Origin: Streptomyces sp. SID10853
GTDB lineage: Bacteria > Actinomycetota > Actinomycetes > Streptomycetales > Streptomycetaceae
DNA: 64,000 nt
NCBI RefSeq assembly: GCF_010548145.1
Contig: NZ_JAAGLN010000002.1
Coordinates: 62,001 to 126,000, forward strand
Reading direction: 5' to 3'
Shown: one piece after another, positions 1 to 64,000 of the stretch
Numbering within the stretch: the stretch's first letter is position 1
Layout of the letters: every line of letters starts with the position of its first letter
The notes under the pieces: model-generated
What the model was told of the DNA's origin: nothing
What the model saw: only the letters and a program-made list of their open reading frames with translations
The model's database searches: none
Translations under genes and position numbers: made by a program

Positions 1-1
1 G

Positions 2-895
2 ATCTGCATGAGCGGCTGGGGACGGCCGCTGCGTTCCTTCTTCGCCTCCCGCGTCTCCCGCCTCTACCCGGCGTACTGGGCGGCGATCGTCATCGTCACG
101 GCGACGTTCGCGCTGCCCTGGGTCGCGTACCGGACGGTCTCGCCCAGCGACGCGCTGGTCAACCTCACCATGCTCCAGCAGCCGGTCGGCACCGAACGGG
201 TGCTCGGGGTGTGCTGGACCCTCTGGGCGGAGCTGCGCTTCTACGCGCTCTTCGCCCTCTGTGTGGTGCTGCCGGGCGCCAACCGGCAGCGCGTGCTGGT
301 GTTCTGCGGGGTGTGGACCCTGGCCGCCGTGATCACCGACGCGGTGCACCAGCCGATGCTGAACATGGTGCTGATGCCGGAGTACGCGCCGTTCTTCATC
401 GGCGGGATCGGCCTCTATCTGCTGCACCGCGACCGCCGTGACGTCATCGCCTGGGGCGTGACCGGCGTGAGCTGGGCGATCGGCCAGCACTACGCGGTCG
501 CCGGGCTGTGGCACCGGGCCGATCCGGCGTTCTTCTCCTACCGGCACACCTCGGTGATCGTCGCCGTGATCACGCTGGGGTTCGTGCTCGTCGGCGCCGT
601 GGCACTCGGCTTCTTCCGCTGGGCCGACTGGCGCTGGCTGACGGTCGCCGGGGCGCTGACGTACCCCTTCTACCTGGTGCATGAGCACCTGGGCTGGGTG
701 GTGGTGGCCGTACTCCACCGGAAGCTGGGCATCCCCTCGTACGGGACGCTCGTCCTGACCGTCGCGTTGATGCTGGGGCTGGCCTGGCTGCTCAACCGCT
801 ACGTCGAGAACAGACTGACGCCACTGCTGCGCCGCGCCCTGTCCAGAAAGATGCTGCCCCGAGAGGTCACTCCGGCTCCGCCCGCGGGCCGCTGA
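2..895 (+). CDS. Acyltransferase-3 family membrane protein, 5'-truncated by the window edge
   Basis: Fragment of an integral-membrane acyltransferase of the acyltransferase-3 (OafA/YrhL-like) family, enzymes that acylate sugars or other extracytoplasmic acceptors. The frame is open to the window edge, so the gene starts upstream. The first visible ATG (position 8) is probably internal, because the FFASRVSRLYPAYW stretch normally lies about 70-90 residues into such proteins and the N-terminal catalytic-His region is missing. Several hydrophobic segments follow and the protein ends in a short basic tail. The next gene is on the other strand, so no partner shows the substrate. Confidence 0.8.
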   Translation: MCMSGWGRPLRSFFASRVSRLYPAYWAAIVIVTATFALPWVAYRTVSPSDALVNLTMLQQPVGTERVLGVCWTLWAELRFYALFALCVVLPGANRQRVLVFCGVWTLAAVITDAVHQPMLNMVLMPEYAPFFIGGIGLYLLHRDRRDVIAWGVTGVSWAIGQHYAVAGLWHRADPAFFSYRHTSVIVAVITLGFVLVGAVALGFFRWADWRWLTVAGALTYPFYLVHEHLGWVVVAVLHRKLGIPSYGTLVLTVALMLGLAWLLNRYVENRLTPLLRRALSRKMLPREVTPAPPAGR

Positions 896-991
896 CGGAT
901 CACGGATGACGGGTCGAGGGTCGCGGGGCACGGATGGCGAGCCAGGGCCAGTCACGCACAGCCCCAGGAGGGGGTCCGCCGGCCGGGCCCG

Positions 992-1654
992 TCACGCGTC
1001 GCGCGGCAGGTAGGCCGCTTCGATCCCGGCGACGATCAGCCGCAGCCCTTCCTCGAAGCGCCGGTCGTAGTCGGTGAAGATCTCCCGGCCGGCCGCCGCC
1101 GTGAGCGGATAGTCGGCCAGCCGCTGGGCGCGCTCCTCGATCCCGTACCCCTCGCGGCGCTCGTCCGGCATCGGCTGGACTCCCTGCTCCTCGATGACGA
1201 AGCCCACCGTGAACGAGTACGCCGTGGTGCCGGCCTGGACCGCCTGTGCCAGGCCGAACCCCAGTGAGGTCATCTCACCCAGCTGCCGCTCCAGCGACTC
1301 CGCGTGGTCGGTGCCGGTGAACCGGGCGCCGCTGTAGACCCTGGCGCCGTCACGGTGGCGCAGCAGCATGGCGCGCAGCGCGCGGTGGTAGACGATCAGC
1401 CCGTCCTGCCAGCTTCCACCGCTCCGTTCACGGTCCTTCTCCGGCAGATCGTCGGCGATCATCCGCCGGTACATCAGCGTCGCCATCTCGTCCAGCAGGG
1501 ACTGCTTGTCCTTGAAGTGCCAGTAGAGAGCGGGGGCTTTGACGTCCAGCTCCCTGGCGATGGCGCGCAGCGACAGCCCGTCGAACCCGACCTCGTTCAG
1601 CAGTCGCAGCGCGGTCTCGGCGACGCGCGCCCGGTCGATCTTCGTAGTTCCCAC
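992..1654 (-). CDS. TetR-family repressor (TetR_C-type C-terminus)
   Basis: A 220-aa transcriptional repressor. Residues about 5-55 form the TetR helix-turn-helix, with the recognition region LDVKAPALYWHFKDK; the C-terminal half resembles the ligand domain of tetracycline-type repressors. It is transcribed divergently from the FAD monooxygenase at 1693, with only 38 bp between the ATGs, and that gap carries two copies of the dyad TTAACAGCGTTAA. The arrangement indicates a repressor that controls itself and the monooxygenase and is released by the monooxygenase substrate or a related drug-like compound. The ligand is unknown. Confidence 0.9.
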   Translation of the reverse strand: MGTTKIDRARVAETALRLLNEVGFDGLSLRAIARELDVKAPALYWHFKDKQSLLDEMATLMYRRMIADDLPEKDRERSGGSWQDGLIVYHRALRAMLLRHRDGARVYSGARFTGTDHAESLERQLGEMTSLGFGLAQAVQAGTTAYSFTVGFVIEEQGVQPMPDERREGYGIEERAQRLADYPLTAAAGREIFTDYDRRFEEGLRLIVAGIEAAYLPRDA

Positions 1655-1663
1655 CTTGACAAT

Positions 1664-1676
1664 TTAACAGCGTTAA
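1664..1676. promoter_or_regulatory. TetR operator copy 1
   Basis: TTAACAGCGTTAA, a dyad with 5-bp perfect arms (TTAAC/GTTAA) around AGC. It lies directly after a consensus-like TTGACA (1656-1661), so bound repressor would cover a promoter facing the monooxygenase and lie 10 bp upstream of the TetR start codon. Confidence 0.75.
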
Positions 1677-1692
1677 GGGCACGCTCGGAACC

Positions 1693-3096
1693 ATGGAACT
1701 TAACAGCGTTAAGGAAACGGATGTGCTGATCGTCGGCGCGGGCCCCACCGGGCTCGCGCTGGCCGTGGATCTGGCCAGGCGCGGAGTGCGTACGACCGTG
1801 GCCGAGAAGGCCGACCGGCTCTTTCCCGGCTCCCGGGGCAAGGGCCTTCAGCCCCGTACGCTCGAAGTCTTCGACGACCTCGGCGTGATTGGCGATGTGC
1901 TGGCTTCGAGCGGGCCCGCCCCGGTGCAGATGATCTGGAAGGACGGCGAGCGGCAGGGCGAGCACCACATGTTCGACCCGGTGGAGCCGACGTCGGCAGC
2001 GCCGTACGCGGGAACGCCGCGCATTCTGCCGCAGTGGCGCACCCAGGAGATCCTTTACGAGCGGCTGACCGGGCTGGGCGGCGAGGTCTCCTTCGGCAGC
2101 GCCCTGACGTCCGTCGCGCAGGACGCGTTCGGGGTCACCGCGACGCTCTCCACCGGTGCCACCGTCCGCGCGGCCTACGCGGTCGCGGCCGACGGCGGCC
2201 GCAGCACGGTTCGTGCCGCGCTCTCCATCGCCATGACCGGGGAGCCCGTCGACCCATCGTCGATGCTGGTCGCCGATGTGCGGATCCCGGCCCTTGACCG
2301 GCTGAACTGGCATGTCTTCCCCGTCGACGCCGGGTTCCTGGTGCTCTGCCCACTGCCCGGCACCGAGGACTTCCAGCTGGCCGCGCGCTTCCCGGACGGA
2401 GCACGCCCCGACCTCTCGTCCGACGGCGTACGCGACCTGATCGCCGCCCGTACCCATCTGGACGCGGCCGATGTCACCGAGGTGCGCTGGGCCTCGGACT
2501 TCCGTCCGCGCGCCGCCCTCGCCGACCGGTTCCGCGAGGGCCGCATCTTCCTGGCGGGCGACGCCGCCCATGTCCACTCACCGGCCGGCGGCCAGGGCCT
2601 CAACACCAGCATCCAGGACGCGTACAACCTGGGGTGGAAACTCGGCCGGGTGCTGCGGGGCGGGGCTCCCGCGGCGCTGCTCGACTCGTACGAGGAGGAA
2701 CGGCGGCCCAACGCGGCCGAGATGCTGGGCCTTTCCACCCGGGTCCACCGCGGCGAGCAGCGGCGCGGCGCCGCCACCCAGCAGCTGGGCATCGGCTACC
2801 GCGGCGGGCCGCTCTCCGAGGGGGCCGCGGGCGCACTGGAGTCGGGCGACCGCGCACCCGACGGACCGCTGGACGGCGGGCGGCTCTTCGACGCCTTCCG
2901 CGGCCCGCACTTCACCCTCCTCGCGGTGGGCACCGACGCGGAACTGCCACCGCTGGACGCCGCCGTGGTGCACATCCACCGGCTCGATGCCTGTGAGGCG
3001 TACGGCAAGGGGCTGTTCCTCGTCCGGCCCGACGGGTACATCGGCTGGGCGGGAGACGACGCCACCGGGCTGGCCGGCTACCTCACACGCTGCTGA
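1693..3096 (+). CDS. FAD-dependent aromatic monooxygenase (class A, PheA/TfdB/Rox-like)
   Basis: A 467-aa flavoprotein hydroxylase that would insert one oxygen atom from O2 into an aromatic substrate using NAD(P)H. The N-terminus carries the Rossmann motif VLIVGAGPTGL, the middle a DG-type AADGGRSTVRAAL, and the FAD-ribityl GD motif appears as FLAGDAAHVHSPAGGQGLN; a thioredoxin-like C-terminal domain follows. Two starts are possible: ATG 1693, with operator copy 2 inside the gene, or GTG 1723, preceded by AAGGA. Control by the divergent TetR suggests induction by its own substrate; Rox-type antibiotic inactivation is one possibility. It overlaps the 3' end of the convergent leuE by 14 bp. Confidence 0.85.
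   Translation: MELNSVKETDVLIVGAGPTGLALAVDLARRGVRTTVAEKADRLFPGSRGKGLQPRTLEVFDDLGVIGDVLASSGPAPVQMIWKDGERQGEHHMFDPVEPTSAAPYAGTPRILPQWRTQEILYERLTGLGGEVSFGSALTSVAQDAFGVTATLSTGATVRAAYAVAADGGRSTVRAALSIAMTGEPVDPSSMLVADVRIPALDRLNWHVFPVDAGFLVLCPLPGTEDFQLAARFPDGARPDLSSDGVRDLIAARTHLDAADVTEVRWASDFRPRAALADRFREGRIFLAGDAAHVHSPAGGQGLNTSIQDAYNLGWKLGRVLRGGAPAALLDSYEEERRPNAAEMLGLSTRVHRGEQRRGAATQQLGIGYRGGPLSEGAAGALESGDRAPDGPLDGGRLFDAFRGPHFTLLAVGTDAELPPLDAAVVHIHRLDACEAYGKGLFLVRPDGYIGWAGDDATGLAGYLTRC
1700..1712. promoter_or_regulatory. TetR operator copy 2, inside the monooxygenase 5' end
   Basis: Identical 13-mer to copy 1, 36 bp downstream; here the dyad extends by one base each side (CTTAAC/GTTAAG). It overlaps codons 3-7 if the monooxygenase starts at ATG 1693. 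If it starts at GTG 1723, the AAGGA just after the dyad is the ribosome-binding site. Confidence 0.75.
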
Positions 3097-3826
3097 GCGA
3101 GAGCTTCACCGCGAAGCCCAGGAAGAGCGCGCCCGCCGCCGAAGTCACCCCGGCCGAGAGACGCCTGCGGCGGCGGAAGGCGGCGGCGAGGCGGGTGCCG
3201 CCGAATATCAGCAGGGTGAGGTAGAGGAAGCTCGCCAGCTGTGCCAGCCCGCCGAGCACCACGAAGGAGAGCGCCGGGTAGGCGTAGTGCGGGTCGACGA
3301 ACTGCACGAAGAAGGAGATGAAGAAGAGGATCGCCTTCGGGTTGAACAGGCTGACCACCAGGGCCCTGCGGTAGGGACGCTCCGGCGCGGACGACTGCTC
3401 GTCGGCGGTACGGGCGGCCCGGGCTGCCCCGTTGGTCCCGGCCGCCGCCTCGGTGGCCCCGGCCGTCCCTGGGGTCCCGCCCGAGTCCGCGGCCCGGTCA
3501 CTCCGGTCACTCCGGTCACTCCTGTCGCGCCAGAGCGCGCGGGCCGTGCGGACCATGCCGAACGCCAGATACGTGAGATACCCGGCGCCCGCGTACTTCA
3601 CCAGGCCGAACAGCAGCGGGTTCGCCTGGAGCAGCGAGGCGACCCCCGCGGCGGACAGTGTCATCAGCACGGTGTCCCCGCAGAACACCCCGGCGGCCGC
3701 CGTATATCCGGTGCGCACGCCGCGCCGGGCGGCAACCGAGAGCACATACAGCGAGTTGGGGCCCGGCAGCAGAATGATCAGCGCGAGGCCGGCGAGGTAG
3801 GTCGGGAGATCCGTGACACCGAGCAT
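3083..3826 (-). CDS. leuE: LysE/RhtB-family amino-acid exporter, LeuE-like
   Basis: A 247-aa inner-membrane exporter of the LysE superfamily. PGPNSLYVL in the first helix, the GVFCGDTVLM segment and SLFNPKAILFFISFFVQF closely follow E. coli LeuE (leucine efflux), which is 212 aa. The extra length is a hydrophilic insertion at about residues 96-150 in the central loop. Part of it comes from three tandem copies of the 9-mer GGTCACTCC (3496-3522), which encode an Arg-Ser-Asp repeat; the rest is Gly/Ala/Thr-rich. Its 3' end overlaps the convergent monooxygenase. Export of a branched-chain or related amino acid is likely. Confidence 0.85.
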   Translation of the reverse strand: MLGVTDLPTYLAGLALIILLPGPNSLYVLSVAARRGVRTGYTAAAGVFCGDTVLMTLSAAGVASLLQANPLLFGLVKYAGAGYLTYLAFGMVRTARALWRDRSDRSDRSDRAADSGGTPGTAGATEAAAGTNGAARAARTADEQSSAPERPYRRALVVSLFNPKAILFFISFFVQFVDPHYAYPALSFVVLGGLAQLASFLYLTLLIFGGTRLAAAFRRRRRLSAGVTSAAGALFLGFAVKLSLSSV

Positions 3827-4072
3827 GGATCGAGTCTCGCACGCGGGTACGACAGTCCCGGCGTGACCCTCACCACCCCACCTCAGCGCCCCCGGGACCG
3901 GCCCGGGGCCCGACCGGATCGGACCCCAGCCGCCCCGGAATCGGCACCGGTGGCAGCCCCGGACCGGCCCGGGAGGCCAAGGCTTCCGTAGCGCCCGGAC
4001 GGGGAATCACCCGGGGCGAGGCGGCGGAAGTACGCCGGACCGAGAGGAACACGAGAGGAACAAGGGGGACAC

Positions 4073-4972
4073 ATGCGGAAGATCCTGATGTGCAGAGCGC
4101 TCGTCGCCGCCACCGCGGTCGCCGTGGCAGCGGGCTGTTCGGTGCAGACCACCGGGCGGACCGCGGCGGACGACGCGAAGCCGGGCGGCGGGGCGAGCCA
4201 CCACGCCACGGCCGGCGGGCAGGACAGCGGTGCCACCCCGGGGCCCGCGCACCGGGCCACCCCGCCCGGCGCCCCCTCCCCCACGGAGAAGCCCGCCGAC
4301 CCCACCGGGCCGAAGACCTCGGCACCGGCGCCCGGCCGGACCCTGCTGGCGAGCGGCGCCACCGGCAAGCGGGTACGTGAACTCCAGGCCAGGCTGCGGC
4401 AGATCGCCTGGTTCGGCGCCACGCCCACCGGGACGTACGGCCCGGTGACCGTCGCCGCCGTCAAGGGGTTCCAGGGCAAGCGAGGGCTGGCCCGCACCGG
4501 CACGACGGACACCGTCACCTGGCAGCGGCTGCTCGCCATGACGAAGACCCCGACCAGCGACGAGCTGAACGGCACGGCGGGCGGCCACTCCACGGACAAG
4601 CTCGACCCGCGCTGCCTCACCGGCCGGGTGCTCTGCATCAGCAAGACGAGCCGCACGCTGCGCTGGGTCAGGGACGGCAAGGTGCTCTCGACGATGGATG
4701 TGCGGTTCGGCTCGCAGTACACACCGACCCGCGAAGGCACCTTCCACATCGACTTCAAGAGCCGCCACCATGTGTCGACGATCTACCACACGGCCATGCC
4801 GTACGCGATGTTCTTCAGCGGGGGCCAGGCGGTGCACTACTCGTCGGACTTCGCGGCCCGCGGCTACGACGGGGCGTCGCACGGCTGCGTCAACGTGCGG
4901 GACAAGGCGAAGATCGCCGCGCTCTTCGACCAGGCGCGGACCGGCGACAAGGTCGTCGTCTACGGAGGATGA
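4073..4972 (+). CDS. Lipoprotein L,D-transpeptidase with peptidoglycan-binding domain
   Basis: A 299-aa exported cell-wall enzyme. A type II signal peptide ends in the lipobox VAAGC, followed by a Pro/Thr/Gly-rich linker, a PG_binding_1 domain (about residues 95-160) and a C-terminal YkuD domain with the signature SHGCVNVRD, catalytic Cys272 and an upstream conserved His. YkuD enzymes form 3-3 cross-links or attach proteins to peptidoglycan via an acyl-enzyme. The start is supported by AGGGGGA eight bases upstream. A long perfect hairpin follows the gene, so it is probably a single-gene transcript. Confidence 0.93.
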   Translation: MRKILMCRALVAATAVAVAAGCSVQTTGRTAADDAKPGGGASHHATAGGQDSGATPGPAHRATPPGAPSPTEKPADPTGPKTSAPAPGRTLLASGATGKRVRELQARLRQIAWFGATPTGTYGPVTVAAVKGFQGKRGLARTGTTDTVTWQRLLAMTKTPTSDELNGTAGGHSTDKLDPRCLTGRVLCISKTSRTLRWVRDGKVLSTMDVRFGSQYTPTREGTFHIDFKSRHHVSTIYHTAMPYAMFFSGGQAVHYSSDFAARGYDGASHGCVNVRDKAKIAALFDQARTGDKVVVYGG

Positions 4973-5019
4973 GACCCGGGGCTCACCGGAGAGGTGCTCC
5001 CCCACCGGGGAGGTAAGGG

Positions 5020-5058
5020 GGCGCGGGTGGGTCCGGGGGAACGAAACCCACCCGCGCC
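5020..5058 (+). terminator. Hairpin terminator after the L,D-transpeptidase gene
   Basis: Perfect 13-bp stem, GGCGCGGGTGGGT (5020-5032) pairing with 5046-5058 around a 13-nt loop, about 47 bp after the stop. No U-tract, as is common in Streptomyces. Confidence 0.75.
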
Positions 5059-5500
5059 GATTGCGCGGAGCCGAAGGTACGGGGGGAACCCCGGCTCACG
5101 CGCGGCCGATGACCAGTCGGCTCACTCTCTACTGCGCCGGGCCCCCGGAAAGTGTCACACCGCGGAAAGCGTCACACCCGCGGAGAGCATCACGCCCGAG
5201 GGCCGGCCTCGGTCCGGTGACCCGGCCCCGCCGCTTCCCTGAGTGCGCCGCACCCGGGCACGGCCTGCCCTGGCCGGTCCTTCCGCCGGTGCTTCGGTGC
5301 TCAGACTCCGAAGAGCGAGGCGCTCCTCCCCGAGCGCCCCCGTCTCACCGAACGAAATCGTCGTCCGGCCCGCCGCGAGCGCCCAGCGAGCGAGAAGAGC
5401 AAGCGGGAAGGCGAGCGGGAAAGGCGGGGGCATGGGCAGGGCAGGGGCGAGGCGTGGGCGGGGGGCGAAATCCCTGCCTCGATCCGGCCTCGAACGGTCT
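5059..5500. other. Intergenic region with short imperfect repeats
   Basis: No convincing gene. Around 5152-5200 a GCGTCACAC-like unit recurs three times with drift. The region separates the transpeptidase from the convergent sigma/anti-sigma pair, and I see no other signal in it. Confidence 0.5.
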
Positions 5501-6502
5501 CTACACGCTGGGGGAGGGCGACGCGGGGAAGTCGAGCGTCGCCGACGGCGACGGTGAGGCACTGGCCGACAGGGAAGGTGAGGGTGTCGGTGTGGGGGAC
5601 GTCGCAGGGGCGGCCGGGGCGAGCGGGGCCGAGGGGGTGAACGAGATGCGGTGGCCGCCGGAGCCACCGCTGCCCAGCACCCGGCCGCAGAACTTCTCGA
5701 TGTTCCTCGCGCCGCCCGCCTTCGCCTCCAGGCTCCGTCTGCGCTCGCCCTCGACCCGGCCCGCCCGGTAGTCACGGCAGGCGGCGACCACCTTGCGGAG
5801 CACCTCGTCGCCCGAGTGCTGACCGCCGTCGGACGGGGTCGGCCGGCTCTGGCTCCCGGTGCCGGACGCGCGGCCGGTGCCCGCTGTCGGGTCCGCGCCC
5901 CGGTCGCCCAGCCCCCGGTCGCTGACGTCGCCGCCTGCCTCACCGGCGGGCGGCGAGGGCCGGGGGCTGCGCTCCTCGGGTCCCGGGGTTTCACCGGAGG
6001 GCGTGGCACTGTCCGGCCCCGGGGAGGCGCTGGTGGCAGTGCCGGAGGGGGTTTCGGAGAGCAGCGGGCGCGGAGTCGCGGCGGACGAGACCGACGAGGC
6101 AGGCATCGGTTCGCTGCGGCCGAAGGGCGAAGGCAGCATGCCCGCCCCGGCGGCGACCGCCACCCCGCTCAGCGCACAGCCCGCCACCACGGCGGCGATA
6201 CTGAACCGCACCGGCCGGCCCCAGCGTCCGGCGGCGGACGCCGTCCACGGTGTACGGCCCACCGGTGCGGGCTGCGGATCCGCGGCGCCTTCCCTGGCCA
6301 GCCGGAACGCCTCCACGGCCGCTTTCTCGCCGGGGAGTTCGTCGATTTCGGGCCGGGCGGCCGACCCGGCCGCCCCGTTCAGTGCGGCGTGCAGCCGTGC
6401 GGCCTGCGCCCTCGCGTGATCGTCGACGGCACCGACAGGCCCACCGCTCAGCAACCGCTCCGCTGTGTCCTTGTCAAGCCATTCGCACCGCTCGTCGGCC
6501 AT
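5501..6502 (-). CDS. Probable membrane anti-sigma factor (partner of the adjacent ECF sigma)
   Basis: A 333-aa protein of unrecognised family. A soluble N-terminal region (about 90 residues) precedes one membrane helix (around AAVVAGCALSGVAVAAGAG), then a long Pro/Ser/Thr-rich extracytoplasmic stretch, a small Cys-containing basic segment and another Pro/Ala/Ser-rich tail. I chose ATG 6502 because it overlaps the sigma stop codon as TGATG, a translational-coupling junction; a start seven codons upstream is also open. Topology and coupling fit an anti-sigma factor, but no HxxxCxxC zinc motif is visible, so the function is inferred from position. Confidence 0.65.
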   Translation of the reverse strand: MADERCEWLDKDTAERLLSGGPVGAVDDHARAQAARLHAALNGAAGSAARPEIDELPGEKAAVEAFRLAREGAADPQPAPVGRTPWTASAAGRWGRPVRFSIAAVVAGCALSGVAVAAGAGMLPSPFGRSEPMPASSVSSAATPRPLLSETPSGTATSASPGPDSATPSGETPGPEERSPRPSPPAGEAGGDVSDRGLGDRGADPTAGTGRASGTGSQSRPTPSDGGQHSGDEVLRKVVAACRDYRAGRVEGERRRSLEAKAGGARNIEKFCGRVLGSGGSGGHRISFTPSAPLAPAAPATSPTPTPSPSLSASASPSPSATLDFPASPSPSV

Positions 6503-7242
6503 CACATGTCCTTCTGCGTCCACGGGCGCGAATGCGTCACACCGACCGCGGATTTCGTTCCCTCGCGTGGGGAGCGCTGCGACGGGACGGCGTCGAGTCC
6601 GTGCGGGCCCGCGTCGGGGCCGAGCAGTTCGGCGAGTCTCTTCAGGCCGCGGTGCGCGGCGGTCCGTACGGCGCCGGGCCGCTTGCCGAGCGTCCTGGCG
6701 GCACTCTTCGCGTCGAGCCCCACGACGACCCGCAGCACCACCGCTTCGGCCTGGTCCTGCGGGAGCTGGGCGATGAGCCGCATCGTGCGTCCGGTGGCCA
6801 GCGCTTCGATGGCTTCGCCCGCGGTGTCCGAGTCGCCCGGCTCGGCGGCCAGTTCGGACTCGTCACCGCCGCCCGCGGGACGCCTGCCGCGCATCCGTAT
6901 GTGGTCGAGCGCACGGTTACGGGCTATCCGGGCCGCCCAGCCGCGGAACCGGTCGGCATCGCCGCTGAACCGCTGGAGGTCACGGGCTATCTGCAGCCAC
7001 GCCTCGGACGTGACGTCCTCCGCGTCCGGATCGCCGACCAACGTCCGTACATACCCGAGCAGTCGCGGGTGCACCGCGCGGTACACAGTCCGGAAGGCGT
7101 CCTCGTCCCCGTCCTGCGCCGCGAGCACCGCGGTGGTCAGCTCCGCGTCGTCCCCCAGCACTTCCTCAACCTGTCCTGCTGCACGGCTCCCCCGCCGTGC
7201 GGCCTGGTCGCCACTGCCGCGCTGCTGTGCGCAATCCGTCAC
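6502..7242 (-). CDS. ECF-type RNA polymerase sigma factor
   Basis: A 246-aa sigma-70-family protein with only regions 2 and 4. Region 2 spans about residues 45-118, with DAEDVTSEAWLQI and FRGWAARIARNRALDH typical of the ECF core-binding and -10-recognition helices. Region 4, about 150-210, contains LPQDQAEAVVLRVVVGL and a helix-turn-helix. The start is GTG. It is the first gene of a two-gene unit with the coupled membrane protein, so its activity is probably gated by an envelope signal; the regulon cannot be seen here. Confidence 0.88.
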   Translation of the reverse strand: MTDCAQQRGSGDQAARRGSRAAGQVEEVLGDDAELTTAVLAAQDGDEDAFRTVYRAVHPRLLGYVRTLVGDPDAEDVTSEAWLQIARDLQRFSGDADRFRGWAARIARNRALDHIRMRGRRPAGGGDESELAAEPGDSDTAGEAIEALATGRTMRLIAQLPQDQAEAVVLRVVVGLDAKSAARTLGKRPGAVRTAAHRGLKRLAELLGPDAGPHGLDAVPSQRSPREGTKSAVGVTHSRPWTQKDM

Positions 7243-7550
7243 GCTACGGCCTGTGCCCGGCCCACGTCCATGTCTTGTACCACCTGCGACAACGCGCTGA
7301 CTCTGCGCGGTGTGACAGAAAACGCACGCCCGGCGCTGAGAGAGGTACGGGGCCGTTCTGCGGCTCCCGCAGACGGCGACCGGGGCCTCTCCTGTGGGGG
7401 GTGGCGGCCCCGGTCGTCCTCCCGCCTTTCACCGCCTCGACCTGCTGTTGTGTCGTGCAGATAGCGGCACCTTCAGCTGCTCCGACGTGCATCCACCGCT
7501 GCGCCCTGACAAGCCCCTCGGTATGTGCGCTGACAGCCCCTCGGTATGTG
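7243..7550. other. Promoter region of the sigma operon with a direct repeat
   Basis: No gene supported; the minus-strand frame across it has no recognisable features. A 16-bp direct repeat, AGCCCCTCGGTATGTG, occurs at 7512-7527 and 7535-7550, 23 bp apart and immediately before the 7551 hairpin. Confidence 0.5.
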
Positions 7551-7588
7551 GTGAGGGCCCGACCGGTGCCTGCTGGTCGGGCCCTCAC
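7551..7588 (-). terminator. Perfect 14-bp hairpin after the small conserved gene
   Basis: GTGAGGGCCCGACC (7551-7564) pairs perfectly with 7575-7588 around a 10-nt loop, 35 bp after the stop of the minus-strand gene at 7624. The plus side is followed by TGTTGTTCT, so it could work in both directions. Confidence 0.75.
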
Positions 7589-7623
7589 TGTTGTTCTGGT
7601 GGCGGCTCGCGCCTGCCCCTCGG

Positions 7624-7935
7624 TCAGACGGCGGCAGGGGCGCCGAGCGCCGCGGAAGCCTGCTGGAACGGGCTGGGCGCGTGCCTGGGCGCGGCGGTGT
7701 GGGAGGGGCCGGGGCAGGTGAAGCCGAGCTGGGTCATGGCCCGGATGATTTCACCGGCGCTGAAATCGCGACGGTCCTGGCGTGTGATGACCTGCCCGAC
7801 CTGCTTGATCGGGTAGGTGCGGCGGCCGATGATCACGGACTCGCCGATGACCTGTTCGGGCTTGACGCCCTTCAGGGATTCCAGAACGCCGCTTTTGGTG
7901 AGGTCGAACGGGAACCGGGCGATGACACAGCGCAT
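7624..7935 (-). CDS. Small conserved protein of the cold-shock/helicase neighbourhood
   Basis: A 103-aa protein with no domain I can name. The first about 75 residues are well ordered (MRCVIARFPFDLTKSGV start, VIIGRRTYPIKQVGQVI, QDRRDFSAGEIIRAMTQLG); the tail is Ala/Pro-rich and probably disordered. I recall similar small proteins near cold-shock genes in other streptomycetes. It lies 159 bp downstream of the DEAD-box helicase stop on the same strand and ends before a strong hairpin, so it may be the last gene of that unit. Function unknown. Confidence 0.75.
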   Translation of the reverse strand: MRCVIARFPFDLTKSGVLESLKGVKPEQVIGESVIIGRRTYPIKQVGQVITRQDRRDFSAGEIIRAMTQLGFTCPGPSHTAAPRHAPSPFQQASAALGAPAAV

Positions 7936-8094
7936 GATGCCTCACAGGGAGAAGAAGGGGATGGTTCTGCCGCGGTGAGGCGGTTCAGCGAGCGAGGACG
8001 AGGACGCCCTGCTCGCTTCCCTGCCCGTCGACAACCGGCAGGGCAGCGAGCCGGCGGCCGCCCACTGCGTGCTTGGCTTCGGCGATCAAGGGCT

Positions 8095-9609
8095 CTAGGC
8101 CGCCGCGTCGAAGGAGGACTGACGCGCGGTGACACGCCGGGCAGCTGATACGGGGCTGCGACGACCGCGAGAGGCCGTGCTGCGGGTGCGCTCACGCCGT
8201 GCGGCCACCGGCGCGGTGATCGTCACGGGAATGCCCGAGGGTGTCTGGGCGCCGGTGATCCGGCTGAGTGCCTCTTCCCCGGAGCGGACCGGGGTGGTCT
8301 GGGGAACGATGCCTGCGGCTGCCATGAGCCGGGTCACGTCGCGGCGCTGGTGGGGGGTGACCAGGGTGACGACACTGCCGGACTCGCCGGCCCGCGCGGT
8401 ACGGCCGCCCCGGTGGAGGTAGTCCTTGTGATCGGTCGGCGGGTCGACGTTGACGACGAGGTCGAGGTTGTCGACGTGGATCCCGCGTGCCGCGACGTTC
8501 GTCGCGACGAGCACGGTGACGTGCCCGGTCTTGAACTGGGACAGGGTCCGGGTGCGCTGCGGCTGCGACTTCCCGCCGTGCAGGGCAGCGGCCCGCACTC
8601 CGCTGTTGAGCAGGTCCTGGGTGAGCCGGTCGACGGCGTGCTTGGTGTCCAGGAACATGATCACCCGGCCTTCGCGCGCGGCGATCTCCGTGGTCGTGCG
8701 GTGCTTGTCGGCGCCGTGGACGTGCAGGACGTGGTGCTCCATCGTGGTAACCGCGCCTGCGGACGGGTCGACGGAGTGGACCACGGGGTCAGTGAGGTAG
8801 CGGCGGACCAGGAGGTCGACGTTGCGGTCGAGGGTGGCGGAGAACAGCATGCGCTGGCCCTCCGGGCGTACCTGGTCCAGGAGCGCGGTGACCTGGGGCA
8901 TGAAGCCCATGTCGGCCATCTGATCGGCCTCGTCCAGGACGGTGATCGCGACCTGGTTCAGCCGGCAGTCCCCCCGGTCGATGAGGTCCTTGAGACGCCC
9001 CGGCGTCGCGACGACGACTTCGGCACCACGGCGCAGTGCGCTGACCTGCCTGCCGATCGGCATTCCGCCGACCACCGTGGCCAGACGCAGCCTGACCGAA
9101 CGGGCGTAGGGAGTGAGTGCGTCGGTCACCTGCTGTGCCAGCTCACGCGTCGGCACAAGGACCAGGGCCAGCGGCTGGCAGGGTTCGGCACGCTGTCCGG
9201 CGGTGCGGGCCAGCAGGGCCAGGCCAAAGGCGAGGGTCTTGCCCGATCCGGTGCGCCCTCGACCGAGCACGTCGCGGCCCGCGAGGGTGTTGGGCAGGGT
9301 CGCGCCCTGGATCGGGAACGGGACTCGCATGCCTTGCGCGGTGAGCGATGCCAGCAGCCGCTCGGGCATGTCCAGATCGGCGAACGCCTCGACGGCGGGC
9401 AGCGCAGGAGTGATCGTCTTCGGCAGAGCGAATTCTCCCGAGGCCGCCGAGGGCCGCCGCCCATGGCCGCCCTGGCGGCTCGGCCCTGCGGAACGCCGCG
9501 GGGCGGGCGAGCCGGAGCGGCCGCTCCGGTGCGAACCGGTATCGGAGCCAACGGTGGGGCCGCCGGTACGACGGCGGGAGGAGCGGTTGTTCGTACGTGC
9601 GGGGTTCAT
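8095..9609 (-). CDS. DEAD-box RNA helicase
   Basis: A 504-aa ATP-dependent RNA helicase that unwinds structured RNA, here probably at low temperature. A basic, Arg/Ser/Gly-rich N-terminal extension of about 70 residues precedes the core. Motifs in order: FPIQGATLP (Q motif), GRTGSGKT (Walker A), PTRELAQQ (Ia), VLDEADQMADMGF (II), LFSATLD (III), VLVATNVAARGIHVDN (V) and HRGGRTARAG (VI). I chose ATG 9609 because GGAAGG lies five bases upstream; the longer frame adds an unsupported extension. It is downstream of a CspA-type gene and upstream of a small conserved gene. Confidence 0.93.
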   Translation of the reverse strand: MNPARTNNRSSRRRTGGPTVGSDTGSHRSGRSGSPAPRRSAGPSRQGGHGRRPSAASGEFALPKTITPALPAVEAFADLDMPERLLASLTAQGMRVPFPIQGATLPNTLAGRDVLGRGRTGSGKTLAFGLALLARTAGQRAEPCQPLALVLVPTRELAQQVTDALTPYARSVRLRLATVVGGMPIGRQVSALRRGAEVVVATPGRLKDLIDRGDCRLNQVAITVLDEADQMADMGFMPQVTALLDQVRPEGQRMLFSATLDRNVDLLVRRYLTDPVVHSVDPSAGAVTTMEHHVLHVHGADKHRTTTEIAAREGRVIMFLDTKHAVDRLTQDLLNSGVRAAALHGGKSQPQRTRTLSQFKTGHVTVLVATNVAARGIHVDNLDLVVNVDPPTDHKDYLHRGGRTARAGESGSVVTLVTPHQRRDVTRLMAAAGIVPQTTPVRSGEEALSRITGAQTPSGIPVTITAPVAARRERTRSTASRGRRSPVSAARRVTARQSSFDAAA

Positions 9610-9872
9610 TGGAACCTTCCTTGACACGGCGCGTATCAAGGAATTCTCGCAGCAGAACAACAGCGCGGGGAATTACAAGAACGGACCGAACGAAATGCGA
9701 AATAGGATCTGACCTGCGGCGAATCCGACGCGAGTGCAGGCGATACAAGGGTGACGTCTCAAGCTGGCAGAAAATGCGGGACGTCTACGGGTGCGGTTAC
9801 AGGGAGGCCCGCTTTTTCGAGTAGGAATTCGCGGGCGCCTTTGCCCCGCAGACGAAGCCTCGGGAAATGCCC
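9610..9872 (-). promoter_or_regulatory. Leader/promoter region of the DEAD-box helicase
   Basis: About 260 bp between the csp terminator and the helicase start, more AT-rich than its surroundings, with no gene. Cold-induced helicase genes often carry long structured leaders; this stretch has room for one, but I see no defined motif. Confidence 0.4.
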
Positions 9873-9914
9873 GTAGCTGGGGCCCGCACCCCGAAGGATG
9901 CGGGCCCCAGCTAC
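9873..9914 (-). terminator. Perfect 16-bp hairpin terminator of the csp gene
   Basis: GTAGCTGGGGCCCGCA (9873-9888) pairs perfectly with 9899-9914 around a 10-nt loop, 16 bp after the csp stop codon. Confidence 0.85.
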
Positions 9915-9930
9915 GAAGTGCGCGTCGACG

Positions 9931-10134
9931 TCAGACGGGAACGATGTTCTCGGCCGTGGGGCCCTTCTGGCCCGCCGCGATGTCGAAGGTCACCTTCTGG
10001 CCTTCGATCAGCTCACGGAAGCCTTGGGCAGCGATGTTCGAAAAGTGGGCGAACACGTCGTCGCCGCCACCATCCTGCTCGATGAACCCAAAACCCTTGG
10101 CCGCGTTGAACCACTTCACAGTGCCGGACGCCAT
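9931..10134 (-). CDS. CspA-family cold-shock protein
   Basis: A 67-aa single OB-fold nucleic-acid chaperone of standard family length. The RNP1 motif is KGFGFIEQ and the RNP2-like segment DVFAHFSNI. The start [10 protein letters not shown] is preceded by AAGGAGAT six bases upstream, so the longer upstream frame is not used. It binds single-stranded RNA/DNA and melts secondary structure. It has its own terminator and lies just upstream of a DEAD-box helicase, a functionally matched pair. Confidence 0.96.
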
Positions 10135-10733
10135 GTCATATCTCCTTGTGGGGCAGTACGCCGGGACCCGCAATCACGGATACCGGGTCGCCGAGATGAT
10201 GCCCCGCCCGAAGAATAACCGGAGATATAAAACGCTTCCCGCGGCTCAAAAGACCGACGAAAGCGTTGAAGCTCTTGGGAACCACGACTGCAACTAGGAT
10301 TGACAGTAGCATGCGGTAGCGGCCTGCGTACGATTAACAAATCCATTCGGTTCGCTGCGGTAAACACACTGTCCGCGCGGCATATTCAACTCTCGCTTCG
10401 CGGTCACAGGTATTGCCCCACCCGCAACGCAACATTCCAGCAAGAGCGCTCGTACATTACGGCTCAGAGGGCACAACTGCCGCAGTGTGGCGTCCCCCTG
10501 TCCGGACCGCCGCCCATCAGCCCGTATGCCGGTCAGGTCCCGACGTAGGCAGGGCCGCGCAGCGCTGCTGCTGCGCGGCCTGTCGCAAGCACCCCAGAGC
10601 CCACCGCCATCGCCTGACGGCGGACGCCCACCGTTCGCGTGGCGTACCAGTCGAAGAGCAGCCCGTCAGGGCAGCCACACGCCCCAAAGTGCGGGCCGTG
10701 AGGGTCGGGCGGGGGTGGTGGGCACCTTGCGCC
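10135..10733. other. Intergenic region between csp and the MerR gene
   Basis: About 600 bp without a supported gene; the long frames crossing it lack protein-like features. The 10200-10460 part is relatively AT-rich, as expected of a cold-shock promoter and long 5' leader. I could not identify a specific promoter. Confidence 0.45.
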
Positions 10734-11072
10734 TCAGCCTGCGGTCGTCGGGTTCTCCGACTCGGAGGCGCGACGGTATTCGGCGTTGATGCGCTGGGCT
10801 TCTTCGAGCTGGTCTTCGAGGATGACGATGCGGCAGGCGGCCTCGATGGGGGTGCCCTGGTCGACGAGTTCTCGTGCGCGGGCGGCGATGCGCAGCTGGT
10901 AGCGGGAGTAGCGACGGTGGCCGCCCTCGGAACGCAGCGGGGTGATGAGGCGGGCTTCACCGACAGCGCGGAGAAAGCCCTGCGTGGTACCGAGCATCTC
11001 GGCCGCCCGGCCCATCGTGTAGGCGGGATAGTCATCGTCGTCGAGACGGCCGAACGAGTCGCCTGCTGTCAT
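10734..11072 (-). CDS. MerR-like helix-turn-helix regulator
   Basis: A 112-aa protein. After an acidic N-terminus, a MerR-type winged helix runs from about residue 17 to 60, with YTMGRAAEMLGTTQGFLRAV as helix-turn-helix and EGGHRRYSRYQL as wing, then a helix with an EDQLEEAQRINAEYRRA coiled-coil-like end. It is short for MerR and has no visible metal- or drug-binding tail. ATG 11072 was chosen because GAGAGG precedes it; the longer frame runs through a GC-rich hairpin. Confidence 0.85.
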   Translation of the reverse strand: MTAGDSFGRLDDDDYPAYTMGRAAEMLGTTQGFLRAVGEARLITPLRSEGGHRRYSRYQLRIAARARELVDQGTPIEAACRIVILEDQLEEAQRINAEYRRASESENPTTAG

Positions 11073-11098
11073 TTGCACCTCTCTGTGGAACGCGTCGA

Positions 11099-11130
11099 GG
11101 GGCCCGAGTGCCGCATGGCACCCGGGCCCC
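11099..11130 (-). promoter_or_regulatory. Hairpin in the leader of the MerR gene
   Basis: GGGGCCCGAGTGCC (11099-11112) faces 11117-11130 over a 4-nt loop. The one mismatch becomes a U-G wobble only when transcribed from the minus strand, which favours a role in the MerR transcript. It ends about 27 nt before the ATG: attenuator-like, or the terminator of something upstream. Confidence 0.45.
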
Positions 11131-12075
11131 GAAGGAACTGCTACACCATCTGCCGGCCCTGGTACTGCGCCGACCTTCTGTTTCCGCGTGCACGCCCGGG
11201 AGAGGGCGTGGGTTGCGGGGATCGCGGTTGCTTGACCGGAGACCACCTCACTATCGATGTCCTGCGGTACCCGGGCTCAACGCTCTGCCCGGGCGATCCT
11301 GATGGCGCCTGCTCCTCCGTTCTTCCCTCTGGAAACAATCACTTACCCACTACTGATACTGCTGCTCTGTGGCCTGTGACAGCGCCACCCTTCGACAGCC
11401 GGCCCCGTCGCCCGTCCTGCGTCTGCTCCGGCTTGGAACCCCGCTGCCGAACCTCCCGGTGCGCGCGTCCGCAGCCGACGCCTTCACCGAGGTGCTGCTC
11501 ACTCAACTTCACTGCTGGGTACTGCACTTGCCGGTACTGCACTTGCGGGTACTGCCACTGCGTGAACTGCGGTACTGCTCACGGCGGCCCCTGATCACCG
11601 CGGGCCACCCGGTCCGGTCGTCAGTCCCGTCGCCGTCTGCAACAACCCTGGCTTCGAAACTCCACCACCGCACCGTCCTGCGAACTGCAACTGCGGATAC
11701 CGCTGCCCGGCAGTTCGTCTCTGCCGGGCCCTGCTGTCTCTCTGGGCTACGAGAGAAACCATAACCACACCACCACCCAATGTCTACTCCGGCCGACATA
11801 GATTTTCGGAACCCGTGTGGAGAGATTGTCGGCCTCGGCCACGGGACGGGTGCGTGGCCGTGTCGTTCCAGTCAGGCCTCACCGCCAGGCAGGACCTGCG
11901 TGATGATCCAGAGACCGGGGTGACCCGATGGACACAATGAGTGTCAACGTGGCAACCGGCTTCTCCGAGGTACGCATGGCCGATCACGCCGGAGCGCCAG
12001 GGAATTCCTCCCGGATCCCGCACCGCCGACGGGTGCACGACCGCAGGGGCAGGCCCAACGTTGCCCACCAGCCCA
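11131..12075. other. Gene-poor stretch with short repeats
   Basis: About 950 bp with no supported gene. It holds the TACTGC repeat block at 11513-11577 and a 9-bp stem, GCCCGGCAG (11705-11713) with 11721-11729. Composition is less GC-biased than in neighbouring genes. Together with the decayed toxin-antitoxin locus next to it, it may be remnant DNA. Confidence 0.5.
11513..11577. repeat. Degenerate tandem repeat of a GGTACTGCACTTGC unit
   Basis: Units of about 15 bp: GGGTACTGCACTTGC, CGGTACTGCACTTGC, GGGTACTGCCACTGC, then drifted copies ending GGTACTGC. No gene overlaps it convincingly. Confidence 0.6.
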
Positions 12076-12330
12076 CTAGTAGCGGTAGCGGGCAGCGAGG
12101 ATGACGATCTCCTTGTCCGTGACCAAGTAGACGAGACGATGCTCGTCGTCGATCCGCCTCGACCACGCCCCGGGCAAGTGGTACTTGAGTGGCTCGGACT
12201 TGCCGATCCCCATGAAGGGATCGCGCTTGACGTCCTCGATGAGCTTGTTGATCCGAGTGAGCATCTTGCGGTCGTTCTTGGGCCAGGACGTGCAGTCCTC
12301 CCAGCCCTGATCCTCGAAGACAAGCCTCAC
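12076..12330 (-). CDS. yoeB: YoeB/Txe-family mRNA interferase toxin, catalytic His replaced
   Basis: An 84-aa protein, exactly the length of E. coli YoeB, a ribosome-dependent mRNA endonuclease. Glu46 and Arg65 of the YoeB active site are kept (GKSEPLK, DDEHRLVY), but the C-terminus reads RYRY where YoeB has RYHY, so catalytic His83 is Arg. The start is GTG at 12330; its GTGA overlaps the stop of the upstream antitoxin frame, the usual coupling of such pairs. With the broken antitoxin next door, the toxin is probably weak or inactive. Confidence 0.88.
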   Translation of the reverse strand: MRLVFEDQGWEDCTSWPKNDRKMLTRINKLIEDVKRDPFMGIGKSEPLKYHLPGAWSRRIDDEHRLVYLVTDKEIVILAARYRY

Positions 12331-12605
12331 GCGGCGTCCACGGCAGGGCCCGTCACGTCCGGATCGATCAGCTCGCGCTCCGATACGTTGATGTCGCCCA
12401 GAGCGTTCTCGTACGCCTTGAGCAGACGCCGCGCATTCGCAGGCGAGCGCAGGAGATATGAGCCCTCGCGCAGTGCCGCGTAGTCCTCGGCCGAGACGAG
12501 CACGGCGTTGCCATGTCTGGAGACGATCTCGATAGCCTCGTGATCGTCGTTGACCTTCCTGATCAGAAAAAGCCCCTTGCAGGTCGACTCCGGGAGAAGT
12601 CGGCC
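12327..12605 (-). pseudogene. yefM: YefM/Phd-type antitoxin lacking a usable start (5' frameshift or truncation)
   Basis: Read in the frame that ends at the toxin GTG, this stretch encodes a YefM-like protein: KVNDDHEAIEIVSRHGNAVL, then EDYAALREGSYLLRSPANAR, the normal core and toxin-binding part. The frame has no ATG, GTG or TTG before the GTG at 12503, and a stop lies at 12606-12608; the residues before LIRKVND are out of register with the family, and an ATG at 12607-12609 is in another frame. This suggests a 1- or 2-nt indel near the 5' end. A GTG-12503 start would keep only the toxin-neutralising half. A sequencing error is the main alternative. Confidence 0.7.
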
Positions 12606-12649
12606 TCATCTGACCTGCATGTTTACCAGGGCGCCACCGTGTTGTGCAT

Positions 12650-12682
12650 CCGTGGGCCGCGGATGTTCCCCGCGGCCCACGG
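12650..12682 (-). terminator. Perfect 13-bp hairpin after the GH97 gene
   Basis: CCGTGGGCCGCGG (12650-12662) pairs with 12670-12682 around a 7-nt loop, 38 bp after the GH97 stop. Confidence 0.8.
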
Positions 12683-12720
12683 AAGGGGCTTTCGCCGGTC
12701 GCTCGCCGGACCCGGTCCGG

Positions 12721-15423
12721 TTACCTGCGGGCGGCGCCGGCGGCGATGTGCAGCCGTGCGTCGGCCCAGTCGGCGTGGTCCGAGTCGTTACCGTCGCCGC
12801 CGTCCGTCACGCGCAGGGTCAGCTGCCGCACGCCGGTGACGTCGATGTCGAAGGCATGGGCGGCGTCGCCCGGGCCCATGAGCCCGCTCGTGCCCAGGAC
12901 CTTCCCGTCACCGATGACGTCGAAGACCACGGAACCCTTGTCCGACGTCTCCTTGTCGATGCCGACATCGGTGCTGAAACGGTCATAGGTACCGCCCAGG
13001 TCGACCGTCACCTCGGAGGGCGCGTGCGCACCGAGCCCCTTGTCGTAGGTCCGGTCGCCGATACGCAGCGGACCTCCGTCGCCCTTGGCCGACTCGCCGT
13101 TGGACATGTCCCGCTCGACCGGGCCCCAGCCGTTGCTCTCCGCCGAGAAGGGGAGATCGCTGACGTAGTCGATGCCGGGCGGTGACACGAAGACACGGAC
13201 CTGCCTCCGCTGACTCAGTTTCGGGGCTGTCGCGCCCGCGGCCGGGTCCCGATAAGTGGCGGTGACCGGAATCTCCGTCCAGCCGTAGGCGGGCCGCTCC
13301 GGCACAGTGACCCGCCAGTCCGCGGTCAGCGGCTGACCGGTGGCCAGCTCGGCGGCGGTCGCGCCCGACCCCTCGACGCTCCAGCCCGCCGGGGTCTTCG
13401 CGCTGAGCGTGACATCGGTGACCGGACCGAACTCGTCGATCGCGAAGCTGCCGCCGAGCTTCACCACCGTGCCCGGATGCGCCGCGGTCTGCCGCGTGTT
13501 CACCGTCAGCGTGCTGGAGGGGACATGGCGTACGGGCATGTCGCAACTGGTCCGGCCGGGCACAGCGCGGCAGACGATCGCGGCGAATCCACCGTTCTCG
13601 GTACCCGGCACCTTCAGGGTGTCGTGGCGAGTGAGCAGCCGGCTCTCCCGGACCAGACCGTCCGAGCCGTCGCGGACCACGTCGACGCGCCACTTCCCGC
13701 CGCTCAGGAAGTCCAGCGGCACCCGGTGGGTACGAGCCGCACCTGCGGCCATCTCACCCAGGAACCATCGGGCGCCACTGCGTCGCGCGAAGCCGGCGCT
13801 CCGACCGGGCGCGCTGCCCTTCAGCAGCTTCGTCTCGTCCCAGACCGTCGGTACCTGCTCCAGGAAGCGGGCCAGTTCAGGACGGGCCCGGTACTCCTCG
13901 ATGCTGCCCGCGAAGTTCTGCAGACCCGACTCGAAGATGACGGACAGGGCCAGTTCCGCCGCATCGGATGTGTTGCGCTGACCGAACTGGAAACCCATCG
14001 GGGTGAAGTCCATCGAACCGACCACGTTACGGGTGAACGGCAGCGTCGCGATGTTGTCCGCCCGGACGTCCCCCTGCTCGGCGCCGTGCACCGCCTCCAT
14101 CGACATCACCTGCGGCCAGGTGCGCTGGATGCCGTTCGGGATCGTGGAGCCGTGGAAGTCGACGATGAGTTTGCGCGCCGCCGTGGCCTTGAGTATTCCG
14201 TCGTACCACTGGTAGCGCTCACGGGTGTCGGAGTCCATGAAGTCGATCTTGAGGCCGGCGGCGCCCCACTTCTTGACCTTGTCCAGCTGCGCGTCACGCT
14301 TGGCGGGCGTGTCGAGGTCCGTCCAGGCCATCCACAGCAGGATCCTCACTCCGCGCCGGTGCGCGTAGTCCATGAGCTGCGGCATCCAGTCCGTGGTCTT
14401 CCAGCCGTCGTCGACGAGGGCGTACTGCCACCCGTGCGCCGCGGCGTAGTCCACGAACTTCTCCTGCGTCGCCAGGCTGCGCTGAGCCTCGTTGAACCCG
14501 GCCAGCCATGACCAGGCGACCTTCCCTGGTTTGATCCAGGAGGTGTCGCGGATCCTGGACGGCGGTGCCAGGTCGTCGATGAGGGTGGACTCGGTGACGG
14601 TCGCGAGGTCGCCGATGACGGCGGTGCGCCACGGGGTGGTGAGCGGTCCGTCCGAGTGGACCTCCTTGTCGGCCAGCGCCACCTCGTAGCGCCCGGTGCC
14701 CTGTTGGTGCACGAGACGGCTGCCGGAGTACCGGCCGTCGAGGTCCGACTCGGCGAGTACGACGTTCTGGTCGCCCACCTGGAAGAGTGCCGGGTAGCCG
14801 TACTCGCCGCTGCCCGCGGAGGCGGCGGTGCTCCGGTCGTAAGGCTGCTCGTGCGGGGCGGAGTAGGCGGTGAGCCAGGCCGGCGAGGAGGCCGGGGGCT
14901 GGAAGGCGGACGCCTCGTGCTCGATGGTCACGCCGTCCTTGCCGGGCAGCACATAGCGGTATGCCACGCCGTCATCGGCGGCCCGGACCACCAGGTCGAG
15001 GCGGGCACCCCCCTTTCCCTCGAAGGCGAACCGCGACTCGTTCATGTGGACGGACCGGTGGAGCTGCTTGCCGACGGTCGTCGTGTACTTCTCGTCGACC
15101 GCACGGCTGTCACGGTGCAGCAGGTGGAGTCCCGAGGTCAGATCCGCCTGATCGGTGACCACACCGACGGGCGCCGGTTCGAGCACTGTCCGTCCGTTCC
15201 GCCGGACGGAGAAGCCGAGCGAGCCGTCGGCCCGGTTCAGGGTGACGACCGCGGTGGGCCCGCCGCGCTGCACGGTCCATGACGTGGCCGCAGGGCCGGA
15301 ATGCGCCCTGACAACGTTGTCGGACAATGCGCTCGCCGGGGTGGCCGAACCCAGGGCCAGTGCGGCGGTGACTGCCGCAGCCATCAGCACCATGGGGCCG
15401 GCACGTAGCTTTCGCCGTCTCAT
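12721..15423 (-). CDS. Secreted glycoside hydrolase family 97 with NEW3 and NPCBM domains
   Basis: A 900-aa secreted enzyme. An N-terminal Sec signal (hydrophobic VLMAAAVTAALALGSATPASA) precedes a GH97 N-terminal beta-sandwich, then a (beta/alpha)8 catalytic barrel (about residues 280-560, with VAWSWLAGFNE, LVDDGW and GLKIDFMDSD). C-terminally there is a NEW3 (NPCBM-associated) domain (about 650-750) and an NPCBM galactose-binding-like module with YDKGLGAHAPSEV. GH97 contains alpha-glucosidases and alpha-galactosidases; the CBM favours a galactose-type ligand, but specificity is not certain. ATG 15423 was chosen for GGAGG five bases upstream. It is divergent from another secreted glycosidase at 16240. 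Confidence 0.9.
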   Translation of the reverse strand: MRRRKLRAGPMVLMAAAVTAALALGSATPASALSDNVVRAHSGPAATSWTVQRGGPTAVVTLNRADGSLGFSVRRNGRTVLEPAPVGVVTDQADLTSGLHLLHRDSRAVDEKYTTTVGKQLHRSVHMNESRFAFEGKGGARLDLVVRAADDGVAYRYVLPGKDGVTIEHEASAFQPPASSPAWLTAYSAPHEQPYDRSTAASAGSGEYGYPALFQVGDQNVVLAESDLDGRYSGSRLVHQQGTGRYEVALADKEVHSDGPLTTPWRTAVIGDLATVTESTLIDDLAPPSRIRDTSWIKPGKVAWSWLAGFNEAQRSLATQEKFVDYAAAHGWQYALVDDGWKTTDWMPQLMDYAHRRGVRILLWMAWTDLDTPAKRDAQLDKVKKWGAAGLKIDFMDSDTRERYQWYDGILKATAARKLIVDFHGSTIPNGIQRTWPQVMSMEAVHGAEQGDVRADNIATLPFTRNVVGSMDFTPMGFQFGQRNTSDAAELALSVIFESGLQNFAGSIEEYRARPELARFLEQVPTVWDETKLLKGSAPGRSAGFARRSGARWFLGEMAAGAARTHRVPLDFLSGGKWRVDVVRDGSDGLVRESRLLTRHDTLKVPGTENGGFAAIVCRAVPGRTSCDMPVRHVPSSTLTVNTRQTAAHPGTVVKLGGSFAIDEFGPVTDVTLSAKTPAGWSVEGSGATAAELATGQPLTADWRVTVPERPAYGWTEIPVTATYRDPAAGATAPKLSQRRQVRVFVSPPGIDYVSDLPFSAESNGWGPVERDMSNGESAKGDGGPLRIGDRTYDKGLGAHAPSEVTVDLGGTYDRFSTDVGIDKETSDKGSVVFDVIGDGKVLGTSGLMGPGDAAHAFDIDVTGVRQLTLRVTDGGDGNDSDHADWADARLHIAAGAARR

Positions 15424-16239
15424 CCAGTCCTCCGTATCGGAACCAGTCAACTACCAACAGCACCGGACGACTTCGAACAGTGCTGGTGCTGGCTTACCGG
15501 TCGGGACGAAGCCTGTAAACAGCCCGCACCGGAATCGTTTCACCGCGCACCACCATGAAGACCCGGCAGACCGTCCGCGGTCGCCGGCCCCGGAAGCGAT
15601 GGCGCCCACCACGCCGTGCCAGGGGTCGCCCGTCCGCGGAACCCCGGCCTCCGCACCGACGGACGGATAGCTGGCCGGGCCGTCCGACAGCCGCGCCCGC
15701 AGCCGACGTTCGCCGGCGGGACAAGCCCGGGAAGACGGCAAACCAGCAGGCCGGACAGGGTGTGCCCGTCGGTCACGGGGCACGGCGCAGAGCCCTCGTC
15801 CAGGTTCGTCACTGCCGGGGCGCGCCGGACCGTCCGCACCATCGGGGCGGAGGAGAGACGGAAATGTTCCCTGGCGCCCGGGGAGGTCGCACGCCGGAGA
15901 GCGGCACAGATGACTTGCTTCCTGTGCGTTGCCTGAATCGAGACAACTGGCTTAGCCTGTCGCCAGTTTGAAACGAATCAATGGCGTCGTCACCTCCATG
16001 GGCTGTCCAGTGTTCGATGCCGGTGAGGGTGAGGGAGCCTGACACGCACTGGTCGGCTGACCGGCCGACCAGTCCCTTGCCGGGCGCGTGATGTGCGGAC
16101 CGGGCCGACTCCGCCCGCCCCCTGATGCCGCATCAGGCCCCTTGACGAGCACAGAGACAACCGCCGGTACCTCGCCCCCCCCATCGGCCGAGACGGGTGG
16201 CCGCTCGATCTCTCAGACCAGGAAGCCAGGAAGCACCGT
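15424..16239. other. Divergent promoter region of two secreted glycosidase genes
   Basis: About 815 bp with no supported gene. It contains a LacI-type operator candidate (15967-15982), a 9-bp stem CTGGTCGGC (16049-16057) with 16064-16072, and a tight dyad CCTGATGC/GCATCAGG at 16131-16147 about 95 bp before the ATG at 16240. Confidence 0.5.
15967..15982. promoter_or_regulatory. Candidate LacI-family operator
   Basis: TTTGAAACGAATCAAT has a good left half-site (TTGAAACG) and a degenerate right half (CGAATCAA against the ideal CGTTTCAA). LacI-type repressors commonly control Streptomyces glycosidase genes at such sites; no lacI gene lies in the window. Confidence 0.35.
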
Positions 16240-18630
16240 ATGGTCACTCGCAGAACGTTCCTGTCCGGTTCGGCGGCCGCGGCGGCGGTGGGCGTCACTC
16301 CGCAGCCCGCTGCCGCAGCTCCGGCACCGGCCGTCACCCCGTCGGTACGTCCGATCGACCGGCGAGCTGTCGTGGCCCGCCATCGAGTCGTGCGCGGGAA
16401 ACTCGACACACAGAGCCCGCTCCAGGTCGGCAACGGCGGGTTCGCCTTCGGTGTCGATGTCACCGGGCTGCAGACGTTCGTCCCCTTCAACACCATGTCC
16501 GACTGGGGATGGCACAGTTTCCCGCTGCCGCCGGGCCAGAAGCCGTCGGACTTCCGCGGCCAGACCTGGGACACGCACGGCCGCCCGGTCGAGTACCCCA
16601 TACCGAATCCGGACCAGCCCGACCTGTCGTCCTGGCTCTACGCCAACCCGGCTCGCATCAACCTCGGGCGTATCGGTCTTGAGCTGACCATGCCCGGCGG
16701 CCGTGCGGCCGTCGCCGACGACATCAAGGGAATCCACCAGGAACTCGACCTGTGGACCGGCGTCATCGACAGCCGGTTCGAGATCGCCGGTGAAGCAGTG
16801 CACGTCCGCACCTGCTGCCACCCCGATCACGACACGGTCGCCGTGGAAATCGACTCGCCGCTCGTCGCTGCCGAGCGGCTGGCGGTCTTCCTCGACTTCC
16901 CCTACGCCGATCAGCAGGAGTTCGCCGCGTACGTCGGCACCTACGCCGCCCCCGACGCCCACGAGACGACGACCACGGCACACGGGCACAACCACGCCGA
17001 CATCACGCACCGCCTGGACTCCACCGAGTACCACGCCTCGCTCGCCTGGGAAGGCCACGGGGTGTTCACCGGCCCGGGCCCTGCCGCCGGAAAACTCGTC
17101 ATCCGCACCGCGCGGTACGGAACCGACGGTCATTGGGCCGACGTCACCGGCAAGCTCGCGCGACTGGTCGCGGACAATTCGCTCATCCTCCTCGTCGACC
17201 ACTCGAACCTCGGCGACCCGGCGCCCGGCCTGGCCAAGCGCCTGGTGCTCGGCTACACGTACGCGGGCCAGGACCACGACATCGTTGTCCTCGACGGCCA
17301 GAACCTCTCGATCGGAGCAGCGGCCGACCGGCACCGCTACCGTCTCGCCGGCGGCCGCCGGACCGATCGGCTGCGGTTCACCTGCACGTTCGCGCCCAAG
17401 CCGTCCGGGTCGGTGCCGACGTCGAGCGCGGCCTTCGCGGCGAGCACGCGGGCCTGGCGGCAGTACTGGCTCTCCGGTGGAGCGATCGACCTCTCCGCGA
17501 GCACCGATCCGCGCTGGACGGAACTGGAGCGGCGTGTCGTGCTCTCCCAGTACCTGATGCGCGCGAACGAGGCCGGTTCGCTGCCGCCGCAGGAATCCGG
17601 GCTCGTCAACAACGGCTGGAACGGCAAGTTCCATATGGAGATGTACTGGTGGCACGGTGCGCACTGGGCGCTGTGGAACCGCTGGCCGATGCTCGACCGC
17701 AGCCTGGGTGTCTATGAACGCTTCCACCGGTCGGCGCGCGAACGCGCGGAGTCCCAGGGCTTCCGCGGAGCGCGCTGGCCGAAGTGCACGACGGCCGACG
17801 GGCGCGAGTCACCGCACGCCATCCACGCCCTGCTGGTGTGGCAGCAGCCGCACCCGGTCTTCCTCGCCGAGATGGACTACCGGGCACATCCCGACGAGAG
17901 CACGTTGCGCAAGTGGCGCGACATCGTCTTCGACACCGCCGACTTCCTCTCCTCCTGGGCCTTCTGGGACGAAGACACGCGCCGCTACATCCTCGGTCCG
18001 CCCCTGTACATCGTCTCGGAGAACACCGACCCGAAGACCACGCAGAACCCGACGTTCGAGCTCGCCTACTGGCGCTTCGGCCTGCGGGTCGCGCAGCAGT
18101 GGCGTGAACGGCTCGGCCTGGGCCGCGATCCGGGGTGGCAGCGTGTCCACGACGGGCTCGCGCCGCTGCCGGTGCAGGACGGTACGTATGTCCTGCACGA
18201 AGGCGTCCAGGACATGTGGACACAGTGGAACTACGAGCATCCGGCCCTGATCGGACCGTACGGCTGGCTGCCGGGCGACGGCGTCGACGTCCCGACGATG
18301 GCCCGCACCGCCGAGAAGGTCTTCACCGGCTGGCAGTTCGACCGGACCTGGGGATGGGACTTCCCGATGCTCGCCATGTGCGCGGCGCGACTCGGACGCC
18401 CCGACGACGCCGTGGACTTCCTGCTGCACCCAGCCGCCGGTTTCCAGTTCGACGACGCAGGTCTGGCAACCGGCGGGCCGTTCCCGTACTTCCCGAGCAA
18501 CGGCGCACTGCTGTACGCCATCGCGTTCATGGCAGCGGGCTGGGACGGCGCACCCGACCGGCACGCGCCGGGCTTTCCGGCGGACCGGCGCTGGACGGTG
18601 CGCTTCGAAGGGCTGGAGCCGGCCCAGTGA
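16240..18630 (+). CDS. Tat-exported six-hairpin glycosidase-like protein
   Basis: A 796-aa protein with a Tat signal (VTRRTFLSGSAAAAAVG). The family is not certain: an N-terminal beta-sandwich-like half and a C-terminal (alpha/alpha)6-like half rich in Trp/Tyr motifs (KFHMEMYWWHGAHWALWNR, GFRGARWPKCT, FPYFPSNGALLYAI) resemble GH65/GH95-type clan enzymes that cleave alpha-linked sugars. It probably acts outside the cell on plant or microbial oligosaccharides. It is divergent from the GH97 gene, so the two may degrade one glycan. No sugar transporter or lacI gene accompanies them. Confidence 0.7.
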   Translation: MVTRRTFLSGSAAAAAVGVTPQPAAAAPAPAVTPSVRPIDRRAVVARHRVVRGKLDTQSPLQVGNGGFAFGVDVTGLQTFVPFNTMSDWGWHSFPLPPGQKPSDFRGQTWDTHGRPVEYPIPNPDQPDLSSWLYANPARINLGRIGLELTMPGGRAAVADDIKGIHQELDLWTGVIDSRFEIAGEAVHVRTCCHPDHDTVAVEIDSPLVAAERLAVFLDFPYADQQEFAAYVGTYAAPDAHETTTTAHGHNHADITHRLDSTEYHASLAWEGHGVFTGPGPAAGKLVIRTARYGTDGHWADVTGKLARLVADNSLILLVDHSNLGDPAPGLAKRLVLGYTYAGQDHDIVVLDGQNLSIGAAADRHRYRLAGGRRTDRLRFTCTFAPKPSGSVPTSSAAFAASTRAWRQYWLSGGAIDLSASTDPRWTELERRVVLSQYLMRANEAGSLPPQESGLVNNGWNGKFHMEMYWWHGAHWALWNRWPMLDRSLGVYERFHRSARERAESQGFRGARWPKCTTADGRESPHAIHALLVWQQPHPVFLAEMDYRAHPDESTLRKWRDIVFDTADFLSSWAFWDEDTRRYILGPPLYIVSENTDPKTTQNPTFELAYWRFGLRVAQQWRERLGLGRDPGWQRVHDGLAPLPVQDGTYVLHEGVQDMWTQWNYEHPALIGPYGWLPGDGVDVPTMARTAEKVFTGWQFDRTWGWDFPMLAMCAARLGRPDDAVDFLLHPAAGFQFDDAGLATGGPFPYFPSNGALLYAIAFMAAGWDGAPDRHAPGFPADRRWTVRFEGLEPAQ

Positions 18631-18919
18631 GCGCGGAAGTCGAGCGCCGCGTGCGGGACGGCAGGTTCCGCAGCTGATGCCCACCGGCGGCATACGGGTC
18701 TCCAGCCGAACAGCCCGCACGGCCGCACCGGCCTCCGGGACGCACGGCCGACGCGTGACCAACAGCCGCCGGGTACACCTGGACAGAGGCCGGCCCGGGC
18801 GGGAAGCCAGAACTCGGCCCGGGCCACCAAGCGCCTGCTCAGGAGCCTTATGACTCGTCAGGGCCAAGGGCGCCGGCCCTGGTCGTCCTCCCGTCCTCTG
18901 CTGCCTCGGCAGCGTCCCT

Positions 18920-19366
18920 CTACGGTGCGGCTGTCTCTTCGAGGTGGTACAGCTCAGGCACGGAGACCTTGATCGGCTCTTGCGTGGTCCGGGCGATCAC
19001 GACGACCGCCGGCTCGTCCGGGTCCGGGTTCTCCTCCCGGTGCGGGACGAACGGCGGGACGAGGAAGAAGTCACCGGGACCGGCGGCGAGCCGCACCTCC
19101 TCCGTGCCGTCGTGGTAGACGAACACGGGGTGGCCGCTGACCACGTAGATCCCTGCCTCGGATTCACCGTGATGGTGGTTGTCCGTCGCGCTCAAGGGCG
19201 GGTTCTCCACCAGACCCATCCAGAGCTTCTTCGAATCGACCGTGCCGCCGCTGATGGCGGCGTGGCCGTCCAACTCGCCGGATCGAACATGGTGGACGCG
19301 GTTGTTCAGCGCGCGTGCGTTGCCACCAGCTCCCGGCGCGGCTCCGGCGCCTTCCTGGGTAGTCAC
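18920..19366 (-). CDS. Cupin-domain protein, left edge of the biosynthetic cluster
   Basis: A 148-aa single-domain cupin. Metal-ligand motifs are visible: NHHHGESEAGIYVVSG in the first cupin box and PPFVPHREENPD in the second. No transport or DNA-binding region is present, so a small metalloenzyme or ligand-binding role is likely; the substrate is unknown. It is divergent from the dithiol-oxidase-like gene at 19602, and a weak copy of the GGCAA-N6-TTGCC dyad lies 64 bp upstream of its start, which ties it provisionally to the cluster's self-protection genes. Confidence 0.75.
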   Translation of the reverse strand: MTTQEGAGAAPGAGGNARALNNRVHHVRSGELDGHAAISGGTVDSKKLWMGLVENPPLSATDNHHHGESEAGIYVVSGHPVFVYHDGTEEVRLAAGPGDFFLVPPFVPHREENPDPDEPAVVVIARTTQEPIKVSVPELYHLEETAAP

Positions 19367-19430
19367 TGTGCAGTCTCCCGGTTATCGATGACTTCGGCCG
19401 GACTCAGGCTGCGATGTCCCTACCTGGTCC

Positions 19431-19446
19431 GACAACCCCTGTTGCC
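19431..19446 (-). promoter_or_regulatory. GGCAA-type dyad, copy D (degenerate), upstream of the cupin gene
   Basis: GACAACCCCTGTTGCC has the GGCAA-N6-TTGCC architecture with one arm mismatch; on the minus strand GGCAACA matches the other copies. It lies 64 bp upstream of the cupin start. Confidence 0.5.
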
Positions 19447-19542
19447 ATTACAGCAAACAGCATGCCTCGGGCAGCTCCAGGACACTCGGCCACGACGAGG
19501 TGCTTCTGATGATCAGCCCCCCGGGGATCCGGTCCCGGAAAC

Positions 19543-19558
19543 GGCAACAAAGATTGCC
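19543..19558 (+). promoter_or_regulatory. GGCAA-N6-TTGCC dyad, copy A, upstream of the dithiol oxidase gene
   Basis: GGCAACAAAGATTGCC has perfect 5-bp arms. It is preceded by CCGGAAAC, like the other strong copies, and ends 43 nt before the ATG at 19602, the same spacing as copy C to its methyltransferase gene. Confidence 0.75.
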
Positions 19559-19601
19559 CGGTTCAGCCGCGCACCGCACTCTTCCGGAGGAGGTGATCGC
19601 C

Positions 19602-20591
19602 ATGACTGGCGCCAATATCGACACCAGTAACCAACCCTCGTACGACGTCATCGTGATAGGCGGCGGGGCCGGAGGGCTCAACGCCGCGCTCGTGCTCGCC
19701 AGGGCCCGTCGCACCGTGGCCGTCGTCGACTCCGGGGAGCCCCGCAACGCCCCCTCTGCCCACATGCACAGTTTCCTCTCACGTGACGGCGTCCCCCCGC
19801 TCACCGTGCTCGAAGCCGGCCGTGCGGAGATCTCGCGCTACGGCGTCGTCCGCATCGATGGCCGGGCGGACCAGGTCGAGGCCGCGGAGGCCGGAGGGTA
19901 CGTGGTCCGCCTGGAGGGCGGCGCGACCCTGGACGCCCGGCACGTCGTGCTCGCCACGGGCCTGCGCGACGAGCTGCCCGAGATCCCGGGGGTGCGGGCG
20001 ATGTGGGGCGAGGACGTGCACTTCTGCCCCTACTGCCACGGCTACGAAGTCCGCGACCGGCCCATCGTCGTACTCGGTGTGCACCCGGCCTCGCCCGGGC
20101 AGGCCCTGCTGCTGCGCCAGTGGTCGCCGCACATCGTGTACGTCCCGCACAGCCGCCCGCTCACCGACGAGGAGCGCGAACGCATGGACGCCCGCGGGGT
20201 CGAGGTGGTGGAGGGGCCGGTGTCCACCCTGCTGAGCAAGGACGGCCGGCTGCACACGGTGGAACTCGCCGACGGGCGGACGGTGGAATGCGCCGGAGTC
20301 TTCCTCTTCCCGGCGATGACGCCGAACGACGGGGCCTTCGACGGTCTCGGCTGCGAGAAGGACGAACAGGGCTGGCTGGTCACCGACCGGTCGGGCCGCA
20401 CCAGCCGCCCGGGCCTGTGGGCCGTCGGCAACGTGACGGACTCGCGCGCCCAGGCCGTCACCGCGGCCGGCATGGGCGCCGCGGCCGCCTTCGCCCTCAA
20501 CCACGACCTGGTGGACGAGGAGATCGAGCGTGATCTGGCGGCGCACCGCGCCGCCGCAGGCCGCTCCGGGGCGTCCGTCCCCATGTGCTGA
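19602..20591 (+). CDS. hlmI: Thioredoxin-reductase-like dithiol oxidase (HlmI-like)
   Basis: A 329-aa flavoprotein of the low-molecular-weight thioredoxin-reductase fold. It has an N-terminal FAD site (VIVIGGGAGGLNAALVLARA), a redox CxxC in HFCPYCHGYEV and a second dinucleotide-binding half. In holomycin and gliotoxin pathways, enzymes of this type (HlmI, GliT) use FAD and O2 to close the product dithiol into a disulfide, which also protects the producer. SD AGGAGG and ATG 19602 set the start. It lies at the edge of a cluster with the remaining dithiolopyrrolone genes and under operator copy A. A general TrxR role is less likely without an adjacent thioredoxin gene. Confidence 0.8.
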   Translation: MTGANIDTSNQPSYDVIVIGGGAGGLNAALVLARARRTVAVVDSGEPRNAPSAHMHSFLSRDGVPPLTVLEAGRAEISRYGVVRIDGRADQVEAAEAGGYVVRLEGGATLDARHVVLATGLRDELPEIPGVRAMWGEDVHFCPYCHGYEVRDRPIVVLGVHPASPGQALLLRQWSPHIVYVPHSRPLTDEERERMDARGVEVVEGPVSTLLSKDGRLHTVELADGRTVECAGVFLFPAMTPNDGAFDGLGCEKDEQGWLVTDRSGRTSRPGLWAVGNVTDSRAQAVTAAGMGAAAAFALNHDLVDEEIERDLAAHRAAAGRSGASVPMC

Positions 20592-20628
20592 GCGGACGCG
20601 CGACGGCCATGGCGTCGCCTCCGGCCCC

Positions 20629-20668
20629 GAACGCCCGCCTCCGGATCATGTTCCGGAGGCGGGCGTTC
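20629..20668. terminator. 17-bp bidirectional hairpin; XRE stop codon lies in its loop
   Basis: GAACGCCCGCCTCCGGA (20629-20645) pairs perfectly with 20652-20668, loop 6 nt. It separates the convergent dithiol-oxidase and XRE-cupin genes. The stop of the latter (20646-20648) is in the loop, so its last codons form one arm. Confidence 0.85.
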
Positions 20669-21248
20669 GTCCTGTCGGGCGGGCGCGTACGTGCATCCGC
20701 TCGCCCTGGCGGCCGAAGACGCTGAGGACCTCCACCGGCCCCTTCCCCGTGCTGCCGAACCAGTGCGGCAGCCGGGTCTCGAACTCGGCCACCTCACCGG
20801 GGCCGAGGACCAGGTCGTGGTCGGCCAGGATGAGCCGCAGCCGCCCGGAGAGCACGTACAGCCACTCGTACCCCTCGTGGGTGCACAGCTCCGGGGTGTC
20901 ACGGCTCGCCGGCAGGACCATCTTGTAGCTCTGCAGCGGGCCGGGCTGACGCGTCAGCGGCAGCACCGTGTTGCCGTTCACCGTGTGGGGCTTGACCCGG
21001 ACGCGCGGATCGCCCACCTCCGGGGCGCCGACCAGTTCGTCGAGGGGGACCTGGTGGGCCTGGGCGATGGGCAACAGCAGTTCGAGGCTGGGGCGACGCT
21101 GTCCCGCTTCGAGACGCGACAACGTGCTCTTGGAGATGCCGGTGGCCTCCGAAAGCGCGGCGAGGGTGACACCCCGGGTGGTGCGCACCCGCTTGAGCCG
21201 GGGACCGACAGCGGACAGGGCCCGGGTGATCGTCGGTGACTGCTCCAT
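20646..21248 (-). CDS. XRE-family regulator with C-terminal cupin sensor
   Basis: A 200-aa regulator. Residues about 15-70 are an HTH_3/XRE domain (LAALSEATGISKSTLSRLEAG) and about 110-185 a cupin (THEGYEWLYVLSGRL, VAEFETRLPHWF). This architecture usually senses a small ligand. ATG 21248 gives the usual family start, but the ribosome-binding site is poor and ATG 21269 or TTG 21275 are possible. A 30-bp imperfect dyad lies directly upstream, indicating autoregulation. It lies between the dithiol oxidase and the acyl-CoA dehydrogenase, so a cluster role is likely. Confidence 0.85.
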   Translation of the reverse strand: MEQSPTITRALSAVGPRLKRVRTTRGVTLAALSEATGISKSTLSRLEAGQRRPSLELLLPIAQAHQVPLDELVGAPEVGDPRVRVKPHTVNGNTVLPLTRQPGPLQSYKMVLPASRDTPELCTHEGYEWLYVLSGRLRLILADHDLVLGPGEVAEFETRLPHWFGSTGKGPVEVLSVFGRQGERMHVRARPTGRTPASGT

Positions 21249-21271
21249 GCCGCCATTAGACCGACGCATTC

Positions 21272-21301
21272 CCAAAATGGCAACTGTAGATGCCGTTTTG
21301 G
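21272..21301. promoter_or_regulatory. Operator-like dyad upstream of the XRE-cupin gene
   Basis: CCAAAATGGCA (21272-21282) and TGCCGTTTTGG (21291-21301) form 11-bp arms with one mismatch and an 8-bp spacer, 24 bp upstream of the chosen ATG. Probably the regulator's own binding site. Confidence 0.7.
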
Positions 21302-21354
21302 TGGTATACGCGCCCCGCCTCCGGTACGGATGACCGCGGCGGGGCGCGGGGGAT

Positions 21355-22497
21355 TCAGAGGCCGAGGGACCTCCCGATCAGCTCCTTCATCACCTCTGTC
21401 GTCCCGCCGTAGATCGTCTGCACCCGGCTGTTGGCCCACTCCCGGGAGATCGCGCTCTCCTTCAGATAGCCGTAGCCGCCGTGGATCTGGAGACAACGGT
21501 TCGCGATGTCGACCTGAAGTTCCGTCGTCCACCATTTCACTTTGGCCGCGTCCGTCACCGAGAGCTGCCCGGCGTTGAGCCCGGCGACGCAGTGGTCGAG
21601 GAAGACCTGGGCGATCGTCAGCTCGGTCTCCATGGTGGCGAGTTGGAAGCGGTTGTGCTGGAAGCTTCCGACGGTATGGCCGAAGATCTCGCGGCTCTTG
21701 GCGTATTCCAGGGTGTCCGCCAGCATCCGCTCGACCGCACTCACGGCCACGGTGGCGATGCTCAGCCGCTCCCGGGGCAGTCCGGCCATCATGTAGGCGA
21801 GACCGGCGTTCTCCTTACCGATCAGGTTGTCGGCCGGCACCCGGCAGTCGTCGAAGAACAGCTCGCAGGTGTCGCTGGCGTGCCAGCCCAGCTTCTCCAT
21901 GCGCCGCCCACGGGTGAAGCCGGCTGTGCCACGTTCCACCACCAGCAGGCTGATGCCCTGGGCGCCGCGCTCGGGGGCGGTCTTGGCGGCGACCACGACG
22001 ACATCGGCGTTCTCGCCGTTGGTGATGAACGTCTTCTGGCCATTGAGGACGTAGGAATCGCCGTCGCGGACCGCCGTGGTGCGGATGTCGGCGACGTTGG
22101 AACCGGCGTCGGGCTCGCTCATCGCGATCGCCGCGATGAGCTCGCCCGAACAGAGCCCGGGCAGCCACCGCTTGCGCTGCTCCTCGGTGGTCTGCCCGGT
22201 CAGATAGGTGGCGATCACGTCGTTGTGGGCCACGAAGCCGGGCGCCGTCGCCCGGGCCCACATGATCTCCTGCGAGAAGACCACCGGGAAACGGTAGTCA
22301 GGCTCGCCGCCCCCGCCGTACGCCGGGCCCACTCCGATGCCGAGGAGCCCCGCCTGCCCGGCCTTGCGCCACACCTCGCGGTCGACGATGCCGTCCCGCT
22401 CCCACCGGGCGTGGTGCGGACGTACCTCACGGTGGAGGAACTCCCGGCAGGTGACCCGGAACTGCTCGTGCTCGGCCTCATACCTGCTGCGTGCCAT
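21355..22497 (-). CDS. hlmB: Acyl-CoA dehydrogenase-like flavoenzyme (HlmB-like)
   Basis: A 380-aa acyl-CoA dehydrogenase fold enzyme with AIAMSEPDAGSNVADI and ITNGENADVVVVAAKT in the middle domain and QIHGGYGYLKE near the C-terminus. The usual Glu near the end is Gly here (TIYGGTTE), so the base is more likely the Glu of PRERLSI, the position used by isovaleryl-CoA and long-chain dehydrogenases. In holomycin biosynthesis HlmB oxidises the cysteine-derived intermediate, probably while carrier-bound. It is last in the four-gene run NRPS-GMC-TE-ACAD, 4 bp after the thioesterase. Confidence 0.85.
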   Translation of the reverse strand: MARSRYEAEHEQFRVTCREFLHREVRPHHARWERDGIVDREVWRKAGQAGLLGIGVGPAYGGGGEPDYRFPVVFSQEIMWARATAPGFVAHNDVIATYLTGQTTEEQRKRWLPGLCSGELIAAIAMSEPDAGSNVADIRTTAVRDGDSYVLNGQKTFITNGENADVVVVAAKTAPERGAQGISLLVVERGTAGFTRGRRMEKLGWHASDTCELFFDDCRVPADNLIGKENAGLAYMMAGLPRERLSIATVAVSAVERMLADTLEYAKSREIFGHTVGSFQHNRFQLATMETELTIAQVFLDHCVAGLNAGQLSVTDAAKVKWWTTELQVDIANRCLQIHGGYGYLKESAISREWANSRVQTIYGGTTEVMKELIGRSLGL

Positions 22498-22501
22498 GCA
22501 G

Positions 22502-23251
22502 TCACCCCTCTCCGGGGTCGGTGTCGTCGACGATGGTGGCCAGGGTGTCCTCGGGACGCCGGACGGCAGCGAAGTGGCCGCCGTCGATCCCGACCCGGCG
22601 GGCGGGGACCGTGCTGTGCGCGGTCCACTGCCAGACCTTCTCCGGCGGAGCGTGGACGTCCTCCCGGGCGGCGATCAGGGTGAGCGGGAAGTCCACCCGC
22701 AGCCCGCGCGCCTCCTGGGCGAACTCGGCCCGGACGGCGTCGTCCTCCCGGAGCATCCCCAGCAGGATGCGGCCCATCGTCGGGTCGGCGAGTACCGCGG
22801 ACGGGGTCCCTCCGTCGGCGGCGGTCCTGGCGAGCAGTTCCTCGTCGGGTACGGAGCCGAGCAGCGCCCCGGGCCGCTGGAGTCCGGGCGGGACCGCCCC
22901 GGACAGTACGGCCCTCTCCGGCGCGACGCCGGCCTGCCGGGCCGCCTCCGCGGCCACCGCGAGGCTCATGGTCGCGCCGAAGCTGTGCCCGAAAGTCGCC
23001 CAGCGCAGACCTGGCGTCCGCTCCCGCTCGGTCAGCAGATCGGCCACCACCTGCTCGGCCATACAGCGCACGAGGGCGTGGAAACCGGCGGCCTTCCGCT
23101 CCTGACGGCGGGTCCCGCGGCCCGGGGCGTCCACACCCCGGACCAACAGGTGCGGCTCGCCGAGCGGCTGCCAGCCCCGGTAGACCAGCGAGGTCGCCCC
23201 CGCGTGGGGAAAGCAGTAGAGCCGTACCGGAGGCCTTGATACGGGTCGCAC
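22502..23251 (-). CDS. hlmC: Type II thioesterase (HlmC-like)
   Basis: A 249-aa alpha/beta hydrolase of the GrsT/RifR type: N-terminal LYCFPHAGA, nucleophile elbow FGHSFGA with the catalytic Ser, and a C-terminal GGHFAAV His. It releases or proofreads acyl groups on the NRPS carrier protein; with no TE domain in the NRPS, it may also release the product. Two GTG starts are possible: 23251, five bases after AAGGAG, or 23257 overlapping the GMC stop. It is part of the coupled minus-strand operon. Confidence 0.88.
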   Translation of the reverse strand: MRPVSRPPVRLYCFPHAGATSLVYRGWQPLGEPHLLVRGVDAPGRGTRRQERKAAGFHALVRCMAEQVVADLLTERERTPGLRWATFGHSFGATMSLAVAAEAARQAGVAPERAVLSGAVPPGLQRPGALLGSVPDEELLARTAADGGTPSAVLADPTMGRILLGMLREDDAVRAEFAQEARGLRVDFPLTLIAAREDVHAPPEKVWQWTAHSTVPARRVGIDGGHFAAVRRPEDTLATIVDDTDPGEG

Positions 23252-23253
23252 GG

Positions 23254-24903
23254 TCACTCCTTCGTGCTCCGGGCCAGCTTCTCGGCCAGCATCAGGGTGG
23301 TCAGATTGGTGGGCGCGCTGGGGAGGGCAGGGAAGAGCGAGGCATCGGCGATCCGCAGGTTCTCGGTGCCGTACACCCGGCCCTCCTGGTCGGAGACCGC
23401 CCATGGGTCGGTCTCCGGCCCCATCCGGCATGAACCGGCCGCGTGCCAGCCGGGGTTCGCTATATGGCGGACACCACTGCGCACCACGCCGTCGTTGGCG
23501 ACCATCCGGTCGCTCCAGAACTGTGTCCTGGTCAGCCGGCCCGACAGGCCCGGGGACCGCAGGAAGCTCCAGGCCCGGCGCACGCCGTGGCACAGCCGTT
23601 CCACGTCCTCGGGGTCGGTGGCGATACCCAGTTCGATGACGGGCGCCGCGTACGGGTCGGCGCTGTCGAGGAAGACCCGGCCTCGGGAACGCGGGCGCAT
23701 CAGCATCACCGACATGCCGACGACCAGAGGCCAGCCGAGCCGGTCGACGAAGCCGGGGATGGTGTGGCTCTCCACGTTGTTGAGCAATCCCGTCTGGATG
23801 TCCACGTCGTCGTCGAAGCCGCTGCTCATCCTGGCCGCGACCTGTCGCCAGGGCAGCCCCGGCGTGCACACCCCGTCGGCCGGCCTGGACCAGATGACGA
23901 CCGAGGGGTGGTCCACCAGGTCGCGGCCCACCCCGGGCAGGTCCGCCACGGGCGCGATACCGAGGGCCCTGAGCAGTCCGGCGCCGCCCACGCCCGAGCG
24001 CTGCAGGATCGCGGGGGTGCCGACGGCCCCCGAGCTGAGCACAACGTGTCGCGCCCGGAACGTGGTGAGCGTGCCGTCGAGTTCGGCCTCCACACCGACC
24101 GCCCGGTTCTTCTCGAACAGCACCCGGGTGACCCGGAGGCCGGTGCGCAGATGGAGGTTGGGCAGGTCTCGGACGCCGGCGAGAAAGGCGGTGGAGGCGT
24201 CGATGCGTTCGCCGTCCACGGCGTTGCCGGGGATCGGGCCGACGCCGCCCTCGCCACCGGCATTGAGGTCCATGAGGTCGGTGACGCCCTGCCGGTTGCA
24301 CTCCTCCCAGAACGCCGCGTCCAACGGGTGCACCTGATCGCGAGGGGTGCGCCGGATCGGCAGCGGTCCGCTGTCGCCGTGCAGCCGTCCGGGGAAGTCG
24401 GCGTCGTTCTCGATGTCCTTGTAGAAGGGCAGCACACGCTCCCACGACCAGTCCGGGTTGCCGGCGGCCGCCCAGGCGGCGAAGTCGCGGGGCAGCCCTC
24501 GCAGGGCTATGGCGCCGTTGACGGCGGAGCCGCCGCCGACGACCTTGCCGAGCTGGTAGGGGAAGCGTTCCCAGAGGGCACGGGCTGCCGCCCGGCCGCC
24601 GGTGGCCGGCGCGGCCCCCGGTGCCCCGGTGCTGCCCTGGACCAGCTCCTCCAAGCGGTTGCTGGTACGCAGGTTGGCCCGGTAGTCCCAGTTGTGGCCG
24701 GCCAGGACGAGACGTCCGGCGTCGGCCAGCGGGTGGGCCCGGGGGCGGGGCCGGGGCTGGTCCCCACCGGCCTCGATGAGCAGGACGTTCCCGGAGTCCC
24801 GCGCGGCAAGCCGGGCGGCGGTCACGGCTCCCGCGGAGCCGGCTCCGACAATCACGTACTCCCACTCGCGTACCCCCGCGGCGGGATCGCGGTGGGCGGT
24901 CAC
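23254..24903 (-). CDS. hlmD: GMC-family FAD oxidoreductase (HlmD-like)
   Basis: A 549-aa glucose-methanol-choline oxidoreductase. The FAD site is YVIVGAGSAGAVTAARLA, the GMC signature region GKVVGGGSAVNGAIALRG, and the C-terminal active-site region contains WHAAGSCRMG. In holomycin biosynthesis the homologue HlmD is one of the oxidases acting on the Cys-Cys scaffold. Its GTG start (24903) overlaps the NRPS stop as GTGA, so it is translationally coupled, which fits action on an NRPS-tethered or freshly released intermediate. Confidence 0.88.
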   Translation of the reverse strand: MTAHRDPAAGVREWEYVIVGAGSAGAVTAARLAARDSGNVLLIEAGGDQPRPRPRAHPLADAGRLVLAGHNWDYRANLRTSNRLEELVQGSTGAPGAAPATGGRAAARALWERFPYQLGKVVGGGSAVNGAIALRGLPRDFAAWAAAGNPDWSWERVLPFYKDIENDADFPGRLHGDSGPLPIRRTPRDQVHPLDAAFWEECNRQGVTDLMDLNAGGEGGVGPIPGNAVDGERIDASTAFLAGVRDLPNLHLRTGLRVTRVLFEKNRAVGVEAELDGTLTTFRARHVVLSSGAVGTPAILQRSGVGGAGLLRALGIAPVADLPGVGRDLVDHPSVVIWSRPADGVCTPGLPWRQVAARMSSGFDDDVDIQTGLLNNVESHTIPGFVDRLGWPLVVGMSVMLMRPRSRGRVFLDSADPYAAPVIELGIATDPEDVERLCHGVRRAWSFLRSPGLSGRLTRTQFWSDRMVANDGVVRSGVRHIANPGWHAAGSCRMGPETDPWAVSDQEGRVYGTENLRIADASLFPALPSAPTNLTTLMLAEKLARSTKE

Positions 24904-27900
24904 GTTGCGGACCCCTGGACGGTTGCGATCAGTTCGGTGAAGGACGCGATCGACGCGTTCATGAACAGCCCCTCGACCATCTCCTGCTCCATGTCGGCCT
25001 CGATGCCGAACTCGGTGCGCAGCAGCGCGAGCAGGCCGACGGCGTGCAGGGAGTCGCCGCCGATGTCGAAGAAGCCCTCCTCCACACCGAAGTCGCCGTG
25101 GCCGAGCTGCTGGGTCCAGAGCTCGAAGAGCCGCTCCTCGACCCGGCTGCGCGGCGCCACCCGCGCGGAGGCGCCTTCGGGATCGTCGTTCCACGGCGCC
25201 GGCAGCGCCTTGTGGTCGATCTTGCCGTTCGTCGTCAGGGGCAGGGCGTCCAGGGTCAGGAAACGGCTGGGCACCATGTAGCCGGGCAGCAGAGCCGCCA
25301 GCGCCTCACGCAGCACGGCCGGGTCCGGGTCCTTCCCGGGCTCGGGCACCACGTACGCGGCTATCTGCCGCTGCCCGGTACGGGCGTGTGCGGGCGCGGT
25401 GACGAGCGTGCTGCGCACCTCGGGCCGGCGCAGCAAAGCGGCCTCGATCTCGCCCAGCTCGACCCGGTAGCCGTTGATCTTCACCTGAAAGTCCTCGCGG
25501 CCCAGGATCTCGATATCGCCGCCGTCCAGGTAGCGTCCGAGGTCGCCGGTGCGGTAGAGGCGCTCCCCGGTGACCGGGTGGACCAGGAAGCGTTCGGCGG
25601 TGCGCTCGGGGTCGCCGAGATATCCGAGGGCCACGCCGACGCCGCCGATGTGGATCTCGCCGGTGACTCCGACAGGGGATGGCTCCAGCCACTGGTTGAA
25701 AACGTGCATGGTCTGGTTGGCCAGCGGCTTGCCGTACGGGATGCTCGCCCATTCGGGCCGGACGGCCTCGACCGGGTGGTGGATCGACCAGATCGAGCCC
25801 TCGGTGGCGCCGCCGAGGCTGATCACCCGCATCGCGGGGATCGCCTCCCGTATCCGCTTCGGCAGGTCGACCGGGATCCAGTCGCCGCTCAGCAGGGCGA
25901 GCCGCAGTCGGCAGCCGCGCGGGACTCCCCCGTCACCGAGCGAGTCGATCCACATGCGCATCGGCGCGGGCACACTGTTCCAGATGGTGACGCCGTAGCG
26001 GCTGATGAGCTGCGACCAGTGGGCGATGTCGTTGCCGCGCGCCGGGTCGGGCACGACGACGGCACCACCCGCGCCGAGGACGCCGAAGAGGTCGTACACC
26101 GACAGGTCGAAGCCGGTCGGGGCGAGCGCCATCGTCCGGTCGTCCGCACCGATACCGAAGCGCCGGTTGATGTCCTGCACCGTGTTGGCGGCGCTGCGGT
26201 GGGTGATCATCACGCCCTTGGGCTCACCGGTGGAGCCCGAGGTGAAGATGACGTAGGCCAGGTCGTCGTGGCCCTGGCGGCGCTCGGGGCGCTCGGTGGG
26301 GCACTTCAGGGTGGCCCGGTCCTGTGGAGTCAGGACCGTCGCGCCCTCCGGCCAGGCCAGGGTGTCCCGCAGCTCGGGATCGGTGATCACGGCCCGCACG
26401 GAACATCGGGCCAGCAGTTTCAGGCGGCGCTCCTCAGGCAGTTCCGGGTCGATGGCCACGTACGCGGCGCCGGCGTGCAGCACGCCGAGCAGCGCCGAGA
26501 ACTGGGCGGCACCCGGCCGCATCGACACGGCGACGATCTCGTTCGGCTCTGCGCCCGGGCCGTCCAGGAGCCGGTGCGCTATCCGGTGCGCGTCCTCGGT
26601 GAGCCCGCGGTACGTGGTCTCTGCGCCGGGCGTCACGACCGCGATGGCGTCGGGGCGGCGCACGGCCGCCTCGGAGACCAGCTCGTGCAGCAGCGCCGGC
26701 GGGATGTCCTCGGCCGTGGCGTTGGCTCGCACCCGCTCCTCGGTCTGTGTGTCCGGCAGCGGCACGATCCCGCGGGTGGCGTCCCACACGGAAGCGTCGT
26801 CGGCCAGACGGTCGAGCAGGGTCACATACGCATCGAACATGGCCTCGACGGTGTTCTCGGGGAACAGGCCGGCGACCGCGTTCCAGTTGATGGAGAGCCG
26901 TTCGTCCAGCTCGAGGATCTGATTCTCCAGCCAGACCTGGGGAGTTCGGCTGTGGTCGTGGACCAGCTCGCCGAACACCTCAAGGCGCCCCGCGTCCGTC
27001 TTGCCGTCGCCGGCGCCGAGCATGCTGGAGAAGACCACGGGCATCGAGGCCCGGCTGTCGTCCCTGCGGCGGGCCAGGTCGCGCAGGACCCGGATTCCGC
27101 CGCGCGTGGAGTGCGCCAAGTCCTCCAGGGCCTGGGCCTGAACGGCCCGCGCACGCTGCTCGAAGGTCTCCTCGGCCCGGCCGCCGACGGCGAGCAGGCT
27201 CGGGGTCAGGAAGTCGCCCATGACGGCATCGAGCTGCGGGTGCAGCCCGAGCCGGTGGAACTGGGTGACGGTCAGGGTGAACTCCTGCCGCCGCGACCAG
27301 GTCCGCACCACCTCCGCGTAGGCCGCGAGCAGCACACCCGACGGGGTGAGCCCGTGCCGGGCGGCCGCCGCACGCAGCGCCTCCCAACGTTGCGGCGCCA
27401 GCACCGCACGGTGCCGTACGAAGCGGGGGGTGCCGAGCTGCTCGGGCGCCACGGCGAGCGGCAGCTCCGGCGCGGGCGGCAAGGTGTCGAGGCGGTCCGC
27501 CCAGTACGCGGCGTCCTCCTGGCCCAGGGCGGCGCCGCGCAGTTCCTCCTGCGCGAGCACATAGTCGCGGAACGACAGCTCCAGCGGCTCCGGGTGCCGG
27601 CCGGGCTCGTCGTAGAAGAGGCGCCACTCGTCGAGGAGCCTGCGCAGGCCCCGCATGTCGACGAAGAGCAGATCCACGGCCATGTGGAGCCGGACCCGGT
27701 CGTTGTCGAGCAGTGAGGCACGGACGTCGAACAGCGGCGCCCGGTCCACCGGAAGCACCTGCTCCGTCAACTCGGCGCGGATCCTCTCGACTTCGGCGAT
27801 CTGTTCCTCAGCGCCACGGCTCCGCAGATCGGTGCTGCGTATGACGTACGGCTCCACCTCGTCCGCGGCGAGAACCCGCTGCGTCTGGTCCTGGCCGGCC

Positions 27901-28178
27901 ACCGTGCGCAAGGCGTCGTGCCGGTCGATGACCTTCCGCAGGGCCTCGGCCAGACGGTCCATGTCGAGACCGGGACAGTCGAACTCCAGGTAGTACTGGC
28001 TGGAGATGCCGCCGAGTTCCAGGCCCTTGTGGCGGCCGATCAAGTAGGCCTGCTGGATGTCGGTGAGCGGGAACGGCTCGTGACGGCGCTCCGGCTGTGG
28101 CTTGAGGCCGGGCAGCCGTGCGTCGTCCGGGCGGGTGTGTTCGGCCCCGCAGCGCAGCTCCGCGAAAAGATCCTCCAT
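24900..28178 (-). CDS. hlmE: NRPS, Cy-A(Cys)-PCP (HlmE-like)
   Basis: A 1092-aa single-module synthetase. The heterocyclisation domain starts at residue 36 with FPLTDIQQAYLIGR and has the Cy DxxxxD motif (Asp169, Asp174) in place of HHxxxDG. The adenylation domain (about 480-980) has IFTSGSTGEPKGV and ends in NGKIDHKALP; pocket residues read from FDLSVYD, WNSVPA, LLSGDW, SLGGAT and SIWSI give DLYNLSLIW, the cysteine code. The PCP has GGDSL with Ser1043; there is no thioesterase domain. HlmE of the same architecture makes the L-Cys-L-Cys precursor of holomycin. Its stop is coupled to the GMC gene, and it is divergent from the decarboxylase across promoter element 1. Confidence 0.93.
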   Translation of the reverse strand: MEDLFAELRCGAEHTRPDDARLPGLKPQPERRHEPFPLTDIQQAYLIGRHKGLELGGISSQYYLEFDCPGLDMDRLAEALRKVIDRHDALRTVAGQDQTQRVLAADEVEPYVIRSTDLRSRGAEEQIAEVERIRAELTEQVLPVDRAPLFDVRASLLDNDRVRLHMAVDLLFVDMRGLRRLLDEWRLFYDEPGRHPEPLELSFRDYVLAQEELRGAALGQEDAAYWADRLDTLPPAPELPLAVAPEQLGTPRFVRHRAVLAPQRWEALRAAAARHGLTPSGVLLAAYAEVVRTWSRRQEFTLTVTQFHRLGLHPQLDAVMGDFLTPSLLAVGGRAEETFEQRARAVQAQALEDLAHSTRGGIRVLRDLARRRDDSRASMPVVFSSMLGAGDGKTDAGRLEVFGELVHDHSRTPQVWLENQILELDERLSINWNAVAGLFPENTVEAMFDAYVTLLDRLADDASVWDATRGIVPLPDTQTEERVRANATAEDIPPALLHELVSEAAVRRPDAIAVVTPGAETTYRGLTEDAHRIAHRLLDGPGAEPNEIVAVSMRPGAAQFSALLGVLHAGAAYVAIDPELPEERRLKLLARCSVRAVITDPELRDTLAWPEGATVLTPQDRATLKCPTERPERRQGHDDLAYVIFTSGSTGEPKGVMITHRSAANTVQDINRRFGIGADDRTMALAPTGFDLSVYDLFGVLGAGGAVVVPDPARGNDIAHWSQLISRYGVTIWNSVPAPMRMWIDSLGDGGVPRGCRLRLALLSGDWIPVDLPKRIREAIPAMRVISLGGATEGSIWSIHHPVEAVRPEWASIPYGKPLANQTMHVFNQWLEPSPVGVTGEIHIGGVGVALGYLGDPERTAERFLVHPVTGERLYRTGDLGRYLDGGDIEILGREDFQVKINGYRVELGEIEAALLRRPEVRSTLVTAPAHARTGQRQIAAYVVPEPGKDPDPAVLREALAALLPGYMVPSRFLTLDALPLTTNGKIDHKALPAPWNDDPEGASARVAPRSRVEERLFELWTQQLGHGDFGVEEGFFDIGGDSLHAVGLLALLRTEFGIEADMEQEMVEGLFMNASIASFTELIATVQGSAT

Positions 28179-28198
28179 CGAGGTCCGCCCCCTTTTTT

Positions 28199-28229
28199 TG
28201 TCGGATGCCCAGGCTGTCGGATGCCCAGG
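28199..28229. repeat. 15-bp direct repeat upstream of the NRPS gene
   Basis: TGTCGGATGCCCAGG occurs at 28199-28213 and 28215-28229, in the putative 5' leader of the NRPS transcript. Function unknown. Confidence 0.7.
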
Positions 28230-28284
28230 TGGGCTTTCGAATTCCTATACGAAAATGGAGGTTAGGAGGGGGGCGGAAACGTCT

Positions 28285-28318
28285 TCAATACGGTCCGACC
28301 GTAAGGGTGACCGTAGGG
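28285..28318. promoter_or_regulatory. Cluster element 1 (TACGGT-N3-ACCGTA plus half-site), NRPS/decarboxylase promoter
   Basis: TACGGTCCGACCGTA (28289-28303) is a perfect 6-bp-arm dyad preceded by TCAA. A second GACCGTAG begins at 28309, 12 bp after the GACCGTA of the dyad. The same layout occurs at 34989 and 37661. It lies between divergent hlmE- and hlmF-like genes. A SARP or LAL binding site is the likely meaning. Confidence 0.75.
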
Positions 28319-28421
28319 TTTCACCGGCGCTCGACTATCGCTTGACCCGCGCCGGACTCCCCGGCCACAGATCGGACTTCACCATTGACCCACGACGGGA
28401 GCCCGGCGACATCATCGGTGC

Positions 28422-29006
28422 ATGGACATTCTGAAATCCCCGGGATCGGCCGGGAAACGCATACTCGTCGGGGCAACAGGATCTATTGCGGTGACCGGAC
28501 TTCCGTCATATATCGAGGCGATGCGCCGCCAGATCGAGGGCAGCACGTTCACGGTCCTGCTCACCCGCACCGCGGGGTCGTTCATTTCACCCGAGAGCGT
28601 CGCGCTGTTCGCCGAGCGAGTGGTGTACGGGGAGTCCCCGGCGGACTGGCCGACCGACAAGCCGTCCCGGATCGCCGGCGACCACGACATTCTCGCGGTC
28701 CTGCCCGCTACAGCGCACACGCTCGCCACCGCGGCGGGCGGGGCCGCGCCCAATCGGCTGATGACGGTGGCGTTGTCGGTCGACTACCCCGTCGTCTACT
28801 TCCCGGTGATGGGCGCCACGATGTGGCACAAGCCGGCCGTCGGGCGGAACATCGCGCAGATCCGCGAGGACGGCGGGATCGTCAACGAGCCGGAGTGGCA
28901 CAACGGTTTCGACCCGACCACGGGCACCGTAAGCCGTCACCCCGCGCTGCCCTCGCCCGAGACGGTGGCCGCGGTGGTGGAGGACCTTCTCGCCAAAGCG
29001 CGCTGA
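28422..29006 (+). CDS. hlmF: PPC-decarboxylase-like flavoprotein (HlmF-like)
   Basis: A 194-aa protein of the HFCD flavoprotein family (EpiD, MrsD, CoaC-type), which oxidatively decarboxylate peptidyl-cysteine or PPC to enethiols using FMN. It has the N-terminal ILVGATGSIAV, a central ILAVLPATAHTLA and the conserved PVMGATMWHKP segment, equivalent to the family PxMNxxM substrate clamp. HlmF in holomycin biosynthesis decarboxylates the cysteine unit to give the ene-thiol of the bicyclic core. It is divergent from the NRPS and shares element 1; the ribosome-binding site is weak. Confidence 0.87.
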   Translation: MDILKSPGSAGKRILVGATGSIAVTGLPSYIEAMRRQIEGSTFTVLLTRTAGSFISPESVALFAERVVYGESPADWPTDKPSRIAGDHDILAVLPATAHTLATAAGGAAPNRLMTVALSVDYPVVYFPVMGATMWHKPAVGRNIAQIREDGGIVNEPEWHNGFDPTTGTVSRHPALPSPETVAAVVEDLLAKAR

Positions 29007-29013
29007 CCCCGCC

Positions 29014-29064
29014 CCCCGCACAGGTGAGGCCCCGCCGGTCCGGCGGGGCCTCACCTGTGCGGGG
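29014..29064. terminator. 23-bp perfect bidirectional hairpin
   Basis: Arms 29014-29036 and 29042-29064 pair without mismatch around a 5-nt loop, between the convergent decarboxylase (ends 29006) and RidA (ends 29070) genes. One of the longest perfect stems in the window. Confidence 0.92.
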
Positions 29065-29069
29065 TCGGC

Positions 29070-29477
29070 TCAGGCGGCGATGGCGGTCGCCTCGATCTCG
29101 ATGAGGAAGTCGGGCTCGGCGAGGGTGGCGACCCCGACCAGGGTGGTGGGCCGGATGACGTCCGCGCCCAGCTTGGCCGCCGCACGCTCGGCGCCCGCGG
29201 TGATGGCCTCCCACTTGTCGAGTGACCAGTCCACGACGTAGATCGTCAGGCGCAGCACGTCGTCGAAGGTGGCGCCGGCCGCCTTGAGGCCGGTCGCGAC
29301 GTTGAGGTAGACCTGCTCGGTCTGGGCCGCGAGGTCGCCCATGCCCACCGGCTCGCCGTCGGCGGTGCGCGGTGTCTGGCCGCTCAGGAAGACCACTCGG
29401 TTACCGGTACCGACGGCCAGCTGCCGCCATCCGTAGGGCTTGGGGAGGTCGGGGGGGTCGAGGGCCTCGACTGCCAT
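29070..29477 (-). CDS. RidA/YjgF-family imine deaminase
   Basis: A 135-aa member of the Rid family, trimeric enzymes that hydrolyse reactive enamines/imines to ketones and ammonia. Family features include NRVVFLSGQTPRTADG, the AAGATFDDVLRLTIYV strand-helix and the C-terminal FLIEIEATA; the Arg of RPTTLVGV is probably the substrate-binding Arg. Beside an FAD amino-acid oxidase-like gene it would deal with an imine product. It is not part of the holomycin cluster as I recall it. A hairpin separates it from the oxidase gene, so it may have its own promoter. Confidence 0.87.
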   Translation of the reverse strand: MAVEALDPPDLPKPYGWRQLAVGTGNRVVFLSGQTPRTADGEPVGMGDLAAQTEQVYLNVATGLKAAGATFDDVLRLTIYVVDWSLDKWEAITAGAERAAAKLGADVIRPTTLVGVATLAEPDFLIEIEATAIAA

Positions 29478-29501
29478 TGCACTGTCCTTTCTCGAAGTGC
29501 C

Positions 29502-29533
29502 CCGCGGGCAGGGGTGGTTGCCCCTGCCCGCGG
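29502..29533 (-). terminator. Perfect 13-bp hairpin between the amine oxidase and RidA genes
   Basis: CCGCGGGCAGGGG (29502-29514) pairs with 29521-29533 around TGGTTG, 37 bp after the oxidase stop. Confidence 0.78.
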
Positions 29534-29570
29534 CGGGTGGTTGTTGTGGTGCACGGAGGGAGAGCGTGGG

Positions 29571-31028
29571 TCAGCTGTTCTCGCGGCAGGTCGCGTAGTA
29601 CTTGCGCACCAGGCTGACCAGCTCGGGATCGAAGCGGGACGCGAAGAGCAGTTCGGCCGGCGGGGTGAACTCCGGGTCCAGCTCGTTCGCCCAGGCGAGC
29701 GTGGCGGGGCGCAGATCCATCTCGATCCACTGGTGCCACTCGACGGGTATCGTCCAGTCCTGCTCGTAGCCGATGCCCATCTGGTGGTCGATGAGGACGT
29801 CGACGATCTCCTCGCGGGTGCCGGTCTTGAGGGGCTGCCTCAGCGGGGCAAAGCGGTCCAGGTCGGCCTCCGGCTCCTCGCCCAGGATCCGGGCGGCGAA
29901 GTCCTGGGCCAGGAGAGGGGAGAGGTGCAGGCCGTCGCGGTAGGTACCGGTCATGATCCACAGCCCCTGCATGCCGCCGCGGCCGAGCAGCGGGAAGCCG
30001 TCCATGGACACCGGGCGGTTGCCCACCTGGATCTTGGCGACGTCGCTGTTCCAGAGGTTGCGGCGAACCTGGCGGTGGGCGCACTGCAGGAGGAAGACCA
30101 GGTCGCGCATCTCGGCGGTGTCACGCGGTTCCACGGAGATGACGTTGGTGGCGCCGAGGTAGACGTGCCCGTCGCCGCGTGGGACGACGTGGAGGCCACA
30201 GGCGAAAGAACGGTTCGGGGTGCGGACGACGCTGTCCGGGCTGGTGCCGTCCGCGGTCCTGATCAGGGAGGAGACGCCGTAACCGCTGACGAGGCGGGGG
30301 ACGCGGGAGCCGATGGGCAGACTGTCCAGGAGCTCCTGGCTGCGTGCGCCGGCGGCCAGCGTCACCTGGTCGGCGCTGATCGTCCGCCCGGACGCGGTGA
30401 CCACTCCGGTCACCCGCTCCCCCTGGTGCACGACGCGGGTGGCGGGCTCGGGCACGAGGGTGGCGCCTGCCTGGACAGCCGCCTGTTCGAGCCGCTCCAG
30501 AAGTGCGGCAGCGTTGACGGCGTGCTCACCGGGTATGTGGAAGGCCTTCAGCGGCCGGGAGATCGGCTCGGCGTCCACCCAGTCGAGGTCGGCGGGCTCG
30601 ACGTCCTCGAAGGGCTCGTCGTAGCGGGCGAGCTCGGTACGGATGGCGTTGTAGTTGGCGTCGTCGATCTCGGCCGTGCCGATGGTGTTGAGGATGACGG
30701 TGGTGCCGTCGGCGGTCTTGATGGGGGCGCCCTCGGTGCTCGCCTCGAGTCCGGCCAGCCACTGCGGCCACAGCTTGGTCGCCTGGATGCCGAGTTCGAG
30801 CTTGGCCCGGCCGTGCTCGGTCGCGAGCAGCGAGGTGGTGACCTCGGCGAAACAGCCGAGCATGGCTCCGGCCGCGGCTGATCCGGCCCAGGGCCGGTGT
30901 GGCCGGCCGAGTACGGCGACACGCTGTCCCCGCTGTGCCAGGACCCAGGCGAGCGATAATCCTAGGACTCCGTTGCCGGCGATGACGACATCGAAGCCCG
31001 TACCGTCCGCGTTCCCGTTGGCGCTCAT
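29571..31028 (-). CDS. FAD-dependent amine/amino-acid oxidase (DAO/ThiO-like)
   Basis: A 485-aa flavoprotein of the D-amino-acid/glycine oxidase superfamily. The FAD motif is FDVVIAGNGVLGLSLAWVLA; the late conserved region NRPVSMDGFPLLGR followed by GLWIMTGTYRDGLHLSPLLA is typical of DAO/ThiO proteins. An extra about 100 residues at the C-terminus are not part of the common fold. It would oxidise a C-N bond to an imine, matching the RidA gene downstream. ATG 31028 was chosen as the common start; the longer frame adds an unsupported N-terminus. The substrate is unknown, possibly an amino intermediate of the cluster product. Confidence 0.85.
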   Translation of the reverse strand: MSANGNADGTGFDVVIAGNGVLGLSLAWVLAQRGQRVAVLGRPHRPWAGSAAAGAMLGCFAEVTTSLLATEHGRAKLELGIQATKLWPQWLAGLEASTEGAPIKTADGTTVILNTIGTAEIDDANYNAIRTELARYDEPFEDVEPADLDWVDAEPISRPLKAFHIPGEHAVNAAALLERLEQAAVQAGATLVPEPATRVVHQGERVTGVVTASGRTISADQVTLAAGARSQELLDSLPIGSRVPRLVSGYGVSSLIRTADGTSPDSVVRTPNRSFACGLHVVPRGDGHVYLGATNVISVEPRDTAEMRDLVFLLQCAHRQVRRNLWNSDVAKIQVGNRPVSMDGFPLLGRGGMQGLWIMTGTYRDGLHLSPLLAQDFAARILGEEPEADLDRFAPLRQPLKTGTREEIVDVLIDHQMGIGYEQDWTIPVEWHQWIEMDLRPATLAWANELDPEFTPPAELLFASRFDPELVSLVRKYYATCRENS

Positions 31029-31140
31029 GGCATTCCAATCCTCAGGGGCAGGTCCTGTCGCCCTGCTGTGAATTCGCATTCGTCTGAACTGATGCTCGTG
31101 ACTTGGCACGGGGCATTCCGGCCGGGCCGGATATGTGGGG

Positions 31141-31890
31141 TCAGTGACGCAGGAACTCGTACATCGTGAAGTCCATGTCCACGATTCCGCGCTCGTTGGT
31201 GTGGGCCGCGACCACCGGGGATTCCGGGAAGTCCGCCGCGGGCAGTTCGACGGTCTCGCTGCGGTAGCGGCGGCCATCGAATCCGGCGTCGGCGGCCGCC
31301 CGCAGCATCTTGTTCTTGTTGCCCATGGCCTCGCTGGTGCCCAGGTAGATCCGGCCGGCCGGGGTCAGGTGGGGTACCACGTCCTGGAAGAACCGACGCA
31401 CCATCTCGTAGCCGGGGTCGAAGACCGCGCGCTCGATCCGGCCCGCGCAGGAGCGGCTCTCCGGAGCCTCGATGAACGGGGTGTTCCAGAAGACCAGGTC
31501 GAACGGTTCGGCGGGCTCCAGTGCGTCGAACAGATTGCTGGTCAGTGCCGTGACCCGGTCGGACACCCCGTGCCGGGCGGCGTTGCGGTGGGTGTTCTCC
31601 GCCGCGGCCGGGTTGATGTCCAGGGCGACCACGCGCTCACTGCCGCGCTGGGCGGCGAGCACCGAGGCGAGGCCCGCGCCGCAGCCCATCTCCAGGAAGC
31701 GGATGCCCTTTCCGTACGGCACCCAGGAGGCGAACAGTTCCGGGCCCGGGTCCGTGTAGGGCGGGAACACCTCGGGGAGCAGTTCCCACTCCTGGTCGAG
31801 GAGCGTGAACGTCGTCCGGGCCGGACGGTCCGGGTTCTGGATCTGCGACACCACCCAGTTCCCGAGTTCGTAACCGAGCTTGTTGTCCAT
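31141..31890 (-). CDS. Class I SAM methyltransferase, N-methyltransferase-like (NTPF motif)
   Basis: A 249-aa methyltransferase with motif I FLEMGCGAGLASVLAA, an acidic VVALDINPAAAEN and motif IV FDLVFWNTPF. That motif resembles the (N/D)PP(Y/F) of HemK/PrmC-type enzymes, which methylate planar amide or amine nitrogens. ATG 31890 follows GGAGG with five bases spacing. In a dithiolopyrrolone cluster a lactam N-methyltransferase would give the pyrrothine core of thiolutin and aureothricin; this is inference from the motif and the neighbourhood. It lies 112 bp upstream of the oxidase gene on the same strand. Confidence 0.8.
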   Translation of the reverse strand: MDNKLGYELGNWVVSQIQNPDRPARTTFTLLDQEWELLPEVFPPYTDPGPELFASWVPYGKGIRFLEMGCGAGLASVLAAQRGSERVVALDINPAAAENTHRNAARHGVSDRVTALTSNLFDALEPAEPFDLVFWNTPFIEAPESRSCAGRIERAVFDPGYEMVRRFFQDVVPHLTPAGRIYLGTSEAMGNKNKMLRAAADAGFDGRRYRSETVELPAADFPESPVVAAHTNERGIVDMDFTMYEFLRH

Positions 31891-32029
31891 GGGGTCCTCC
31901 ACTCAGGGGAGCCGCCGGAGAAATCCTGTCCTGCTCCGGGGCTCCCGGCGATGGGTTGCTGCCGGCGGGCGGGGAACGGCCGCCGGAAGGTGCTGCGTCG
32001 AGCGCGGACCCGGGACCGGAAGGGCGAGG

Positions 32030-33292
32030 TCAGCTCTCGCTCGTCTGCGGGCCCCCTGCCCGGCCGCGGGCCAGCGTCCGGTCGATCAGGACGACGGGGA
32101 CGGTGAGTACGGCAAGACCTGCGCCGATCCAGGGGATGGAGGTCAGTCCGGCTCCGGCGCCGAGGGCGACACCCGCGAGGACGGGGACGAGACTGATGCC
32201 GAGCTGGAACATGGAGACGGCGGTGGCTCCGGCGAGCGTCGGCGCGTCGGCCGCCACGGTGAACACCCGGCCGTAGACAGCCGGGTTGAGCACGAATCCG
32301 GCGATTCCCAGCAGCAGTACCAAGATGATGACCGCGGGGGCGTAGTCGGCGAGAAGGGCCAGCAGCACCGACGTGACGAGGATGCCGCCCGCGCCGATGA
32401 GGAGGGCGTGGTGGGGACGCCCGTCGGCGATCCGGCCGCCGATGAACAGACCGAAGAACGCACCGACGCCGAACAGGACGAGGATCGGGGGCACCCACAC
32501 GGAGCCGACGCCAGTGACGTCCCTGAGGAGCGCCGCAAGGTAGTTGTACGAGATCATGTACGCGGCGGTACTCAGCAGCGTCGCGACGTACACCACCCAC
32601 AGTTGCGGCTGCCGCATGGTGCGCAACTCGCGGCTCACGCTGGGTTCCTGCGCCGCCTTGGTCGCGGGGACGGCGGTGGCCGTCGAGACCGCACCGAGGA
32701 CGGTCAGGGCGACCACCGCCCAGAACCCGCCCTGCCAGCCGGTGAAGTGGCTGAGGAACGCACCGGCGGGGCCACCGCCGACCATGGCGATGCTGAGTCC
32801 GCTGACGACGACGCCGGAGGCCCGTGCGGTGCGTTCGGGGGCGACGAGTCCGATCGCGGTGACCGCGGCGACCGCCCAGAACCCGGCATAGGCCAGACCG
32901 CACAGGAAACGGGTGACGATCAGCACGGTGAAGTTGTCGGTCACCAGGCCGATCGCCACGAAGACGGCGAACGCGACCTGCGAGATCACCAGTGTGGTGC
33001 GTCGCGGCCAGCGCAGCGTCAGGACGGCGAGCGGTGGGCCGCCGATGACGACGCCGATGGCGAACGCGGAGATCAGCGCACCGGCGGAGGAGAGCGAGAT
33101 GTGCAGGTCGTCGGCGATGTCCGGGAGGACCCCGGCAAGCAGGAACTCGGCACTGCCCATGGCGAACAGGCTGAACGCGAGCAGGTAGACGGCGAACGGC
33201 AACCGGTCATGGGCCTTGCGCGCGGCCGCATCGTGGGCATCGGTCTGAACGCTCATCGGCAACCGCCGAGCGTACGGGGGGTGGTCGGACAC
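32030..33292 (-). CDS. hlmH: MFS efflux transporter (HlmH-like)
   Basis: A 420-aa, 12-helix major facilitator of the DHA1 drug-efflux type: AMGSAEFLLAGVLPDIAD in helix 1, a basic loop RWPRRTT after helix 2 and a Pro/Gly-rich GGGPAGAFLSHFTGW in helix 5. In holomycin producers the MFS pump exports the product. GTG 33292 has AAGGAG ten bases upstream; ATG 33256 is an alternative without a good site. A GGCAA-type dyad (copy B) lies in its promoter region, linking it to the dithiol oxidase and one methyltransferase. Confidence 0.88.
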   Translation of the reverse strand: MSDHPPYARRLPMSVQTDAHDAAARKAHDRLPFAVYLLAFSLFAMGSAEFLLAGVLPDIADDLHISLSSAGALISAFAIGVVIGGPPLAVLTLRWPRRTTLVISQVAFAVFVAIGLVTDNFTVLIVTRFLCGLAYAGFWAVAAVTAIGLVAPERTARASGVVVSGLSIAMVGGGPAGAFLSHFTGWQGGFWAVVALTVLGAVSTATAVPATKAAQEPSVSRELRTMRQPQLWVVYVATLLSTAAYMISYNYLAALLRDVTGVGSVWVPPILVLFGVGAFFGLFIGGRIADGRPHHALLIGAGGILVTSVLLALLADYAPAVIILVLLLGIAGFVLNPAVYGRVFTVAADAPTLAGATAVSMFQLGISLVPVLAGVALGAGAGLTSIPWIGAGLAVLTVPVVLIDRTLARGRAGGPQTSES

Positions 33293-33484
33293 ATGGGGAG
33301 AACTCCTTGTCGGGACGGTTCGGGCGGACGGATCAGGGCGGGTGCATGCCGGCCCGGCCGGCGTGCGCAGAACGGCGCCGCCGGACCCGTGAGACGGCCG
33401 CCCGAGTGGCGCGGGCATCTCGGCGACCCGTTTGATCACGGTGATCACTGCCAGTCCCCATGCTGGAACCGTGCGTCGCGGAAT

Positions 33485-33500
33485 GACAATATTTGTTGCC
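33485..33500 (-). promoter_or_regulatory. GGCAA-type dyad, copy B, upstream of the MFS exporter
   Basis: On the minus strand GGCAACAAATATTGTC, one arm mismatch from GGCAA-N6-TTGCC, preceded by CCGGTCTC like the other strong copies. It lies 192 bp before GTG 33292, in the gap after the globin gene. Confidence 0.7.
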
Positions 33501-33558
33501 GAGACCGGGACGCGCGGGCGCCGTCCGGCGGGACCGGTTCCTGGGCCCGGCCACCGGG

Positions 33559-34023
33559 TCAGTCATCACCGGGGAGGGCCTCGCCCCAGCCCCACTTCTT
33601 GATGGTGGTACGTCCCGAAGGCCCGGTGCCCGGCTGCGAGTTGGCCATCGCCCGGCGCGAGCCGAACTCGATGTAGCCGACGAACGCCGAGCGGAACTCC
33701 GCGTCCTCGGGGATGCCCACGACGTCCATGGCCTCCAGCATCAGCTCCACCCACCGCGCACGCTGCTCGGGCGTGATGGAGCGGCCGCGGTGCCGGGAGA
33801 CCATGCGCGGGTATCCGCCGTGGTCCTCGGTGTAGCGCTCGGGGCCGCCGAGGACCTCGCCGAGGAAGGTCGCGACGTGCTGTGGGTGGTCGTCGTCCAT
33901 GTGCTTGAAGAGCGGAGCGAGGAGCTCGTCCTTGCGGACGCGCCGGTAGAACTCCTCCGTGAGCCTTTCCAGCGCCTCGGCGCCACCGGCCCATTCGTAC
34001 AGGGTGGGAGTCTGGTCCGTCAC
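33559..34023 (-). CDS. hlmG: Truncated hemoglobin (HlmG-like globin)
   Basis: A 154-aa 2-on-2 globin of the group II (trHbO-like) type: YEWAGGAEALERLTEEFY at the N-terminus, proximal-His region MVSRHRGRSI, and a Trp in the C-terminal RWVELMLEAM. Group II globins bind O2 and can act as electron-transfer or oxidase partners. A globin gene is a distinctive member of the holomycin cluster (hlmG), which helps identify this one; its chemical role there is not settled as far as I know. GTG start with AGAGGTG upstream. Confidence 0.88.
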   Translation of the reverse strand: MTDQTPTLYEWAGGAEALERLTEEFYRRVRKDELLAPLFKHMDDDHPQHVATFLGEVLGGPERYTEDHGGYPRMVSRHRGRSITPEQRARWVELMLEAMDVVGIPEDAEFRSAFVGYIEFGSRRAMANSQPGTGPSGRTTIKKWGWGEALPGDD

Positions 34024-34065
34024 TGTGTCACCTCTTCTGTGGTGCTCGGTGGTGGTGGGGTGCGC

Positions 34066-34893
34066 TCAGGCCGCGTACAGGTCGAAGGTCGGGGTCGGCG
34101 GGCCGCTCTGGGCGCCGGTGACGAGCCGGGGGTCGACCGCGAGCATCAGTTGGTGCAGTCGCTGAAGTTGCGGAGCGGGCTCCAGGCCCATGTCCTCTAT
34201 CAGCCGCCGGCGCAGCCTGCGGTAGAGGCCGAGGGCTGCGGACTGCCGCCCGGAGCGGTAGAACGCGACCATGGCCTGGGCGTAGAGCCGCTCGTGGGAG
34301 GGGTTTCTCCCCGTCAGTTCGATGAGTTCCGCGAGGAGTTCGGTGTGCATGCCGAGGCGCAGCTCGGCGTCGATGCGCCGCTCGGTGGCGAGCAGCCGGC
34401 TCTCCTCCAGGGCGGCCGCGTGGATCCGCAGCGCCTTCCCGGCCCGTACGTCGACGAGCGCCGGCCCTCGCCACAGTGCCAGGGCCTGGCGGAGCAGCCG
34501 GGACGCCAGCTCGTTGTCTCCGTCCGCGAAAGCCGCGAGGCCGTCGCGGGTCGCTCGCTGGAACGCGAAGGCGTCCACGTCCTTCTCGGCGACCCGCAGG
34601 AGATAGCCCCTCGGTCCGGTGGCGAGGAGTTGCCGGGCCCGGGCCGGCCCGTCGGGCCCGCCGAGGGCGGCGGCCAGGACGCGGCGCAGGCGCAGGACGT
34701 ATGTCTGGAAGGTGGTGTGCGAGCTGCGCGGCGGCGTCGGCCCCCACAGTTCCTCCCGCAGGACCGATGCCGGGACGAGCTGTCCCGAGTGGAGCGCGAG
34801 GAGTGTCAGGATCTGCCGCTCCTTCGCCGCCGTAGGCACGACCGGGACACCGTCCGTCTCGGCCTCCAGCGGACCGAGAATCCGTATCTTCAC
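34066..34893 (-). CDS. SARP-family pathway-specific activator
   Basis: A 275-aa small SARP. An N-terminal OmpR-type winged helix (VKIRILGPLE; SHTTFQTYVLRLRRVLA) is followed by a bacterial transcriptional activation domain (about 110-255; DVDAFAFQRATRDG, NPSHERLYAQAMVAFYRSGR). Small SARPs bind short direct repeats and recruit RNA polymerase to antibiotic promoters. GTG 34893 has GGAGG four bases upstream. Cluster element 2 lies about 100 bp upstream of the start, suggesting autoregulation or control by the LAL regulator. Confidence 0.92.
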   Translation of the reverse strand: MKIRILGPLEAETDGVPVVPTAAKERQILTLLALHSGQLVPASVLREELWGPTPPRSSHTTFQTYVLRLRRVLAAALGGPDGPARARQLLATGPRGYLLRVAEKDVDAFAFQRATRDGLAAFADGDNELASRLLRQALALWRGPALVDVRAGKALRIHAAALEESRLLATERRIDAELRLGMHTELLAELIELTGRNPSHERLYAQAMVAFYRSGRQSAALGLYRRLRRRLIEDMGLEPAPQLQRLHQLMLAVDPRLVTGAQSGPPTPTFDLYAA

Positions 34894-34988
34894 GCGTCCT
34901 CCGTAACTCGCATGTGACCCGTCCGGCTTCCCTGTTCCGCCGGGGCGACCGCTCTGGGAAGGAACATAGAAGTGCGGGGGTGAAGCCC

Positions 34989-35020
34989 TCAATACGGTGG
35001 GACCGTAGGGCTGACCGAAG
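34989..35020. promoter_or_regulatory. Cluster element 2 (TACGGT-N3-ACCGTA plus half-site), upstream of the SARP gene
   Basis: TACGGTGGGACCGTA (34993-35007) preceded by TCAA, with GACCGAAG at 35013, the 12-bp register seen in elements 1 and 3. Confidence 0.75.
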
Positions 35021-35300
35021 AATCTGTGGCCTTAGCCGTCCGGCAATCACGCGGGCATGCGTGGGCGGCCTGCGGCGGGAATGCCGCAGGCCGTCCGAAC
35101 TACGGGGGTGACAATGCAGGGAGAAGGCGCTCAGGAGCACAAACAGAATCCGGGCAGGCCGAAGAAACACCCGCAGGCGTGCCGGACGACGAGTGAACCC
35201 CGGGAGATCCGGGGGCAGACCGGAATTGAATGGCCGTCGACGATTCCGTCGGGATATTCCGATGCCCGCCGCCGCGGGCACCACGGTCGGACGGGAAGGG
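35021..35300. other. Intergenic region between SARP and methyltransferase genes
   Basis: No firm gene. A plus-strand frame from ATG 35114 to 35341 (75 aa, Arg/Gly/Pro-rich) would lie downstream of element 2 but overlaps the 3' end of the opposing methyltransferase gene and lacks a ribosome-binding site, so it is not called. Confidence 0.4.
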
Positions 35301-36203
35301 TCAGGCCCGGGGCCGGCACAGGCGGGCCGTGTGCACGGTGACCGCCGTGAGGTAGAAGGCGTCGGGGCGCCACAGGATGCCCGTGCAGTCGTCCCTGTCC
35401 AGGAGTTGCTCCACGGTCAGCCGGTCGACGAGGTCGAGCTGCTCACCGTGTTCGTCGAGCAGGAGGCGCAGGCGGGTGTGCAGATGCCGGCGCGCGCCCA
35501 GGTCCAGGGGGGCGGGGAAGTCGATCAGGAAGGTGCGGCTGCCGGTGGGTACAAGCCCCGCGGACGCCAGCAGGCACGGCCAGTCCTCGACCACGGATGT
35601 GGCGCCCGGCAGCCGGGCGCGTCCGGCTGCGAACCGCTCCTCGATGGCCGCGTCCAGACGCGCCTGGAGGCCGGGTTTGCCGATGCCGATGTCGCGGGGC
35701 AGGAAGCGCGGCGGCAGCCCGCGTTCGGCGACGGCGAGCATGCCGCCGGGCTGCAAAGCGGAAGCCAGGCTCCGCAGCGCCGCCTGCTGGTCGCCCAAGT
35801 GGCGGCAGACGTTGCCGGTCCAGATCAGGTCGGCCGGTCCGAGCAGGCCGAACTCTTCGGGCAGTTCGGCCCGTCGGGTGACGATCCGCTCGGTCAGCCC
35901 GCGCTCCGCTGCGCGGTCCTCGGCCCGGGCGAGGAGCGTGGCCGACCGGTCCACGGCCACGACGGCCGACTGCGGGAAGACCTGGGCCAGGACGCAGGAA
36001 GCCACTCCGGGCCCGCTGCCGATGTCGAGGATTCGGCGGACCGCCGCCGTGTCCCGGCCGGCGGGCCCGAGCAGGCTCCCCAACCAGCGCGCCGCGTCCG
36101 TCAGGAAGCCGGAGTGGAGTTCCGTCTCTTGCTCCGGCTCGGCGCCGGGGGCCTCGCCGGGGGCCTCGCCGTCGAAGCCCGGGGCGCGGTGTGCAGATGT
36201 CAT
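35301..36203 (-). CDS. Class I SAM methyltransferase, candidate self-protection S-methyltransferase
   Basis: A 300-aa methyltransferase with motif I ILDIGSGPGVASCVLA, acidic VVAVDRS and motif IV region PADLIWTGNVCRHLGD, followed by a C-terminal half of unknown fold. ATG 36203 follows GGAGGTGA. It has its own promoter region carrying dyad copy C, with the same 43-nt spacing as copy A to the dithiol oxidase. Thiol S-methylation is a known back-up detoxification of reduced holomycin, so a protective S-methyltransferase is the best guess; a tailoring O- or N-methyltransferase is the alternative. Confidence 0.78.
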   Translation of the reverse strand: MTSAHRAPGFDGEAPGEAPGAEPEQETELHSGFLTDAARWLGSLLGPAGRDTAAVRRILDIGSGPGVASCVLAQVFPQSAVVAVDRSATLLARAEDRAAERGLTERIVTRRAELPEEFGLLGPADLIWTGNVCRHLGDQQAALRSLASALQPGGMLAVAERGLPPRFLPRDIGIGKPGLQARLDAAIEERFAAGRARLPGATSVVEDWPCLLASAGLVPTGSRTFLIDFPAPLDLGARRHLHTRLRLLLDEHGEQLDLVDRLTVEQLLDRDDCTGILWRPDAFYLTAVTVHTARLCRPRA

Positions 36204-36246
36204 ACGGTCACCTCCGGCGTTCAGGATGGAGACGCCGGAGGTTCTG

Positions 36247-36262
36247 GGCAATTCTTGTTGCC
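36247..36262 (-). promoter_or_regulatory. GGCAA-N6-TTGCC dyad, copy C, upstream of the methyltransferase gene
   Basis: Minus strand GGCAACAAGAATTGCC, perfect 5-bp arms, preceded by CCGGATTC. It lies between the TE-like stop (36290) and the methyltransferase ATG (36203), 43 nt from the ATG. Confidence 0.78.
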
Positions 36263-36289
36263 GAATCCGGAACCGGTGCGCGATTCGGT

Positions 36290-37036
36290 TCAGTACGCGG
36301 CGGCCGCCGCCCGCAGGCGACGCGCACTCGCCGGGCGGATCAGGTCCCGTGCGCAGGTGTCCAGGAGCTCCCGTTGGGCGGTCAGCGGGAAGTAGTGGCC
36401 GCCCGGGAACGTCTCCATGCGCAGGGCGCGCCGGGTGCACCGGCGCCAGCCGGCCAGGTCCGCCCTCGTGACGCTGTGGTCCTGGAGACCGCGCATCACG
36501 GTGACCGGGCAGTGCACGACATGGCGCGGGTCGCGGCGGTAGGACTCCATCACAGCCACGTCCGCACGCAGCGCGGGCAGCGCCCGGGCCGCGCGCCGCG
36601 GGTCCCGGCCGACCGGGGGCATCCGGCCGCGGTCACGGAGCCTGCGGATCATCGCCGCGTCCGGCAGGTGGCTGACGGCGTGCTCCGGCGCGGTCCGGTG
36701 CGGCAGTCCGGAGCCCGACACGTAGAGCCGCTCGGCGACCGCGTCGTGCTCCCACTCGAGCCGGGCGGCCATCTCGTACGCGAGGAGAGCACCGAAGCCG
36801 TGCCCGTAGAACGCGAACGGGCGGTCACACATGCGGGCCACGTACGGCATGATCTCAGCCAGCAGCGGCTCCAGGCTGCCGCACGGGCGGGTGCGCGGAT
36901 GGCGGCCTCGGCCGGGCAGCTCCACGGGGGTGACGACCACCAGAGGGCCGATGGCCTCGGCCCACGGCAGGTACACGCCGGCCGAGACGCCCTCGAACGG
37001 GAGACAGAAAAGCCGCACCGAGGTGTCGCCGGTCAT
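36290..37036 (-). CDS. Type II thioesterase-like protein without the catalytic serine
   Basis: A 248-aa alpha/beta hydrolase of the type II thioesterase family: LFCLPFEGVSAGVYLPWAEA at the N-terminus, VTVMRGLQDHSV with the acid residue and FPGGHYFPL with the His. The nucleophile elbow reads FYGHGFGA, so the expected Ser of GHSxG is Gly (codon GGC). As a hydrolase it should be inactive; a carrier-protein-binding or structural role, or decay, is possible. The ATG overlaps the upstream gene's stop as ATGA. A second, intact thioesterase is at 22502. Confidence 0.85.
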   Translation of the reverse strand: MTGDTSVRLFCLPFEGVSAGVYLPWAEAIGPLVVVTPVELPGRGRHPRTRPCGSLEPLLAEIMPYVARMCDRPFAFYGHGFGALLAYEMAARLEWEHDAVAERLYVSGSGLPHRTAPEHAVSHLPDAAMIRRLRDRGRMPPVGRDPRRAARALPALRADVAVMESYRRDPRHVVHCPVTVMRGLQDHSVTRADLAGWRRCTRRALRMETFPGGHYFPLTAQRELLDTCARDLIRPASARRLRAAAAAY

Positions 37037-37521
37037 CGGCTCACCGGCCCCACGAGCAGGTCGTCGGCGCCGGGTTGGCGCCTCGGAGTTCCGCCGCGCA
37101 GCAGGGTGTCGTACGCCTCGGTGGCCATGTGGACGAGGCGGAGCCCCGCCCTCCGGCTCCTCAGCTCGCTCGCGTACCGCCAGGCGAAGGTCCAGGTGCG
37201 GTCGTCGCGCCGGATGAGGGTGGCGCGCGTGGACGGGCCCTGGTCGAGGGGCAGTCCGCCGGCGGACTCCCGAGCCAGCCGCTCGGCGAGGCAGGCGTCC
37301 TGCACCTCTGTACGGGTGGCCCGCCAGTCGACGACCTGGAGACGGAAGCCGGAGCCGAGCACGGCCTGCCAGGCCTGCTCGTACACCAGCGGCAGGAGTC
37401 TGGTCAGGGACAGCACGAACTGCTCGGTGCGGCCGCTCTCGGGCGGGGCCGGGACCGACAGCGGCGGCAGGGCCGGGCGGAGGGCCCATATCGGGCAGAG
37501 CTCCTCACTTGAGGCGCTCAC
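37033..37521 (-). CDS. Partial condensation-domain-like protein (HlmK-like?)
   Basis: A 162-aa protein resembling the N-terminal lobe of an NRPS condensation domain: FRLQVVDWRA, LAERLARESAGGLPLDQGPS and RATLIRRDDRTWTFAWRYAS match the order before the active site, but HHxxxDG is absent and the sequence ends soon after. The holomycin cluster contains a free-standing condensation-like protein (HlmK), of which this may be a degenerate counterpart. GTG start at 37521; the stop is coupled to the dead thioesterase. Catalysis is unlikely; function unknown. Confidence 0.6.
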   Translation of the reverse strand: MSASSEELCPIWALRPALPPLSVPAPPESGRTEQFVLSLTRLLPLVYEQAWQAVLGSGFRLQVVDWRATRTEVQDACLAERLARESAGGLPLDQGPSTRATLIRRDDRTWTFAWRYASELRSRRAGLRLVHMATEAYDTLLRGGTPRRQPGADDLLVGPVSR

Positions 37522-37932
37522 GTGATCACCGATCCTTCCATCAGGATTTCGCCATTAGGTCGCGGTGAATATGCCAGGTTCCAGGGGAACGCTTTCCGTG
37601 TGGCTCGCCGGTCACCACCGCAATGCCGTGCAGACCGTACCCATGCGGTACCCGCGCTCATCAATACGGTGGGACCGAAACAGTGGCCGAATGAACACGT
37701 GTCGATTCCATCAGGTGGAAGCATTTGCATAATTCCAGTGGGGGTTGTGCTAGCAGCGGGCTACATTCGCGGGTGTACGCCGTTCACCGGCGGTCGGGGG
37801 ATCGATGGGGGATCGATGGGTGGCTCGATTTCTCTCTGACCTGTCTGCAAAACACCCTTTCCGTCAGGGCGGCGACGGCTTGACCACGAGACCGTGTCCT
37901 TGGCAGCGCTGGTTCGCAGGAGGTTCAGGGAA
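37522..37932. promoter_or_regulatory. Divergent promoter region of the C-domain-like and LAL genes
   Basis: About 410 bp without a gene. It contains cluster element 3 (37661-37692), an additional ACCGTAC/GCGGTAC inverted pair at 37634-37651, and an AT-rich GCATAAT about 40 bp after element 3 that could be a -10 for the LAL gene. Confidence 0.5.
37661..37692. promoter_or_regulatory. Cluster element 3, upstream of the LAL regulator
   Basis: TACGGTGGGACCGAA (37665-37679) preceded by TCAA; GGCCGAAT follows at 37685 in the same 12-bp register as elements 1 and 2. One arm base differs from the perfect dyad. Confidence 0.68.
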
Positions 37933-40719
37933 GTGCCCCAGGAACTGTTCGGCAGAGGCGAAGAATCCAAGATCATCATCCAGATGCTCGAGTCCGCGAG
38001 AGCGGGAGAGGGCGCGGCCGCGCTGGTGGAGGGAATCATCGGCACAGGCAAGACCTCACTCTTGCGCTGGGCCGAAGGAATCGCCCGTGAACAGGGCATG
38101 GTCGTGCTCTCTGCCACGGCCTCCCCCGCCGAACAGCCCTTCTCCTTGGGGGTGGTGCACCAACTGCTCGGCGGGCTGCCCGAGACGGCACAGGGATGGA
38201 CGCGTACCTTCGCGGCGAGCGTGGGGGCCACCGACGGCGGGCCGGCCGAGCCCGACTACCCGCTGCTCGCAGAGCTGTGCGCGGGCGTGGGGCGGACCGC
38301 GCGGTGCACCCCGCTCCTCCTCACGGTCGACTCCGTCCAGCACGCCGACCTGGAATCCCTGCTGTGGCTGGGCTTCCTCAGCCGCCGGCTCGACGACCTC
38401 CCCGTCGTACTGCTCGCCACCAAGCGCCGCGGCGAGCCGGTGAGCGACCAGCACCTGCTGGTCGAGTTCGAGGAAGGCATCCGGCCCGACCGCCATATCC
38501 ATCTGCACGACCTGAGCCCGGCCGCCGCCCTGGACCTGGCCGCCGCACTGTGCGGCCACGACCACGAGTCCGTGGATGCGCTGATCGCCGACACGGGCGG
38601 CAACCCCTACCTGCTGACCGAGCAGATACGGAGCGTGCCCGCGTTCCCCGGCGGGACCGGGCGTGCCCCGGACGCCCTCGTCGGCCGCACGCTGGATCCA
38701 CCGGCCGAACTGATGCAGCTGCGCGCGGTCAAGGAGCGCATCCTGTGCATGCTCAGGCGGCTCGATCCATTCGGCCTGGAGGTCGCCAGGGCGGCCAGCA
38801 TCCTCGGCTCGCCGCTGGACCCTGCCATCCTCGCCGACTTGTGCGGCGTGCCGACGGAGGACGCCTGCCGCAGCCTCTCGCGGCTCACCGAGTCGGGGCT
38901 GGTGTGCCCGCACGCCATGATATTCCGGCACCCCCTCCTAGCCAGACTGCTGTACCAGGACATCCCGTGCGCGGAGCGGGCCGAACTCCACCGGCTCGCC
39001 GCCCGGTCCATGTGGCGCCGCAGCGCGCCGTGCGAGGACGTCGCCGCCCACCTGCTGCGATCGCACCGGCTCGACGAGCCGTGGATGGCGCGGCTGCTGC
39101 TCGATGTCGCCCAGGGCATGGTCGGCCGGGACCCCGCGGGGGCCCGGCAGCTGATCGAGAAGACCACGCTGCACGGCGCACCCGAGGAACTGGCCGCCCG
39201 CGCCGAGGGGTTGTGGATCCAGGCACTCACCGCCCTCGACCTGCCGACCTCCGCCCGGGCGCTCACGGTGCACGCCGCCGGCCTCCTGGGGCCCGACGAG
39301 CGGCTCCACGAGGCGCTGCGGCTGTCCGAGATCCTGCTTCGGCTCGACGAATCCGCCTGCGCCCGCGAGGTGTTGGAGGACATCCGTGCGGAGGCCGGCG
39401 TGCTGGACGCCGCGGCGGCCGGCCGGCTGCGCGAGCGGCTCATCGACATCCGGCTCCACGAGGGCACCTACACCCCGGGGGACGAGGGCGAGGACCGTCT
39501 TGAGCAGGTCCTGCTTCTGCGCACCGCCGCGGGCCGCTCGGCGCAGGCGGTACGCCGGATCGCCGACCGGTTCCTGGCCCTGCCCCGCGCCCCGTACGGC
39601 TCCCCGCCCTGGTACCACGCGGTGCTCGCACTGCTCTGGGCCGGCGACATGGACGAGGCCCGGCGGCACCTGGACACGGAGGTGCTGCTGGCCCGTGCCG
39701 AGGGCACTGTGACCCGGATCGCCGAGGCCCTGGCCGTACGCGCTCTGGTGCAGCTGCACCGCGGACCGCTCGCGGACGCCGACGACGACGCCCGTCAGGC
39801 GCTCGACCTGCTCACCAGGATCGGCGCCGCCTCCTATCACGTGGGTGCGCTGGCCCGGAGCGTCCTCATCGACGTGGCCCTGGAGAAGGACGACATCGCG
39901 GCGGCCGGCGCCCTGCTCGACGAGGCTCCGCTGCTGCCCGGCGACCGGCCCGTCACTTGGTGGCGGCTGCACCTCCTGGACAGCGCCGGCCGCGCCCTGG
40001 GCCGGCTCGGTCAGGCGCAGCGCGGGCTCGCCCTGATCGCCCACTGCGAGGAGGAGGCGGCCCGTCGGGGCGTCGTCAACCCGGCGCTCCTGCCCTGGCG
40101 TTCCACGCGCTCCGCTCTCCTGCTGGGACAGCGCAACGTGCTCGCGGCCCGCCGGACCGCCCGGCAGGAGACCGAGCTCGCCCGGCGCTGGGGCGCCCCG
40201 TTCGCCCTGGGCCGGGCCCTGGTCGCGCAGGCCTCGGCGAGCTCGGGGCGCGATGCGGCACAACTCGCCTGCCAGGCTCTGGAGATCCTCGAACCGGCCC
40301 CCGCGCCGCTGCTGTTCGCCCATGCCCTGTACGAGGCGGGGCGGGCCCACCGGCAGATCGGCAAGGTCCGGCGCACCCGCGAACTGCTGCACCGCGCCAA
40401 CGAGGTGGGGATTTCGCTCGGCGCCGACGGTTTGGTCGAGGCGGTGCAGCGGGAGCTGCGGTACGCGGGCGGGCGGCCCGATCCGCGCAAGGACTCCGCG
40501 GAGTCGCTGCTCACCCCGACCGAACGGCAGGTCTCGGGGCTGGCCGCGCGCGGGATGAGCAACCGTGACATCGCGCGTCTGCTCAAGGTGAGCCTGCGGA
40601 ACGTCGAGTCCCATCTGACCCATTCCTACCGGAAGTTACGGATCAGCGGGCGCCTTGAGCTGGCCAAGTACTTCCCGCCGGGGGAGGAACCGGCGGCGAT
40701 GCCGGTACTGCTCCACTAG
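37933..40719 (+). CDS. LAL-family (large ATP-binding LuxR) transcriptional regulator
   Basis: A 928-aa regulator. The N-terminal AAA-type NTPase has Walker A EGIIGTGKTSLL and a Walker B-like LLLTVDSV; a long TPR-like helical middle follows, and the C-terminal LuxR helix-turn-helix reads LTPTERQVSGLAARGMSN then VSLRNVESHLTHSYRKLRI. LAL proteins activate antibiotic and catabolic operons in response to a ligand. GTG 37933 has AGGAGG nine bases upstream; GTG 37894 (13 residues longer) is also open but lacks a site. It marks the right edge of the cluster, with element 3 in its promoter. Confidence 0.9.
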   Translation: MPQELFGRGEESKIIIQMLESARAGEGAAALVEGIIGTGKTSLLRWAEGIAREQGMVVLSATASPAEQPFSLGVVHQLLGGLPETAQGWTRTFAASVGATDGGPAEPDYPLLAELCAGVGRTARCTPLLLTVDSVQHADLESLLWLGFLSRRLDDLPVVLLATKRRGEPVSDQHLLVEFEEGIRPDRHIHLHDLSPAAALDLAAALCGHDHESVDALIADTGGNPYLLTEQIRSVPAFPGGTGRAPDALVGRTLDPPAELMQLRAVKERILCMLRRLDPFGLEVARAASILGSPLDPAILADLCGVPTEDACRSLSRLTESGLVCPHAMIFRHPLLARLLYQDIPCAERAELHRLAARSMWRRSAPCEDVAAHLLRSHRLDEPWMARLLLDVAQGMVGRDPAGARQLIEKTTLHGAPEELAARAEGLWIQALTALDLPTSARALTVHAAGLLGPDERLHEALRLSEILLRLDESACAREVLEDIRAEAGVLDAAAAGRLRERLIDIRLHEGTYTPGDEGEDRLEQVLLLRTAAGRSAQAVRRIADRFLALPRAPYGSPPWYHAVLALLWAGDMDEARRHLDTEVLLARAEGTVTRIAEALAVRALVQLHRGPLADADDDARQALDLLTRIGAASYHVGALARSVLIDVALEKDDIAAAGALLDEAPLLPGDRPVTWWRLHLLDSAGRALGRLGQAQRGLALIAHCEEEAARRGVVNPALLPWRSTRSALLLGQRNVLAARRTARQETELARRWGAPFALGRALVAQASASSGRDAAQLACQALEILEPAPAPLLFAHALYEAGRAHRQIGKVRRTRELLHRANEVGISLGADGLVEAVQRELRYAGGRPDPRKDSAESLLTPTERQVSGLAARGMSNRDIARLLKVSLRNVESHLTHSYRKLRISGRLELAKYFPPGEEPAAMPVLLH

Positions 40720-41093
40720 GGTGCGTCCGGTTTCGCAACCGCACCTGGTGCAACGGCGTACCGGCGTACCGGCGTGACTCTGCTCGTCGTGGGTGGGAGC
40801 CGGCTCGCGGCTGGTGAGGTGTCGTGGGGGCATGGCACCGGACCGTGTCGCTGGGCCCCCATACGCGGAAGGCTGTGGTGCGACACACCTTGTGCCGCAC
40901 CACGGCCTCCAGCCCTGCTCAGTACGCGGACCACGTCAGTGGCCCGGTCCCGTCGGAACAGGGGTGGCGGCCCCGGTCGCCCTCCCGCCGTTCCCCGGAC
41001 GCACCTCCCCGGACACGCTTCTCCGGACACGCCTCTCCGGACCGGAAACGGCGGGACAGCAGGGCCCGGCCCCCGTCACCGTGGCCGCATCGG
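40720..41093. other. Intergenic region between the LAL and asparaginase genes
   Basis: No gene supported. It holds the hairpin at 40871-40907 and a three-fold CCGGACACGC-like repeat at about 41006-41045. Probable boundary of the biosynthetic cluster. Confidence 0.5.
40871..40907. terminator. Hairpin terminator at the right end of the cluster
   Basis: GGCTGTGGTGCG (40871-40882) pairs with CGCACCACGGCC (40896-40907) with one mismatch that becomes a wobble in one orientation, loop 13 nt. It lies between the convergent LAL and asparaginase genes. Confidence 0.65.
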
Positions 41094-42041
41094 TCAGAAC
41101 GTGGGGCGGACCGCGCCGACCGGCTCGCCGTGGCCGAGTACCGGCGCTGTGGCGAGTGCGCTGAGCGTTGCGTCGCCGTCCACGTCCACTCCGAGGCGGC
41201 GCAGCGCGGCGACCATCACCACCGGGCGGGACCGCTGGGAGCCGTCCGCGATCTTGAGCGATACCGCCGACCCGTCCGGCAGGCCGAGCGCGTACACACC
41301 CTCGGCGCCGTCCTTGGCTACGGCCCCGGGCAGGGCGCCCATGAGCCGCGTCACGTCCCTGCCGGTGCCGCCGACGTACTGCGGGTGGGTGTTCATCGCG
41401 CGGGCCACGCGGTGTTCGAGGCTGCCTTCGGGGGCCGAGGCCAGGCGGCCGAACGCCCGGGCCAGGCCGCGCAGGCTGATGGCGAACAGGGGCGCGCCGC
41501 AGCCGTCGATACCCGTGGCGGCGATCCTCTCGCCCGCGAGTTCCTCCAGGGTCTCGCGCAGCACCATCTGGAGCGGGTGCTCCGGGTCGAGGTAGGTGGC
41601 GGTGTCCCAGCCGTTCACGACGCAGGTCGCCAGCATGGCCGCGTGCTTGCCGGAGCAGTTCATCGTCAGGGGGGTGGGCCCGCCGCCGCCGGCCAGACAG
41701 GCGCGCAGCGCGCCCTCGCCGATCGGGAGGGCGGCCGTGCAGCGCAGCGCGTCCGTGCCGAGCCCGGCCGAGCCGAGTATCGCCCGCACGCCGTCCAGGT
41801 GGATGGACTCGCCGGAGTGGCTGGCGCAGCCCAGCGCCAGGAGTTCGCCGTCGAGCCCGAGCCCGGCGCGGAGCATGCCGAGCGCCTGGAGGGGCTTGTT
41901 CGACGAGCGCGGGTACATCGGAGCGTCGACGTCCCCGATCCGCAGGGCCTCCGAACCGTCCGGGCCGGTCGCGATGACCGTCCCGTGGTGCACGGACTCC
42001 AGGAAATCCCCACGCCAGACCTCGGCCACCACGCTGTGCAT
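41094..42041 (-). CDS. L-asparaginase II-type (Rhizobium-type) asparaginase
   Basis: A 315-aa protein of the asparaginase_II family, unrelated to the EcAII fold, which hydrolyses asparagine to aspartate and ammonia. Family features: RSSNKPLQALGMLRAGL with the Ser-Lys pair, LGCASHSGE, MNCSGKHAAMLATCV and IDGCGAPLFAISL, each with conserved Ser/Cys/Lys. It has no signal peptide, so it is cytoplasmic. It is divergent from the GntR gene at 42209 across AACTGTC-type operators, so it is probably GntR-regulated. Confidence 0.9.
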   Translation of the reverse strand: MHSVVAEVWRGDFLESVHHGTVIATGPDGSEALRIGDVDAPMYPRSSNKPLQALGMLRAGLGLDGELLALGCASHSGESIHLDGVRAILGSAGLGTDALRCTAALPIGEGALRACLAGGGGPTPLTMNCSGKHAAMLATCVVNGWDTATYLDPEHPLQMVLRETLEELAGERIAATGIDGCGAPLFAISLRGLARAFGRLASAPEGSLEHRVARAMNTHPQYVGGTGRDVTRLMGALPGAVAKDGAEGVYALGLPDGSAVSLKIADGSQRSRPVVMVAALRRLGVDVDGDATLSALATAPVLGHGEPVGAVRPTF

Positions 42042-42070
42042 CAGTTATGTCCGCCTCTCCAGTTCGAGTC

Positions 42071-42084
42071 AACTGTCGACAGTT
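42071..42084. promoter_or_regulatory. Perfect 14-bp palindrome, candidate GntR operator
   Basis: AACTGTCGACAGTT lies 30 bp upstream of the asparaginase start. The half-site AACTGTC recurs with CTGTCAAC at 42159-42179, near the GntR start, where a TTGACA (42137-42142) also lies. Confidence 0.65.
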
Positions 42085-42208
42085 ATCACTTGGCACCGAA
42101 GCCTGTCGAATGTGCGGGCGATTTCAGCGAGACCTCTTGACACCTGCGGAAACACGCCTGTCAACTGGCAACTGTCAACACCTTGCCGGTCCAGAGGAGG
42201 CGTCATCC

Positions 42209-42856
42209 GTGAGTGAGACACTGCAGCGCGGCCTCGCCGTCCAGGTCGCCGAGGTGCTGCGCGAACGACTGCTCGGCGGCGACCTGCGACCGGGGACCCG
42301 GATCAACGAGGTGGTGCTCGCACGGGAACTCGACATCAGCCGGGGGCCGTTGCGCGAGGCCGTACGGCAACTCGTCAGCGAGGGCCTGCTCGTGCACAGC
42401 CCCAACCGCGGCGCCACGGTCTTCACGGCCGAGCCGGACGACGTGAGAGCCCTGTTCGAGCTCCGCACGGCGCTGGAGACAGCGTCCGCCCGGCTGGCCG
42501 CGGAGCGCCGTGACGAGAAGGATGTCGCCGCGCTGCGCTCGGCCTGCGCCCGGGCGCGGAAGACCATCCAGGGCGGCAGACGCTTCGTGCACCGGCTCGA
42601 CCTGGACTTCCACCGGACCCTGACGGACACCGCGCGAAGTCCGCGCGTCGCGGAACAGTTGTGGCGGGTGCAGCAGCAGATCATCCTGCTGCGCAGCCCG
42701 CTGGACGTCCCGGCGGCCCACACGGCCGACTCCCTGGACGACCACGAGGAGATCGCCGCCGCCGTCGCGGACGGTGACGGCGAGCGGGCCGCGGCGCTCA
42801 TGGATCTCCATCTCGGCCGGGTACGGGCCCACATGACGGGTTCCCCGACCGGCTGA
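42209..42856 (+). CDS. GntR-family (FadR/FCD) regulator
   Basis: A 215-aa regulator with an N-terminal GntR winged helix (LRPGTRINEVVLARELDISR, PLREAVRQLVSEGL) and an all-helical FCD ligand domain in which Asp and His residues (DLDFHRTL, DHEEI) form the usual metal/carboxylate site. GTG 42209 follows AGAGGAGG. It probably senses a carboxylate such as aspartate or a dicarboxylate and controls the divergent asparaginase gene and possibly the NhaC-type transporter downstream. Confidence 0.88.
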   Translation: MSETLQRGLAVQVAEVLRERLLGGDLRPGTRINEVVLARELDISRGPLREAVRQLVSEGLLVHSPNRGATVFTAEPDDVRALFELRTALETASARLAAERRDEKDVAALRSACARARKTIQGGRRFVHRLDLDFHRTLTDTARSPRVAEQLWRVQQQIILLRSPLDVPAAHTADSLDDHEEIAAAVADGDGERAAALMDLHLGRVRAHMTGSPTG

Positions 42857-43383
42857 CCCCCGATCCCGCCACCCCGCCTGAGCCAGTGGGGCCGGCTCCA
42901 CCGACCGGCTGACCCCGCCGGCTCACTGAACCTGCCGACTCGCTGAACCTGCCGGCCGGCCGACCCCGCCGGATGCCCCTGCCCGACCGGCCGGCGCTCC
43001 TCCGGCCGGCCTCACCGGCTCCGTTCGACCCCGCCCGACCTGCCAACTCCCCCGCCCGACCTGCCAACTCCCCCGGCCGGCCAACATCCCTGGCCCGCCA
43101 ACCCCCTTGACTTGACCGGCGGCCAACACCCCTGGCCTGCCAGCTCCCCGGTCGGCCAACTCCCCGGTCAGCCCGACCGGTTGCCCTGCCCCACCGGTTC
43201 CGGCCCCGTGTCGTGCGTACGTACATGCACCCGTACACGCGTACCTGCGCGCGTACGCACCTCCGGACCCGCAACGCATGATCCACCGGCCGCCCCCTCC
43301 GGTCCCGCGTACCCGGCGGACGGCCCGCCCCTCCCCCACCCCGCCCGACCGCCCGGCCCCACCGGGCCACTGGAGTACCCGAA
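42857..43383. repeat. Low-complexity region with 10-22-bp tandem repeats
   Basis: About 520 bp of C-rich DNA built from drifting units around CCGGC, CCGACC and CCAACTCCC, including a near-exact duplicated CCGCCCGACCTGCCAACTCC at about 43031-43074, and an alternating CGTAC/TGCG block at 43208-43260. No gene is supported. It forms the leader of the antiporter gene. Confidence 0.65.
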
Positions 43384-44865
43384 ATGACCGACTCCTCCGC
43401 AGCGGCGCCCCCGCGCGAGCGCCGCACCCCCGGACTGCTCGTCGCCGCACTTCCCGTGGTGCTGATGCTGATCGTGATGATCGCGGGCACCGTCTGGCTC
43501 GGCCTCGACCCCGTGGTCCTTCTCGTCACGGCCTGCGCCGTCACCGGCGTCATCGCCCGTTGGCTCGGCGTGACCTGGGACGAGATGCTCATGGGCATCC
43601 GGTCGAAGATCGACGACGCGATGCCGGCGCTGCTGATCCTGATCTCCATCGGCATGCTCATCGGCACCTGGACGCTGAGCGGCACGATCCCCATGATCGT
43701 CGACTGGGGGCTCAAGGCCATCCAGCCGTCGTGGATCGTGGTGCTGTCGTTCCTGATCACCATGATCGTCTCGACGGTGACCGGTACGTCCTGGGGCTCC
43801 GTCGGCACCGTCGGTGTCGCCCTGATCGGCGTGGCCGGCGGACTCGGTGTGTCCCTGCCGATGACGGCGGGCGCCATCATCTCGGGCGCCTACTTCGGCG
43901 ACAAGATGTCCCCGATGTCGGACACCACCAACCTGGCTCCCGCCGTCGCCGGTTCGACCCTCTTCGAGCACATCCGGCACCTCCTCTACACGACGGGCCC
44001 CGCGGCGGTCCTCTCCTGCGTCCTGTACCTCTTCCTGGGCCGCGGCCAGCACGCCGACGGGCTGGCCGCCCGGCGCACCGCGGATCTGCGGGCCGTACTG
44101 GAGCACGGATTCCACTTCAACCTGCTGCTCCTGCTGCCGCCCGCGGTGATCCTCGTGGGCGCGGTCATGAAGAAGCCGCCGCTGCCGACCATCATCGCCT
44201 CGTCGGCGGTCGCGGGGATCCTGGGCGGTGTCCTCCAGGGCTTCTCGCTCCAGCAGATCGGCTCCTCCGCGTCGACCGGCTTCACCGTGTCGATGCTGAG
44301 CGGCCACGGCGGCATCGACCCCCACCACGTGTCCGCCGCGGCCGGCACGCTCCTCAACCGCGGCGGCATGGCATCGATGGCGTCGACCATGCTGATCGGC
44401 CTCGCCGGCTTCGCCTTCGCGGGCATCCTGACCGAGACCGGCTGCCTGGACGTCCTGATGCACCGGCTGCTCACCAAGGTCCGCCGCACGGGCGGGATCA
44501 TCCTCGCCACCGCGCTGACCTCCGTGGGCACCGCGCTCTCCATGGGGGTCTCGTACCTGACGATCATCGTGCCGGGCCAGGCGTTCCGGGACATCTACCC
44601 CGAGCGCGGCCTCGCCCCGAAGAACCTGTCGCGCACCCTGGAGGACTCCGGCACGGTCTTCGTACCCCTGGTGCCGTGGACCGAGGCCGCCACCTACATG
44701 TCCACGACCCTGGGTGTCGCCACCATGGCGTACGCGCCGTACGCGTTCCTCAACTACTTCGGCGTGATCATCGCCGTGATCTGCGGCTACACCGGGATCG
44801 GCATCGCCCGCCAGGAGCCGGTACGCAGGACCACCGGGGAACCCGCACCGGCCGCCGCCGTCTGA
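43384..44865 (+). CDS. NhaC-family Na+/H+ (or malate/lactate) antiporter
   Basis: A 493-aa membrane protein with about 11-12 helices. NhaC features include GISMLIGTW-like ISIGMLIGTWTLSG, VTGTSWGSVGTVGVALIG and GAYFGDKMSPMSDTTNLAPA, the family signature. The family exchanges Na+ for H+, or malate-2H+ for Na+-lactate (MleN). The position after GntR and asparaginase makes a dicarboxylate/aspartate-related exchange attractive, but the sequence does not decide it. The gene follows a 500-bp repeat-rich leader, and the start lacks a strong ribosome-binding site. Confidence 0.88.
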   Translation: MTDSSAAAPPRERRTPGLLVAALPVVLMLIVMIAGTVWLGLDPVVLLVTACAVTGVIARWLGVTWDEMLMGIRSKIDDAMPALLILISIGMLIGTWTLSGTIPMIVDWGLKAIQPSWIVVLSFLITMIVSTVTGTSWGSVGTVGVALIGVAGGLGVSLPMTAGAIISGAYFGDKMSPMSDTTNLAPAVAGSTLFEHIRHLLYTTGPAAVLSCVLYLFLGRGQHADGLAARRTADLRAVLEHGFHFNLLLLLPPAVILVGAVMKKPPLPTIIASSAVAGILGGVLQGFSLQQIGSSASTGFTVSMLSGHGGIDPHHVSAAAGTLLNRGGMASMASTMLIGLAGFAFAGILTETGCLDVLMHRLLTKVRRTGGIILATALTSVGTALSMGVSYLTIIVPGQAFRDIYPERGLAPKNLSRTLEDSGTVFVPLVPWTEAATYMSTTLGVATMAYAPYAFLNYFGVIIAVICGYTGIGIARQEPVRRTTGEPAPAAAV

Positions 44866-44913
44866 GGCGTGTCCCGCCGGGGACGCCGGGGGCTACGGCT
44901 ACGACTACGGCTA

Positions 44914-44941
44914 CGGGCCACGGGCCACGGGCCACGGGCCA
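44914..44941. repeat. Four exact copies of CGGGCCA
   Basis: Tandem 7-bp repeat just after the antiporter stop, preceded by CTACGG-type 6-bp repeats from 44892; between convergent genes. Confidence 0.8.
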
Positions 44942-44980
44942 CGGTTGCAGCCCACGGCCGCACTCCCTCCTTCGCCGCCC

Positions 44981-45862
44981 TCAGGGCTGGATGTTCTCCA
45001 GGTCCGCCAGGAGGCCGGGGTGCTTCGGCTCCCAGCCGAGCGCCTGCCGGGTGTGGGCCCCGGACGAGGGCTGGTCGGTCGCGAAGATCGGGCCCAGAGT
45101 CCCGTACGACTCGGCCGGCACCTGCTCGACCGGCAGGTTCAGCCGCCGGCCGATGACCGCGGCGATGTCACGCACCTGGTCACCCTCGTCGGCCACGGCG
45201 TGCCAGGCGCTGCCGGCCGGCGCCTGCTCCAGGGCGAGCCGGAAGAGCACGGCCGCGTCGAGCGCGTGCACGGCCGGCCAACGCTGGGCGCCGTCGCCGG
45301 GGTAGCCGGACACTCCCGTCGTACGGGCGATGCCGGTCAGCATTCCGGCGAAGCCGCCCGTACCGTCCTTGTGAACCGTGCGCGGCATACGTACGGCCGA
45401 ACTCCGGACTCCGCGCGAGGCCAGGTCCAGGACCGCCGTGACCGTGCGGCTGCGCCCGCCGACCGGCCCGTCGGTCGGCAGCGGGTCGGCCTCGGTGGAG
45501 GCGCGGCCCGGCACAGCGGGAGTGCCGGAGACGGTGACGAACGGGCGGTCAGTGCCGACGAGTGCCTCGCCGAGGGCCGCGAGCGCGGCACTCTCCTCCG
45601 CGACCGCATTCGCCAGGGCTTCGGGGCTGCTGAAGTCGTTGCTGAACGCCAGGTGGATCACCCCGTCGGACTGACCTGCACCGGCGCGCAGGGCGTCCAG
45701 ATCGGCGAGACCTCCCCTGAGCGGCTCCGCTCCTGCCGCCTCGACAGCCTGCGCGGAGGCGTCGGAGCGGGCGAGCGCGAGCACGGAGTGGCCGTTGCCC
45801 AGCAGTTCCGCGACGACGGCGGAGCCGATCAGACCGGTGCCACCGGTGACAAATACACGCAT
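44981..45862 (-). CDS. NAD(P)-dependent SDR/epimerase-like oxidoreductase
   Basis: A 293-aa extended short-chain dehydrogenase. The N-terminal MRVFVTGGTGLIGSAVVAEL is the nucleotide site. A classical YxxxK is not obvious in the middle, so it belongs to the atypical NAD(P)-binding group that includes many stress-induced oxidoreductases. ATG 45862 follows GGGAGAG. It is divergent from the TetR regulator at 46062 with a dyad between them, the usual TetR/target layout. Substrate unknown. Confidence 0.83.
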   Translation of the reverse strand: MRVFVTGGTGLIGSAVVAELLGNGHSVLALARSDASAQAVEAAGAEPLRGGLADLDALRAGAGQSDGVIHLAFSNDFSSPEALANAVAEESAALAALGEALVGTDRPFVTVSGTPAVPGRASTEADPLPTDGPVGGRSRTVTAVLDLASRGVRSSAVRMPRTVHKDGTGGFAGMLTGIARTTGVSGYPGDGAQRWPAVHALDAAVLFRLALEQAPAGSAWHAVADEGDQVRDIAAVIGRRLNLPVEQVPAESYGTLGPIFATDQPSSGAHTRQALGWEPKHPGLLADLENIQP

Positions 45863-45893
45863 AAGACTCTCCCTTGCATGATTGGCCCGTAAG

Positions 45894-45985
45894 CCTTGGG
45901 CCTGTACGCCATGGACCCGTGAGCCACTGACCTGTGAGCCATGGACCTGTGAGTCACGACCCGTAAGGCACAGACCCATGAGTGA
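45894..45985. repeat. Degenerate tandem repeat around GACCTGTGAGCCATG
   Basis: Roughly six drifting units of about 15 bp between the SDR start and the TetR operator. They could shift promoter spacing; no gene overlaps. Confidence 0.6.
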
Positions 45986-45992
45986 TGGGACC

Positions 45993-46025
45993 TTGTCTCA
46001 TCACTCTAGCAAAGTAATGGGACAA
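45993..46025. promoter_or_regulatory. TetR operator candidate between SDR and TetR genes
   Basis: TTGTCTCAT (45993-46001) and ATGGGACAA (46017-46025) form 9-bp inverted arms with one mismatch; the right arm is also part of a second small dyad, GGGAC-AAGA-GTCCC. Confidence 0.65.
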
Positions 46026-46061
46026 GAGTCCCGTGACACGCAATGCACTTACGATGGATCC

Positions 46062-46640
46062 ATGGGCCGATGGGAACCAGGTGCACGCGAACGCCTCGTC
46101 GTGGCTGCCGTCGACCTGTTCACCGAGCAGGGATACGACGCCACCACGGTCACGCAGATCGCCGAGCGCGCCGGAGTCACCAAGAGCACCTTCTTCCGGC
46201 ACTTCCCCGACAAGCGCGAGCTGCTGGTGGCCGGACAGGAGACGCTGAGCCGGCTGCTGTCCGAGGGGATCGCCGAGGCTCCCGCCGACGCCGGCCCGCT
46301 GGATGCGGTCGCCGCCGGTCTGGTGCGCGCGTCGAGCGCGATGGGCCCCATGAACCGCGAGCTCGCCCCGCGTCTGAAGGCGGCCGTCACCGCCAGCGCC
46401 GAACTCCAGGAGCGCGACGCCCTGAAGAGCGTCAGCCTCGCCGCCGCGGTCACCACCGCCCTGGTGGCCCGCGGCGTACCTGAACCGACCGCGGCTCTCG
46501 CGGGCGAGCTGGGCGTCCTCGCCTTCAAACGGGGGTACGCCGAGTGGTCCGACGGCGCACCCGACGCCCAGGACGACCTCGCCGAGTACACGCTGGCAGC
46601 CCTGGACGAACTCCGTACGGCGAGCGCGTCGCTGCACTGA
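46062..46640 (+). CDS. TetR-family repressor of the SDR gene
   Basis: A 192-aa repressor with HTH VTQIAERAGVTKSTFFRHFP at about residues 30-50 and a helical ligand domain. ATG 46062 was preferred because the longer frame runs through the operator. The divergent position and intervening dyad point to control of the SDR at 44981 and itself. Confidence 0.88.
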   Translation: MGRWEPGARERLVVAAVDLFTEQGYDATTVTQIAERAGVTKSTFFRHFPDKRELLVAGQETLSRLLSEGIAEAPADAGPLDAVAAGLVRASSAMGPMNRELAPRLKAAVTASAELQERDALKSVSLAAAVTTALVARGVPEPTAALAGELGVLAFKRGYAEWSDGAPDAQDDLAEYTLAALDELRTASASLH

Positions 46641-46674
46641 CCGGGACCCGCCGCTCCCTTTCCGGGACACCGCC

Positions 46675-46734
46675 TGTTCAGGATGTCGGCCGCGTGTTCA
46701 GGGTGCGGGCCGCCTGTTCAGGATGCCGGCCGCG
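46675..46734. repeat. Three 20-bp repeats running into a stop codon
   Basis: TGTTCAGGATGTCGGCCGCG and two near copies at 46675-46694, 46695-46714 and 46715-46734. The stop codon of the minus-strand dehydrogenase (46718-46720) lies inside the third, so the repeats look like duplications of the gene's 3' end. Confidence 0.8.
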
Positions 46735-47587
46735 GCTTCCTCAGGGCGTCGACGGCTGCGAGATCGTCCTCGCCGTGCCCGGCTGCGACGGTTGCGTCCA
46801 GGCGGTCGCGGACTGCTTGCAGCAACGGGCTGGGGGCGGCCGCCTCAGCGGCCAGGTCCATGTCCTTCAGGGCGAGCCGCACCGCGAATCCGGGCGCGTA
46901 CGACCGGTCCTCCATGGCACCCACCTTCCGCGATTCGTACGGCATGGCGAGCGGGCCCGCCTCCAGGACCCGGCCCAGGGTCGCGTGGTCGACACCGAGC
47001 GCGTCGCACAGCGCGAGGACGTCGCTCGCGGCCACCGTCGCCGCTGTCATCCAGGCGTTGACCGCGAGTTTGACCGCGCTGCCCTCCGCCCCTGTCCCCA
47101 CGTGCTGCACGGACGAGCCGAGGTCGTCGAGCACAGGACGTGCCCGCGCGAGGGCGCCCTCCGGGCCGGCGACGATCCAGACCAGCGTGCCCTGCCGGGC
47201 GGGGTCCGTGCTTCCCGAGACCGGTGCGTCCAGATAGGCAACACCGTGATCGCGAGCCAGACCGGCCAGACTGCCCGCGCTCCGCGGACCCACTGTGCTC
47301 GCCTGCACCCAGACCGCGTCATCGCCGAGCCGGCCGGCGGCATCGGACATGACCGCCGCCACCGCATCGCCGTCACGGAGCACCGTGATGACGACGGACG
47401 CGCCGGAGACCGCGTCGTCCAGGGCCTCCACGGCCGTCACTCCGGCAGCGTGCCGCGCCGCGGCGCGGGCCTTGTCCGATGTGCGGTTCCACAGCCGTAC
47501 CTCATGCCCGGTCTCCCCGAGCCGTGCCGCCATCGCGGCGCCGAGTGCACCGGCTCCGAGGACAGTGACCGTCGTGCTGTGCGACAT
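46718..47587 (-). CDS. NAD(P)-dependent 3-hydroxyisobutyrate dehydrogenase-like protein
   Basis: A 289-aa beta-hydroxyacid dehydrogenase family member. The cofactor site is VTVLGAGALGAAMAARLGE, the substrate motif DAPVSGS (DxPVSGG type) and the catalytic Lys segment GSAVKLAVNAW. Homologues oxidise 3-hydroxyisobutyrate, tartronate semialdehyde or act as imine reductases. ATG 47587 has GAGGGAG upstream. It is convergent with the TetR gene; no pathway partners are adjacent. Confidence 0.87.
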   Translation of the reverse strand: MSHSTTVTVLGAGALGAAMAARLGETGHEVRLWNRTSDKARAAARHAAGVTAVEALDDAVSGASVVITVLRDGDAVAAVMSDAAGRLGDDAVWVQASTVGPRSAGSLAGLARDHGVAYLDAPVSGSTDPARQGTLVWIVAGPEGALARARPVLDDLGSSVQHVGTGAEGSAVKLAVNAWMTAATVAASDVLALCDALGVDHATLGRVLEAGPLAMPYESRKVGAMEDRSYAPGFAVRLALKDMDLAAEAAAPSPLLQAVRDRLDATVAAGHGEDDLAAVDALRKPRPAS

Positions 47588-47971
47588 GGAAGGCTCCCTC
47601 GTCCGTCTCGCCCGCTTCTCGTCCGCTTCTCGTCCCCTCCGGTCCACTCCTCCGGTCCCGCCCCCTGCTCCATGGTCCGCCGGAAGCCCGGATTCTTCCT
47701 GGCCGGGAAACGCGGCGCCCCGGCGATGGGCCGGCTGACCGCGACAGCCCGGCGGAACGGGGCTAGCGTGAAACCGGGACCGAGCCAAGGGCCGGGACCG
47801 AGCCAGGACCAGGGCCAGCGCCAGGACCGGGACCGAGTCCGGGGCCACGGCCGACGGTCATCGGCCATCGGCCATCGGCCATCGGGCATCGGGCATCGCG
47901 GTCATCCATCCCGCGGTCATCGGTCATCGCGGTCATCGCGATCGCCCATGCTCGGCAGGGAGGACGTGGAC
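47588..47971. repeat. Divergent intergenic region with 7-bp and longer tandem repeats
   Basis: About 380 bp without a gene. 47775-47845 consists of GGGACCGAG/CAGGACC-type units, and 47856-47945 of about twelve CGGYCAT-type 7-mers. The array ends about 25 bp before ATG 47972 and so lies in the glucose dehydrogenase leader. Confidence 0.7.
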
Positions 47972-49018
47972 ATGAAGGCCATCACCCTCGTACCCGGCAA
48001 ACCCGACCAGGTGGAGATCCGTGACGTCGGCGAACCGGGCCCGGAGCACGGCGCGTTGCTCGTCGAGGGCCGGCTCCTCGGCATCTGCGGCACGGACCTG
48101 GACATCGCCGACAAGGGTTACGGTGCGCCGCCGCCCGGCGAGGAACGTCTGATCGTCGGGCACGAATCCCTGGGGAAGGTGCTGGAGGCCCCGGAGGGCA
48201 GCGGGTTCGCACCGGGAGACCTGGTCGCCGGCATCGTGCGTCGGCCCGACCCCGTGCCCTGCGGGCCGTGTTCGGTGGGCGAGTGGGACTTCTGCCGCAA
48301 CGGCCTCTACACCGAACGCGGCATCAAGGAGCTGCACGGTTTCGGGTCGCAGCTGTGGCGCAGCGAACCGCAGTACGCGGTGAAGCTCGACCCGGCTCTC
48401 GGCGACCGAGGAGTGCTGCTGGAGCCCCTGTCGGTACTGGCGAAAGCGTGGGAACAGACCGAACACATCCTGAGCCGGTCCTCCTGGAAACCCAGGGTCG
48501 CCCTCATTACCGGCGCCGGGCCGATCGGCCTGTTCGCCGCCATGCTCGGCGCCCAACGCGGCCTGGACGTCCACGTACTCGACCTCGACAGCAGCGGCCC
48601 CAAACCGCAGCTCGTCGCCGACCTCGGCGGGACCTTCCACACCGGCGACGTCCGGGACACCGGTCTCGCACCCGACGTCGTCATCGAGTGCACCGGCGTC
48701 GGCTCACTCGTCCACGCCCTGACGGACGTAGTGGGGCCCGGCGCCGTCATCTGTCTGACCGGTATCTCGTCCGGCGGCCGGAAGGTCACCGTGGACCTGG
48801 ACGCGACCGCCCGGGAGATGGTGCTGAGGAACGGCGTCGTCTTCGGCTCCGTCAACGCCGGCCGCCGCCACTACGAACAGGCCGCGGCCGCTCTCGCCCA
48901 GGCCGACCCGCGCTGGCTGGACCGCCTCATCACCCGCCGGGTCCCGATGAGCGGCTTCGCCGACGCGCTGCACAAGGGCAGCGACGACGTGAAGGTCGTC
49001 GTCGACCTCCGGGCCTGA
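47972..49018 (+). CDS. Zinc-type glucose 1-dehydrogenase-like alcohol dehydrogenase
   Basis: A 348-aa medium-chain dehydrogenase similar to archaeal-type glucose dehydrogenases. N-terminal ICGTDLDI supplies the catalytic-zinc Cys, LIVGHESLGKV the His-Glu pair, and the structural-zinc-like lobe has PDPVPCGPCSVGEWDFCRNG. The Rossmann motif is ITGAGPIGLFAAMLGA and the Glu_dehyd_C half follows. It would oxidise glucose or a related aldose with NAD(P). ATG 47972 follows GGGAGG. Confidence 0.88.
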   Translation: MKAITLVPGKPDQVEIRDVGEPGPEHGALLVEGRLLGICGTDLDIADKGYGAPPPGEERLIVGHESLGKVLEAPEGSGFAPGDLVAGIVRRPDPVPCGPCSVGEWDFCRNGLYTERGIKELHGFGSQLWRSEPQYAVKLDPALGDRGVLLEPLSVLAKAWEQTEHILSRSSWKPRVALITGAGPIGLFAAMLGAQRGLDVHVLDLDSSGPKPQLVADLGGTFHTGDVRDTGLAPDVVIECTGVGSLVHALTDVVGPGAVICLTGISSGGRKVTVDLDATAREMVLRNGVVFGSVNAGRRHYEQAAAALAQADPRWLDRLITRRVPMSGFADALHKGSDDVKVVVDLRA

Positions 49019-49053
49019 GGGCCCGGCACCGGCCGCGCGCACAGCGGCGGACC

Positions 49054-49086
49054 GGCGGCAGACCGGCGGCAGACCGGCGGCAGACC
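49054..49086. repeat. Three exact 11-bp GGCGGCAGACC repeats
   Basis: Tandem copies at 49054, 49065 and 49076 with drifted copies to about 49117, after the glucose dehydrogenase stop. Confidence 0.8.
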
Positions 49087-49124
49087 GGCCACGGACCGGC
49101 GGCAGAGCGGCGGCAGACACAGCG

Positions 49125-49156
49125 GTGCGCCGCGAGCGGGCCCACTCGCGGCGCAC
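49125..49156. terminator. Perfect 12-bp bidirectional hairpin
   Basis: GTGCGCCGCGAG (49125-49136) pairs with 49145-49156 around an 8-nt loop, between the convergent glucose dehydrogenase and lamin-tail genes. Confidence 0.85.
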
Positions 49157-49170
49157 CTGATGTCACCTCA

Positions 49171-49198
49171 GGCGTCAGGCGTCAGGCGTCAGGCATCA
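49171..49198. repeat. 7-bp GGCGTCA repeat containing a stop codon
   Basis: Three exact GGCGTCA copies plus GGCATCA. The stop codon of the minus-strand lamin-tail gene (49196-49198) is the end of the last unit. Confidence 0.85.
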
Positions 49199-49666
49199 GC
49201 CGTGACGGTGCCCCAGACGCTCGACGTCCACGACGCGACCGCGCGCGTTGCGCAGGGTCGCGGTGTCGACGCGGTCCCAGATCGGCGCGCGCCGGTTCTG
49301 GTAGACGTCGCTCCAGGTGTTGCGGCCGTGGCCGGTGTGGACCTTGACCGACTTGTGCGCGCCGAGCCGCAGCGCCTGGAAGCGGTAGGAGTGGTGCTGC
49401 GCGTCGGTCAGCGTCCAGCCGCGCAGCTCCACCGCCCGGCGGGAGTTGTTGGTGACGGTGATCCACTCCGCGTCCACCCGGTTGCCGCGGTGGTGCCCGC
49501 GGCCGTGGCTGTCGACGTGGTGAACGGCGCCCACCACCACGGCCGAGCGCTCAGGGCGCGGGGCGGGGTGGTGGCCGGCGGCCGCCGCCGGGAAGGCGGC
49601 GGCCAGCAGGGCCCCGGAGGCCAGCACAGCTGCGGCGAGACGGGAACCCGAAGACAAAGACGACAT
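49196..49666 (-). CDS. Secreted lamin-tail-domain protein
   Basis: A 156-aa secreted protein with a Sec signal (AAAVLASGALLAAAFPAAAAG) and one lamin-tail (LTD) beta-sandwich from about residue 60 (EWITVTNNSRRAVELRGWTL; VKVHTGHGRNTWSDVYQNR). LTD domains in bacteria are found in extracellular nucleases and wall-associated proteins; alone it is probably a binding module. The His/Arg-rich linker after the signal is unusual. No enzymatic domain is attached. Confidence 0.85.
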   Translation of the reverse strand: MSSLSSGSRLAAAVLASGALLAAAFPAAAAGHHPAPRPERSAVVVGAVHHVDSHGRGHHRGNRVDAEWITVTNNSRRAVELRGWTLTDAQHHSYRFQALRLGAHKSVKVHTGHGRNTWSDVYQNRRAPIWDRVDTATLRNARGRVVDVERLGHRHG

Positions 49667-50055
49667 GGAACCCCCAGATCAGGGCATGCGTGCGCCGGTC
49701 GGCCCACGCATGGTGCAGATGAACTTCCGGCTCTGTGCCGGACAACCACACTCTGAACCGAGCCGGTTCCGATGTCCGGAGAACCTTCGCGACTTTACTG
49801 AAACCGGACAAAACACACACCGTCAGATCATCCGGCGCATACGCCCCCGCGCACACCCCGCCAACAACGCGCCCCCGGCGCAGCCCATATGTGCCCGAAG
49901 TGCCACTGTGCCCGAAGTGCCGCTGCGTGCCGTCACCCCGCGTCCGGTCGCCGTACGGCGGACCAACTCCCCGGTCTCGCCGCGCACACGGTGACCGATC
50001 CGCTACCGTGCGTAATACACGCCCAGCCGGGCCTCAGGACACAAGGGGACCTTGA
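49667..50055. other. Divergent intergenic region
   Basis: About 390 bp with no gene. A direct repeat, GTGCCCGAAGTGCC, occurs twice at about 49890-49921. Otherwise I see only presumed promoters for the lamin-tail and TNT genes. Confidence 0.5.
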
Positions 50056-50748
50056 GTGAACCGTATTCGCACCGTTCTCGCCGCGCTGACCGTCACCGCG
50101 GCGACGGCGGCGGCGCCCGCCGCCGCGAGCACCGCTCCGCAGCAGCACCAGGACCGGACGGCGGCCTCCGGGCCGCAGCACGCCCCCTGCTCGGGAGAGT
50201 TCGACGGCGACGCCAGGCTCGGACCGCAGTGGCTCCCGTCGAAGCACGAGAAGCCGGTCGGCCCGCTGCTCAAGGGCTACCACCGGACCGGGAAGCTGTC
50301 GGCGGGAGACTTCCTGAAGAAGTACTGGGAGGGGCCCGCGGATTCGGGCAGCTGGAAGTACCCGCCGAACGACGGGTTCAAGGAGGTCAACGGGCAGGTG
50401 GACAAGGAGCCCGAGAAGCTGCGCACCGGTGAGCGCCTGGACCGCTTCGGCTCCGAGTACGGCGGCTATCTGGCACCCGCGGGCGACTCGTACGCCAAGC
50501 GCGCGCTGCCCCCGCAGAGCCTCAACACCCGTGATGCGGCGGTGCCCTGCGACTACCACGTCTACCGGGTGGCCAAGCCGTTCTGGGTGTGGCAGGGCGG
50601 TATCGCGCCGTGGTTCGAGCAGCCCGGCAACGGGCAGCAGATCAAGCTCGACCCGGTGTTCCTGAACCCGGGCGAGGGCCAGCGGCTGAACGTCAAGTGG
50701 CTGCTCGACCACCACTACCTCGCCCAGGCCACCCCGGCCGGCGAGTAG
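50056..50748 (+). CDS. Secreted TNT-domain NAD+ glycohydrolase
   Basis: A 230-aa secreted protein: Sec signal (VLAALTVTAATAAAPAAA), about 90 residues of linker with GEFDGDARLGPQWLPS, and a C-terminal TNT domain with the family run GERLDRFGSEYGGYLAPAGD, then YHVYRVAKPFWVWQGGIAPW and the Gln-containing EQPGNGQQI. TNT of M. tuberculosis CpnT hydrolyses NAD+ and kills cells. Here the toxin is short and free-standing rather than fused to a pore or secretion module. GTG start with AAGGGGAC upstream. The small gene 6 bp downstream is a likely immunity partner. Confidence 0.87.
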   Translation: MNRIRTVLAALTVTAATAAAPAAASTAPQQHQDRTAASGPQHAPCSGEFDGDARLGPQWLPSKHEKPVGPLLKGYHRTGKLSAGDFLKKYWEGPADSGSWKYPPNDGFKEVNGQVDKEPEKLRTGERLDRFGSEYGGYLAPAGDSYAKRALPPQSLNTRDAAVPCDYHVYRVAKPFWVWQGGIAPWFEQPGNGQQIKLDPVFLNPGEGQRLNVKWLLDHHYLAQATPAGE

Positions 50749-50754
50749 CGCCCC

Positions 50755-50991
50755 ATGGACCGCCACGAACTGCGTGCCGCGCTGCGCGACGCCGGAGTAC
50801 CCGACGGCTACTACCGGATCGAGGGGGTCCATGAACCGGCCCCCACGCCCACCGACTTCCTCTATCTCAAGCGGACCGAGGACGGCCGGGCGTGGGAGAC
50901 CGGTGCGTACGAACGGGGCCTCTCGGAGGTCATCGGCCGGTACGACACCGAGCCGGACGCCTGCGCGCACCTGCTGCGGCTGCTCGTCTGA
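50755..50991 (+). CDS. Small protein downstream of TNT, candidate immunity factor
   Basis: A 78-aa acidic protein of unrecognised family, with YYRIEGVHEPAPTPTDFLYL and a C-terminal helix DTEPDACAHLLRLLV. It has no signal peptide, so it stays in the cytoplasm, where an NAD+ hydrolase would need neutralising. It begins 6 bp after the TNT stop, so the two are surely co-transcribed. The immunity role is inferred from position and size only. Confidence 0.65.
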   Translation: MDRHELRAALRDAGVPDGYYRIEGVHEPAPTPTDFLYLKRTEDGRAWETGAYERGLSEVIGRYDTEPDACAHLLRLLV

Positions 50992-51104
50992 CAGCGGCCG
51001 GCCGGCCCGCCGACCCGCCACCCCGCCCGCGCGCCCGCCCGCCCGGATATCCGCCTACGGGGACGTCCGCCTGCCGGGACGTCCTCGCCGCCGCCGGGCG
51101 CGGC

Positions 51105-51359
51105 CTACTGGTCGCCCACGTCCCGCCGGTTCGACAGCGCCGACTCCGCCAGGGACGACAGCCCCTCGACGTAGACCGTGCCGTCCGGCGCCGGCCGTAC
51201 GACGAGCCAGCCGCGCGCGCCCAGGCTGCGCACCCGCCCCCGCACCTCGTCGCCGAGCTCGGCCGCGAGGTCGTCCTCGCGGGGTGTGCTGCCCGCGTGC
51301 AGGTCCTCGCGGATCCGCAGGAGCAGCGCCTCTTCCTGCGCGGTGATATTGAAGTCCAT
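51105..51359 (-). CDS. Small hypothetical protein, winged-helix-like
   Basis: An 84-aa acidic protein (start MDFNITAQEEALLLRIRED), with EDDLAAELGDEVRGRVRSLG as a possible helix-turn-helix and WLVVRPAPDGTVYV as a possible wing. Family unknown. It overlaps no other gene and has codon use like its neighbours. It is convergent with the TNT/immunity pair. Confidence 0.65.
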   Translation of the reverse strand: MDFNITAQEEALLLRIREDLHAGSTPREDDLAAELGDEVRGRVRSLGARGWLVVRPAPDGTVYVEGLSSLAESALSNRRDVGDQ

Positions 51360-51477
51360 CCCTGGACGCTACGGCCCCCGGGGCGCCACCGCCCGCGGAG
51401 GGCCGAACCCCACCCGGACTCCACCCCGGACCTGCACCCCGCAGCACAGGAGAGAGCGGCGCCGCACGCAGCACAGG

Positions 51478-51516
51478 AGAGGCCCGCGGCGCCTTCACAG
51501 GTCACCGCGGGCCTCT
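51478..51516 (-). terminator. 12-bp hairpin downstream of the secreted Ala-rich gene
   Basis: AGAGGCCCGCGG (51478-51489) pairs perfectly with 51505-51516, loop 15 nt. It lies beyond the 10-bp array, so the array would be in the 3' UTR of the gene at 51724. Confidence 0.7.
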
Positions 51517-51520
51517 CCCA

Positions 51521-51722
51521 GCCGGGCTCAACCGGTCCCAGCCGGACCCGACCGGACTCAACCGGGCCCAGCCGGGCTCAACCGGACTCAGCCGGACCCG
51601 ACCGGACTCAGCCGGACCCGGACCGGACTCAGCCGGACCCGGACCGGACTCAACCGGTCCCAGCCGGACTCAACCGGTCCCGACCGGGCTCAGCCGGACT
51701 CGGCCGGGCCGGGCCGGGCCGG
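51521..51722. repeat. 10-bp minisatellite, about 20 units
   Basis: Tandem RCCGGACYCR-type units in near-perfect 10-bp register with two single-base insertions (near 51620 and 51640). The array ends two bases before the stop codon (51724-51726) of the minus-strand gene and is followed by its terminator. Confidence 0.9.
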
Positions 51723-51723
51723 T

Positions 51724-52371
51724 TCAGGCGCCCGGTGTGGCCGGCAGCTGGGGGACGCCGGGGACCGTCGGCAGAGTGGGGAGACCCGGCAGGTTCGGGG
51801 CCGGGAGCCCGCCGCCGAGCACGACGGAGACGACGACGTTCACCTCGGAGGTGACCACGGCCTTGACCGCCGCCGCGACCTCGGTGGGGCTGCCGGTCGT
51901 GGACGCCTTGACGAGCGCGTCCACCTTGGCCTGGAGGTCGGCCGCCGCCTTGGCCTTGAGAGCAGCGCCCGGGTCGGGTGCGGCGGGCGCCCCGGACACC
52001 CCGGTCACGCCGCCCGGGATGCCGGGGGCAGCGGGCGCCGCGGGGGCTGCTGCCGTGACCTTCGCCAGAGCGGCCTTGACCGGGTCCGCCAGCTTGGTGG
52101 CGTCCGCGGCGGAGAGCTTGCCGTCCGGGGCCTTCAGTACGGCGTTGAGGAGATCCGTCACCGGTGCCAGAACCCCGCCGGCATCACCCAGTGTCTTCGT
52201 CTGGGCCAGGAGCGCGTCGGCCCCGGGCAGGGGGGCCGACGGGGCGCTCGCGGAGCGGGCCGCCGTGGTGTCGTCGGCTGCCGCGTAAGCCGCCGGGCCC
52301 GCTATGCCGAGGGCGAGAGCGCCGCAGACGGCGGACGAGACGAGGAGGCCGGCCTTCGGGGACATGCGCAT
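51724..52371 (-). CDS. Secreted Ala/Pro-rich protein of unknown function
   Basis: A 215-aa secreted protein with a clear signal (GLLVSSAVCGALALGIAGPAAYAA). The rest is low-complexity: helical Ala/Lys/Asp stretches (ADATKLADPVKAALAKV; KAKAAADLQAKVDALVKA) linked by Pro/Gly segments, ending in an LPxxP-like Pro-rich tail. No catalytic motif or sorting signal is seen. A surface or exopolymer-associated role is possible; the family is not recognised. Confidence 0.75.
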   Translation of the reverse strand: MRMSPKAGLLVSSAVCGALALGIAGPAAYAAADDTTAARSASAPSAPLPGADALLAQTKTLGDAGGVLAPVTDLLNAVLKAPDGKLSAADATKLADPVKAALAKVTAAAPAAPAAPGIPGGVTGVSGAPAAPDPGAALKAKAAADLQAKVDALVKASTTGSPTEVAAAVKAVVTSEVNVVVSVVLGGGLPAPNLPGLPTLPTVPGVPQLPATPGA

Positions 52372-52604
52372 GGAAAGCGTTCCTTTCGGACGTGCGGGAG
52401 GTACTCACCCGTGCGGGAAGTACGCACCGCCACCGTGCAAACGCCTGAATACAGTGCGCAATCGCTGAGTCACCCGACGTGGCCGACGGTGCTCGGCACG
52501 ACCCGCTCTGACCTGCACGTCTCCCGGTCTCGCCGGAGCCGGGCTGATGCATCCGTTGGAGGGAGCGGCACATCCGGGCCGGGAAGACCGGGCGCGGGCA
52601 CGAC

Positions 52605-52634
52605 TGCGGCCCCCGGAAGGATCCAGGGGCCGCA
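52605..52634 (-). terminator. 9-bp hairpin after the GH20 gene
   Basis: TGCGGCCCC (52605-52613) pairs with 52626-52634, loop 12 nt, about 40 bp after the GH20 stop. The remainder of 52372-52674 shows only the presumed promoter of the gene at 52371. Confidence 0.6.
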
Positions 52635-52674
52635 AGCCGTGCACCGGGGCCGGTCAGTCCAGTACCGGCGCCGG

Positions 52675-54276
52675 TCAGTCCAGCTTCGCCGACAGCGCCG
52701 TGAACTGCGTCCACGTCAGCTTGGGCTTGCCCGGGTCCCAGAGCTTCTGGGCCGTCGCCCGCAGCGGCATCCTGATACCCGCGGCGACCTGCTCCGGGGT
52801 CTGCGCGTTCGGGAAGTCGCCCCAGACGGCGAACCCGCCGCCCACGATCAGGTGCGCGTACTTGGCGGGGACCGCCTTGGTGCCGCGCACCACCAGCGGG
52901 GTCCAGTCCTCGTAGATCCGCTTGCCGGTGGGGTAGGTGAAGTTATTGGGCTGGCCGAGCACGTAGTACAGGTACTCGTCGTTGAGATTCACCACCTGGC
53001 GCCCCTCGCTCAGATACTCCTCGGGCGGCCGGGCCCCGAACTCCTTGCCCGTCCAGTACTCCACCTGGATGTTCTTGTCGGCCTTGGCCACTCCGCCGCG
53101 GAAGAACCCGTCGTTCCACGCCTGCGGTGTCCGGCCCGCCTTGCTGATGACCGCGGCCCGGTCGTTCAGCCAGGCCACGGCCAGATCCTGGACCGTGCCC
53201 TTCGCGCCGTACTTCTTCCGGGCAAGGGCGGCCAGCTGCGGGAAGGACGCCTCCGGGTTCTTCACCGTCAGCGCCTGGTACTCGTCACCGCCGACGTTCC
53301 AGTACGTGCCGGGGAAGAGCTTCATGTACTCGCGCAGCAGCGAGTCCACGATCTTCGCGGCCTTCGGGTTCGACACGTCGACCGCGCCCTTGACGGGGGT
53401 GCCGTCGGCCGTCTTCAGCTGGAGGTCCGGGTGCGCCTTGATGACAGCGCCCAGGTGTCCCGGCGAGTCGATCTCCGGGACGACCGTGATGTGCAGGCTG
53501 GAGGCGAGCGAGACGATCTTGTGGACCTGGGCGGTGGTGAGGTGGTCGGGAGAGACCACCTCGGGGTGCGAGGTGGAGGCGATACGGAAGCCCTGGTCGT
53601 CCGAGAAGTGCAGCCCCAGCTGGTTCAGTTTGAGGTCGGCCATCTCGTGCAGCCGGTCCTCGATCCAGGCGGCGTCGAACGGTTTGCGTGCGATGTCCAG
53701 GTTGAACCGCCGCTGCGCGGTCGCCGGCTTGTCGTGCACGACGCCCTCGGGCACCTTCCCGTCGGCCTGCACGGACTGCTTGAGGGTCCGGGTGCCGTAG
53801 AAGACCCCGGCCTCGTCGGGCCCGGTGATCAGGACCCGGCTCTCGCGGGCACTGAGGGTGTACGACTCGCGCGGCGCCTTCTTGTCCGGTTTCAGGGCCA
53901 GCTCGATGTCGCCCGCGTGCGCGGTGCCCCCGTACGCGTAGCCGATCTTCAGCTCGTGCGAGAGGAGCCTGCCCTCGTCGGTGAGGCCCTTGCTGCCCTT
54001 GTCGACCAGGACCCGGGAGCCCTTCACCGGGTGCCAGCCGGGGCCGCGCGCCGGGCCGTGTTCGCGTACCGCCGGGATGGCGCGGGGCGCCGCCGAGAGC
54101 GGGTAGTTCTTCGCCGACGGGTCGGACGAGGGGGCGGTCACCGCCGAGCCGTGGCCCGCCGGGCCGCTTCCGCCGTACGTGTCGTCGTCCGGCCACACCG
54201 TGACGGCGAGCGCGACGGCGGCAGCCGTGACGGTCAGGCCCACGGCGATGGGGACCGGTGCGTTGAGTTTTTTCAT
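52675..54276 (-). CDS. Secreted GH20 beta-N-acetylhexosaminidase
   Basis: A 533-aa enzyme anchored or secreted through an N-terminal hydrophobic helix (VPIAVGLTVTAAAVALAVTV). A GH20b N-terminal domain (to about 170) precedes the (beta/alpha)8 barrel: RRFNLDIARKPFDAAWIEDR, LQLKTADGTPVKG and the catalytic Asp-Glu pair in WNVGGDEYQAL, where Glu protonates the glycosidic bond and the substrate acetamido group attacks. It removes terminal GlcNAc/GalNAc, typically in chitin or peptidoglycan recycling. ATG 54276 has GGGAGG ten bases upstream. Confidence 0.92.
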   Translation of the reverse strand: MKKLNAPVPIAVGLTVTAAAVALAVTVWPDDDTYGGSGPAGHGSAVTAPSSDPSAKNYPLSAAPRAIPAVREHGPARGPGWHPVKGSRVLVDKGSKGLTDEGRLLSHELKIGYAYGGTAHAGDIELALKPDKKAPRESYTLSARESRVLITGPDEAGVFYGTRTLKQSVQADGKVPEGVVHDKPATAQRRFNLDIARKPFDAAWIEDRLHEMADLKLNQLGLHFSDDQGFRIASTSHPEVVSPDHLTTAQVHKIVSLASSLHITVVPEIDSPGHLGAVIKAHPDLQLKTADGTPVKGAVDVSNPKAAKIVDSLLREYMKLFPGTYWNVGGDEYQALTVKNPEASFPQLAALARKKYGAKGTVQDLAVAWLNDRAAVISKAGRTPQAWNDGFFRGGVAKADKNIQVEYWTGKEFGARPPEEYLSEGRQVVNLNDEYLYYVLGQPNNFTYPTGKRIYEDWTPLVVRGTKAVPAKYAHLIVGGGFAVWGDFPNAQTPEQVAAGIRMPLRATAQKLWDPGKPKLTWTQFTALSAKLD

Positions 54277-54496
54277 CAGTCCGAAACCTCCCGTGCACGG
54301 CTGAGCGAGGGGGACATGCCAGCCAATTCGTCCATCACGCGCCTTGAAACTCTCCCTTCCGGGTGAAAATCGCGCATCCGTCGGACACTCAAGTCTCCGC
54401 ATCGATAGCGTTGCGGCTCATTCACCGCCGTCATCCGACCCTCCAGTCGTGTTCGAGGAGCTCACGCTGTCCAGCGAGTCCCACGCCGGCCCTCCG

Positions 54497-55063
54497 ATGC
54501 GACCGCCGTCACTCCACCACAGAACGGACGGCCCGGCACGCCCAGCCATACCGGCGCAGAAGCGCGGCCCGTCCGGTCTCCACCGGTTCAACTCTGCACC
54601 CGCCGGCAGCGCCGAGAGTGCCCTTCTCGGGTGCTGCGCCAGCCCCCGGTGGGCCCGGCGGCTGGCCGCACACCGCCCCTATCCCGACCTGACGGCGCTG
54701 CTCGCCGCCTGCGACGAGGCGAGTTACGACCTGTCACCGGCCGAGCTGGCCCAGGCCCTGGCGGGCGAACCGGCGTCGCGGCTGCTGCACGGCCGTGCGC
54801 CGCGCGCCGCCCACACAGCGCTGAGCGCCGCGCACACCGCGTACGAGAGCCGCTTCGGACACACGTTCGTGATCTGCCTCGACGACGTCCGCCCGTCCGA
54901 GCACCTCGACCAGGTGCTCGTGAGCATCCGTACCCGGCTCTCGCACGAGCCGGACGAGGAGCGTTCGGTCGCAGCCGACGAGCTGCGCCGACTCGCCCGG
55001 GGGCGAATCGTCCGGCTTGTGGCGGATACGGGCCATGCCGGTAGCCCGTCCGTGGCTGTTTGA
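54497..55063 (+). CDS. uraD: OHCU decarboxylase-like protein (uric acid degradation)
   Basis: A 188-aa (possibly longer) protein of the OHCU decarboxylase family, which converts 2-oxo-4-hydroxy-4-carboxy-5-ureidoimidazoline to S-allantoin. Family features: LHRFNSAPAGSAESALLGCC, SPRWARRLAAHRPYPDLTAL, YESRFGHTFVICLDD and the C-terminal Glu/Arg-rich ADELRRLARGRI. The central segment between the HRPYPD and FGHTF blocks is short, and the family HP-hinge around the catalytic His (PRIG...) is not obvious, so activity is uncertain. The start is also uncertain (TTG 54344 and GTG 54449 are open). No other urate genes are near. Confidence 0.72.
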   Translation: MRPPSLHHRTDGPARPAIPAQKRGPSGLHRFNSAPAGSAESALLGCCASPRWARRLAAHRPYPDLTALLAACDEASYDLSPAELAQALAGEPASRLLHGRAPRAAHTALSAAHTAYESRFGHTFVICLDDVRPSEHLDQVLVSIRTRLSHEPDEERSVAADELRRLARGRIVRLVADTGHAGSPSVAV

Positions 55064-55231
55064 TTGCCTGTTTGATCACACCGCAACCCCCCGCGCGGAG
55101 GAACCGACAAGTCGTCGCTACGATGGCCGGGGCCGGTGGACCGTACCCGGCCGGGCCAGACCGACACAGCTTCTCCCAGCCGGAGAGGCTGGCGGCATGA
55201 CCCCCGTCCCCCGCTCCCGGAGGGTTTTTCC

Positions 55232-55612
55232 GTGCCGGCTGGAACGCTGTACCGCGGCCGGGAAGGTATGTGGTCCTGGGTGGCTCATCGAGTCACCGGC
55301 GTCCTCATCTTCTTCTTCCTGTTCGTACACGTCCTGGACACTGCTCTCGTCCGTATTTCTCCCGAGGACTACGACAAGGTCATCGCTACTTACAAGACGC
55401 CGATCGTGGGTGTCCTTGAGTACGGCCTTGTCGCAGCGATCCTCTTCCACGCTCTGAACGGCCTGCGCATCATCGCCGTGGACTTCTGGTCCAAGGGCCC
55501 GCGCCACCAGAAGCAGATGCTGTGGTCCGTCGTGGGCATCTGGGTCCTGCTGATGATCGGGGCGATCTACCCCGTGCTCGGCCACGCCGCACGCGAACTG
55601 TTCGGGAGCTGA
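55232..55612 (+). CDS. sdhC: Succinate dehydrogenase cytochrome b subunit
   Basis: A 126-aa three-helix membrane subunit that anchors the dehydrogenase and binds heme b and quinone. HRVTGVLIFFFLFVHVLDTA contains the conserved HR-T-G and heme-ligand His, and ILFHALNGLRI supplies the second conserved His. GTG 55232 is seven bases after GGAGGG; the longer frame is not supported. First gene of sdhCDAB. Confidence 0.95.
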   Translation: MPAGTLYRGREGMWSWVAHRVTGVLIFFFLFVHVLDTALVRISPEDYDKVIATYKTPIVGVLEYGLVAAILFHALNGLRIIAVDFWSKGPRHQKQMLWSVVGIWVLLMIGAIYPVLGHAARELFGS

Positions 55613-55619
55613 GGACTGA

Positions 55620-56096
55620 ATGTCTGCTGAGACCTCTTCCGCTGTCGGCCCCGTCGAGGGCGTCTCCCTCTTCGACGCCGACCACCCGGCGCCGCTCATC
55701 GAGGCCCCCCGCGCACGCACCAAGAAGACGCCGAAGACCACTCGCGGCAACTTCGAGATGTACGCGTGGCTCTTCATGCGCCTCTCCGGGATCGTCCTGG
55801 TCGTCCTGGTCCTCGGCCACCTGCTGATCCAGCTGGTGCTCGACGGCGGTGTGACCAAGATCGGCTTCGCCTTCGTGGCGGGCCGCTGGGCCTCGCCGTT
55901 CTGGCAGGGCTGGGACCTGCTGATGCTGTGGCTGGCGATGCTTCACGGCGCCAACGGCCTCCGTACCGTCATCAATGACTACGCGGAGCGCGTCGGCACG
56001 CGCCTGTGGCTCAAGGGCCTGCTGTACACCGCCACGGTGTTCACCATCCTGCTGGGCACGCTGGTGATCTTCACCTTCGACCCGAACATCTCCTAG
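55620..56096 (+). CDS. sdhD: Succinate dehydrogenase hydrophobic anchor subunit
   Basis: A 158-aa membrane anchor. A hydrophilic N-terminal extension of about 45 residues is followed by three helices with RLSGIVLVVLVLGHLL and WLAMLHGANGLRTVINDYA, the typical actinobacterial SdhD signatures (heme/quinone side). It begins 7 bp after sdhC. Confidence 0.95.
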   Translation: MSAETSSAVGPVEGVSLFDADHPAPLIEAPRARTKKTPKTTRGNFEMYAWLFMRLSGIVLVVLVLGHLLIQLVLDGGVTKIGFAFVAGRWASPFWQGWDLLMLWLAMLHGANGLRTVINDYAERVGTRLWLKGLLYTATVFTILLGTLVIFTFDPNIS

Positions 56097-56122
56097 AAGC
56101 CCGGGACCGAGGCGCTTTCATC

Positions 56123-57877
56123 ATGAAGATCCACAAGTACGACACCGTCATCGTCGGCGCCGGCGGAGCCGGCATGCGCGCGGCCATCGAGTCGACGAAG
56201 CGCAGCCGCACCGCCGTGCTGACGAAGCTCTACCCGACCCGCTCCCACACCGGTGCCGCCCAGGGCGGCATGGCCGCGGCCCTCGCCAATGTCGAGGAGG
56301 ACAACTGGGAGTGGCACACCTTCGACACGATCAAGGGCGGCGACTACCTGGTCGACCAGGACGCCGCCGAGATCCTGGCGAAGGAGGCCATCGACGCGGT
56401 CCTCGACCTGGAGAAGATGGGCCTGCCGTTCAACCGGACGCCCGCCGGGGAGATCGACCAGCGCCGCTTCGGCGGTCACTCCCGCAACCACGGTGAGGCC
56501 CCGGTCCGCCGTGCGTGCTACGCCGCGGACCGCACCGGCCACATGATCCTCCAGACCCTCTACCAGAACTGCGTCAAGGAGGGTGTGGAGTTCTTCAACG
56601 AGTTCTACGTCCTGGACCAGCTGCTGGTCGAGGTGGACGGCGTCAAGACCTCAGCGGGTGTCGTGGCCTACGAGCTGGCGACCGGCGAGATCCACGTCTT
56701 CCAGTCGAAGTCCGTGATCTACGCGTCCGGCGGCACCGGCAAGTTCTTCAAGGTCACCTCGAACGCGCACACCCTGACCGGTGACGGCCAGGCCGCCTGC
56801 TACCGCCGCGGACTGCCCCTGGAGGACATGGAGTTCTTCCAGTTCCACCCGACGGGCATCTGGCGCATGGGCATCCTGCTGACGGAGGGCGCCCGCGGTG
56901 AGGGCGGCATCCTCCGCAACAAGGACGGCGAGCGCTTCATGGAGAAGTACGCGCCGGTCATGAAGGACCTCGCGTCCCGTGACGTCGTCTCCCGCTCCAT
57001 CTACACGGAGATCCGGGAGGGCCGCGGCTGCGGTCCCGCCGGTGACCACGTGTACCTGGACCTGACGCACCTCCCGCCGGAGCAGCTGGACGCCAAGCTC
57101 CCGGACATCACGGAGTTCGCGCGGACGTACCTGGGCATCGAGCCGTACACCGACCCGATCCCGATCCAGCCCACCGCGCACTACGCCATGGGCGGCATCC
57201 CGACCAACGTCCAGGGTGAGGTCCTCGCGGACAACACCACGGTCGTGCCCGGCCTGTACGCGGCCGGCGAGGTCGCCTGCGTCTCGGTGCACGGCGCCAA
57301 CCGGCTGGGCACCAACTCGCTGCTCGACATCAACGTCTTCGGACGCAGGTCCGGCATCGCGGCCGCCGAGTACGCGGCGAAGCACGAATTCGCCGAGCTG
57401 CCCGAGGACCCGGCCGGGCTGGTCGAGGCCCAGGTCGAGCGGCTGCGCGACGCCACGGGCACCGAGCGGGTCTCCGTGCTGCGTACGGAGCTCCAGGAGT
57501 GCATGGACGCCAACGTCATGGTGTTCCGCACCGAGCAGACGATCAAGACGGCGGTCGAGAAGATCGCCGAGCTGCGCGAGCGCTATCTGAACGTGTCGGT
57601 GCAGGACAAGGGCCGCCGGTTCAACACCGACCTCCTCGAAGCGATCGAGCTGGGCAACCTGCTGGATCTCGCCGAGGTCATGGCGACGTCCGCCCTGGCG
57701 CGCAAGGAGTCCCGCGGCGGTCACTACCGCGAGGACTTCCCGACCCGCGACGACGTCAACTTCATGCGCCACACCATGGCGTACCGCGAGGTGGGCGACG
57801 ACGGCTCCGAGTCGATCCGGCTCGACTACAAGCCGGTCGTCCAGACCCGCTACCAGCCGATGGAGCGTAAGTACTGA
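56123..57877 (+). CDS. sdhA: Succinate dehydrogenase flavoprotein subunit
   Basis: A 584-aa catalytic subunit that oxidises succinate to fumarate with covalent FAD. FAD site DTVIVGAGGAGMRAAIES; flavinylation His42 in TRSHTGAAQGG; substrate region FQFHPTGIW, and HYAMGGIPTN with the active-site His/Arg residues; C-terminal NFMRHTM. Full family length. It ends in TGATG, overlapping sdhB. Confidence 0.97.
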   Translation: MKIHKYDTVIVGAGGAGMRAAIESTKRSRTAVLTKLYPTRSHTGAAQGGMAAALANVEEDNWEWHTFDTIKGGDYLVDQDAAEILAKEAIDAVLDLEKMGLPFNRTPAGEIDQRRFGGHSRNHGEAPVRRACYAADRTGHMILQTLYQNCVKEGVEFFNEFYVLDQLLVEVDGVKTSAGVVAYELATGEIHVFQSKSVIYASGGTGKFFKVTSNAHTLTGDGQAACYRRGLPLEDMEFFQFHPTGIWRMGILLTEGARGEGGILRNKDGERFMEKYAPVMKDLASRDVVSRSIYTEIREGRGCGPAGDHVYLDLTHLPPEQLDAKLPDITEFARTYLGIEPYTDPIPIQPTAHYAMGGIPTNVQGEVLADNTTVVPGLYAAGEVACVSVHGANRLGTNSLLDINVFGRRSGIAAAEYAAKHEFAELPEDPAGLVEAQVERLRDATGTERVSVLRTELQECMDANVMVFRTEQTIKTAVEKIAELRERYLNVSVQDKGRRFNTDLLEAIELGNLLDLAEVMATSALARKESRGGHYREDFPTRDDVNFMRHTMAYREVGDDGSESIRLDYKPVVQTRYQPMERKY

Positions 57878-58653
57878 TGGCTACCCCGACCATGGACAAG
57901 GCCGAAGCGGCCGGCAAGCCCGAGGCGGGCTTCGCCGACACCCCGTTCATCACGGCCACTTTCCGGATCCGCCGGTTCAACCCGGAGATCTCGGACGAGG
58001 CGCAGTGGCAGGACTTCGCGGTCGAGATCGACCCGAAGGAGCGTGTGCTCGACGCCCTCCACAAGATCAAGTGGGAGCTCGACGGCACGCTGACCTTCCG
58101 CCGCTCCTGCGCGCACGGGGTCTGCGGTTCGGACGCGATGCGGATCAACGGCAAGAACAGGCTCGCCTGCAAGACGCTGATCAAGGACATCAACCCCGAG
58201 AAGCCGATCCTGATCGAGGCCATCAAGGGCCTCACGGTCCTCAAGGACCTCGTGGTCGACATGGACCCGTTCTTCCAGGCGTACCGCGATGTGATGCCCT
58301 TCCTCATCACCAGCGGCAACGAGCCGACACGTGAGCGTCTGCAGTCCGCCGAGGACCGCGAGCGCTTCGACGACACCACGAAGTGCATCCTCTGCGCCGC
58401 GTGCACGTCGTCCTGCCCGGTGTTCTGGAACGACGGCCAGTACTTCGGCCCGGCCGCGATCGTCAACGCGCACCGCTTCATCTTCGACTCGCGTGACGAG
58501 GGCGGCGAGCAGCGCCTGGAGATCCTCAACGACAAGGACGGCGTGTGGCGTTGCCGCACGACGTTCAACTGCACGGACGCCTGCCCGCGCGGTATCGAGG
58601 TCACCAAGGCGATCCAGGAAGTGAAGCGCGCACTCATCACCCGCCGCTTCTGA
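57877..58653 (+). CDS. sdhB: Succinate dehydrogenase iron-sulfur subunit
   Basis: A 258-aa three-cluster electron-transfer subunit. The [2Fe-2S] ligands are in RRSCAHGVCGSDAM and NRLAC; the [4Fe-4S] and [3Fe-4S] ligands are in CILCAACTSSCP and CTDACPRGI. Electrons pass from FAD to quinone at the SdhCD anchor. Coupled to sdhA by a one-base stop/start overlap. Confidence 0.97.
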   Translation: MATPTMDKAEAAGKPEAGFADTPFITATFRIRRFNPEISDEAQWQDFAVEIDPKERVLDALHKIKWELDGTLTFRRSCAHGVCGSDAMRINGKNRLACKTLIKDINPEKPILIEAIKGLTVLKDLVVDMDPFFQAYRDVMPFLITSGNEPTRERLQSAEDRERFDDTTKCILCAACTSSCPVFWNDGQYFGPAAIVNAHRFIFDSRDEGGEQRLEILNDKDGVWRCRTTFNCTDACPRGIEVTKAIQEVKRALITRRF

Positions 58654-58681
58654 CCTTTCCGGCCGTCTTCCGGCCACTTCA

Positions 58682-58722
58682 CGAGGGCCCCGTCACCCGG
58701 CTTCCGGGCGGCGGGGCCCTCG
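58682..58722 (+). terminator. sdh operon terminator
   Basis: CGAGGGCCCCG (58682-58692) pairs with 58712-58722, with an internal CCCGG/CCGGG stem; CGCTTTCC follows. 29 bp after the sdhB stop. Confidence 0.85.
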
Positions 58723-58778
58723 CGCTTTCCGCTGTGCCAGGATCTGGGTGTCGTACAGGGAGAGAAACGGGGAGCGGG

Positions 58779-59306
58779 ATGAGTGACCAGAATCCGTACG
58801 CGGCGTCGGACGGCGGCTACGAGTGGGGCCCGCAGCAGCCGCCCGGCCCTCCCCCGCCGGGCTACGGCTACCCCAACTCCGCCCCTGGCTACGGCTATCC
58901 GGCCCAGACGCCCGGGTACGGCTACCCCCAGCAGCCGGGCTTCGCCGTTCCGGCCGGCGGCGCCCCGCTGGTGTCGCTCGGCGACATCACCGTCGTCCAG
59001 GACGGCATCATCACCCCGGCGGGGACCCTGCCGCTGCGGGGCGCCGTCTGGAACGCGACGGACATGTCACGTACCGAGGAGCGGATCCCGCCGGTCGCCA
59101 TCGTGCTGGCGATCGTCTTCGCGCTGCTCTGTCTGATCGGCCTCCTCTTCCTGCTGATGAAGGAGAAGAAGACGACCGGCTTCATCCAGGTGACCGTGAC
59201 GAGCGGCGGCCGGCACCACGCCACCATGATCCCGGCCACCGGCCCGCAGACGTTCCCGCAGGTGATGGGCCAGCTCAACTACGCGCGGTCGCTGAGCGCC
59301 CTGTAG
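58779..59306 (+). CDS. Membrane protein with Gly-Tyr-Pro-rich N-terminus
   Basis: A 175-aa protein. Residues 1-60 are Pro/Gly/Tyr-rich with four to five GYGYP-type repeats, a segment (65-95) reads LVSLGDITVVQDGIITPAG, one helix is at about 110-135 (PVAIVLAIVFALLCLIGLLFLL) and a short exposed beta-rich end follows. Such Streptomyces proteins are common; function unknown. The start is chosen for AGGGAGA/GGGGAG before ATG 58779. Confidence 0.8.
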   Translation: MSDQNPYAASDGGYEWGPQQPPGPPPPGYGYPNSAPGYGYPAQTPGYGYPQQPGFAVPAGGAPLVSLGDITVVQDGIITPAGTLPLRGAVWNATDMSRTEERIPPVAIVLAIVFALLCLIGLLFLLMKEKKTTGFIQVTVTSGGRHHATMIPATGPQTFPQVMGQLNYARSLSAL

Positions 59307-59434
59307 AGCGCCGGGCGGGGCCCTGTGCCGCCCGCGGGACCACCGCCGTACCACTCAAAGGCCGCCCGGCTCGCCCCGGGCGGCCTCTGCCATGTGCCCG
59401 CCCGGCGGCGGGAGTTCGGCACGCCCATCCACTG

Positions 59435-59448
59435 TTGAACATGTTCAA
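59435..59448. promoter_or_regulatory. TetR operator copy 1 of the 59506-61106 operon
   Basis: TTGAACATGTTCAA, perfect 14-bp palindrome, 43 bp before copy 2. Confidence 0.8.
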
Positions 59449-59477
59449 AAGAGGGTCTACAGTCCATGACATCAGCT

Positions 59478-59493
59478 TTTGAACGCGTTCAAA
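59478..59493. promoter_or_regulatory. TetR operator copy 2, overlapping the ribosome-binding site
   Basis: TTTGAACGCGTTCAAA, perfect 16-bp palindrome sharing TTGAAC/GTTCAA with copy 1. It runs into AGGAGGGT before ATG 59506. Confidence 0.82.
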
Positions 59494-59505
59494 GGAGGGT
59501 GGGGT

Positions 59506-59913
59506 ATGGACCTCACAGTTGTCGCGTACGTCATCTACCTGGCGATCAGCCTCGGGCTGACCGTCTGGGTGGCCCGGACGCTGAGCCATCACGGGCGGGT
59601 CTTCCTCGCGGATGTGCTCAAGGGGAACGAGAAGCTCGCCGAGGCCGTCAACCACCTGCTGGTGGTGGGCTTCTACCTGGTGAACCTGGGATTCGTCGCC
59701 CTGTACCTCCAGGACGGCAGCACCGTCACCGACGCCCGGGGGATCTTCGAGGCGCTGTCGACGAAGCTCGGGGTGGTGCTGCTCGTCCTGGGCGGGATGC
59801 ACCTCGGCAACGTCTACGCACTCAACAAGTTCCGCCGGCGCGGAATCATGGAGCGCGAACAGACTCCGCCGGTGCCGCCGCAGGGCTGGATCACGCCGAC
59901 CCCCGGGGTCTGA
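59506..59913 (+). CDS. Small integral membrane protein, first gene of a TetR-controlled operon
   Basis: A 135-aa membrane protein with about three hydrophobic helices (VVAYVIYLAISLGLTVWVA; LLVVGFYLVNLGFVALYL; LGVVLLVLGGMHLGNVYAL) and a charged tail. Family not recognised. ATG 59506 is preferred over one nine codons upstream because AGGAGGGT directly precedes it. Followed at 6 bp by a DCC-family gene and then the TetR gene, whose operators lie in its promoter. Confidence 0.8.
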   Translation: MDLTVVAYVIYLAISLGLTVWVARTLSHHGRVFLADVLKGNEKLAEAVNHLLVVGFYLVNLGFVALYLQDGSTVTDARGIFEALSTKLGVVLLVLGGMHLGNVYALNKFRRRGIMEREQTPPVPPQGWITPTPGV

Positions 59914-59919
59914 ACCGCG

Positions 59920-60390
59920 ATGAGCAGCGACACGTACGCCAGTGGCGCCACCGTCGGTGAGACCTGCACCAGTGGCGCCTACGCCGGTGACACCTCCACC
60001 AGTGGCACCTCCGTCAGGGGCCTGACCGTGCTGTACGACGCGCAGTGCCCGCTCTGTGTCCATCTGCGGCACTGGCTGCGGGGCCAACGTCAGCTCGTAC
60101 CGCTCGAACTGGTGCCGGCCGCGTCCGCCCAGGCCGTGGCCCGCTTCCCCGGCCTCGACCACACGAGCACCCTGGAGGAGATCACCGTGATCGGCGACCG
60201 GGGCCAGGTCTACCGCGGGCCGGCCGCCTGGATCGTCTGCCTCTGGGCCCTCGCCGCTCACCGGCCCAAGGCCCACTGGCTGGCCACCCCGGCGGGCGCG
60301 CCCTTCGTCAGGGTCGCCGTGCTGACCGCGGCCAAGTACCGCGACGTCACAGCGCCGCCCTGCGGCGAGCGGTGCGCGGTCCCCGGTTAG
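59920..60390 (+). CDS. DCC-family thiol-disulfide oxidoreductase-like protein (DUF393)
   Basis: A 156-aa protein. The thioredoxin-like DUF393 domain starts at about residue 35 with LTVLYDAQCPLCVHLRHWL, which contains the DxxCPLC motif of the family. The first 32 residues are an extension made by a 30-bp DNA repeat (Thr/Ser/Gly-rich). Likely a membrane-associated redox partner of the protein encoded upstream. Confidence 0.83.
   Translation: MSSDTYASGATVGETCTSGAYAGDTSTSGTSVRGLTVLYDAQCPLCVHLRHWLRGQRQLVPLELVPAASAQAVARFPGLDHTSTLEEITVIGDRGQVYRGPAAWIVCLWALAAHRPKAHWLATPAGAPFVRVAVLTAAKYRDVTAPPCGERCAVPG
59941..60016. repeat. 30-bp coding tandem repeat in the DCC gene
   Basis: Two full 30-bp units (59941-59970, 59971-60000) and half of a third, in frame, encoding SGA-type decapeptides. 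Confidence 0.88.
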
Positions 60391-60401
60391 GCTCGGGCAC
60401 C

Positions 60402-61106
60402 GTGACTGATGCGAAGCCCCCCAAGAGCGAGCAGACCCGGACGCTCATCCTCGAAACCGCGCTCCGGCTCTTCCAGGAGCGCGGTTACGACAGGACGACG
60501 ATGCGGGTCATCGCCCGGGAGGCCGGGGTGTCCGTCGGGAACGCGTACTACTACTTCTCCGGCAAGGAACACCTGATCCAGGGGTTCTACGACCGTATCG
60601 GGGCCGAGCACCGGGCGGCGGTGCGCCAGGTGCTCGACCACGAGACCGATCTGGAGAAGCGGCTCACGGGGGTGCTCACGGCATGGCTCGATGTGGCCGC
60701 GCCCTACCACGAGTTCGCCGCTCAGTTCTTCAAGAACGCCGCCGACCCGGAGAGCCCGCTCAGCCCCTTCTCCGCGGAGTCGGAGTCCGCCCGGGAAGCG
60801 GCCATCGCGATCCACCGGGAGGTGCTGGCGGGCGCCAGGGCGAAGGTCCCCGGCGAACTGGCCGACGTACTGCCGGAGTTGATGTGGCTGTCGCAGATGG
60901 GGCTGGTCCTGTACTGGGTCTTCGACCGGTCACCCGAGCGGGAGCGGAGCAGACGGCTCGCCGCGCGCGGGGCGCGGCTCACCACCCGGGGCATCGCACT
61001 GGCCCGCTTCCGGGCGCTGCGCCCGCTGGTCCACGAGGTGCACGAGCTGTTCACGGACTTCCTGCCGGGAATGGCGGAGACGGCGACGGCCCGCAAACGG
61101 TCCTGA
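60402..61106 (+). CDS. TetR-family repressor, autoregulatory
   Basis: A 234-aa regulator with HTH MRVIAREAGVSVGNAYYYF at about residues 33-52 and a helical ligand domain resembling TetR proteins of lipid/fatty-acid type (FFKNAADPESPLSPFS; LPELMWLSQMGLVLYWVFD). GTG 60402. Last gene of the three-gene operon, and most likely the binder of the two TTGAAC-NN-GTTCAA palindromes at its head. Confidence 0.88.
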   Translation: MTDAKPPKSEQTRTLILETALRLFQERGYDRTTMRVIAREAGVSVGNAYYYFSGKEHLIQGFYDRIGAEHRAAVRQVLDHETDLEKRLTGVLTAWLDVAAPYHEFAAQFFKNAADPESPLSPFSAESESAREAAIAIHREVLAGARAKVPGELADVLPELMWLSQMGLVLYWVFDRSPERERSRRLAARGARLTTRGIALARFRALRPLVHEVHELFTDFLPGMAETATARKRS

Positions 61107-61128
61107 CCGCGTCGGGAGGGCCGGGCCT

Positions 61129-62682
61129 CTACAGCCAGCCCAGTTCCCAGATGCGCCAGACGCCCGTGCCGTCGGACAGGTACTGCCCGCCCGACACGTC
61201 ATCACTGGACAGCACATAGTCCTTGCGCTGCCAGAGCGGGACGAGCGGCACGTCGTCGGCGATGTCCTCCTGCAGCGCCTTGAAGTCGCCCGCGGTACGG
61301 CCGCGGTCGGTGTACTGCTGGGTGCGGGTGATCAGCTTGTCGACGGCCGCGCTGCTGTAGCCGTTGAAGAGGCTGTTGCCGGTGCCGACCAGCGGCTGCG
61401 TGTAGTTGTCGGCGTCCGGGTAGTCCGCGATCCAGCCGACGGCGTACGCGTCGAACTTGCCCAGCCGGTAGTCGTCCTGGAACTTCGTCCAGTCCGTCAT
61501 CCCCTTGAGCTTCACCTTGAAGAGGCCGCCCTTCTCCAGCTGGGCCTTCAGCGTCCGGGCCTCGTCGTCGGTGACGCTCGTGCGGGAGTACGCGTAGGTG
61601 AAGGTCACCGGGGTCTGCACACCGGCCTGCTGGAGGAGCTGCCTCGCGGCCGCCTCGTCGACCTTCGGGTAGGCGTCGAAGAAGGCGGTGTTGTGACCGG
61701 TGAAGCCCTGCGGGATCAGCGAGTAGAGCGGTTCGACCGTGCCGTTGTAGACCTTCTCGGACAGCTGCGCGCGGTCGACCAGATCGGCCGCGGCCCGGCG
61801 CACCTTGGTGTCCGCGAGCGCGGAGTTCTTGCGGACGTTGAAGACCAGGTTGCGGATCTCGCTGCCGGTGTTCTCACTGACATGCGCGTCCGGGTCGCTG
61901 GGCGAGAGCGTGGCCAGCGTCGCGGGCGTCATCACCCGGTGCGCGACGTCGATGTCCTTGTGCTTCCAGGCGGCGTCGAGCTGGGCCGGCTCCTTGAAGT
62001 AGCGGACCTCGATCGGTACGCCGGTCTTCTTGACGAGGCCCTTGTACTTCGGGTTCGGCTCCAGCACCGCGCTGACGCCGCTCTTGTAGGACTTCAGCAC
62101 GTACGGCCCGGAGCCCACGACCGTACTGCCCTTGCGCCCCTTGTCCGCCGGGTACGCGGTGTGGTCGACGATGGCTCCGCCGCCCGTCGCGATCTTGGAG
62201 GCGAAGGTGGCGTCACGGGACTTGAGGTGGAAGATGACCTTGTTGCCCGAGGTGTCGACGTTCTTGAGCGTGGGGTACAGCGGGGCGGGGCCGTTGCCCT
62301 TCATCCGCAGGACGCGGTTGAAGGAGAAAGCCGCGTCCTCGGCCGTGACCTTGTGACCGTTCGAGAAGGTCAGGTCGTCGCGCATGGTGCAGCTGAAGGT
62401 ACGCAGCGCGTCATCGGTGAACTCACAGCTGCTCGCCGCGTCCGGGACCGGGGTGGAGGAACCGACGTTGAAGGACATCAGCGACTGGTAGAGCGAGCTG
62501 TAGAGGGCCCAGGAACCGGCGTCGTACGCCTCGGCCGGGTCCAGGGACGAGACGACGTCGGTGGTTCCGATGACGATCGGGGACTTCTTCCCGCCGTCGT
62601 CGGGCAGCAACTGCCAAGCGCCGATACCGGCACACGCCAGAACGACGCATATCGCCAGAATCCGCATCCGGATCGACCGCAT
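61129..62682 (-). CDS. ABC transporter peptide-binding protein (SBP family 5)
   Basis: A 517-aa extracytoplasmic solute-binding protein of the DppA/OppA family. It is anchored by an N-terminal hydrophobic helix without an obvious lipobox Cys after it. Family features: DPAEAYDAGSWALYSSLYQS, FSNGHKVTAEDAAFSFNRV, GSGPYVLKSYK and FDAYAVGWIADYPDADNY. No permease or ATPase genes are adjacent, so it is an orphan binding protein or its partners are elsewhere. Confidence 0.9.
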   Translation of the reverse strand: MRSIRMRILAICVVLACAGIGAWQLLPDDGGKKSPIVIGTTDVVSSLDPAEAYDAGSWALYSSLYQSLMSFNVGSSTPVPDAASSCEFTDDALRTFSCTMRDDLTFSNGHKVTAEDAAFSFNRVLRMKGNGPAPLYPTLKNVDTSGNKVIFHLKSRDATFASKIATGGGAIVDHTAYPADKGRKGSTVVGSGPYVLKSYKSGVSAVLEPNPKYKGLVKKTGVPIEVRYFKEPAQLDAAWKHKDIDVAHRVMTPATLATLSPSDPDAHVSENTGSEIRNLVFNVRKNSALADTKVRRAAADLVDRAQLSEKVYNGTVEPLYSLIPQGFTGHNTAFFDAYPKVDEAAARQLLQQAGVQTPVTFTYAYSRTSVTDDEARTLKAQLEKGGLFKVKLKGMTDWTKFQDDYRLGKFDAYAVGWIADYPDADNYTQPLVGTGNSLFNGYSSAAVDKLITRTQQYTDRGRTAGDFKALQEDIADDVPLVPLWQRKDYVLSSDDVSGGQYLSDGTGVWRIWELGWL

Positions 62683-62966
62683 TGTGCTGTTCCCCTCAAC
62701 CCACCTTGTGGACGCGCGGACCGGCGCGCGTCAGACCCGAGTCGGCGCCCACCCAACCACACGACATTCACAAGTGGAAGAGAAAATCTTCACGCCGGCC
62801 AAGTTGTTAGGCAACCTTCATAAGGGGCCTCGCACGCCTCCGGCCTGCACGTCCTCGGTCGGCGGCGGCGTTCCGTACGCCCCGGCGGACCCCCGTCCGC
62901 GGGCCGCGCGGGAGGGGTCACATACTGGCAGGAACACCCCCCACCGCCCCCGAAGGACGACGCCCC

Positions 62967-63209
62967 ATGAAACTCAACCGCACCGCCTCCTGGTTCCTCA
63001 CGGCGTTCGGCGTGTGGTCGTGGGTGGTCTGGGTGACCTTCGCGAAGAACCTCTTCGAGGACGCGAGCGGTCTCGCCTTCGACGACGGAAAACCGACCGC
63101 CTATCTGTGGATCCACCTGGCGCTGGCCATCGTCTCGTTCATCCTGGGCACGGTCATCGGCGTGCTGGGCCTGCGGGGTGTACGGGCCCACCGGCGCGCC
63201 GCCGGATAG
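62967..63209 (+). CDS. SCO4848-type small membrane protein
   Basis: An 80-aa protein with two helices (TASWFLTAFGVWSWVVWVTF and LWIHLALAIVSFILGTVIGV) and a basic tail. It matches my recollection of the conserved SCO4848 family, located beside a D-Ala-D-Ala carboxypeptidase in S. coelicolor, as here. SD GAAGGACG before ATG. Function unknown; a cell-envelope role is likely. Confidence 0.85.
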   Translation: MKLNRTASWFLTAFGVWSWVVWVTFAKNLFEDASGLAFDDGKPTAYLWIHLALAIVSFILGTVIGVLGLRGVRAHRRAAG

Positions 63210-63271
63210 GTCAGGTCCCGCGGGCCACCCGCGGTACCGGTCCGCCGTGGTCTGCCTGTACTTTCACCAGC

Positions 63272-64000
63272 GTGCCTGCCGTTGAGAAGACCGCGAGAAG
63301 GACCGTACTGACGGTCATAGCCGCCGCGTTGCTGCCCGCCCTCTGCGCCATGCCCGCGTCGGCCGCGGCCACGGGCCCCACGAAGAGCACCGCGTCCCCG
63401 AAGAGCCCCGCGCCGCCGAAAACCGCGAAGACCGCGAAGACCGCACGGTCGCAGGTCGGCGGCGCGCGTCTCGCCAGGACCAGCACCCAGGTGCAGCTCG
63501 GCGACGGCGCACCGGTGCTGCCGAAGGACCTCTCCGGAGAGTCCTGGATCGTGGCCGACGCCGAGTCCGGTGATGTCCTCGCCTCGCACGACGCGCACCG
63601 GCGGCTGGCCCCGGCCTCCACCCTCAAGATGCTGTTCGCCGACACACTCCTGCCTCAGTTCCCCGCGACCGAGACCCACAAGGTGCTGCCGTCCGACCTG
63701 GCGGGCATGGGCGAGGGCAGCAGCCTGGTCGGTATCAAGGAGAACCTGACCTACACGGTCCGCGATCTGTGGCTCGGGGTCTTCCTGCGCTCGGGGAACG
63801 ACGCGGTGCATGTGCTGGCCGCGATGAACCACGGCATACCGAAGACCGTCCGCGACATGCAGGCGCACGCGGACGACCTCCAGGCCCTCGACACCCATGT
63901 GGTGTCGCCCGACGGGTACGACGCCCCGGGCCAGGTCTCCAGCGCGTACGACCTGACGCTCTTCGCCCGCAGCGGCCTGCAGAAGAAGGACTTCCGCACG
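63272..64000 (+). CDS. D-alanyl-D-alanine carboxypeptidase (S11), 3'-truncated by the window edge
   Basis: An open frame of 243 codons from GTG 63272 to the window end, read directly from the DNA. Sec signal (VLTVIAAALLPALCAMPASAAA), then a Lys/Thr/Pro linker with 9-bp repeats (ACCGCGAAG at about 63420-63443), then the penicillin-binding fold with SxxK in APASTLKM and SxN in RSGND; the KTG motif lies beyond the window. It trims the terminal D-Ala of peptidoglycan stem peptides. Adjacent to the SCO4848-type gene as in related genomes. Confidence 0.92.
   Translation, partial: MPAVEKTARRTVLTVIAAALLPALCAMPASAAATGPTKSTASPKSPAPPKTAKTAKTARSQVGGARLARTSTQVQLGDGAPVLPKDLSGESWIVADAESGDVLASHDAHRRLAPASTLKMLFADTLLPQFPATETHKVLPSDLAGMGEGSSLVGIKENLTYTVRDLWLGVFLRSGNDAVHVLAAMNHGIPKTVRDMQAHADDLQALDTHVVSPDGYDAPGQVSSAYDLTLFARSGLQKKDFRT

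Follow-up and report, generated by a model that had tools for sequence, protein, structure and literature searches.

A complete 17-gene dithiolopyrrolone cluster resembling that of Streptomyces sp. CB02980, with a pyrroloformamide as its predicted product and a candidate formimidoyl synthase

The stretch of DNA analysed here (64 kb of Streptomyces sp. SID10853, in the following called the window) harbors an intact dithiolopyrrolone cluster of 17 genes between positions 19,602 and 40,719 (Table 1). The genes that the first-pass annotation had named, i.e. those encoding an NRPS, a GMC oxidase, a thioesterase, an acyl-CoA dehydrogenase, an HlmF-like flavoprotein, a globin, an MFS pump and a thioredoxin-reductase-like enzyme, all have intact reading frames and fall into the expected families. 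Beyond these, we found genes for a RidA-like protein, a FAD enzyme (DAO), two methyltransferases (MT1 and MT2), a second thioesterase, a SARP, an XRE-cupin protein and a degenerate condensation (C) domain, and an HlmA homologue is absent. The XRE-cupin gene adjoins the acyl-CoA dehydrogenase gene, which is the place of the acyltransferase in thiomarinol pTML1. The best PDB matches of the HlmF-like protein are MrsD and a mersacidin decarboxylase fusion, with EpiD lower in the list. The degenerate C-domain ORF has no Pfam match of its own; PF00668 picks up its homologues in locus L022, at 4.6e-6 without reaching the gathering score, and in the Streptomyces finlayi plasmid (L009), at 0.15. A promoter and terminator scan of positions 28100-38000 yielded nothing above chance. 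The cluster had initially been taken to start at position 18920; its extent holds for 19602-40719, but not for the cupin gene at 18920-19366, which one close relative (L138) shares but which has no match in S. finlayi or in CB02980 (L011, L100), whose stretches extend past the border, while most other loci end too close to it to tell.

Table 1 Features of the cluster, with their positions in the window and the evidence for each assignment.
Feature	Position	Strand	Evidence
HlmI-like dithiol oxidase, thioredoxin-reductase fold, CPYC	19602..20591	+	Pyr_redox_2; best PDB match 4ntd, 365 bits, then DepH
XRE-cupin regulator	20646..21248	-	HTH_3 + Cupin_2
HlmB-like acyl-CoA dehydrogenase	21355..22497	-	51-94% identity to counterparts in core clusters
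HlmC-like thioesterase	22502..23257	-	PF00975; CDS checked
HlmD-like GMC flavoprotein oxidase	23254..24903	-	Sub-threshold matches to the MftG and choline dehydrogenase models; 45% to pTML1 counterpart
HlmE-like Cy-A-PCP NRPS	24900..28178	-	Code DLYNLSLIWK, Cys592, Cy motif DLLFVD
HlmF-like cysteine-decarboxylase-type flavoprotein, HFCD family	28422..29006	+	PF02441
RidA-family protein, Thr112 in place of the archetypal Arg	29070..29477	-	PF01042; alignments
DAO, predicted FAD enzyme of the Orf1/N-formimidoyl fortimicin A synthase type	29571..31028	-	7xqa match; active-site map
MT1, PrmC/HemK-like methyltransferase, NTPF motif, predicted N-methyltransferase	31141..31890	-	Profile and structure matches
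HlmH-like MFS exporter	32030..33256	-	PF07690
HlmG-like truncated globin	33559..34023	-	PF01152
SARP-family regulator	34066..34893	-	AfsR and FevR models, below cut-off
MT2, second SAM methyltransferase	35301..36203	-	PF08242; 59-60% homologues in L028 and L030
Second thioesterase, type II-like	36290..37036	-	PF00975
Possible degenerate half condensation domain ORF	37033..37521	-	PF00668 matches of homologues
LuxR-type LAL regulator, outer cluster border	37894..40719	+	AAA_16 + GerE; border identical in L009

The core genes bear out the proposal that the cluster builds a dithiolopyrrolone from two cysteines, for which the family matches, the cysteine code, the Cy motif, a dithiolopyrrolone-specific cysteine and synteny all speak. 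The pocket code, previously read as a cysteine code, is indeed one, and at all ten positions, which we take to be correctly located through the GrsA motifs, it is identical to those of the Saccharothrix algeriensis NRPS (L029), HolA (L010) and the CB02980 NRPS. Of the 47 core NRPSs, 46 have the specific A-domain cysteine (Cys592 in the window), and seven control A-domain matches taken from the 35 of this genome all lack it. In DtpB, the conserved A-domain cysteine C566 is needed for dipeptide formation (excerpt of PMC10134970); the corresponding residue is number 585 in the L029 frame used here, so the start codon or the strain differs. The HlmB, C, D and F counterparts are present beside the NRPS gene. 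The flavoenzymes resemble the corresponding HlmB/D/F-type proteins of other dithiolopyrrolone loci, and the better match to a different thiazoline pathway that would have spoken against the first-pass annotation did not turn up. Among solved structures, the thioredoxin-reductase-like enzyme is closest to 4ntd, presumably the HlmI structure. HlmF alone was rejected as a cluster marker, since 29 of 72 loci with such a gene lack a dithiolopyrrolone core.

The assignment to the holomycin/thiolutin type is not supported. N-acyl dithiolopyrrolone types use an acyltransferase (HlmA/HolE), and none of this kind was detected when all 64 kb of the window were searched with thresholds of E 1e-6 and 35% query coverage. 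The GNATs of L028 and L092 also served as queries in this search, both of them being found with HolE as well. Gene content, order and orientation instead equal those of the CB02980 locus (L011), in which 17/17 genes are matched with 57-90% protein identity; all 17 are also matched on the S. finlayi plasmid. The pyrroloformamide cluster of CB02980 was reportedly described by Zhou in 2020. The strain makes pyrroloformamides A-D (excerpt of PMC12291900); pyrroloformamide was reported in 1969, and vD844 is N-methylformamido holothin (excerpts of PMC3826145, the latter from its Table 1).

RidA or MT1 never occurs together with an acyltransferase in the 45 core clusters counted (0/45), of which four were scored "none" because they are cut by contig ends (L017, L021) or have no acyltransferase in the sampled stretch (L039, L041), and from which L025 was left out because its contig ends inside the NRPS gene (two of four core genes). 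A genome without any such acyltransferase was ruled out by an unlinked HolE-like GNAT (35%) elsewhere. Homologues of this GNAT are found in CB02980 (65%), in six of eight genomes with the DAO block and in four of twelve without a DAO match; the unlinked GNAT thus looks generic, but the strain may make acylated products as well.

The genes for RidA, DAO and MT1 lie close together in all 16 complete loci, where RidA and DAO are separated by 43-223 bases. RidA and MT1 lie beside DAO in each of the ten Streptomyces loci with a DAO of at least 82% identity and in none of 20 more distant DAO loci, although in one of the latter (L168) a Rid gene occurs about 4 kb away from the DAO-like gene, the two being separated by further genes. 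The complete block was found in 10 of 392 sampled Streptomyces genomes, the present one included. Actinokineospora, with a core that groups as sister of the thiolutin cluster, carries it too. By the printed alignment, the RidA-like protein carries Thr112 where 2dyy has an arginine, which we take to be the catalytic Arg105 of archetypal RidA, and in this it departs from the archetypal form. The nearest solved relatives of MT1 include an apramycin N-methyltransferase (E 3e-14).

In the PDB search, DAO matches best the N-formimidoyl fortimicin A synthase 7xqa (E 3e-131, 441 bits), as compared with E 8e-18 and 68 bits for glycine oxidase, and with 143.2 bits it stays below the cut-off of the curated ThiO model (250.8). 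It shares 217 of 477 residues with Orf1, retains all eight glycine/FAD-site residues and has a C-terminal extension, a domain that three of four ThiO paralogues lack. Cys281, the equivalent of the NOS-bridge cysteine, as well as Glu426, Arg342 and Arg368 are present in all 26 dithiolopyrrolone DAOs, and Cys281 in none of the four ThiO paralogues. The acceptor pocket is uniformly changed (E312R, T423I, M438W and T466F in 26/26), the 26 proteins not being independent since the same species were partly sampled through two collections. From its matches and residues we assign DAO to the Orf1/N-formimidoyl fortimicin A synthase family and not to plain glycine oxidases (ThiO). In Orf1, glycine oxidation does not require the NOS cysteine or its partner Glu, whereas transfer depends on both (excerpt of PMC10156733). 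Cys281 is, however, also present in 20/20 distant DAO relatives and thus marks the family rather than the acceptor. Moreover, the dithiolopyrrolone DAO clade does not have Orf1 as its sister, and other lineages lie in between.

DAO proteins with identical catalytic residues and an identical pocket also occur in L029 (S. algeriensis, thiolutin), L092 (S. celluloflavus), L030 and L025; RidA and MT1 are both missing from these four loci. In S. celluloflavus, DAO lies about 3 kb from a GNAT gene and roughly 28 kb from the NRPS gene; the L030 genome carries MT1 homologues (63% and 48%) on other contigs. Hence, either the role of DAO is not confined to making the formyl group or these pathways include a formimidoyl step as well. 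Its presence in thiolutin-type clusters ruled out DAO as a marker of the formamide type, and this role falls to RidA plus MT1.

From the observed synteny with CB02980, the NRPS code, the DAO residues and the distribution of RidA and MT1, we consider N-methyl-N-formyl holothin (pyrroloformamide), with a formyl group derived from glycine via a formimidoyl synthase, the probable product of this complete CB02980-like cluster; the reactions are likewise predicted from gene content and active-site residues. The core would be made as in holomycin according to the literature: the NRPS would load and join two cysteines, acyl-CoA dehydrogenase, GMC oxidase and HlmF-like decarboxylase would convert the dipeptide to the bicyclic ene-dithiol, and the HlmI-like enzyme would close the disulfide. 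The tailoring genes suggest a formyl cap that would come from glycine through the kind of enzyme familiar from the aminoglycoside and streptothricin pathways. DAO would oxidise glycine and bind it through the cysteine in an N-O-S adduct, from which the exocyclic amine would receive a formimidoyl group (N-CH=NH); the amidine may then be hydrolysed to N-CHO, perhaps by the RidA-like protein or by water alone, and MT1 would add the N-methyl group. The MFS pump and the dithiol oxidase probably protect the producer, and the SARP, LAL and XRE proteins are expected to control the cluster.

That the strain instead N-acylates holothin through an acyltransferase encoded elsewhere, with minor roles for RidA, DAO and MT1, would agree with the core genes, with the unlinked HolE-like GNAT and with L029, which also lacks a local acyltransferase although S. 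algeriensis makes thiolutin. However, the window matches gene for gene a formamide producer that itself has a homologue of the unlinked GNAT, and RidA or MT1 is not combined with a local acyltransferase in any of the clusters counted, so we regard this as unlikely. Our first idea was that DAO is a sarcosine-oxidase-like enzyme and that the formyl carbon is an oxidised N-methyl group: MT1 would methylate the exocyclic nitrogen twice, DAO would oxidise one N-CH3 to N-CHO and RidA would hydrate the iminium. The glycine/sarcosine oxidase fold and the close neighborhood of the three genes in the complete loci fit this idea, which was dropped on the PDB match and the residue map and is retained as a rather improbable rival, since DAO keeps the cysteine and Glu that are transfer-specific in Orf1 (excerpt of PMC10156733), carries the C-terminal domain and occurs in loci without MT1.

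The presence of DAO in thiolutin-type clusters could also mean that it performs a different function, one that the thiolutin pathway uses too, and that the formyl group comes from 10-formyl-tetrahydrofolate via an enzyme outside the cluster. The lack of a formyltransferase family among the Pfam matches of the cluster genes counts against a folate route here, as do the DAO residues that Orf1 requires for formimidoyl transfer, and we give this explanation little probability.

Returning to the formimidoyl route, it is conceivable, if rather doubtful, that actinobacterial dithiolopyrrolone clusters have their own clade of N-formimidoyl synthases, which would use NOS-bridge chemistry to transfer a formimidoyl group from glycine to the aminodithiol core. 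A divergent Rid protein of the pyrroloformamide lineage would convert the amidine into the formamide independently of folate, and in thiolutin-type pathways the formimidoyl step would provide an overlooked hidden intermediate or a self-protection step. In the openly available papers covered by the search, formimidoyl was never paired with dithiolopyrrolone, pyrroloformamide or holothin; within the same limits, fortimicin never appeared with pyrroloformamide or dithiolopyrrolone among the matches listed. One genome announcement mentions fortimicin along with thiolutin.

With this cluster, the small group of pyrroloformamide-type loci, which nevertheless recur, gains a further member, and the formyl group of a long-known compound is given a concrete, predicted enzyme assignment. 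If true, a flavoenzyme that works by an unusual NOS mechanism would formylate the amine of a redox-active dithiol without using folate, and this would predict an unrecognised formimidoyl step in thiolutin-type pathways.

Compared with known systems, the cluster is alike to the CB02980 pyrroloformamide cluster in all 17 genes, their order and orientation, and differs by its protein identity of 57-90% and its genome. Counting against the predicted product, a strain with a cluster called closer to pyrroloformamide clusters made thiolutin, and an acetyltransferase is listed in its cluster (excerpt of PMC12982422). With the hlm cluster of S. clavuligerus, compared by the gene list of a review (excerpt of PMC3826145) and not by sequence since S. 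clavuligerus is not among the loci found, the window shares counterparts of HlmB, C, D, E, F, G, H and I; hlm has HlmA, which the window lacks, whereas RidA, DAO, MT1 and MT2 are absent from the list in this excerpt. The thiolutin-type cluster of S. algeriensis (L029/L093) has 49-68% identity in the core and 69% in DAO, but at the search thresholds it lacks RidA, MT1, MT2 and the second thioesterase, all four of which the window has. The pyrrothine genes of thiomarinol pTML1 (L010) show 35-60% core identity, with a GNAT acyltransferase and without DAO, RidA and MT1. Finally, DAO has the glycine site, the NOS cysteine, Glu426 and the C-terminal domain in common with Orf1 (BD-12) and N-formimidoyl fortimicin A synthase, and differs from them in its remodelled pocket, its dithiolopyrrolone cluster setting and its expected product, a formamide rather than an amidine.

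Genes were called from open reading frames and GC3, followed by Pfam scans, and their ends and likely starts were checked. The genes that the first-pass annotation had named are real and have intact frames with Pfam support. The TE, GMC and NRPS genes lie head-to-tail with overlapping stop and start codons, as do a small ORF and the second thioesterase gene (TE2). The conserved small ORF is possibly half of a condensation domain that has decayed, and may descend from a free-standing C domain like that of the holomycin cluster.

Coordinates of the cluster and of neighbouring features.
Feature	Coordinates	Remark
Whole window	62001-126000	Positions on the source contig; assembly 7.77 Mb
Dithiolopyrrolone cluster	19,602-40,719	17 intact genes
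Small ORF	37033-37521	
GH97 glycosidase with NPCBM domain	12721-15450	Flank, outside the conserved cluster
L-asparaginase II family protein	41094-42041	Flank, outside the conserved cluster

The NRPS has a Cy-A-PCP architecture, and its specificity residues, DLYNLSLIWK, are identical at 10/10 positions to those of three dithiolopyrrolone NRPSs, i.e. the Saccharothrix algeriensis enzyme (L029), HolA of pTML1 (L010) and the NRPS of Streptomyces sp. CB02980 (L011), which bears out the cysteine code read earlier. Its Cy motif is DLLFVD; the three ordinary C domains of the same genome that aligned there have HHIAxD. Dithiolopyrrolone A domains are reported to carry an extra cysteine (C566 in DtpB), which is required for the dipeptide (Chen 2023, PMC10134970). 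This residue is Cys592 in the window NRPS and is present in 46 of 47 core NRPSs and in none of the seven other A-domain matches fetched from the source genome (five Ala, one Ser, one gap). The exception, S. humicola (L018), has a natural Ser, a replacement that reportedly leaves DtpB unable to form the dipeptide; the rest of its cluster is largely present, with a second TE not found at 60%. The L024 NRPS appears as two overlapping frames, through a frameshift or an assembly error.

A scan with an HlmF alignment of one genome per species (84,980 species) returned 72 loci, which with the window, the S. finlayi plasmid (L009) and the thiomarinol plasmid pTML1 make 75; 45 of these hold a core cluster, defined as at least three of NRPS, GMC, ACAD and HlmF. 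For the pattern count, L025, L027-L030 and L043 were extended by additional sequence from their contigs. An acyltransferase alone occurs in 22 of the 45 core clusters, and 16, including the window, have DAO (an FAD enzyme of the N-formimidoyl fortimicin A synthase/Orf1 family), RidA (a RidA-family protein) and MT1 (a methyltransferase) without an acyltransferase. One has the acyltransferase and DAO, two have DAO alone and four have none of these genes, two of them being cut by contig ends. RidA or MT1 accompanies an acyltransferase in 0/45. Xenorhabdus hominickii carries a pair of core clusters (L046, L048), located on separate contigs of a single strain. A further 29 loci (L052, L054-L057, L059-L082) encode an HlmF-like flavoprotein without the dithiolopyrrolone core; those of Pseudovibrio, Tritonibacter and Epibacterium may be tropodithietic-acid clusters, and the others look like uncharacterised cysteine-decarboxylase pathways.

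The nearest NCBIfam model for DAO is ThiO, at 143 bits against a cut-off of 251. Among solved structures the enzyme scores highest with six sequences of N-formimidoyl fortimicin A synthase (437-442 bits, the best spanning residues 4-481 of 487), compared with 68 bits for glycine oxidase. Orf1 is reported to oxidise glycine, to hold the product on Cys281 as an N-O-S adduct and to pass it on to an amine as a formimidoyl group; the transfer requires Cys281 and Glu426, whereas glycine oxidation does not (PMC10156733). We infer that structure 7xqa is Orf1, since the residue numbers agree and the peptide AFAC281GLHLVPR is shared. The window DAO is identical to it at 217 of 477 aligned residues, at 8/8 positions of the glycine/FAD site and at 4/5 of the NOS site (E313D). 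All 26 dithiolopyrrolone DAOs, which include species entered via two collections, keep Cys281, Glu426, Arg342 and Arg368; the L009 enzyme has Ser at Ala54. In the four ThiO paralogues the positions of Cys281, His284 and Tyr294 are occupied by Arg, Tyr and Val. The C-terminal domain is absent from three of these paralogues, and the remaining one, L133, continues as an open extension in which Glu426 is missing. Relative to Orf1, the acceptor pocket carries E312R, E313D, T423I, M438W and T466F in 26/26 DAOs and S310E in 24/26, and two of four tunnel residues are altered in the window DAO. E312R and E313D are among the pocket states of distant DAO relatives too, 20/20 of which keep Cys281.

The 26 DAOs form one clade (support 0.999), to which Orf1 is not sister, and the pair L029/L094 (S. 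algeriensis and Actinokineospora) in the DAO tree matches the pair L029/L043 in the core tree. Because of this single clade and recurring pair, DAO seems to have travelled with dithiolopyrrolone clusters. In Actinokineospora terrae, another DAO paralogue (L136, 52%) that retains Cys281 lies some 400 kb away from the cluster. Twenty further Streptomyces loci (L112-L131 / L149-L168) encode formimidoyl-synthase-like enzymes with Cys281, some near NRPS-like genes (L158, L159, L162-L164), and are candidates for formimidoylated products so far unknown; the L112 frame extends well beyond the family's C-terminal domain.

We propose that DAO would use glycine to place an N-formimidoyl group on the exocyclic amine, that RidA or water would hydrolyse it to N-formyl and ammonia, and that MT1 would N-methylate, in this or another order. 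Of 392 sampled Streptomyces genomes, 33 had a DAO relative at E 1e-60, with four further matches lacking a locus. RidA and MT1 lie beside DAO in 10/10 genomes with a DAO of at least 82% identity (source genome included), but neither lies within about 1.5 kb of the 20 more distant relatives; when flanks of at most 8 kb are taken in, a Rid gene occurs in 1/20 of these (about 4 kb off) and MT1 in 0/20. The RidA-DAO distance is 43-223 bases in 16/16 complete loci, MFS-MT1-DAO-RidA is inverted as one block in S. pinistramenti (L026), and DAO, RidA, MT1 and MFS are neighbours in Actinokineospora (L043 and L094), whose core is sister (support 1.0) to the S. algeriensis cluster, which has neither RidA nor MT1.

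MT1 is PrmC/HemK-like with the motif NTPF in place of NPPY. Among solved structures it lies nearest to proteins named release factor glutamine methyltransferase and apramycin N-methyltransferase (E 3e-14), which makes nitrogen a plausible target. Against the proposed route, RidA has Thr where the archetypal Arg stands; an Arg precedes that position by three residues in 9/9 aligned sequences. A DAO with the same pocket also occurs in thiolutin-type clusters without RidA and MT1; S. celluloflavus, which has such a cluster with DAO, is an aureothricin maker. A thiolutin producer whose cluster is reportedly nearer to pyrroloformamide clusters (PMC12982422) likewise speaks against it.

The formimidoyl-to-formyl route is a new idea here; among the literature matches listed, to which the CB02980 cluster paper does not belong, none links formimidoyl to dithiolopyrrolones, and an earlier proposal may exist. 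The S. finlayi cluster has the same gene set as the window and occupies the region roughly 8-30 kb from one end of the 180 kb linear plasmid NZ_CP045703.1, a location which suggests that the cluster is movable between strains. Streptomyces sp. CB02980, reported to make pyrroloformamides A-D (PMC12291900), has all 17 window genes in equal order and orientation, and the exocyclic nitrogen of vD844 is described as bearing formyl and methyl (PMC3826145). From the locus patterns, this synteny and the vD844 structure we conclude that, among known kinds, the window cluster comes closest to that of pyrroloformamide rather than that of holomycin. The dithiolopyrrolone core of the first-pass annotation stands (cysteine code, Cy motif, Cys592), but its holomycin/thiolutin type gives way to that of CB02980. 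A reference of this type is already in antiSMASH, with pyrroloformamide reported at 81% in strain AM6-12 (PMC13151725), and the window holds a further pyrroloformamide-type cluster, of a kind already known.
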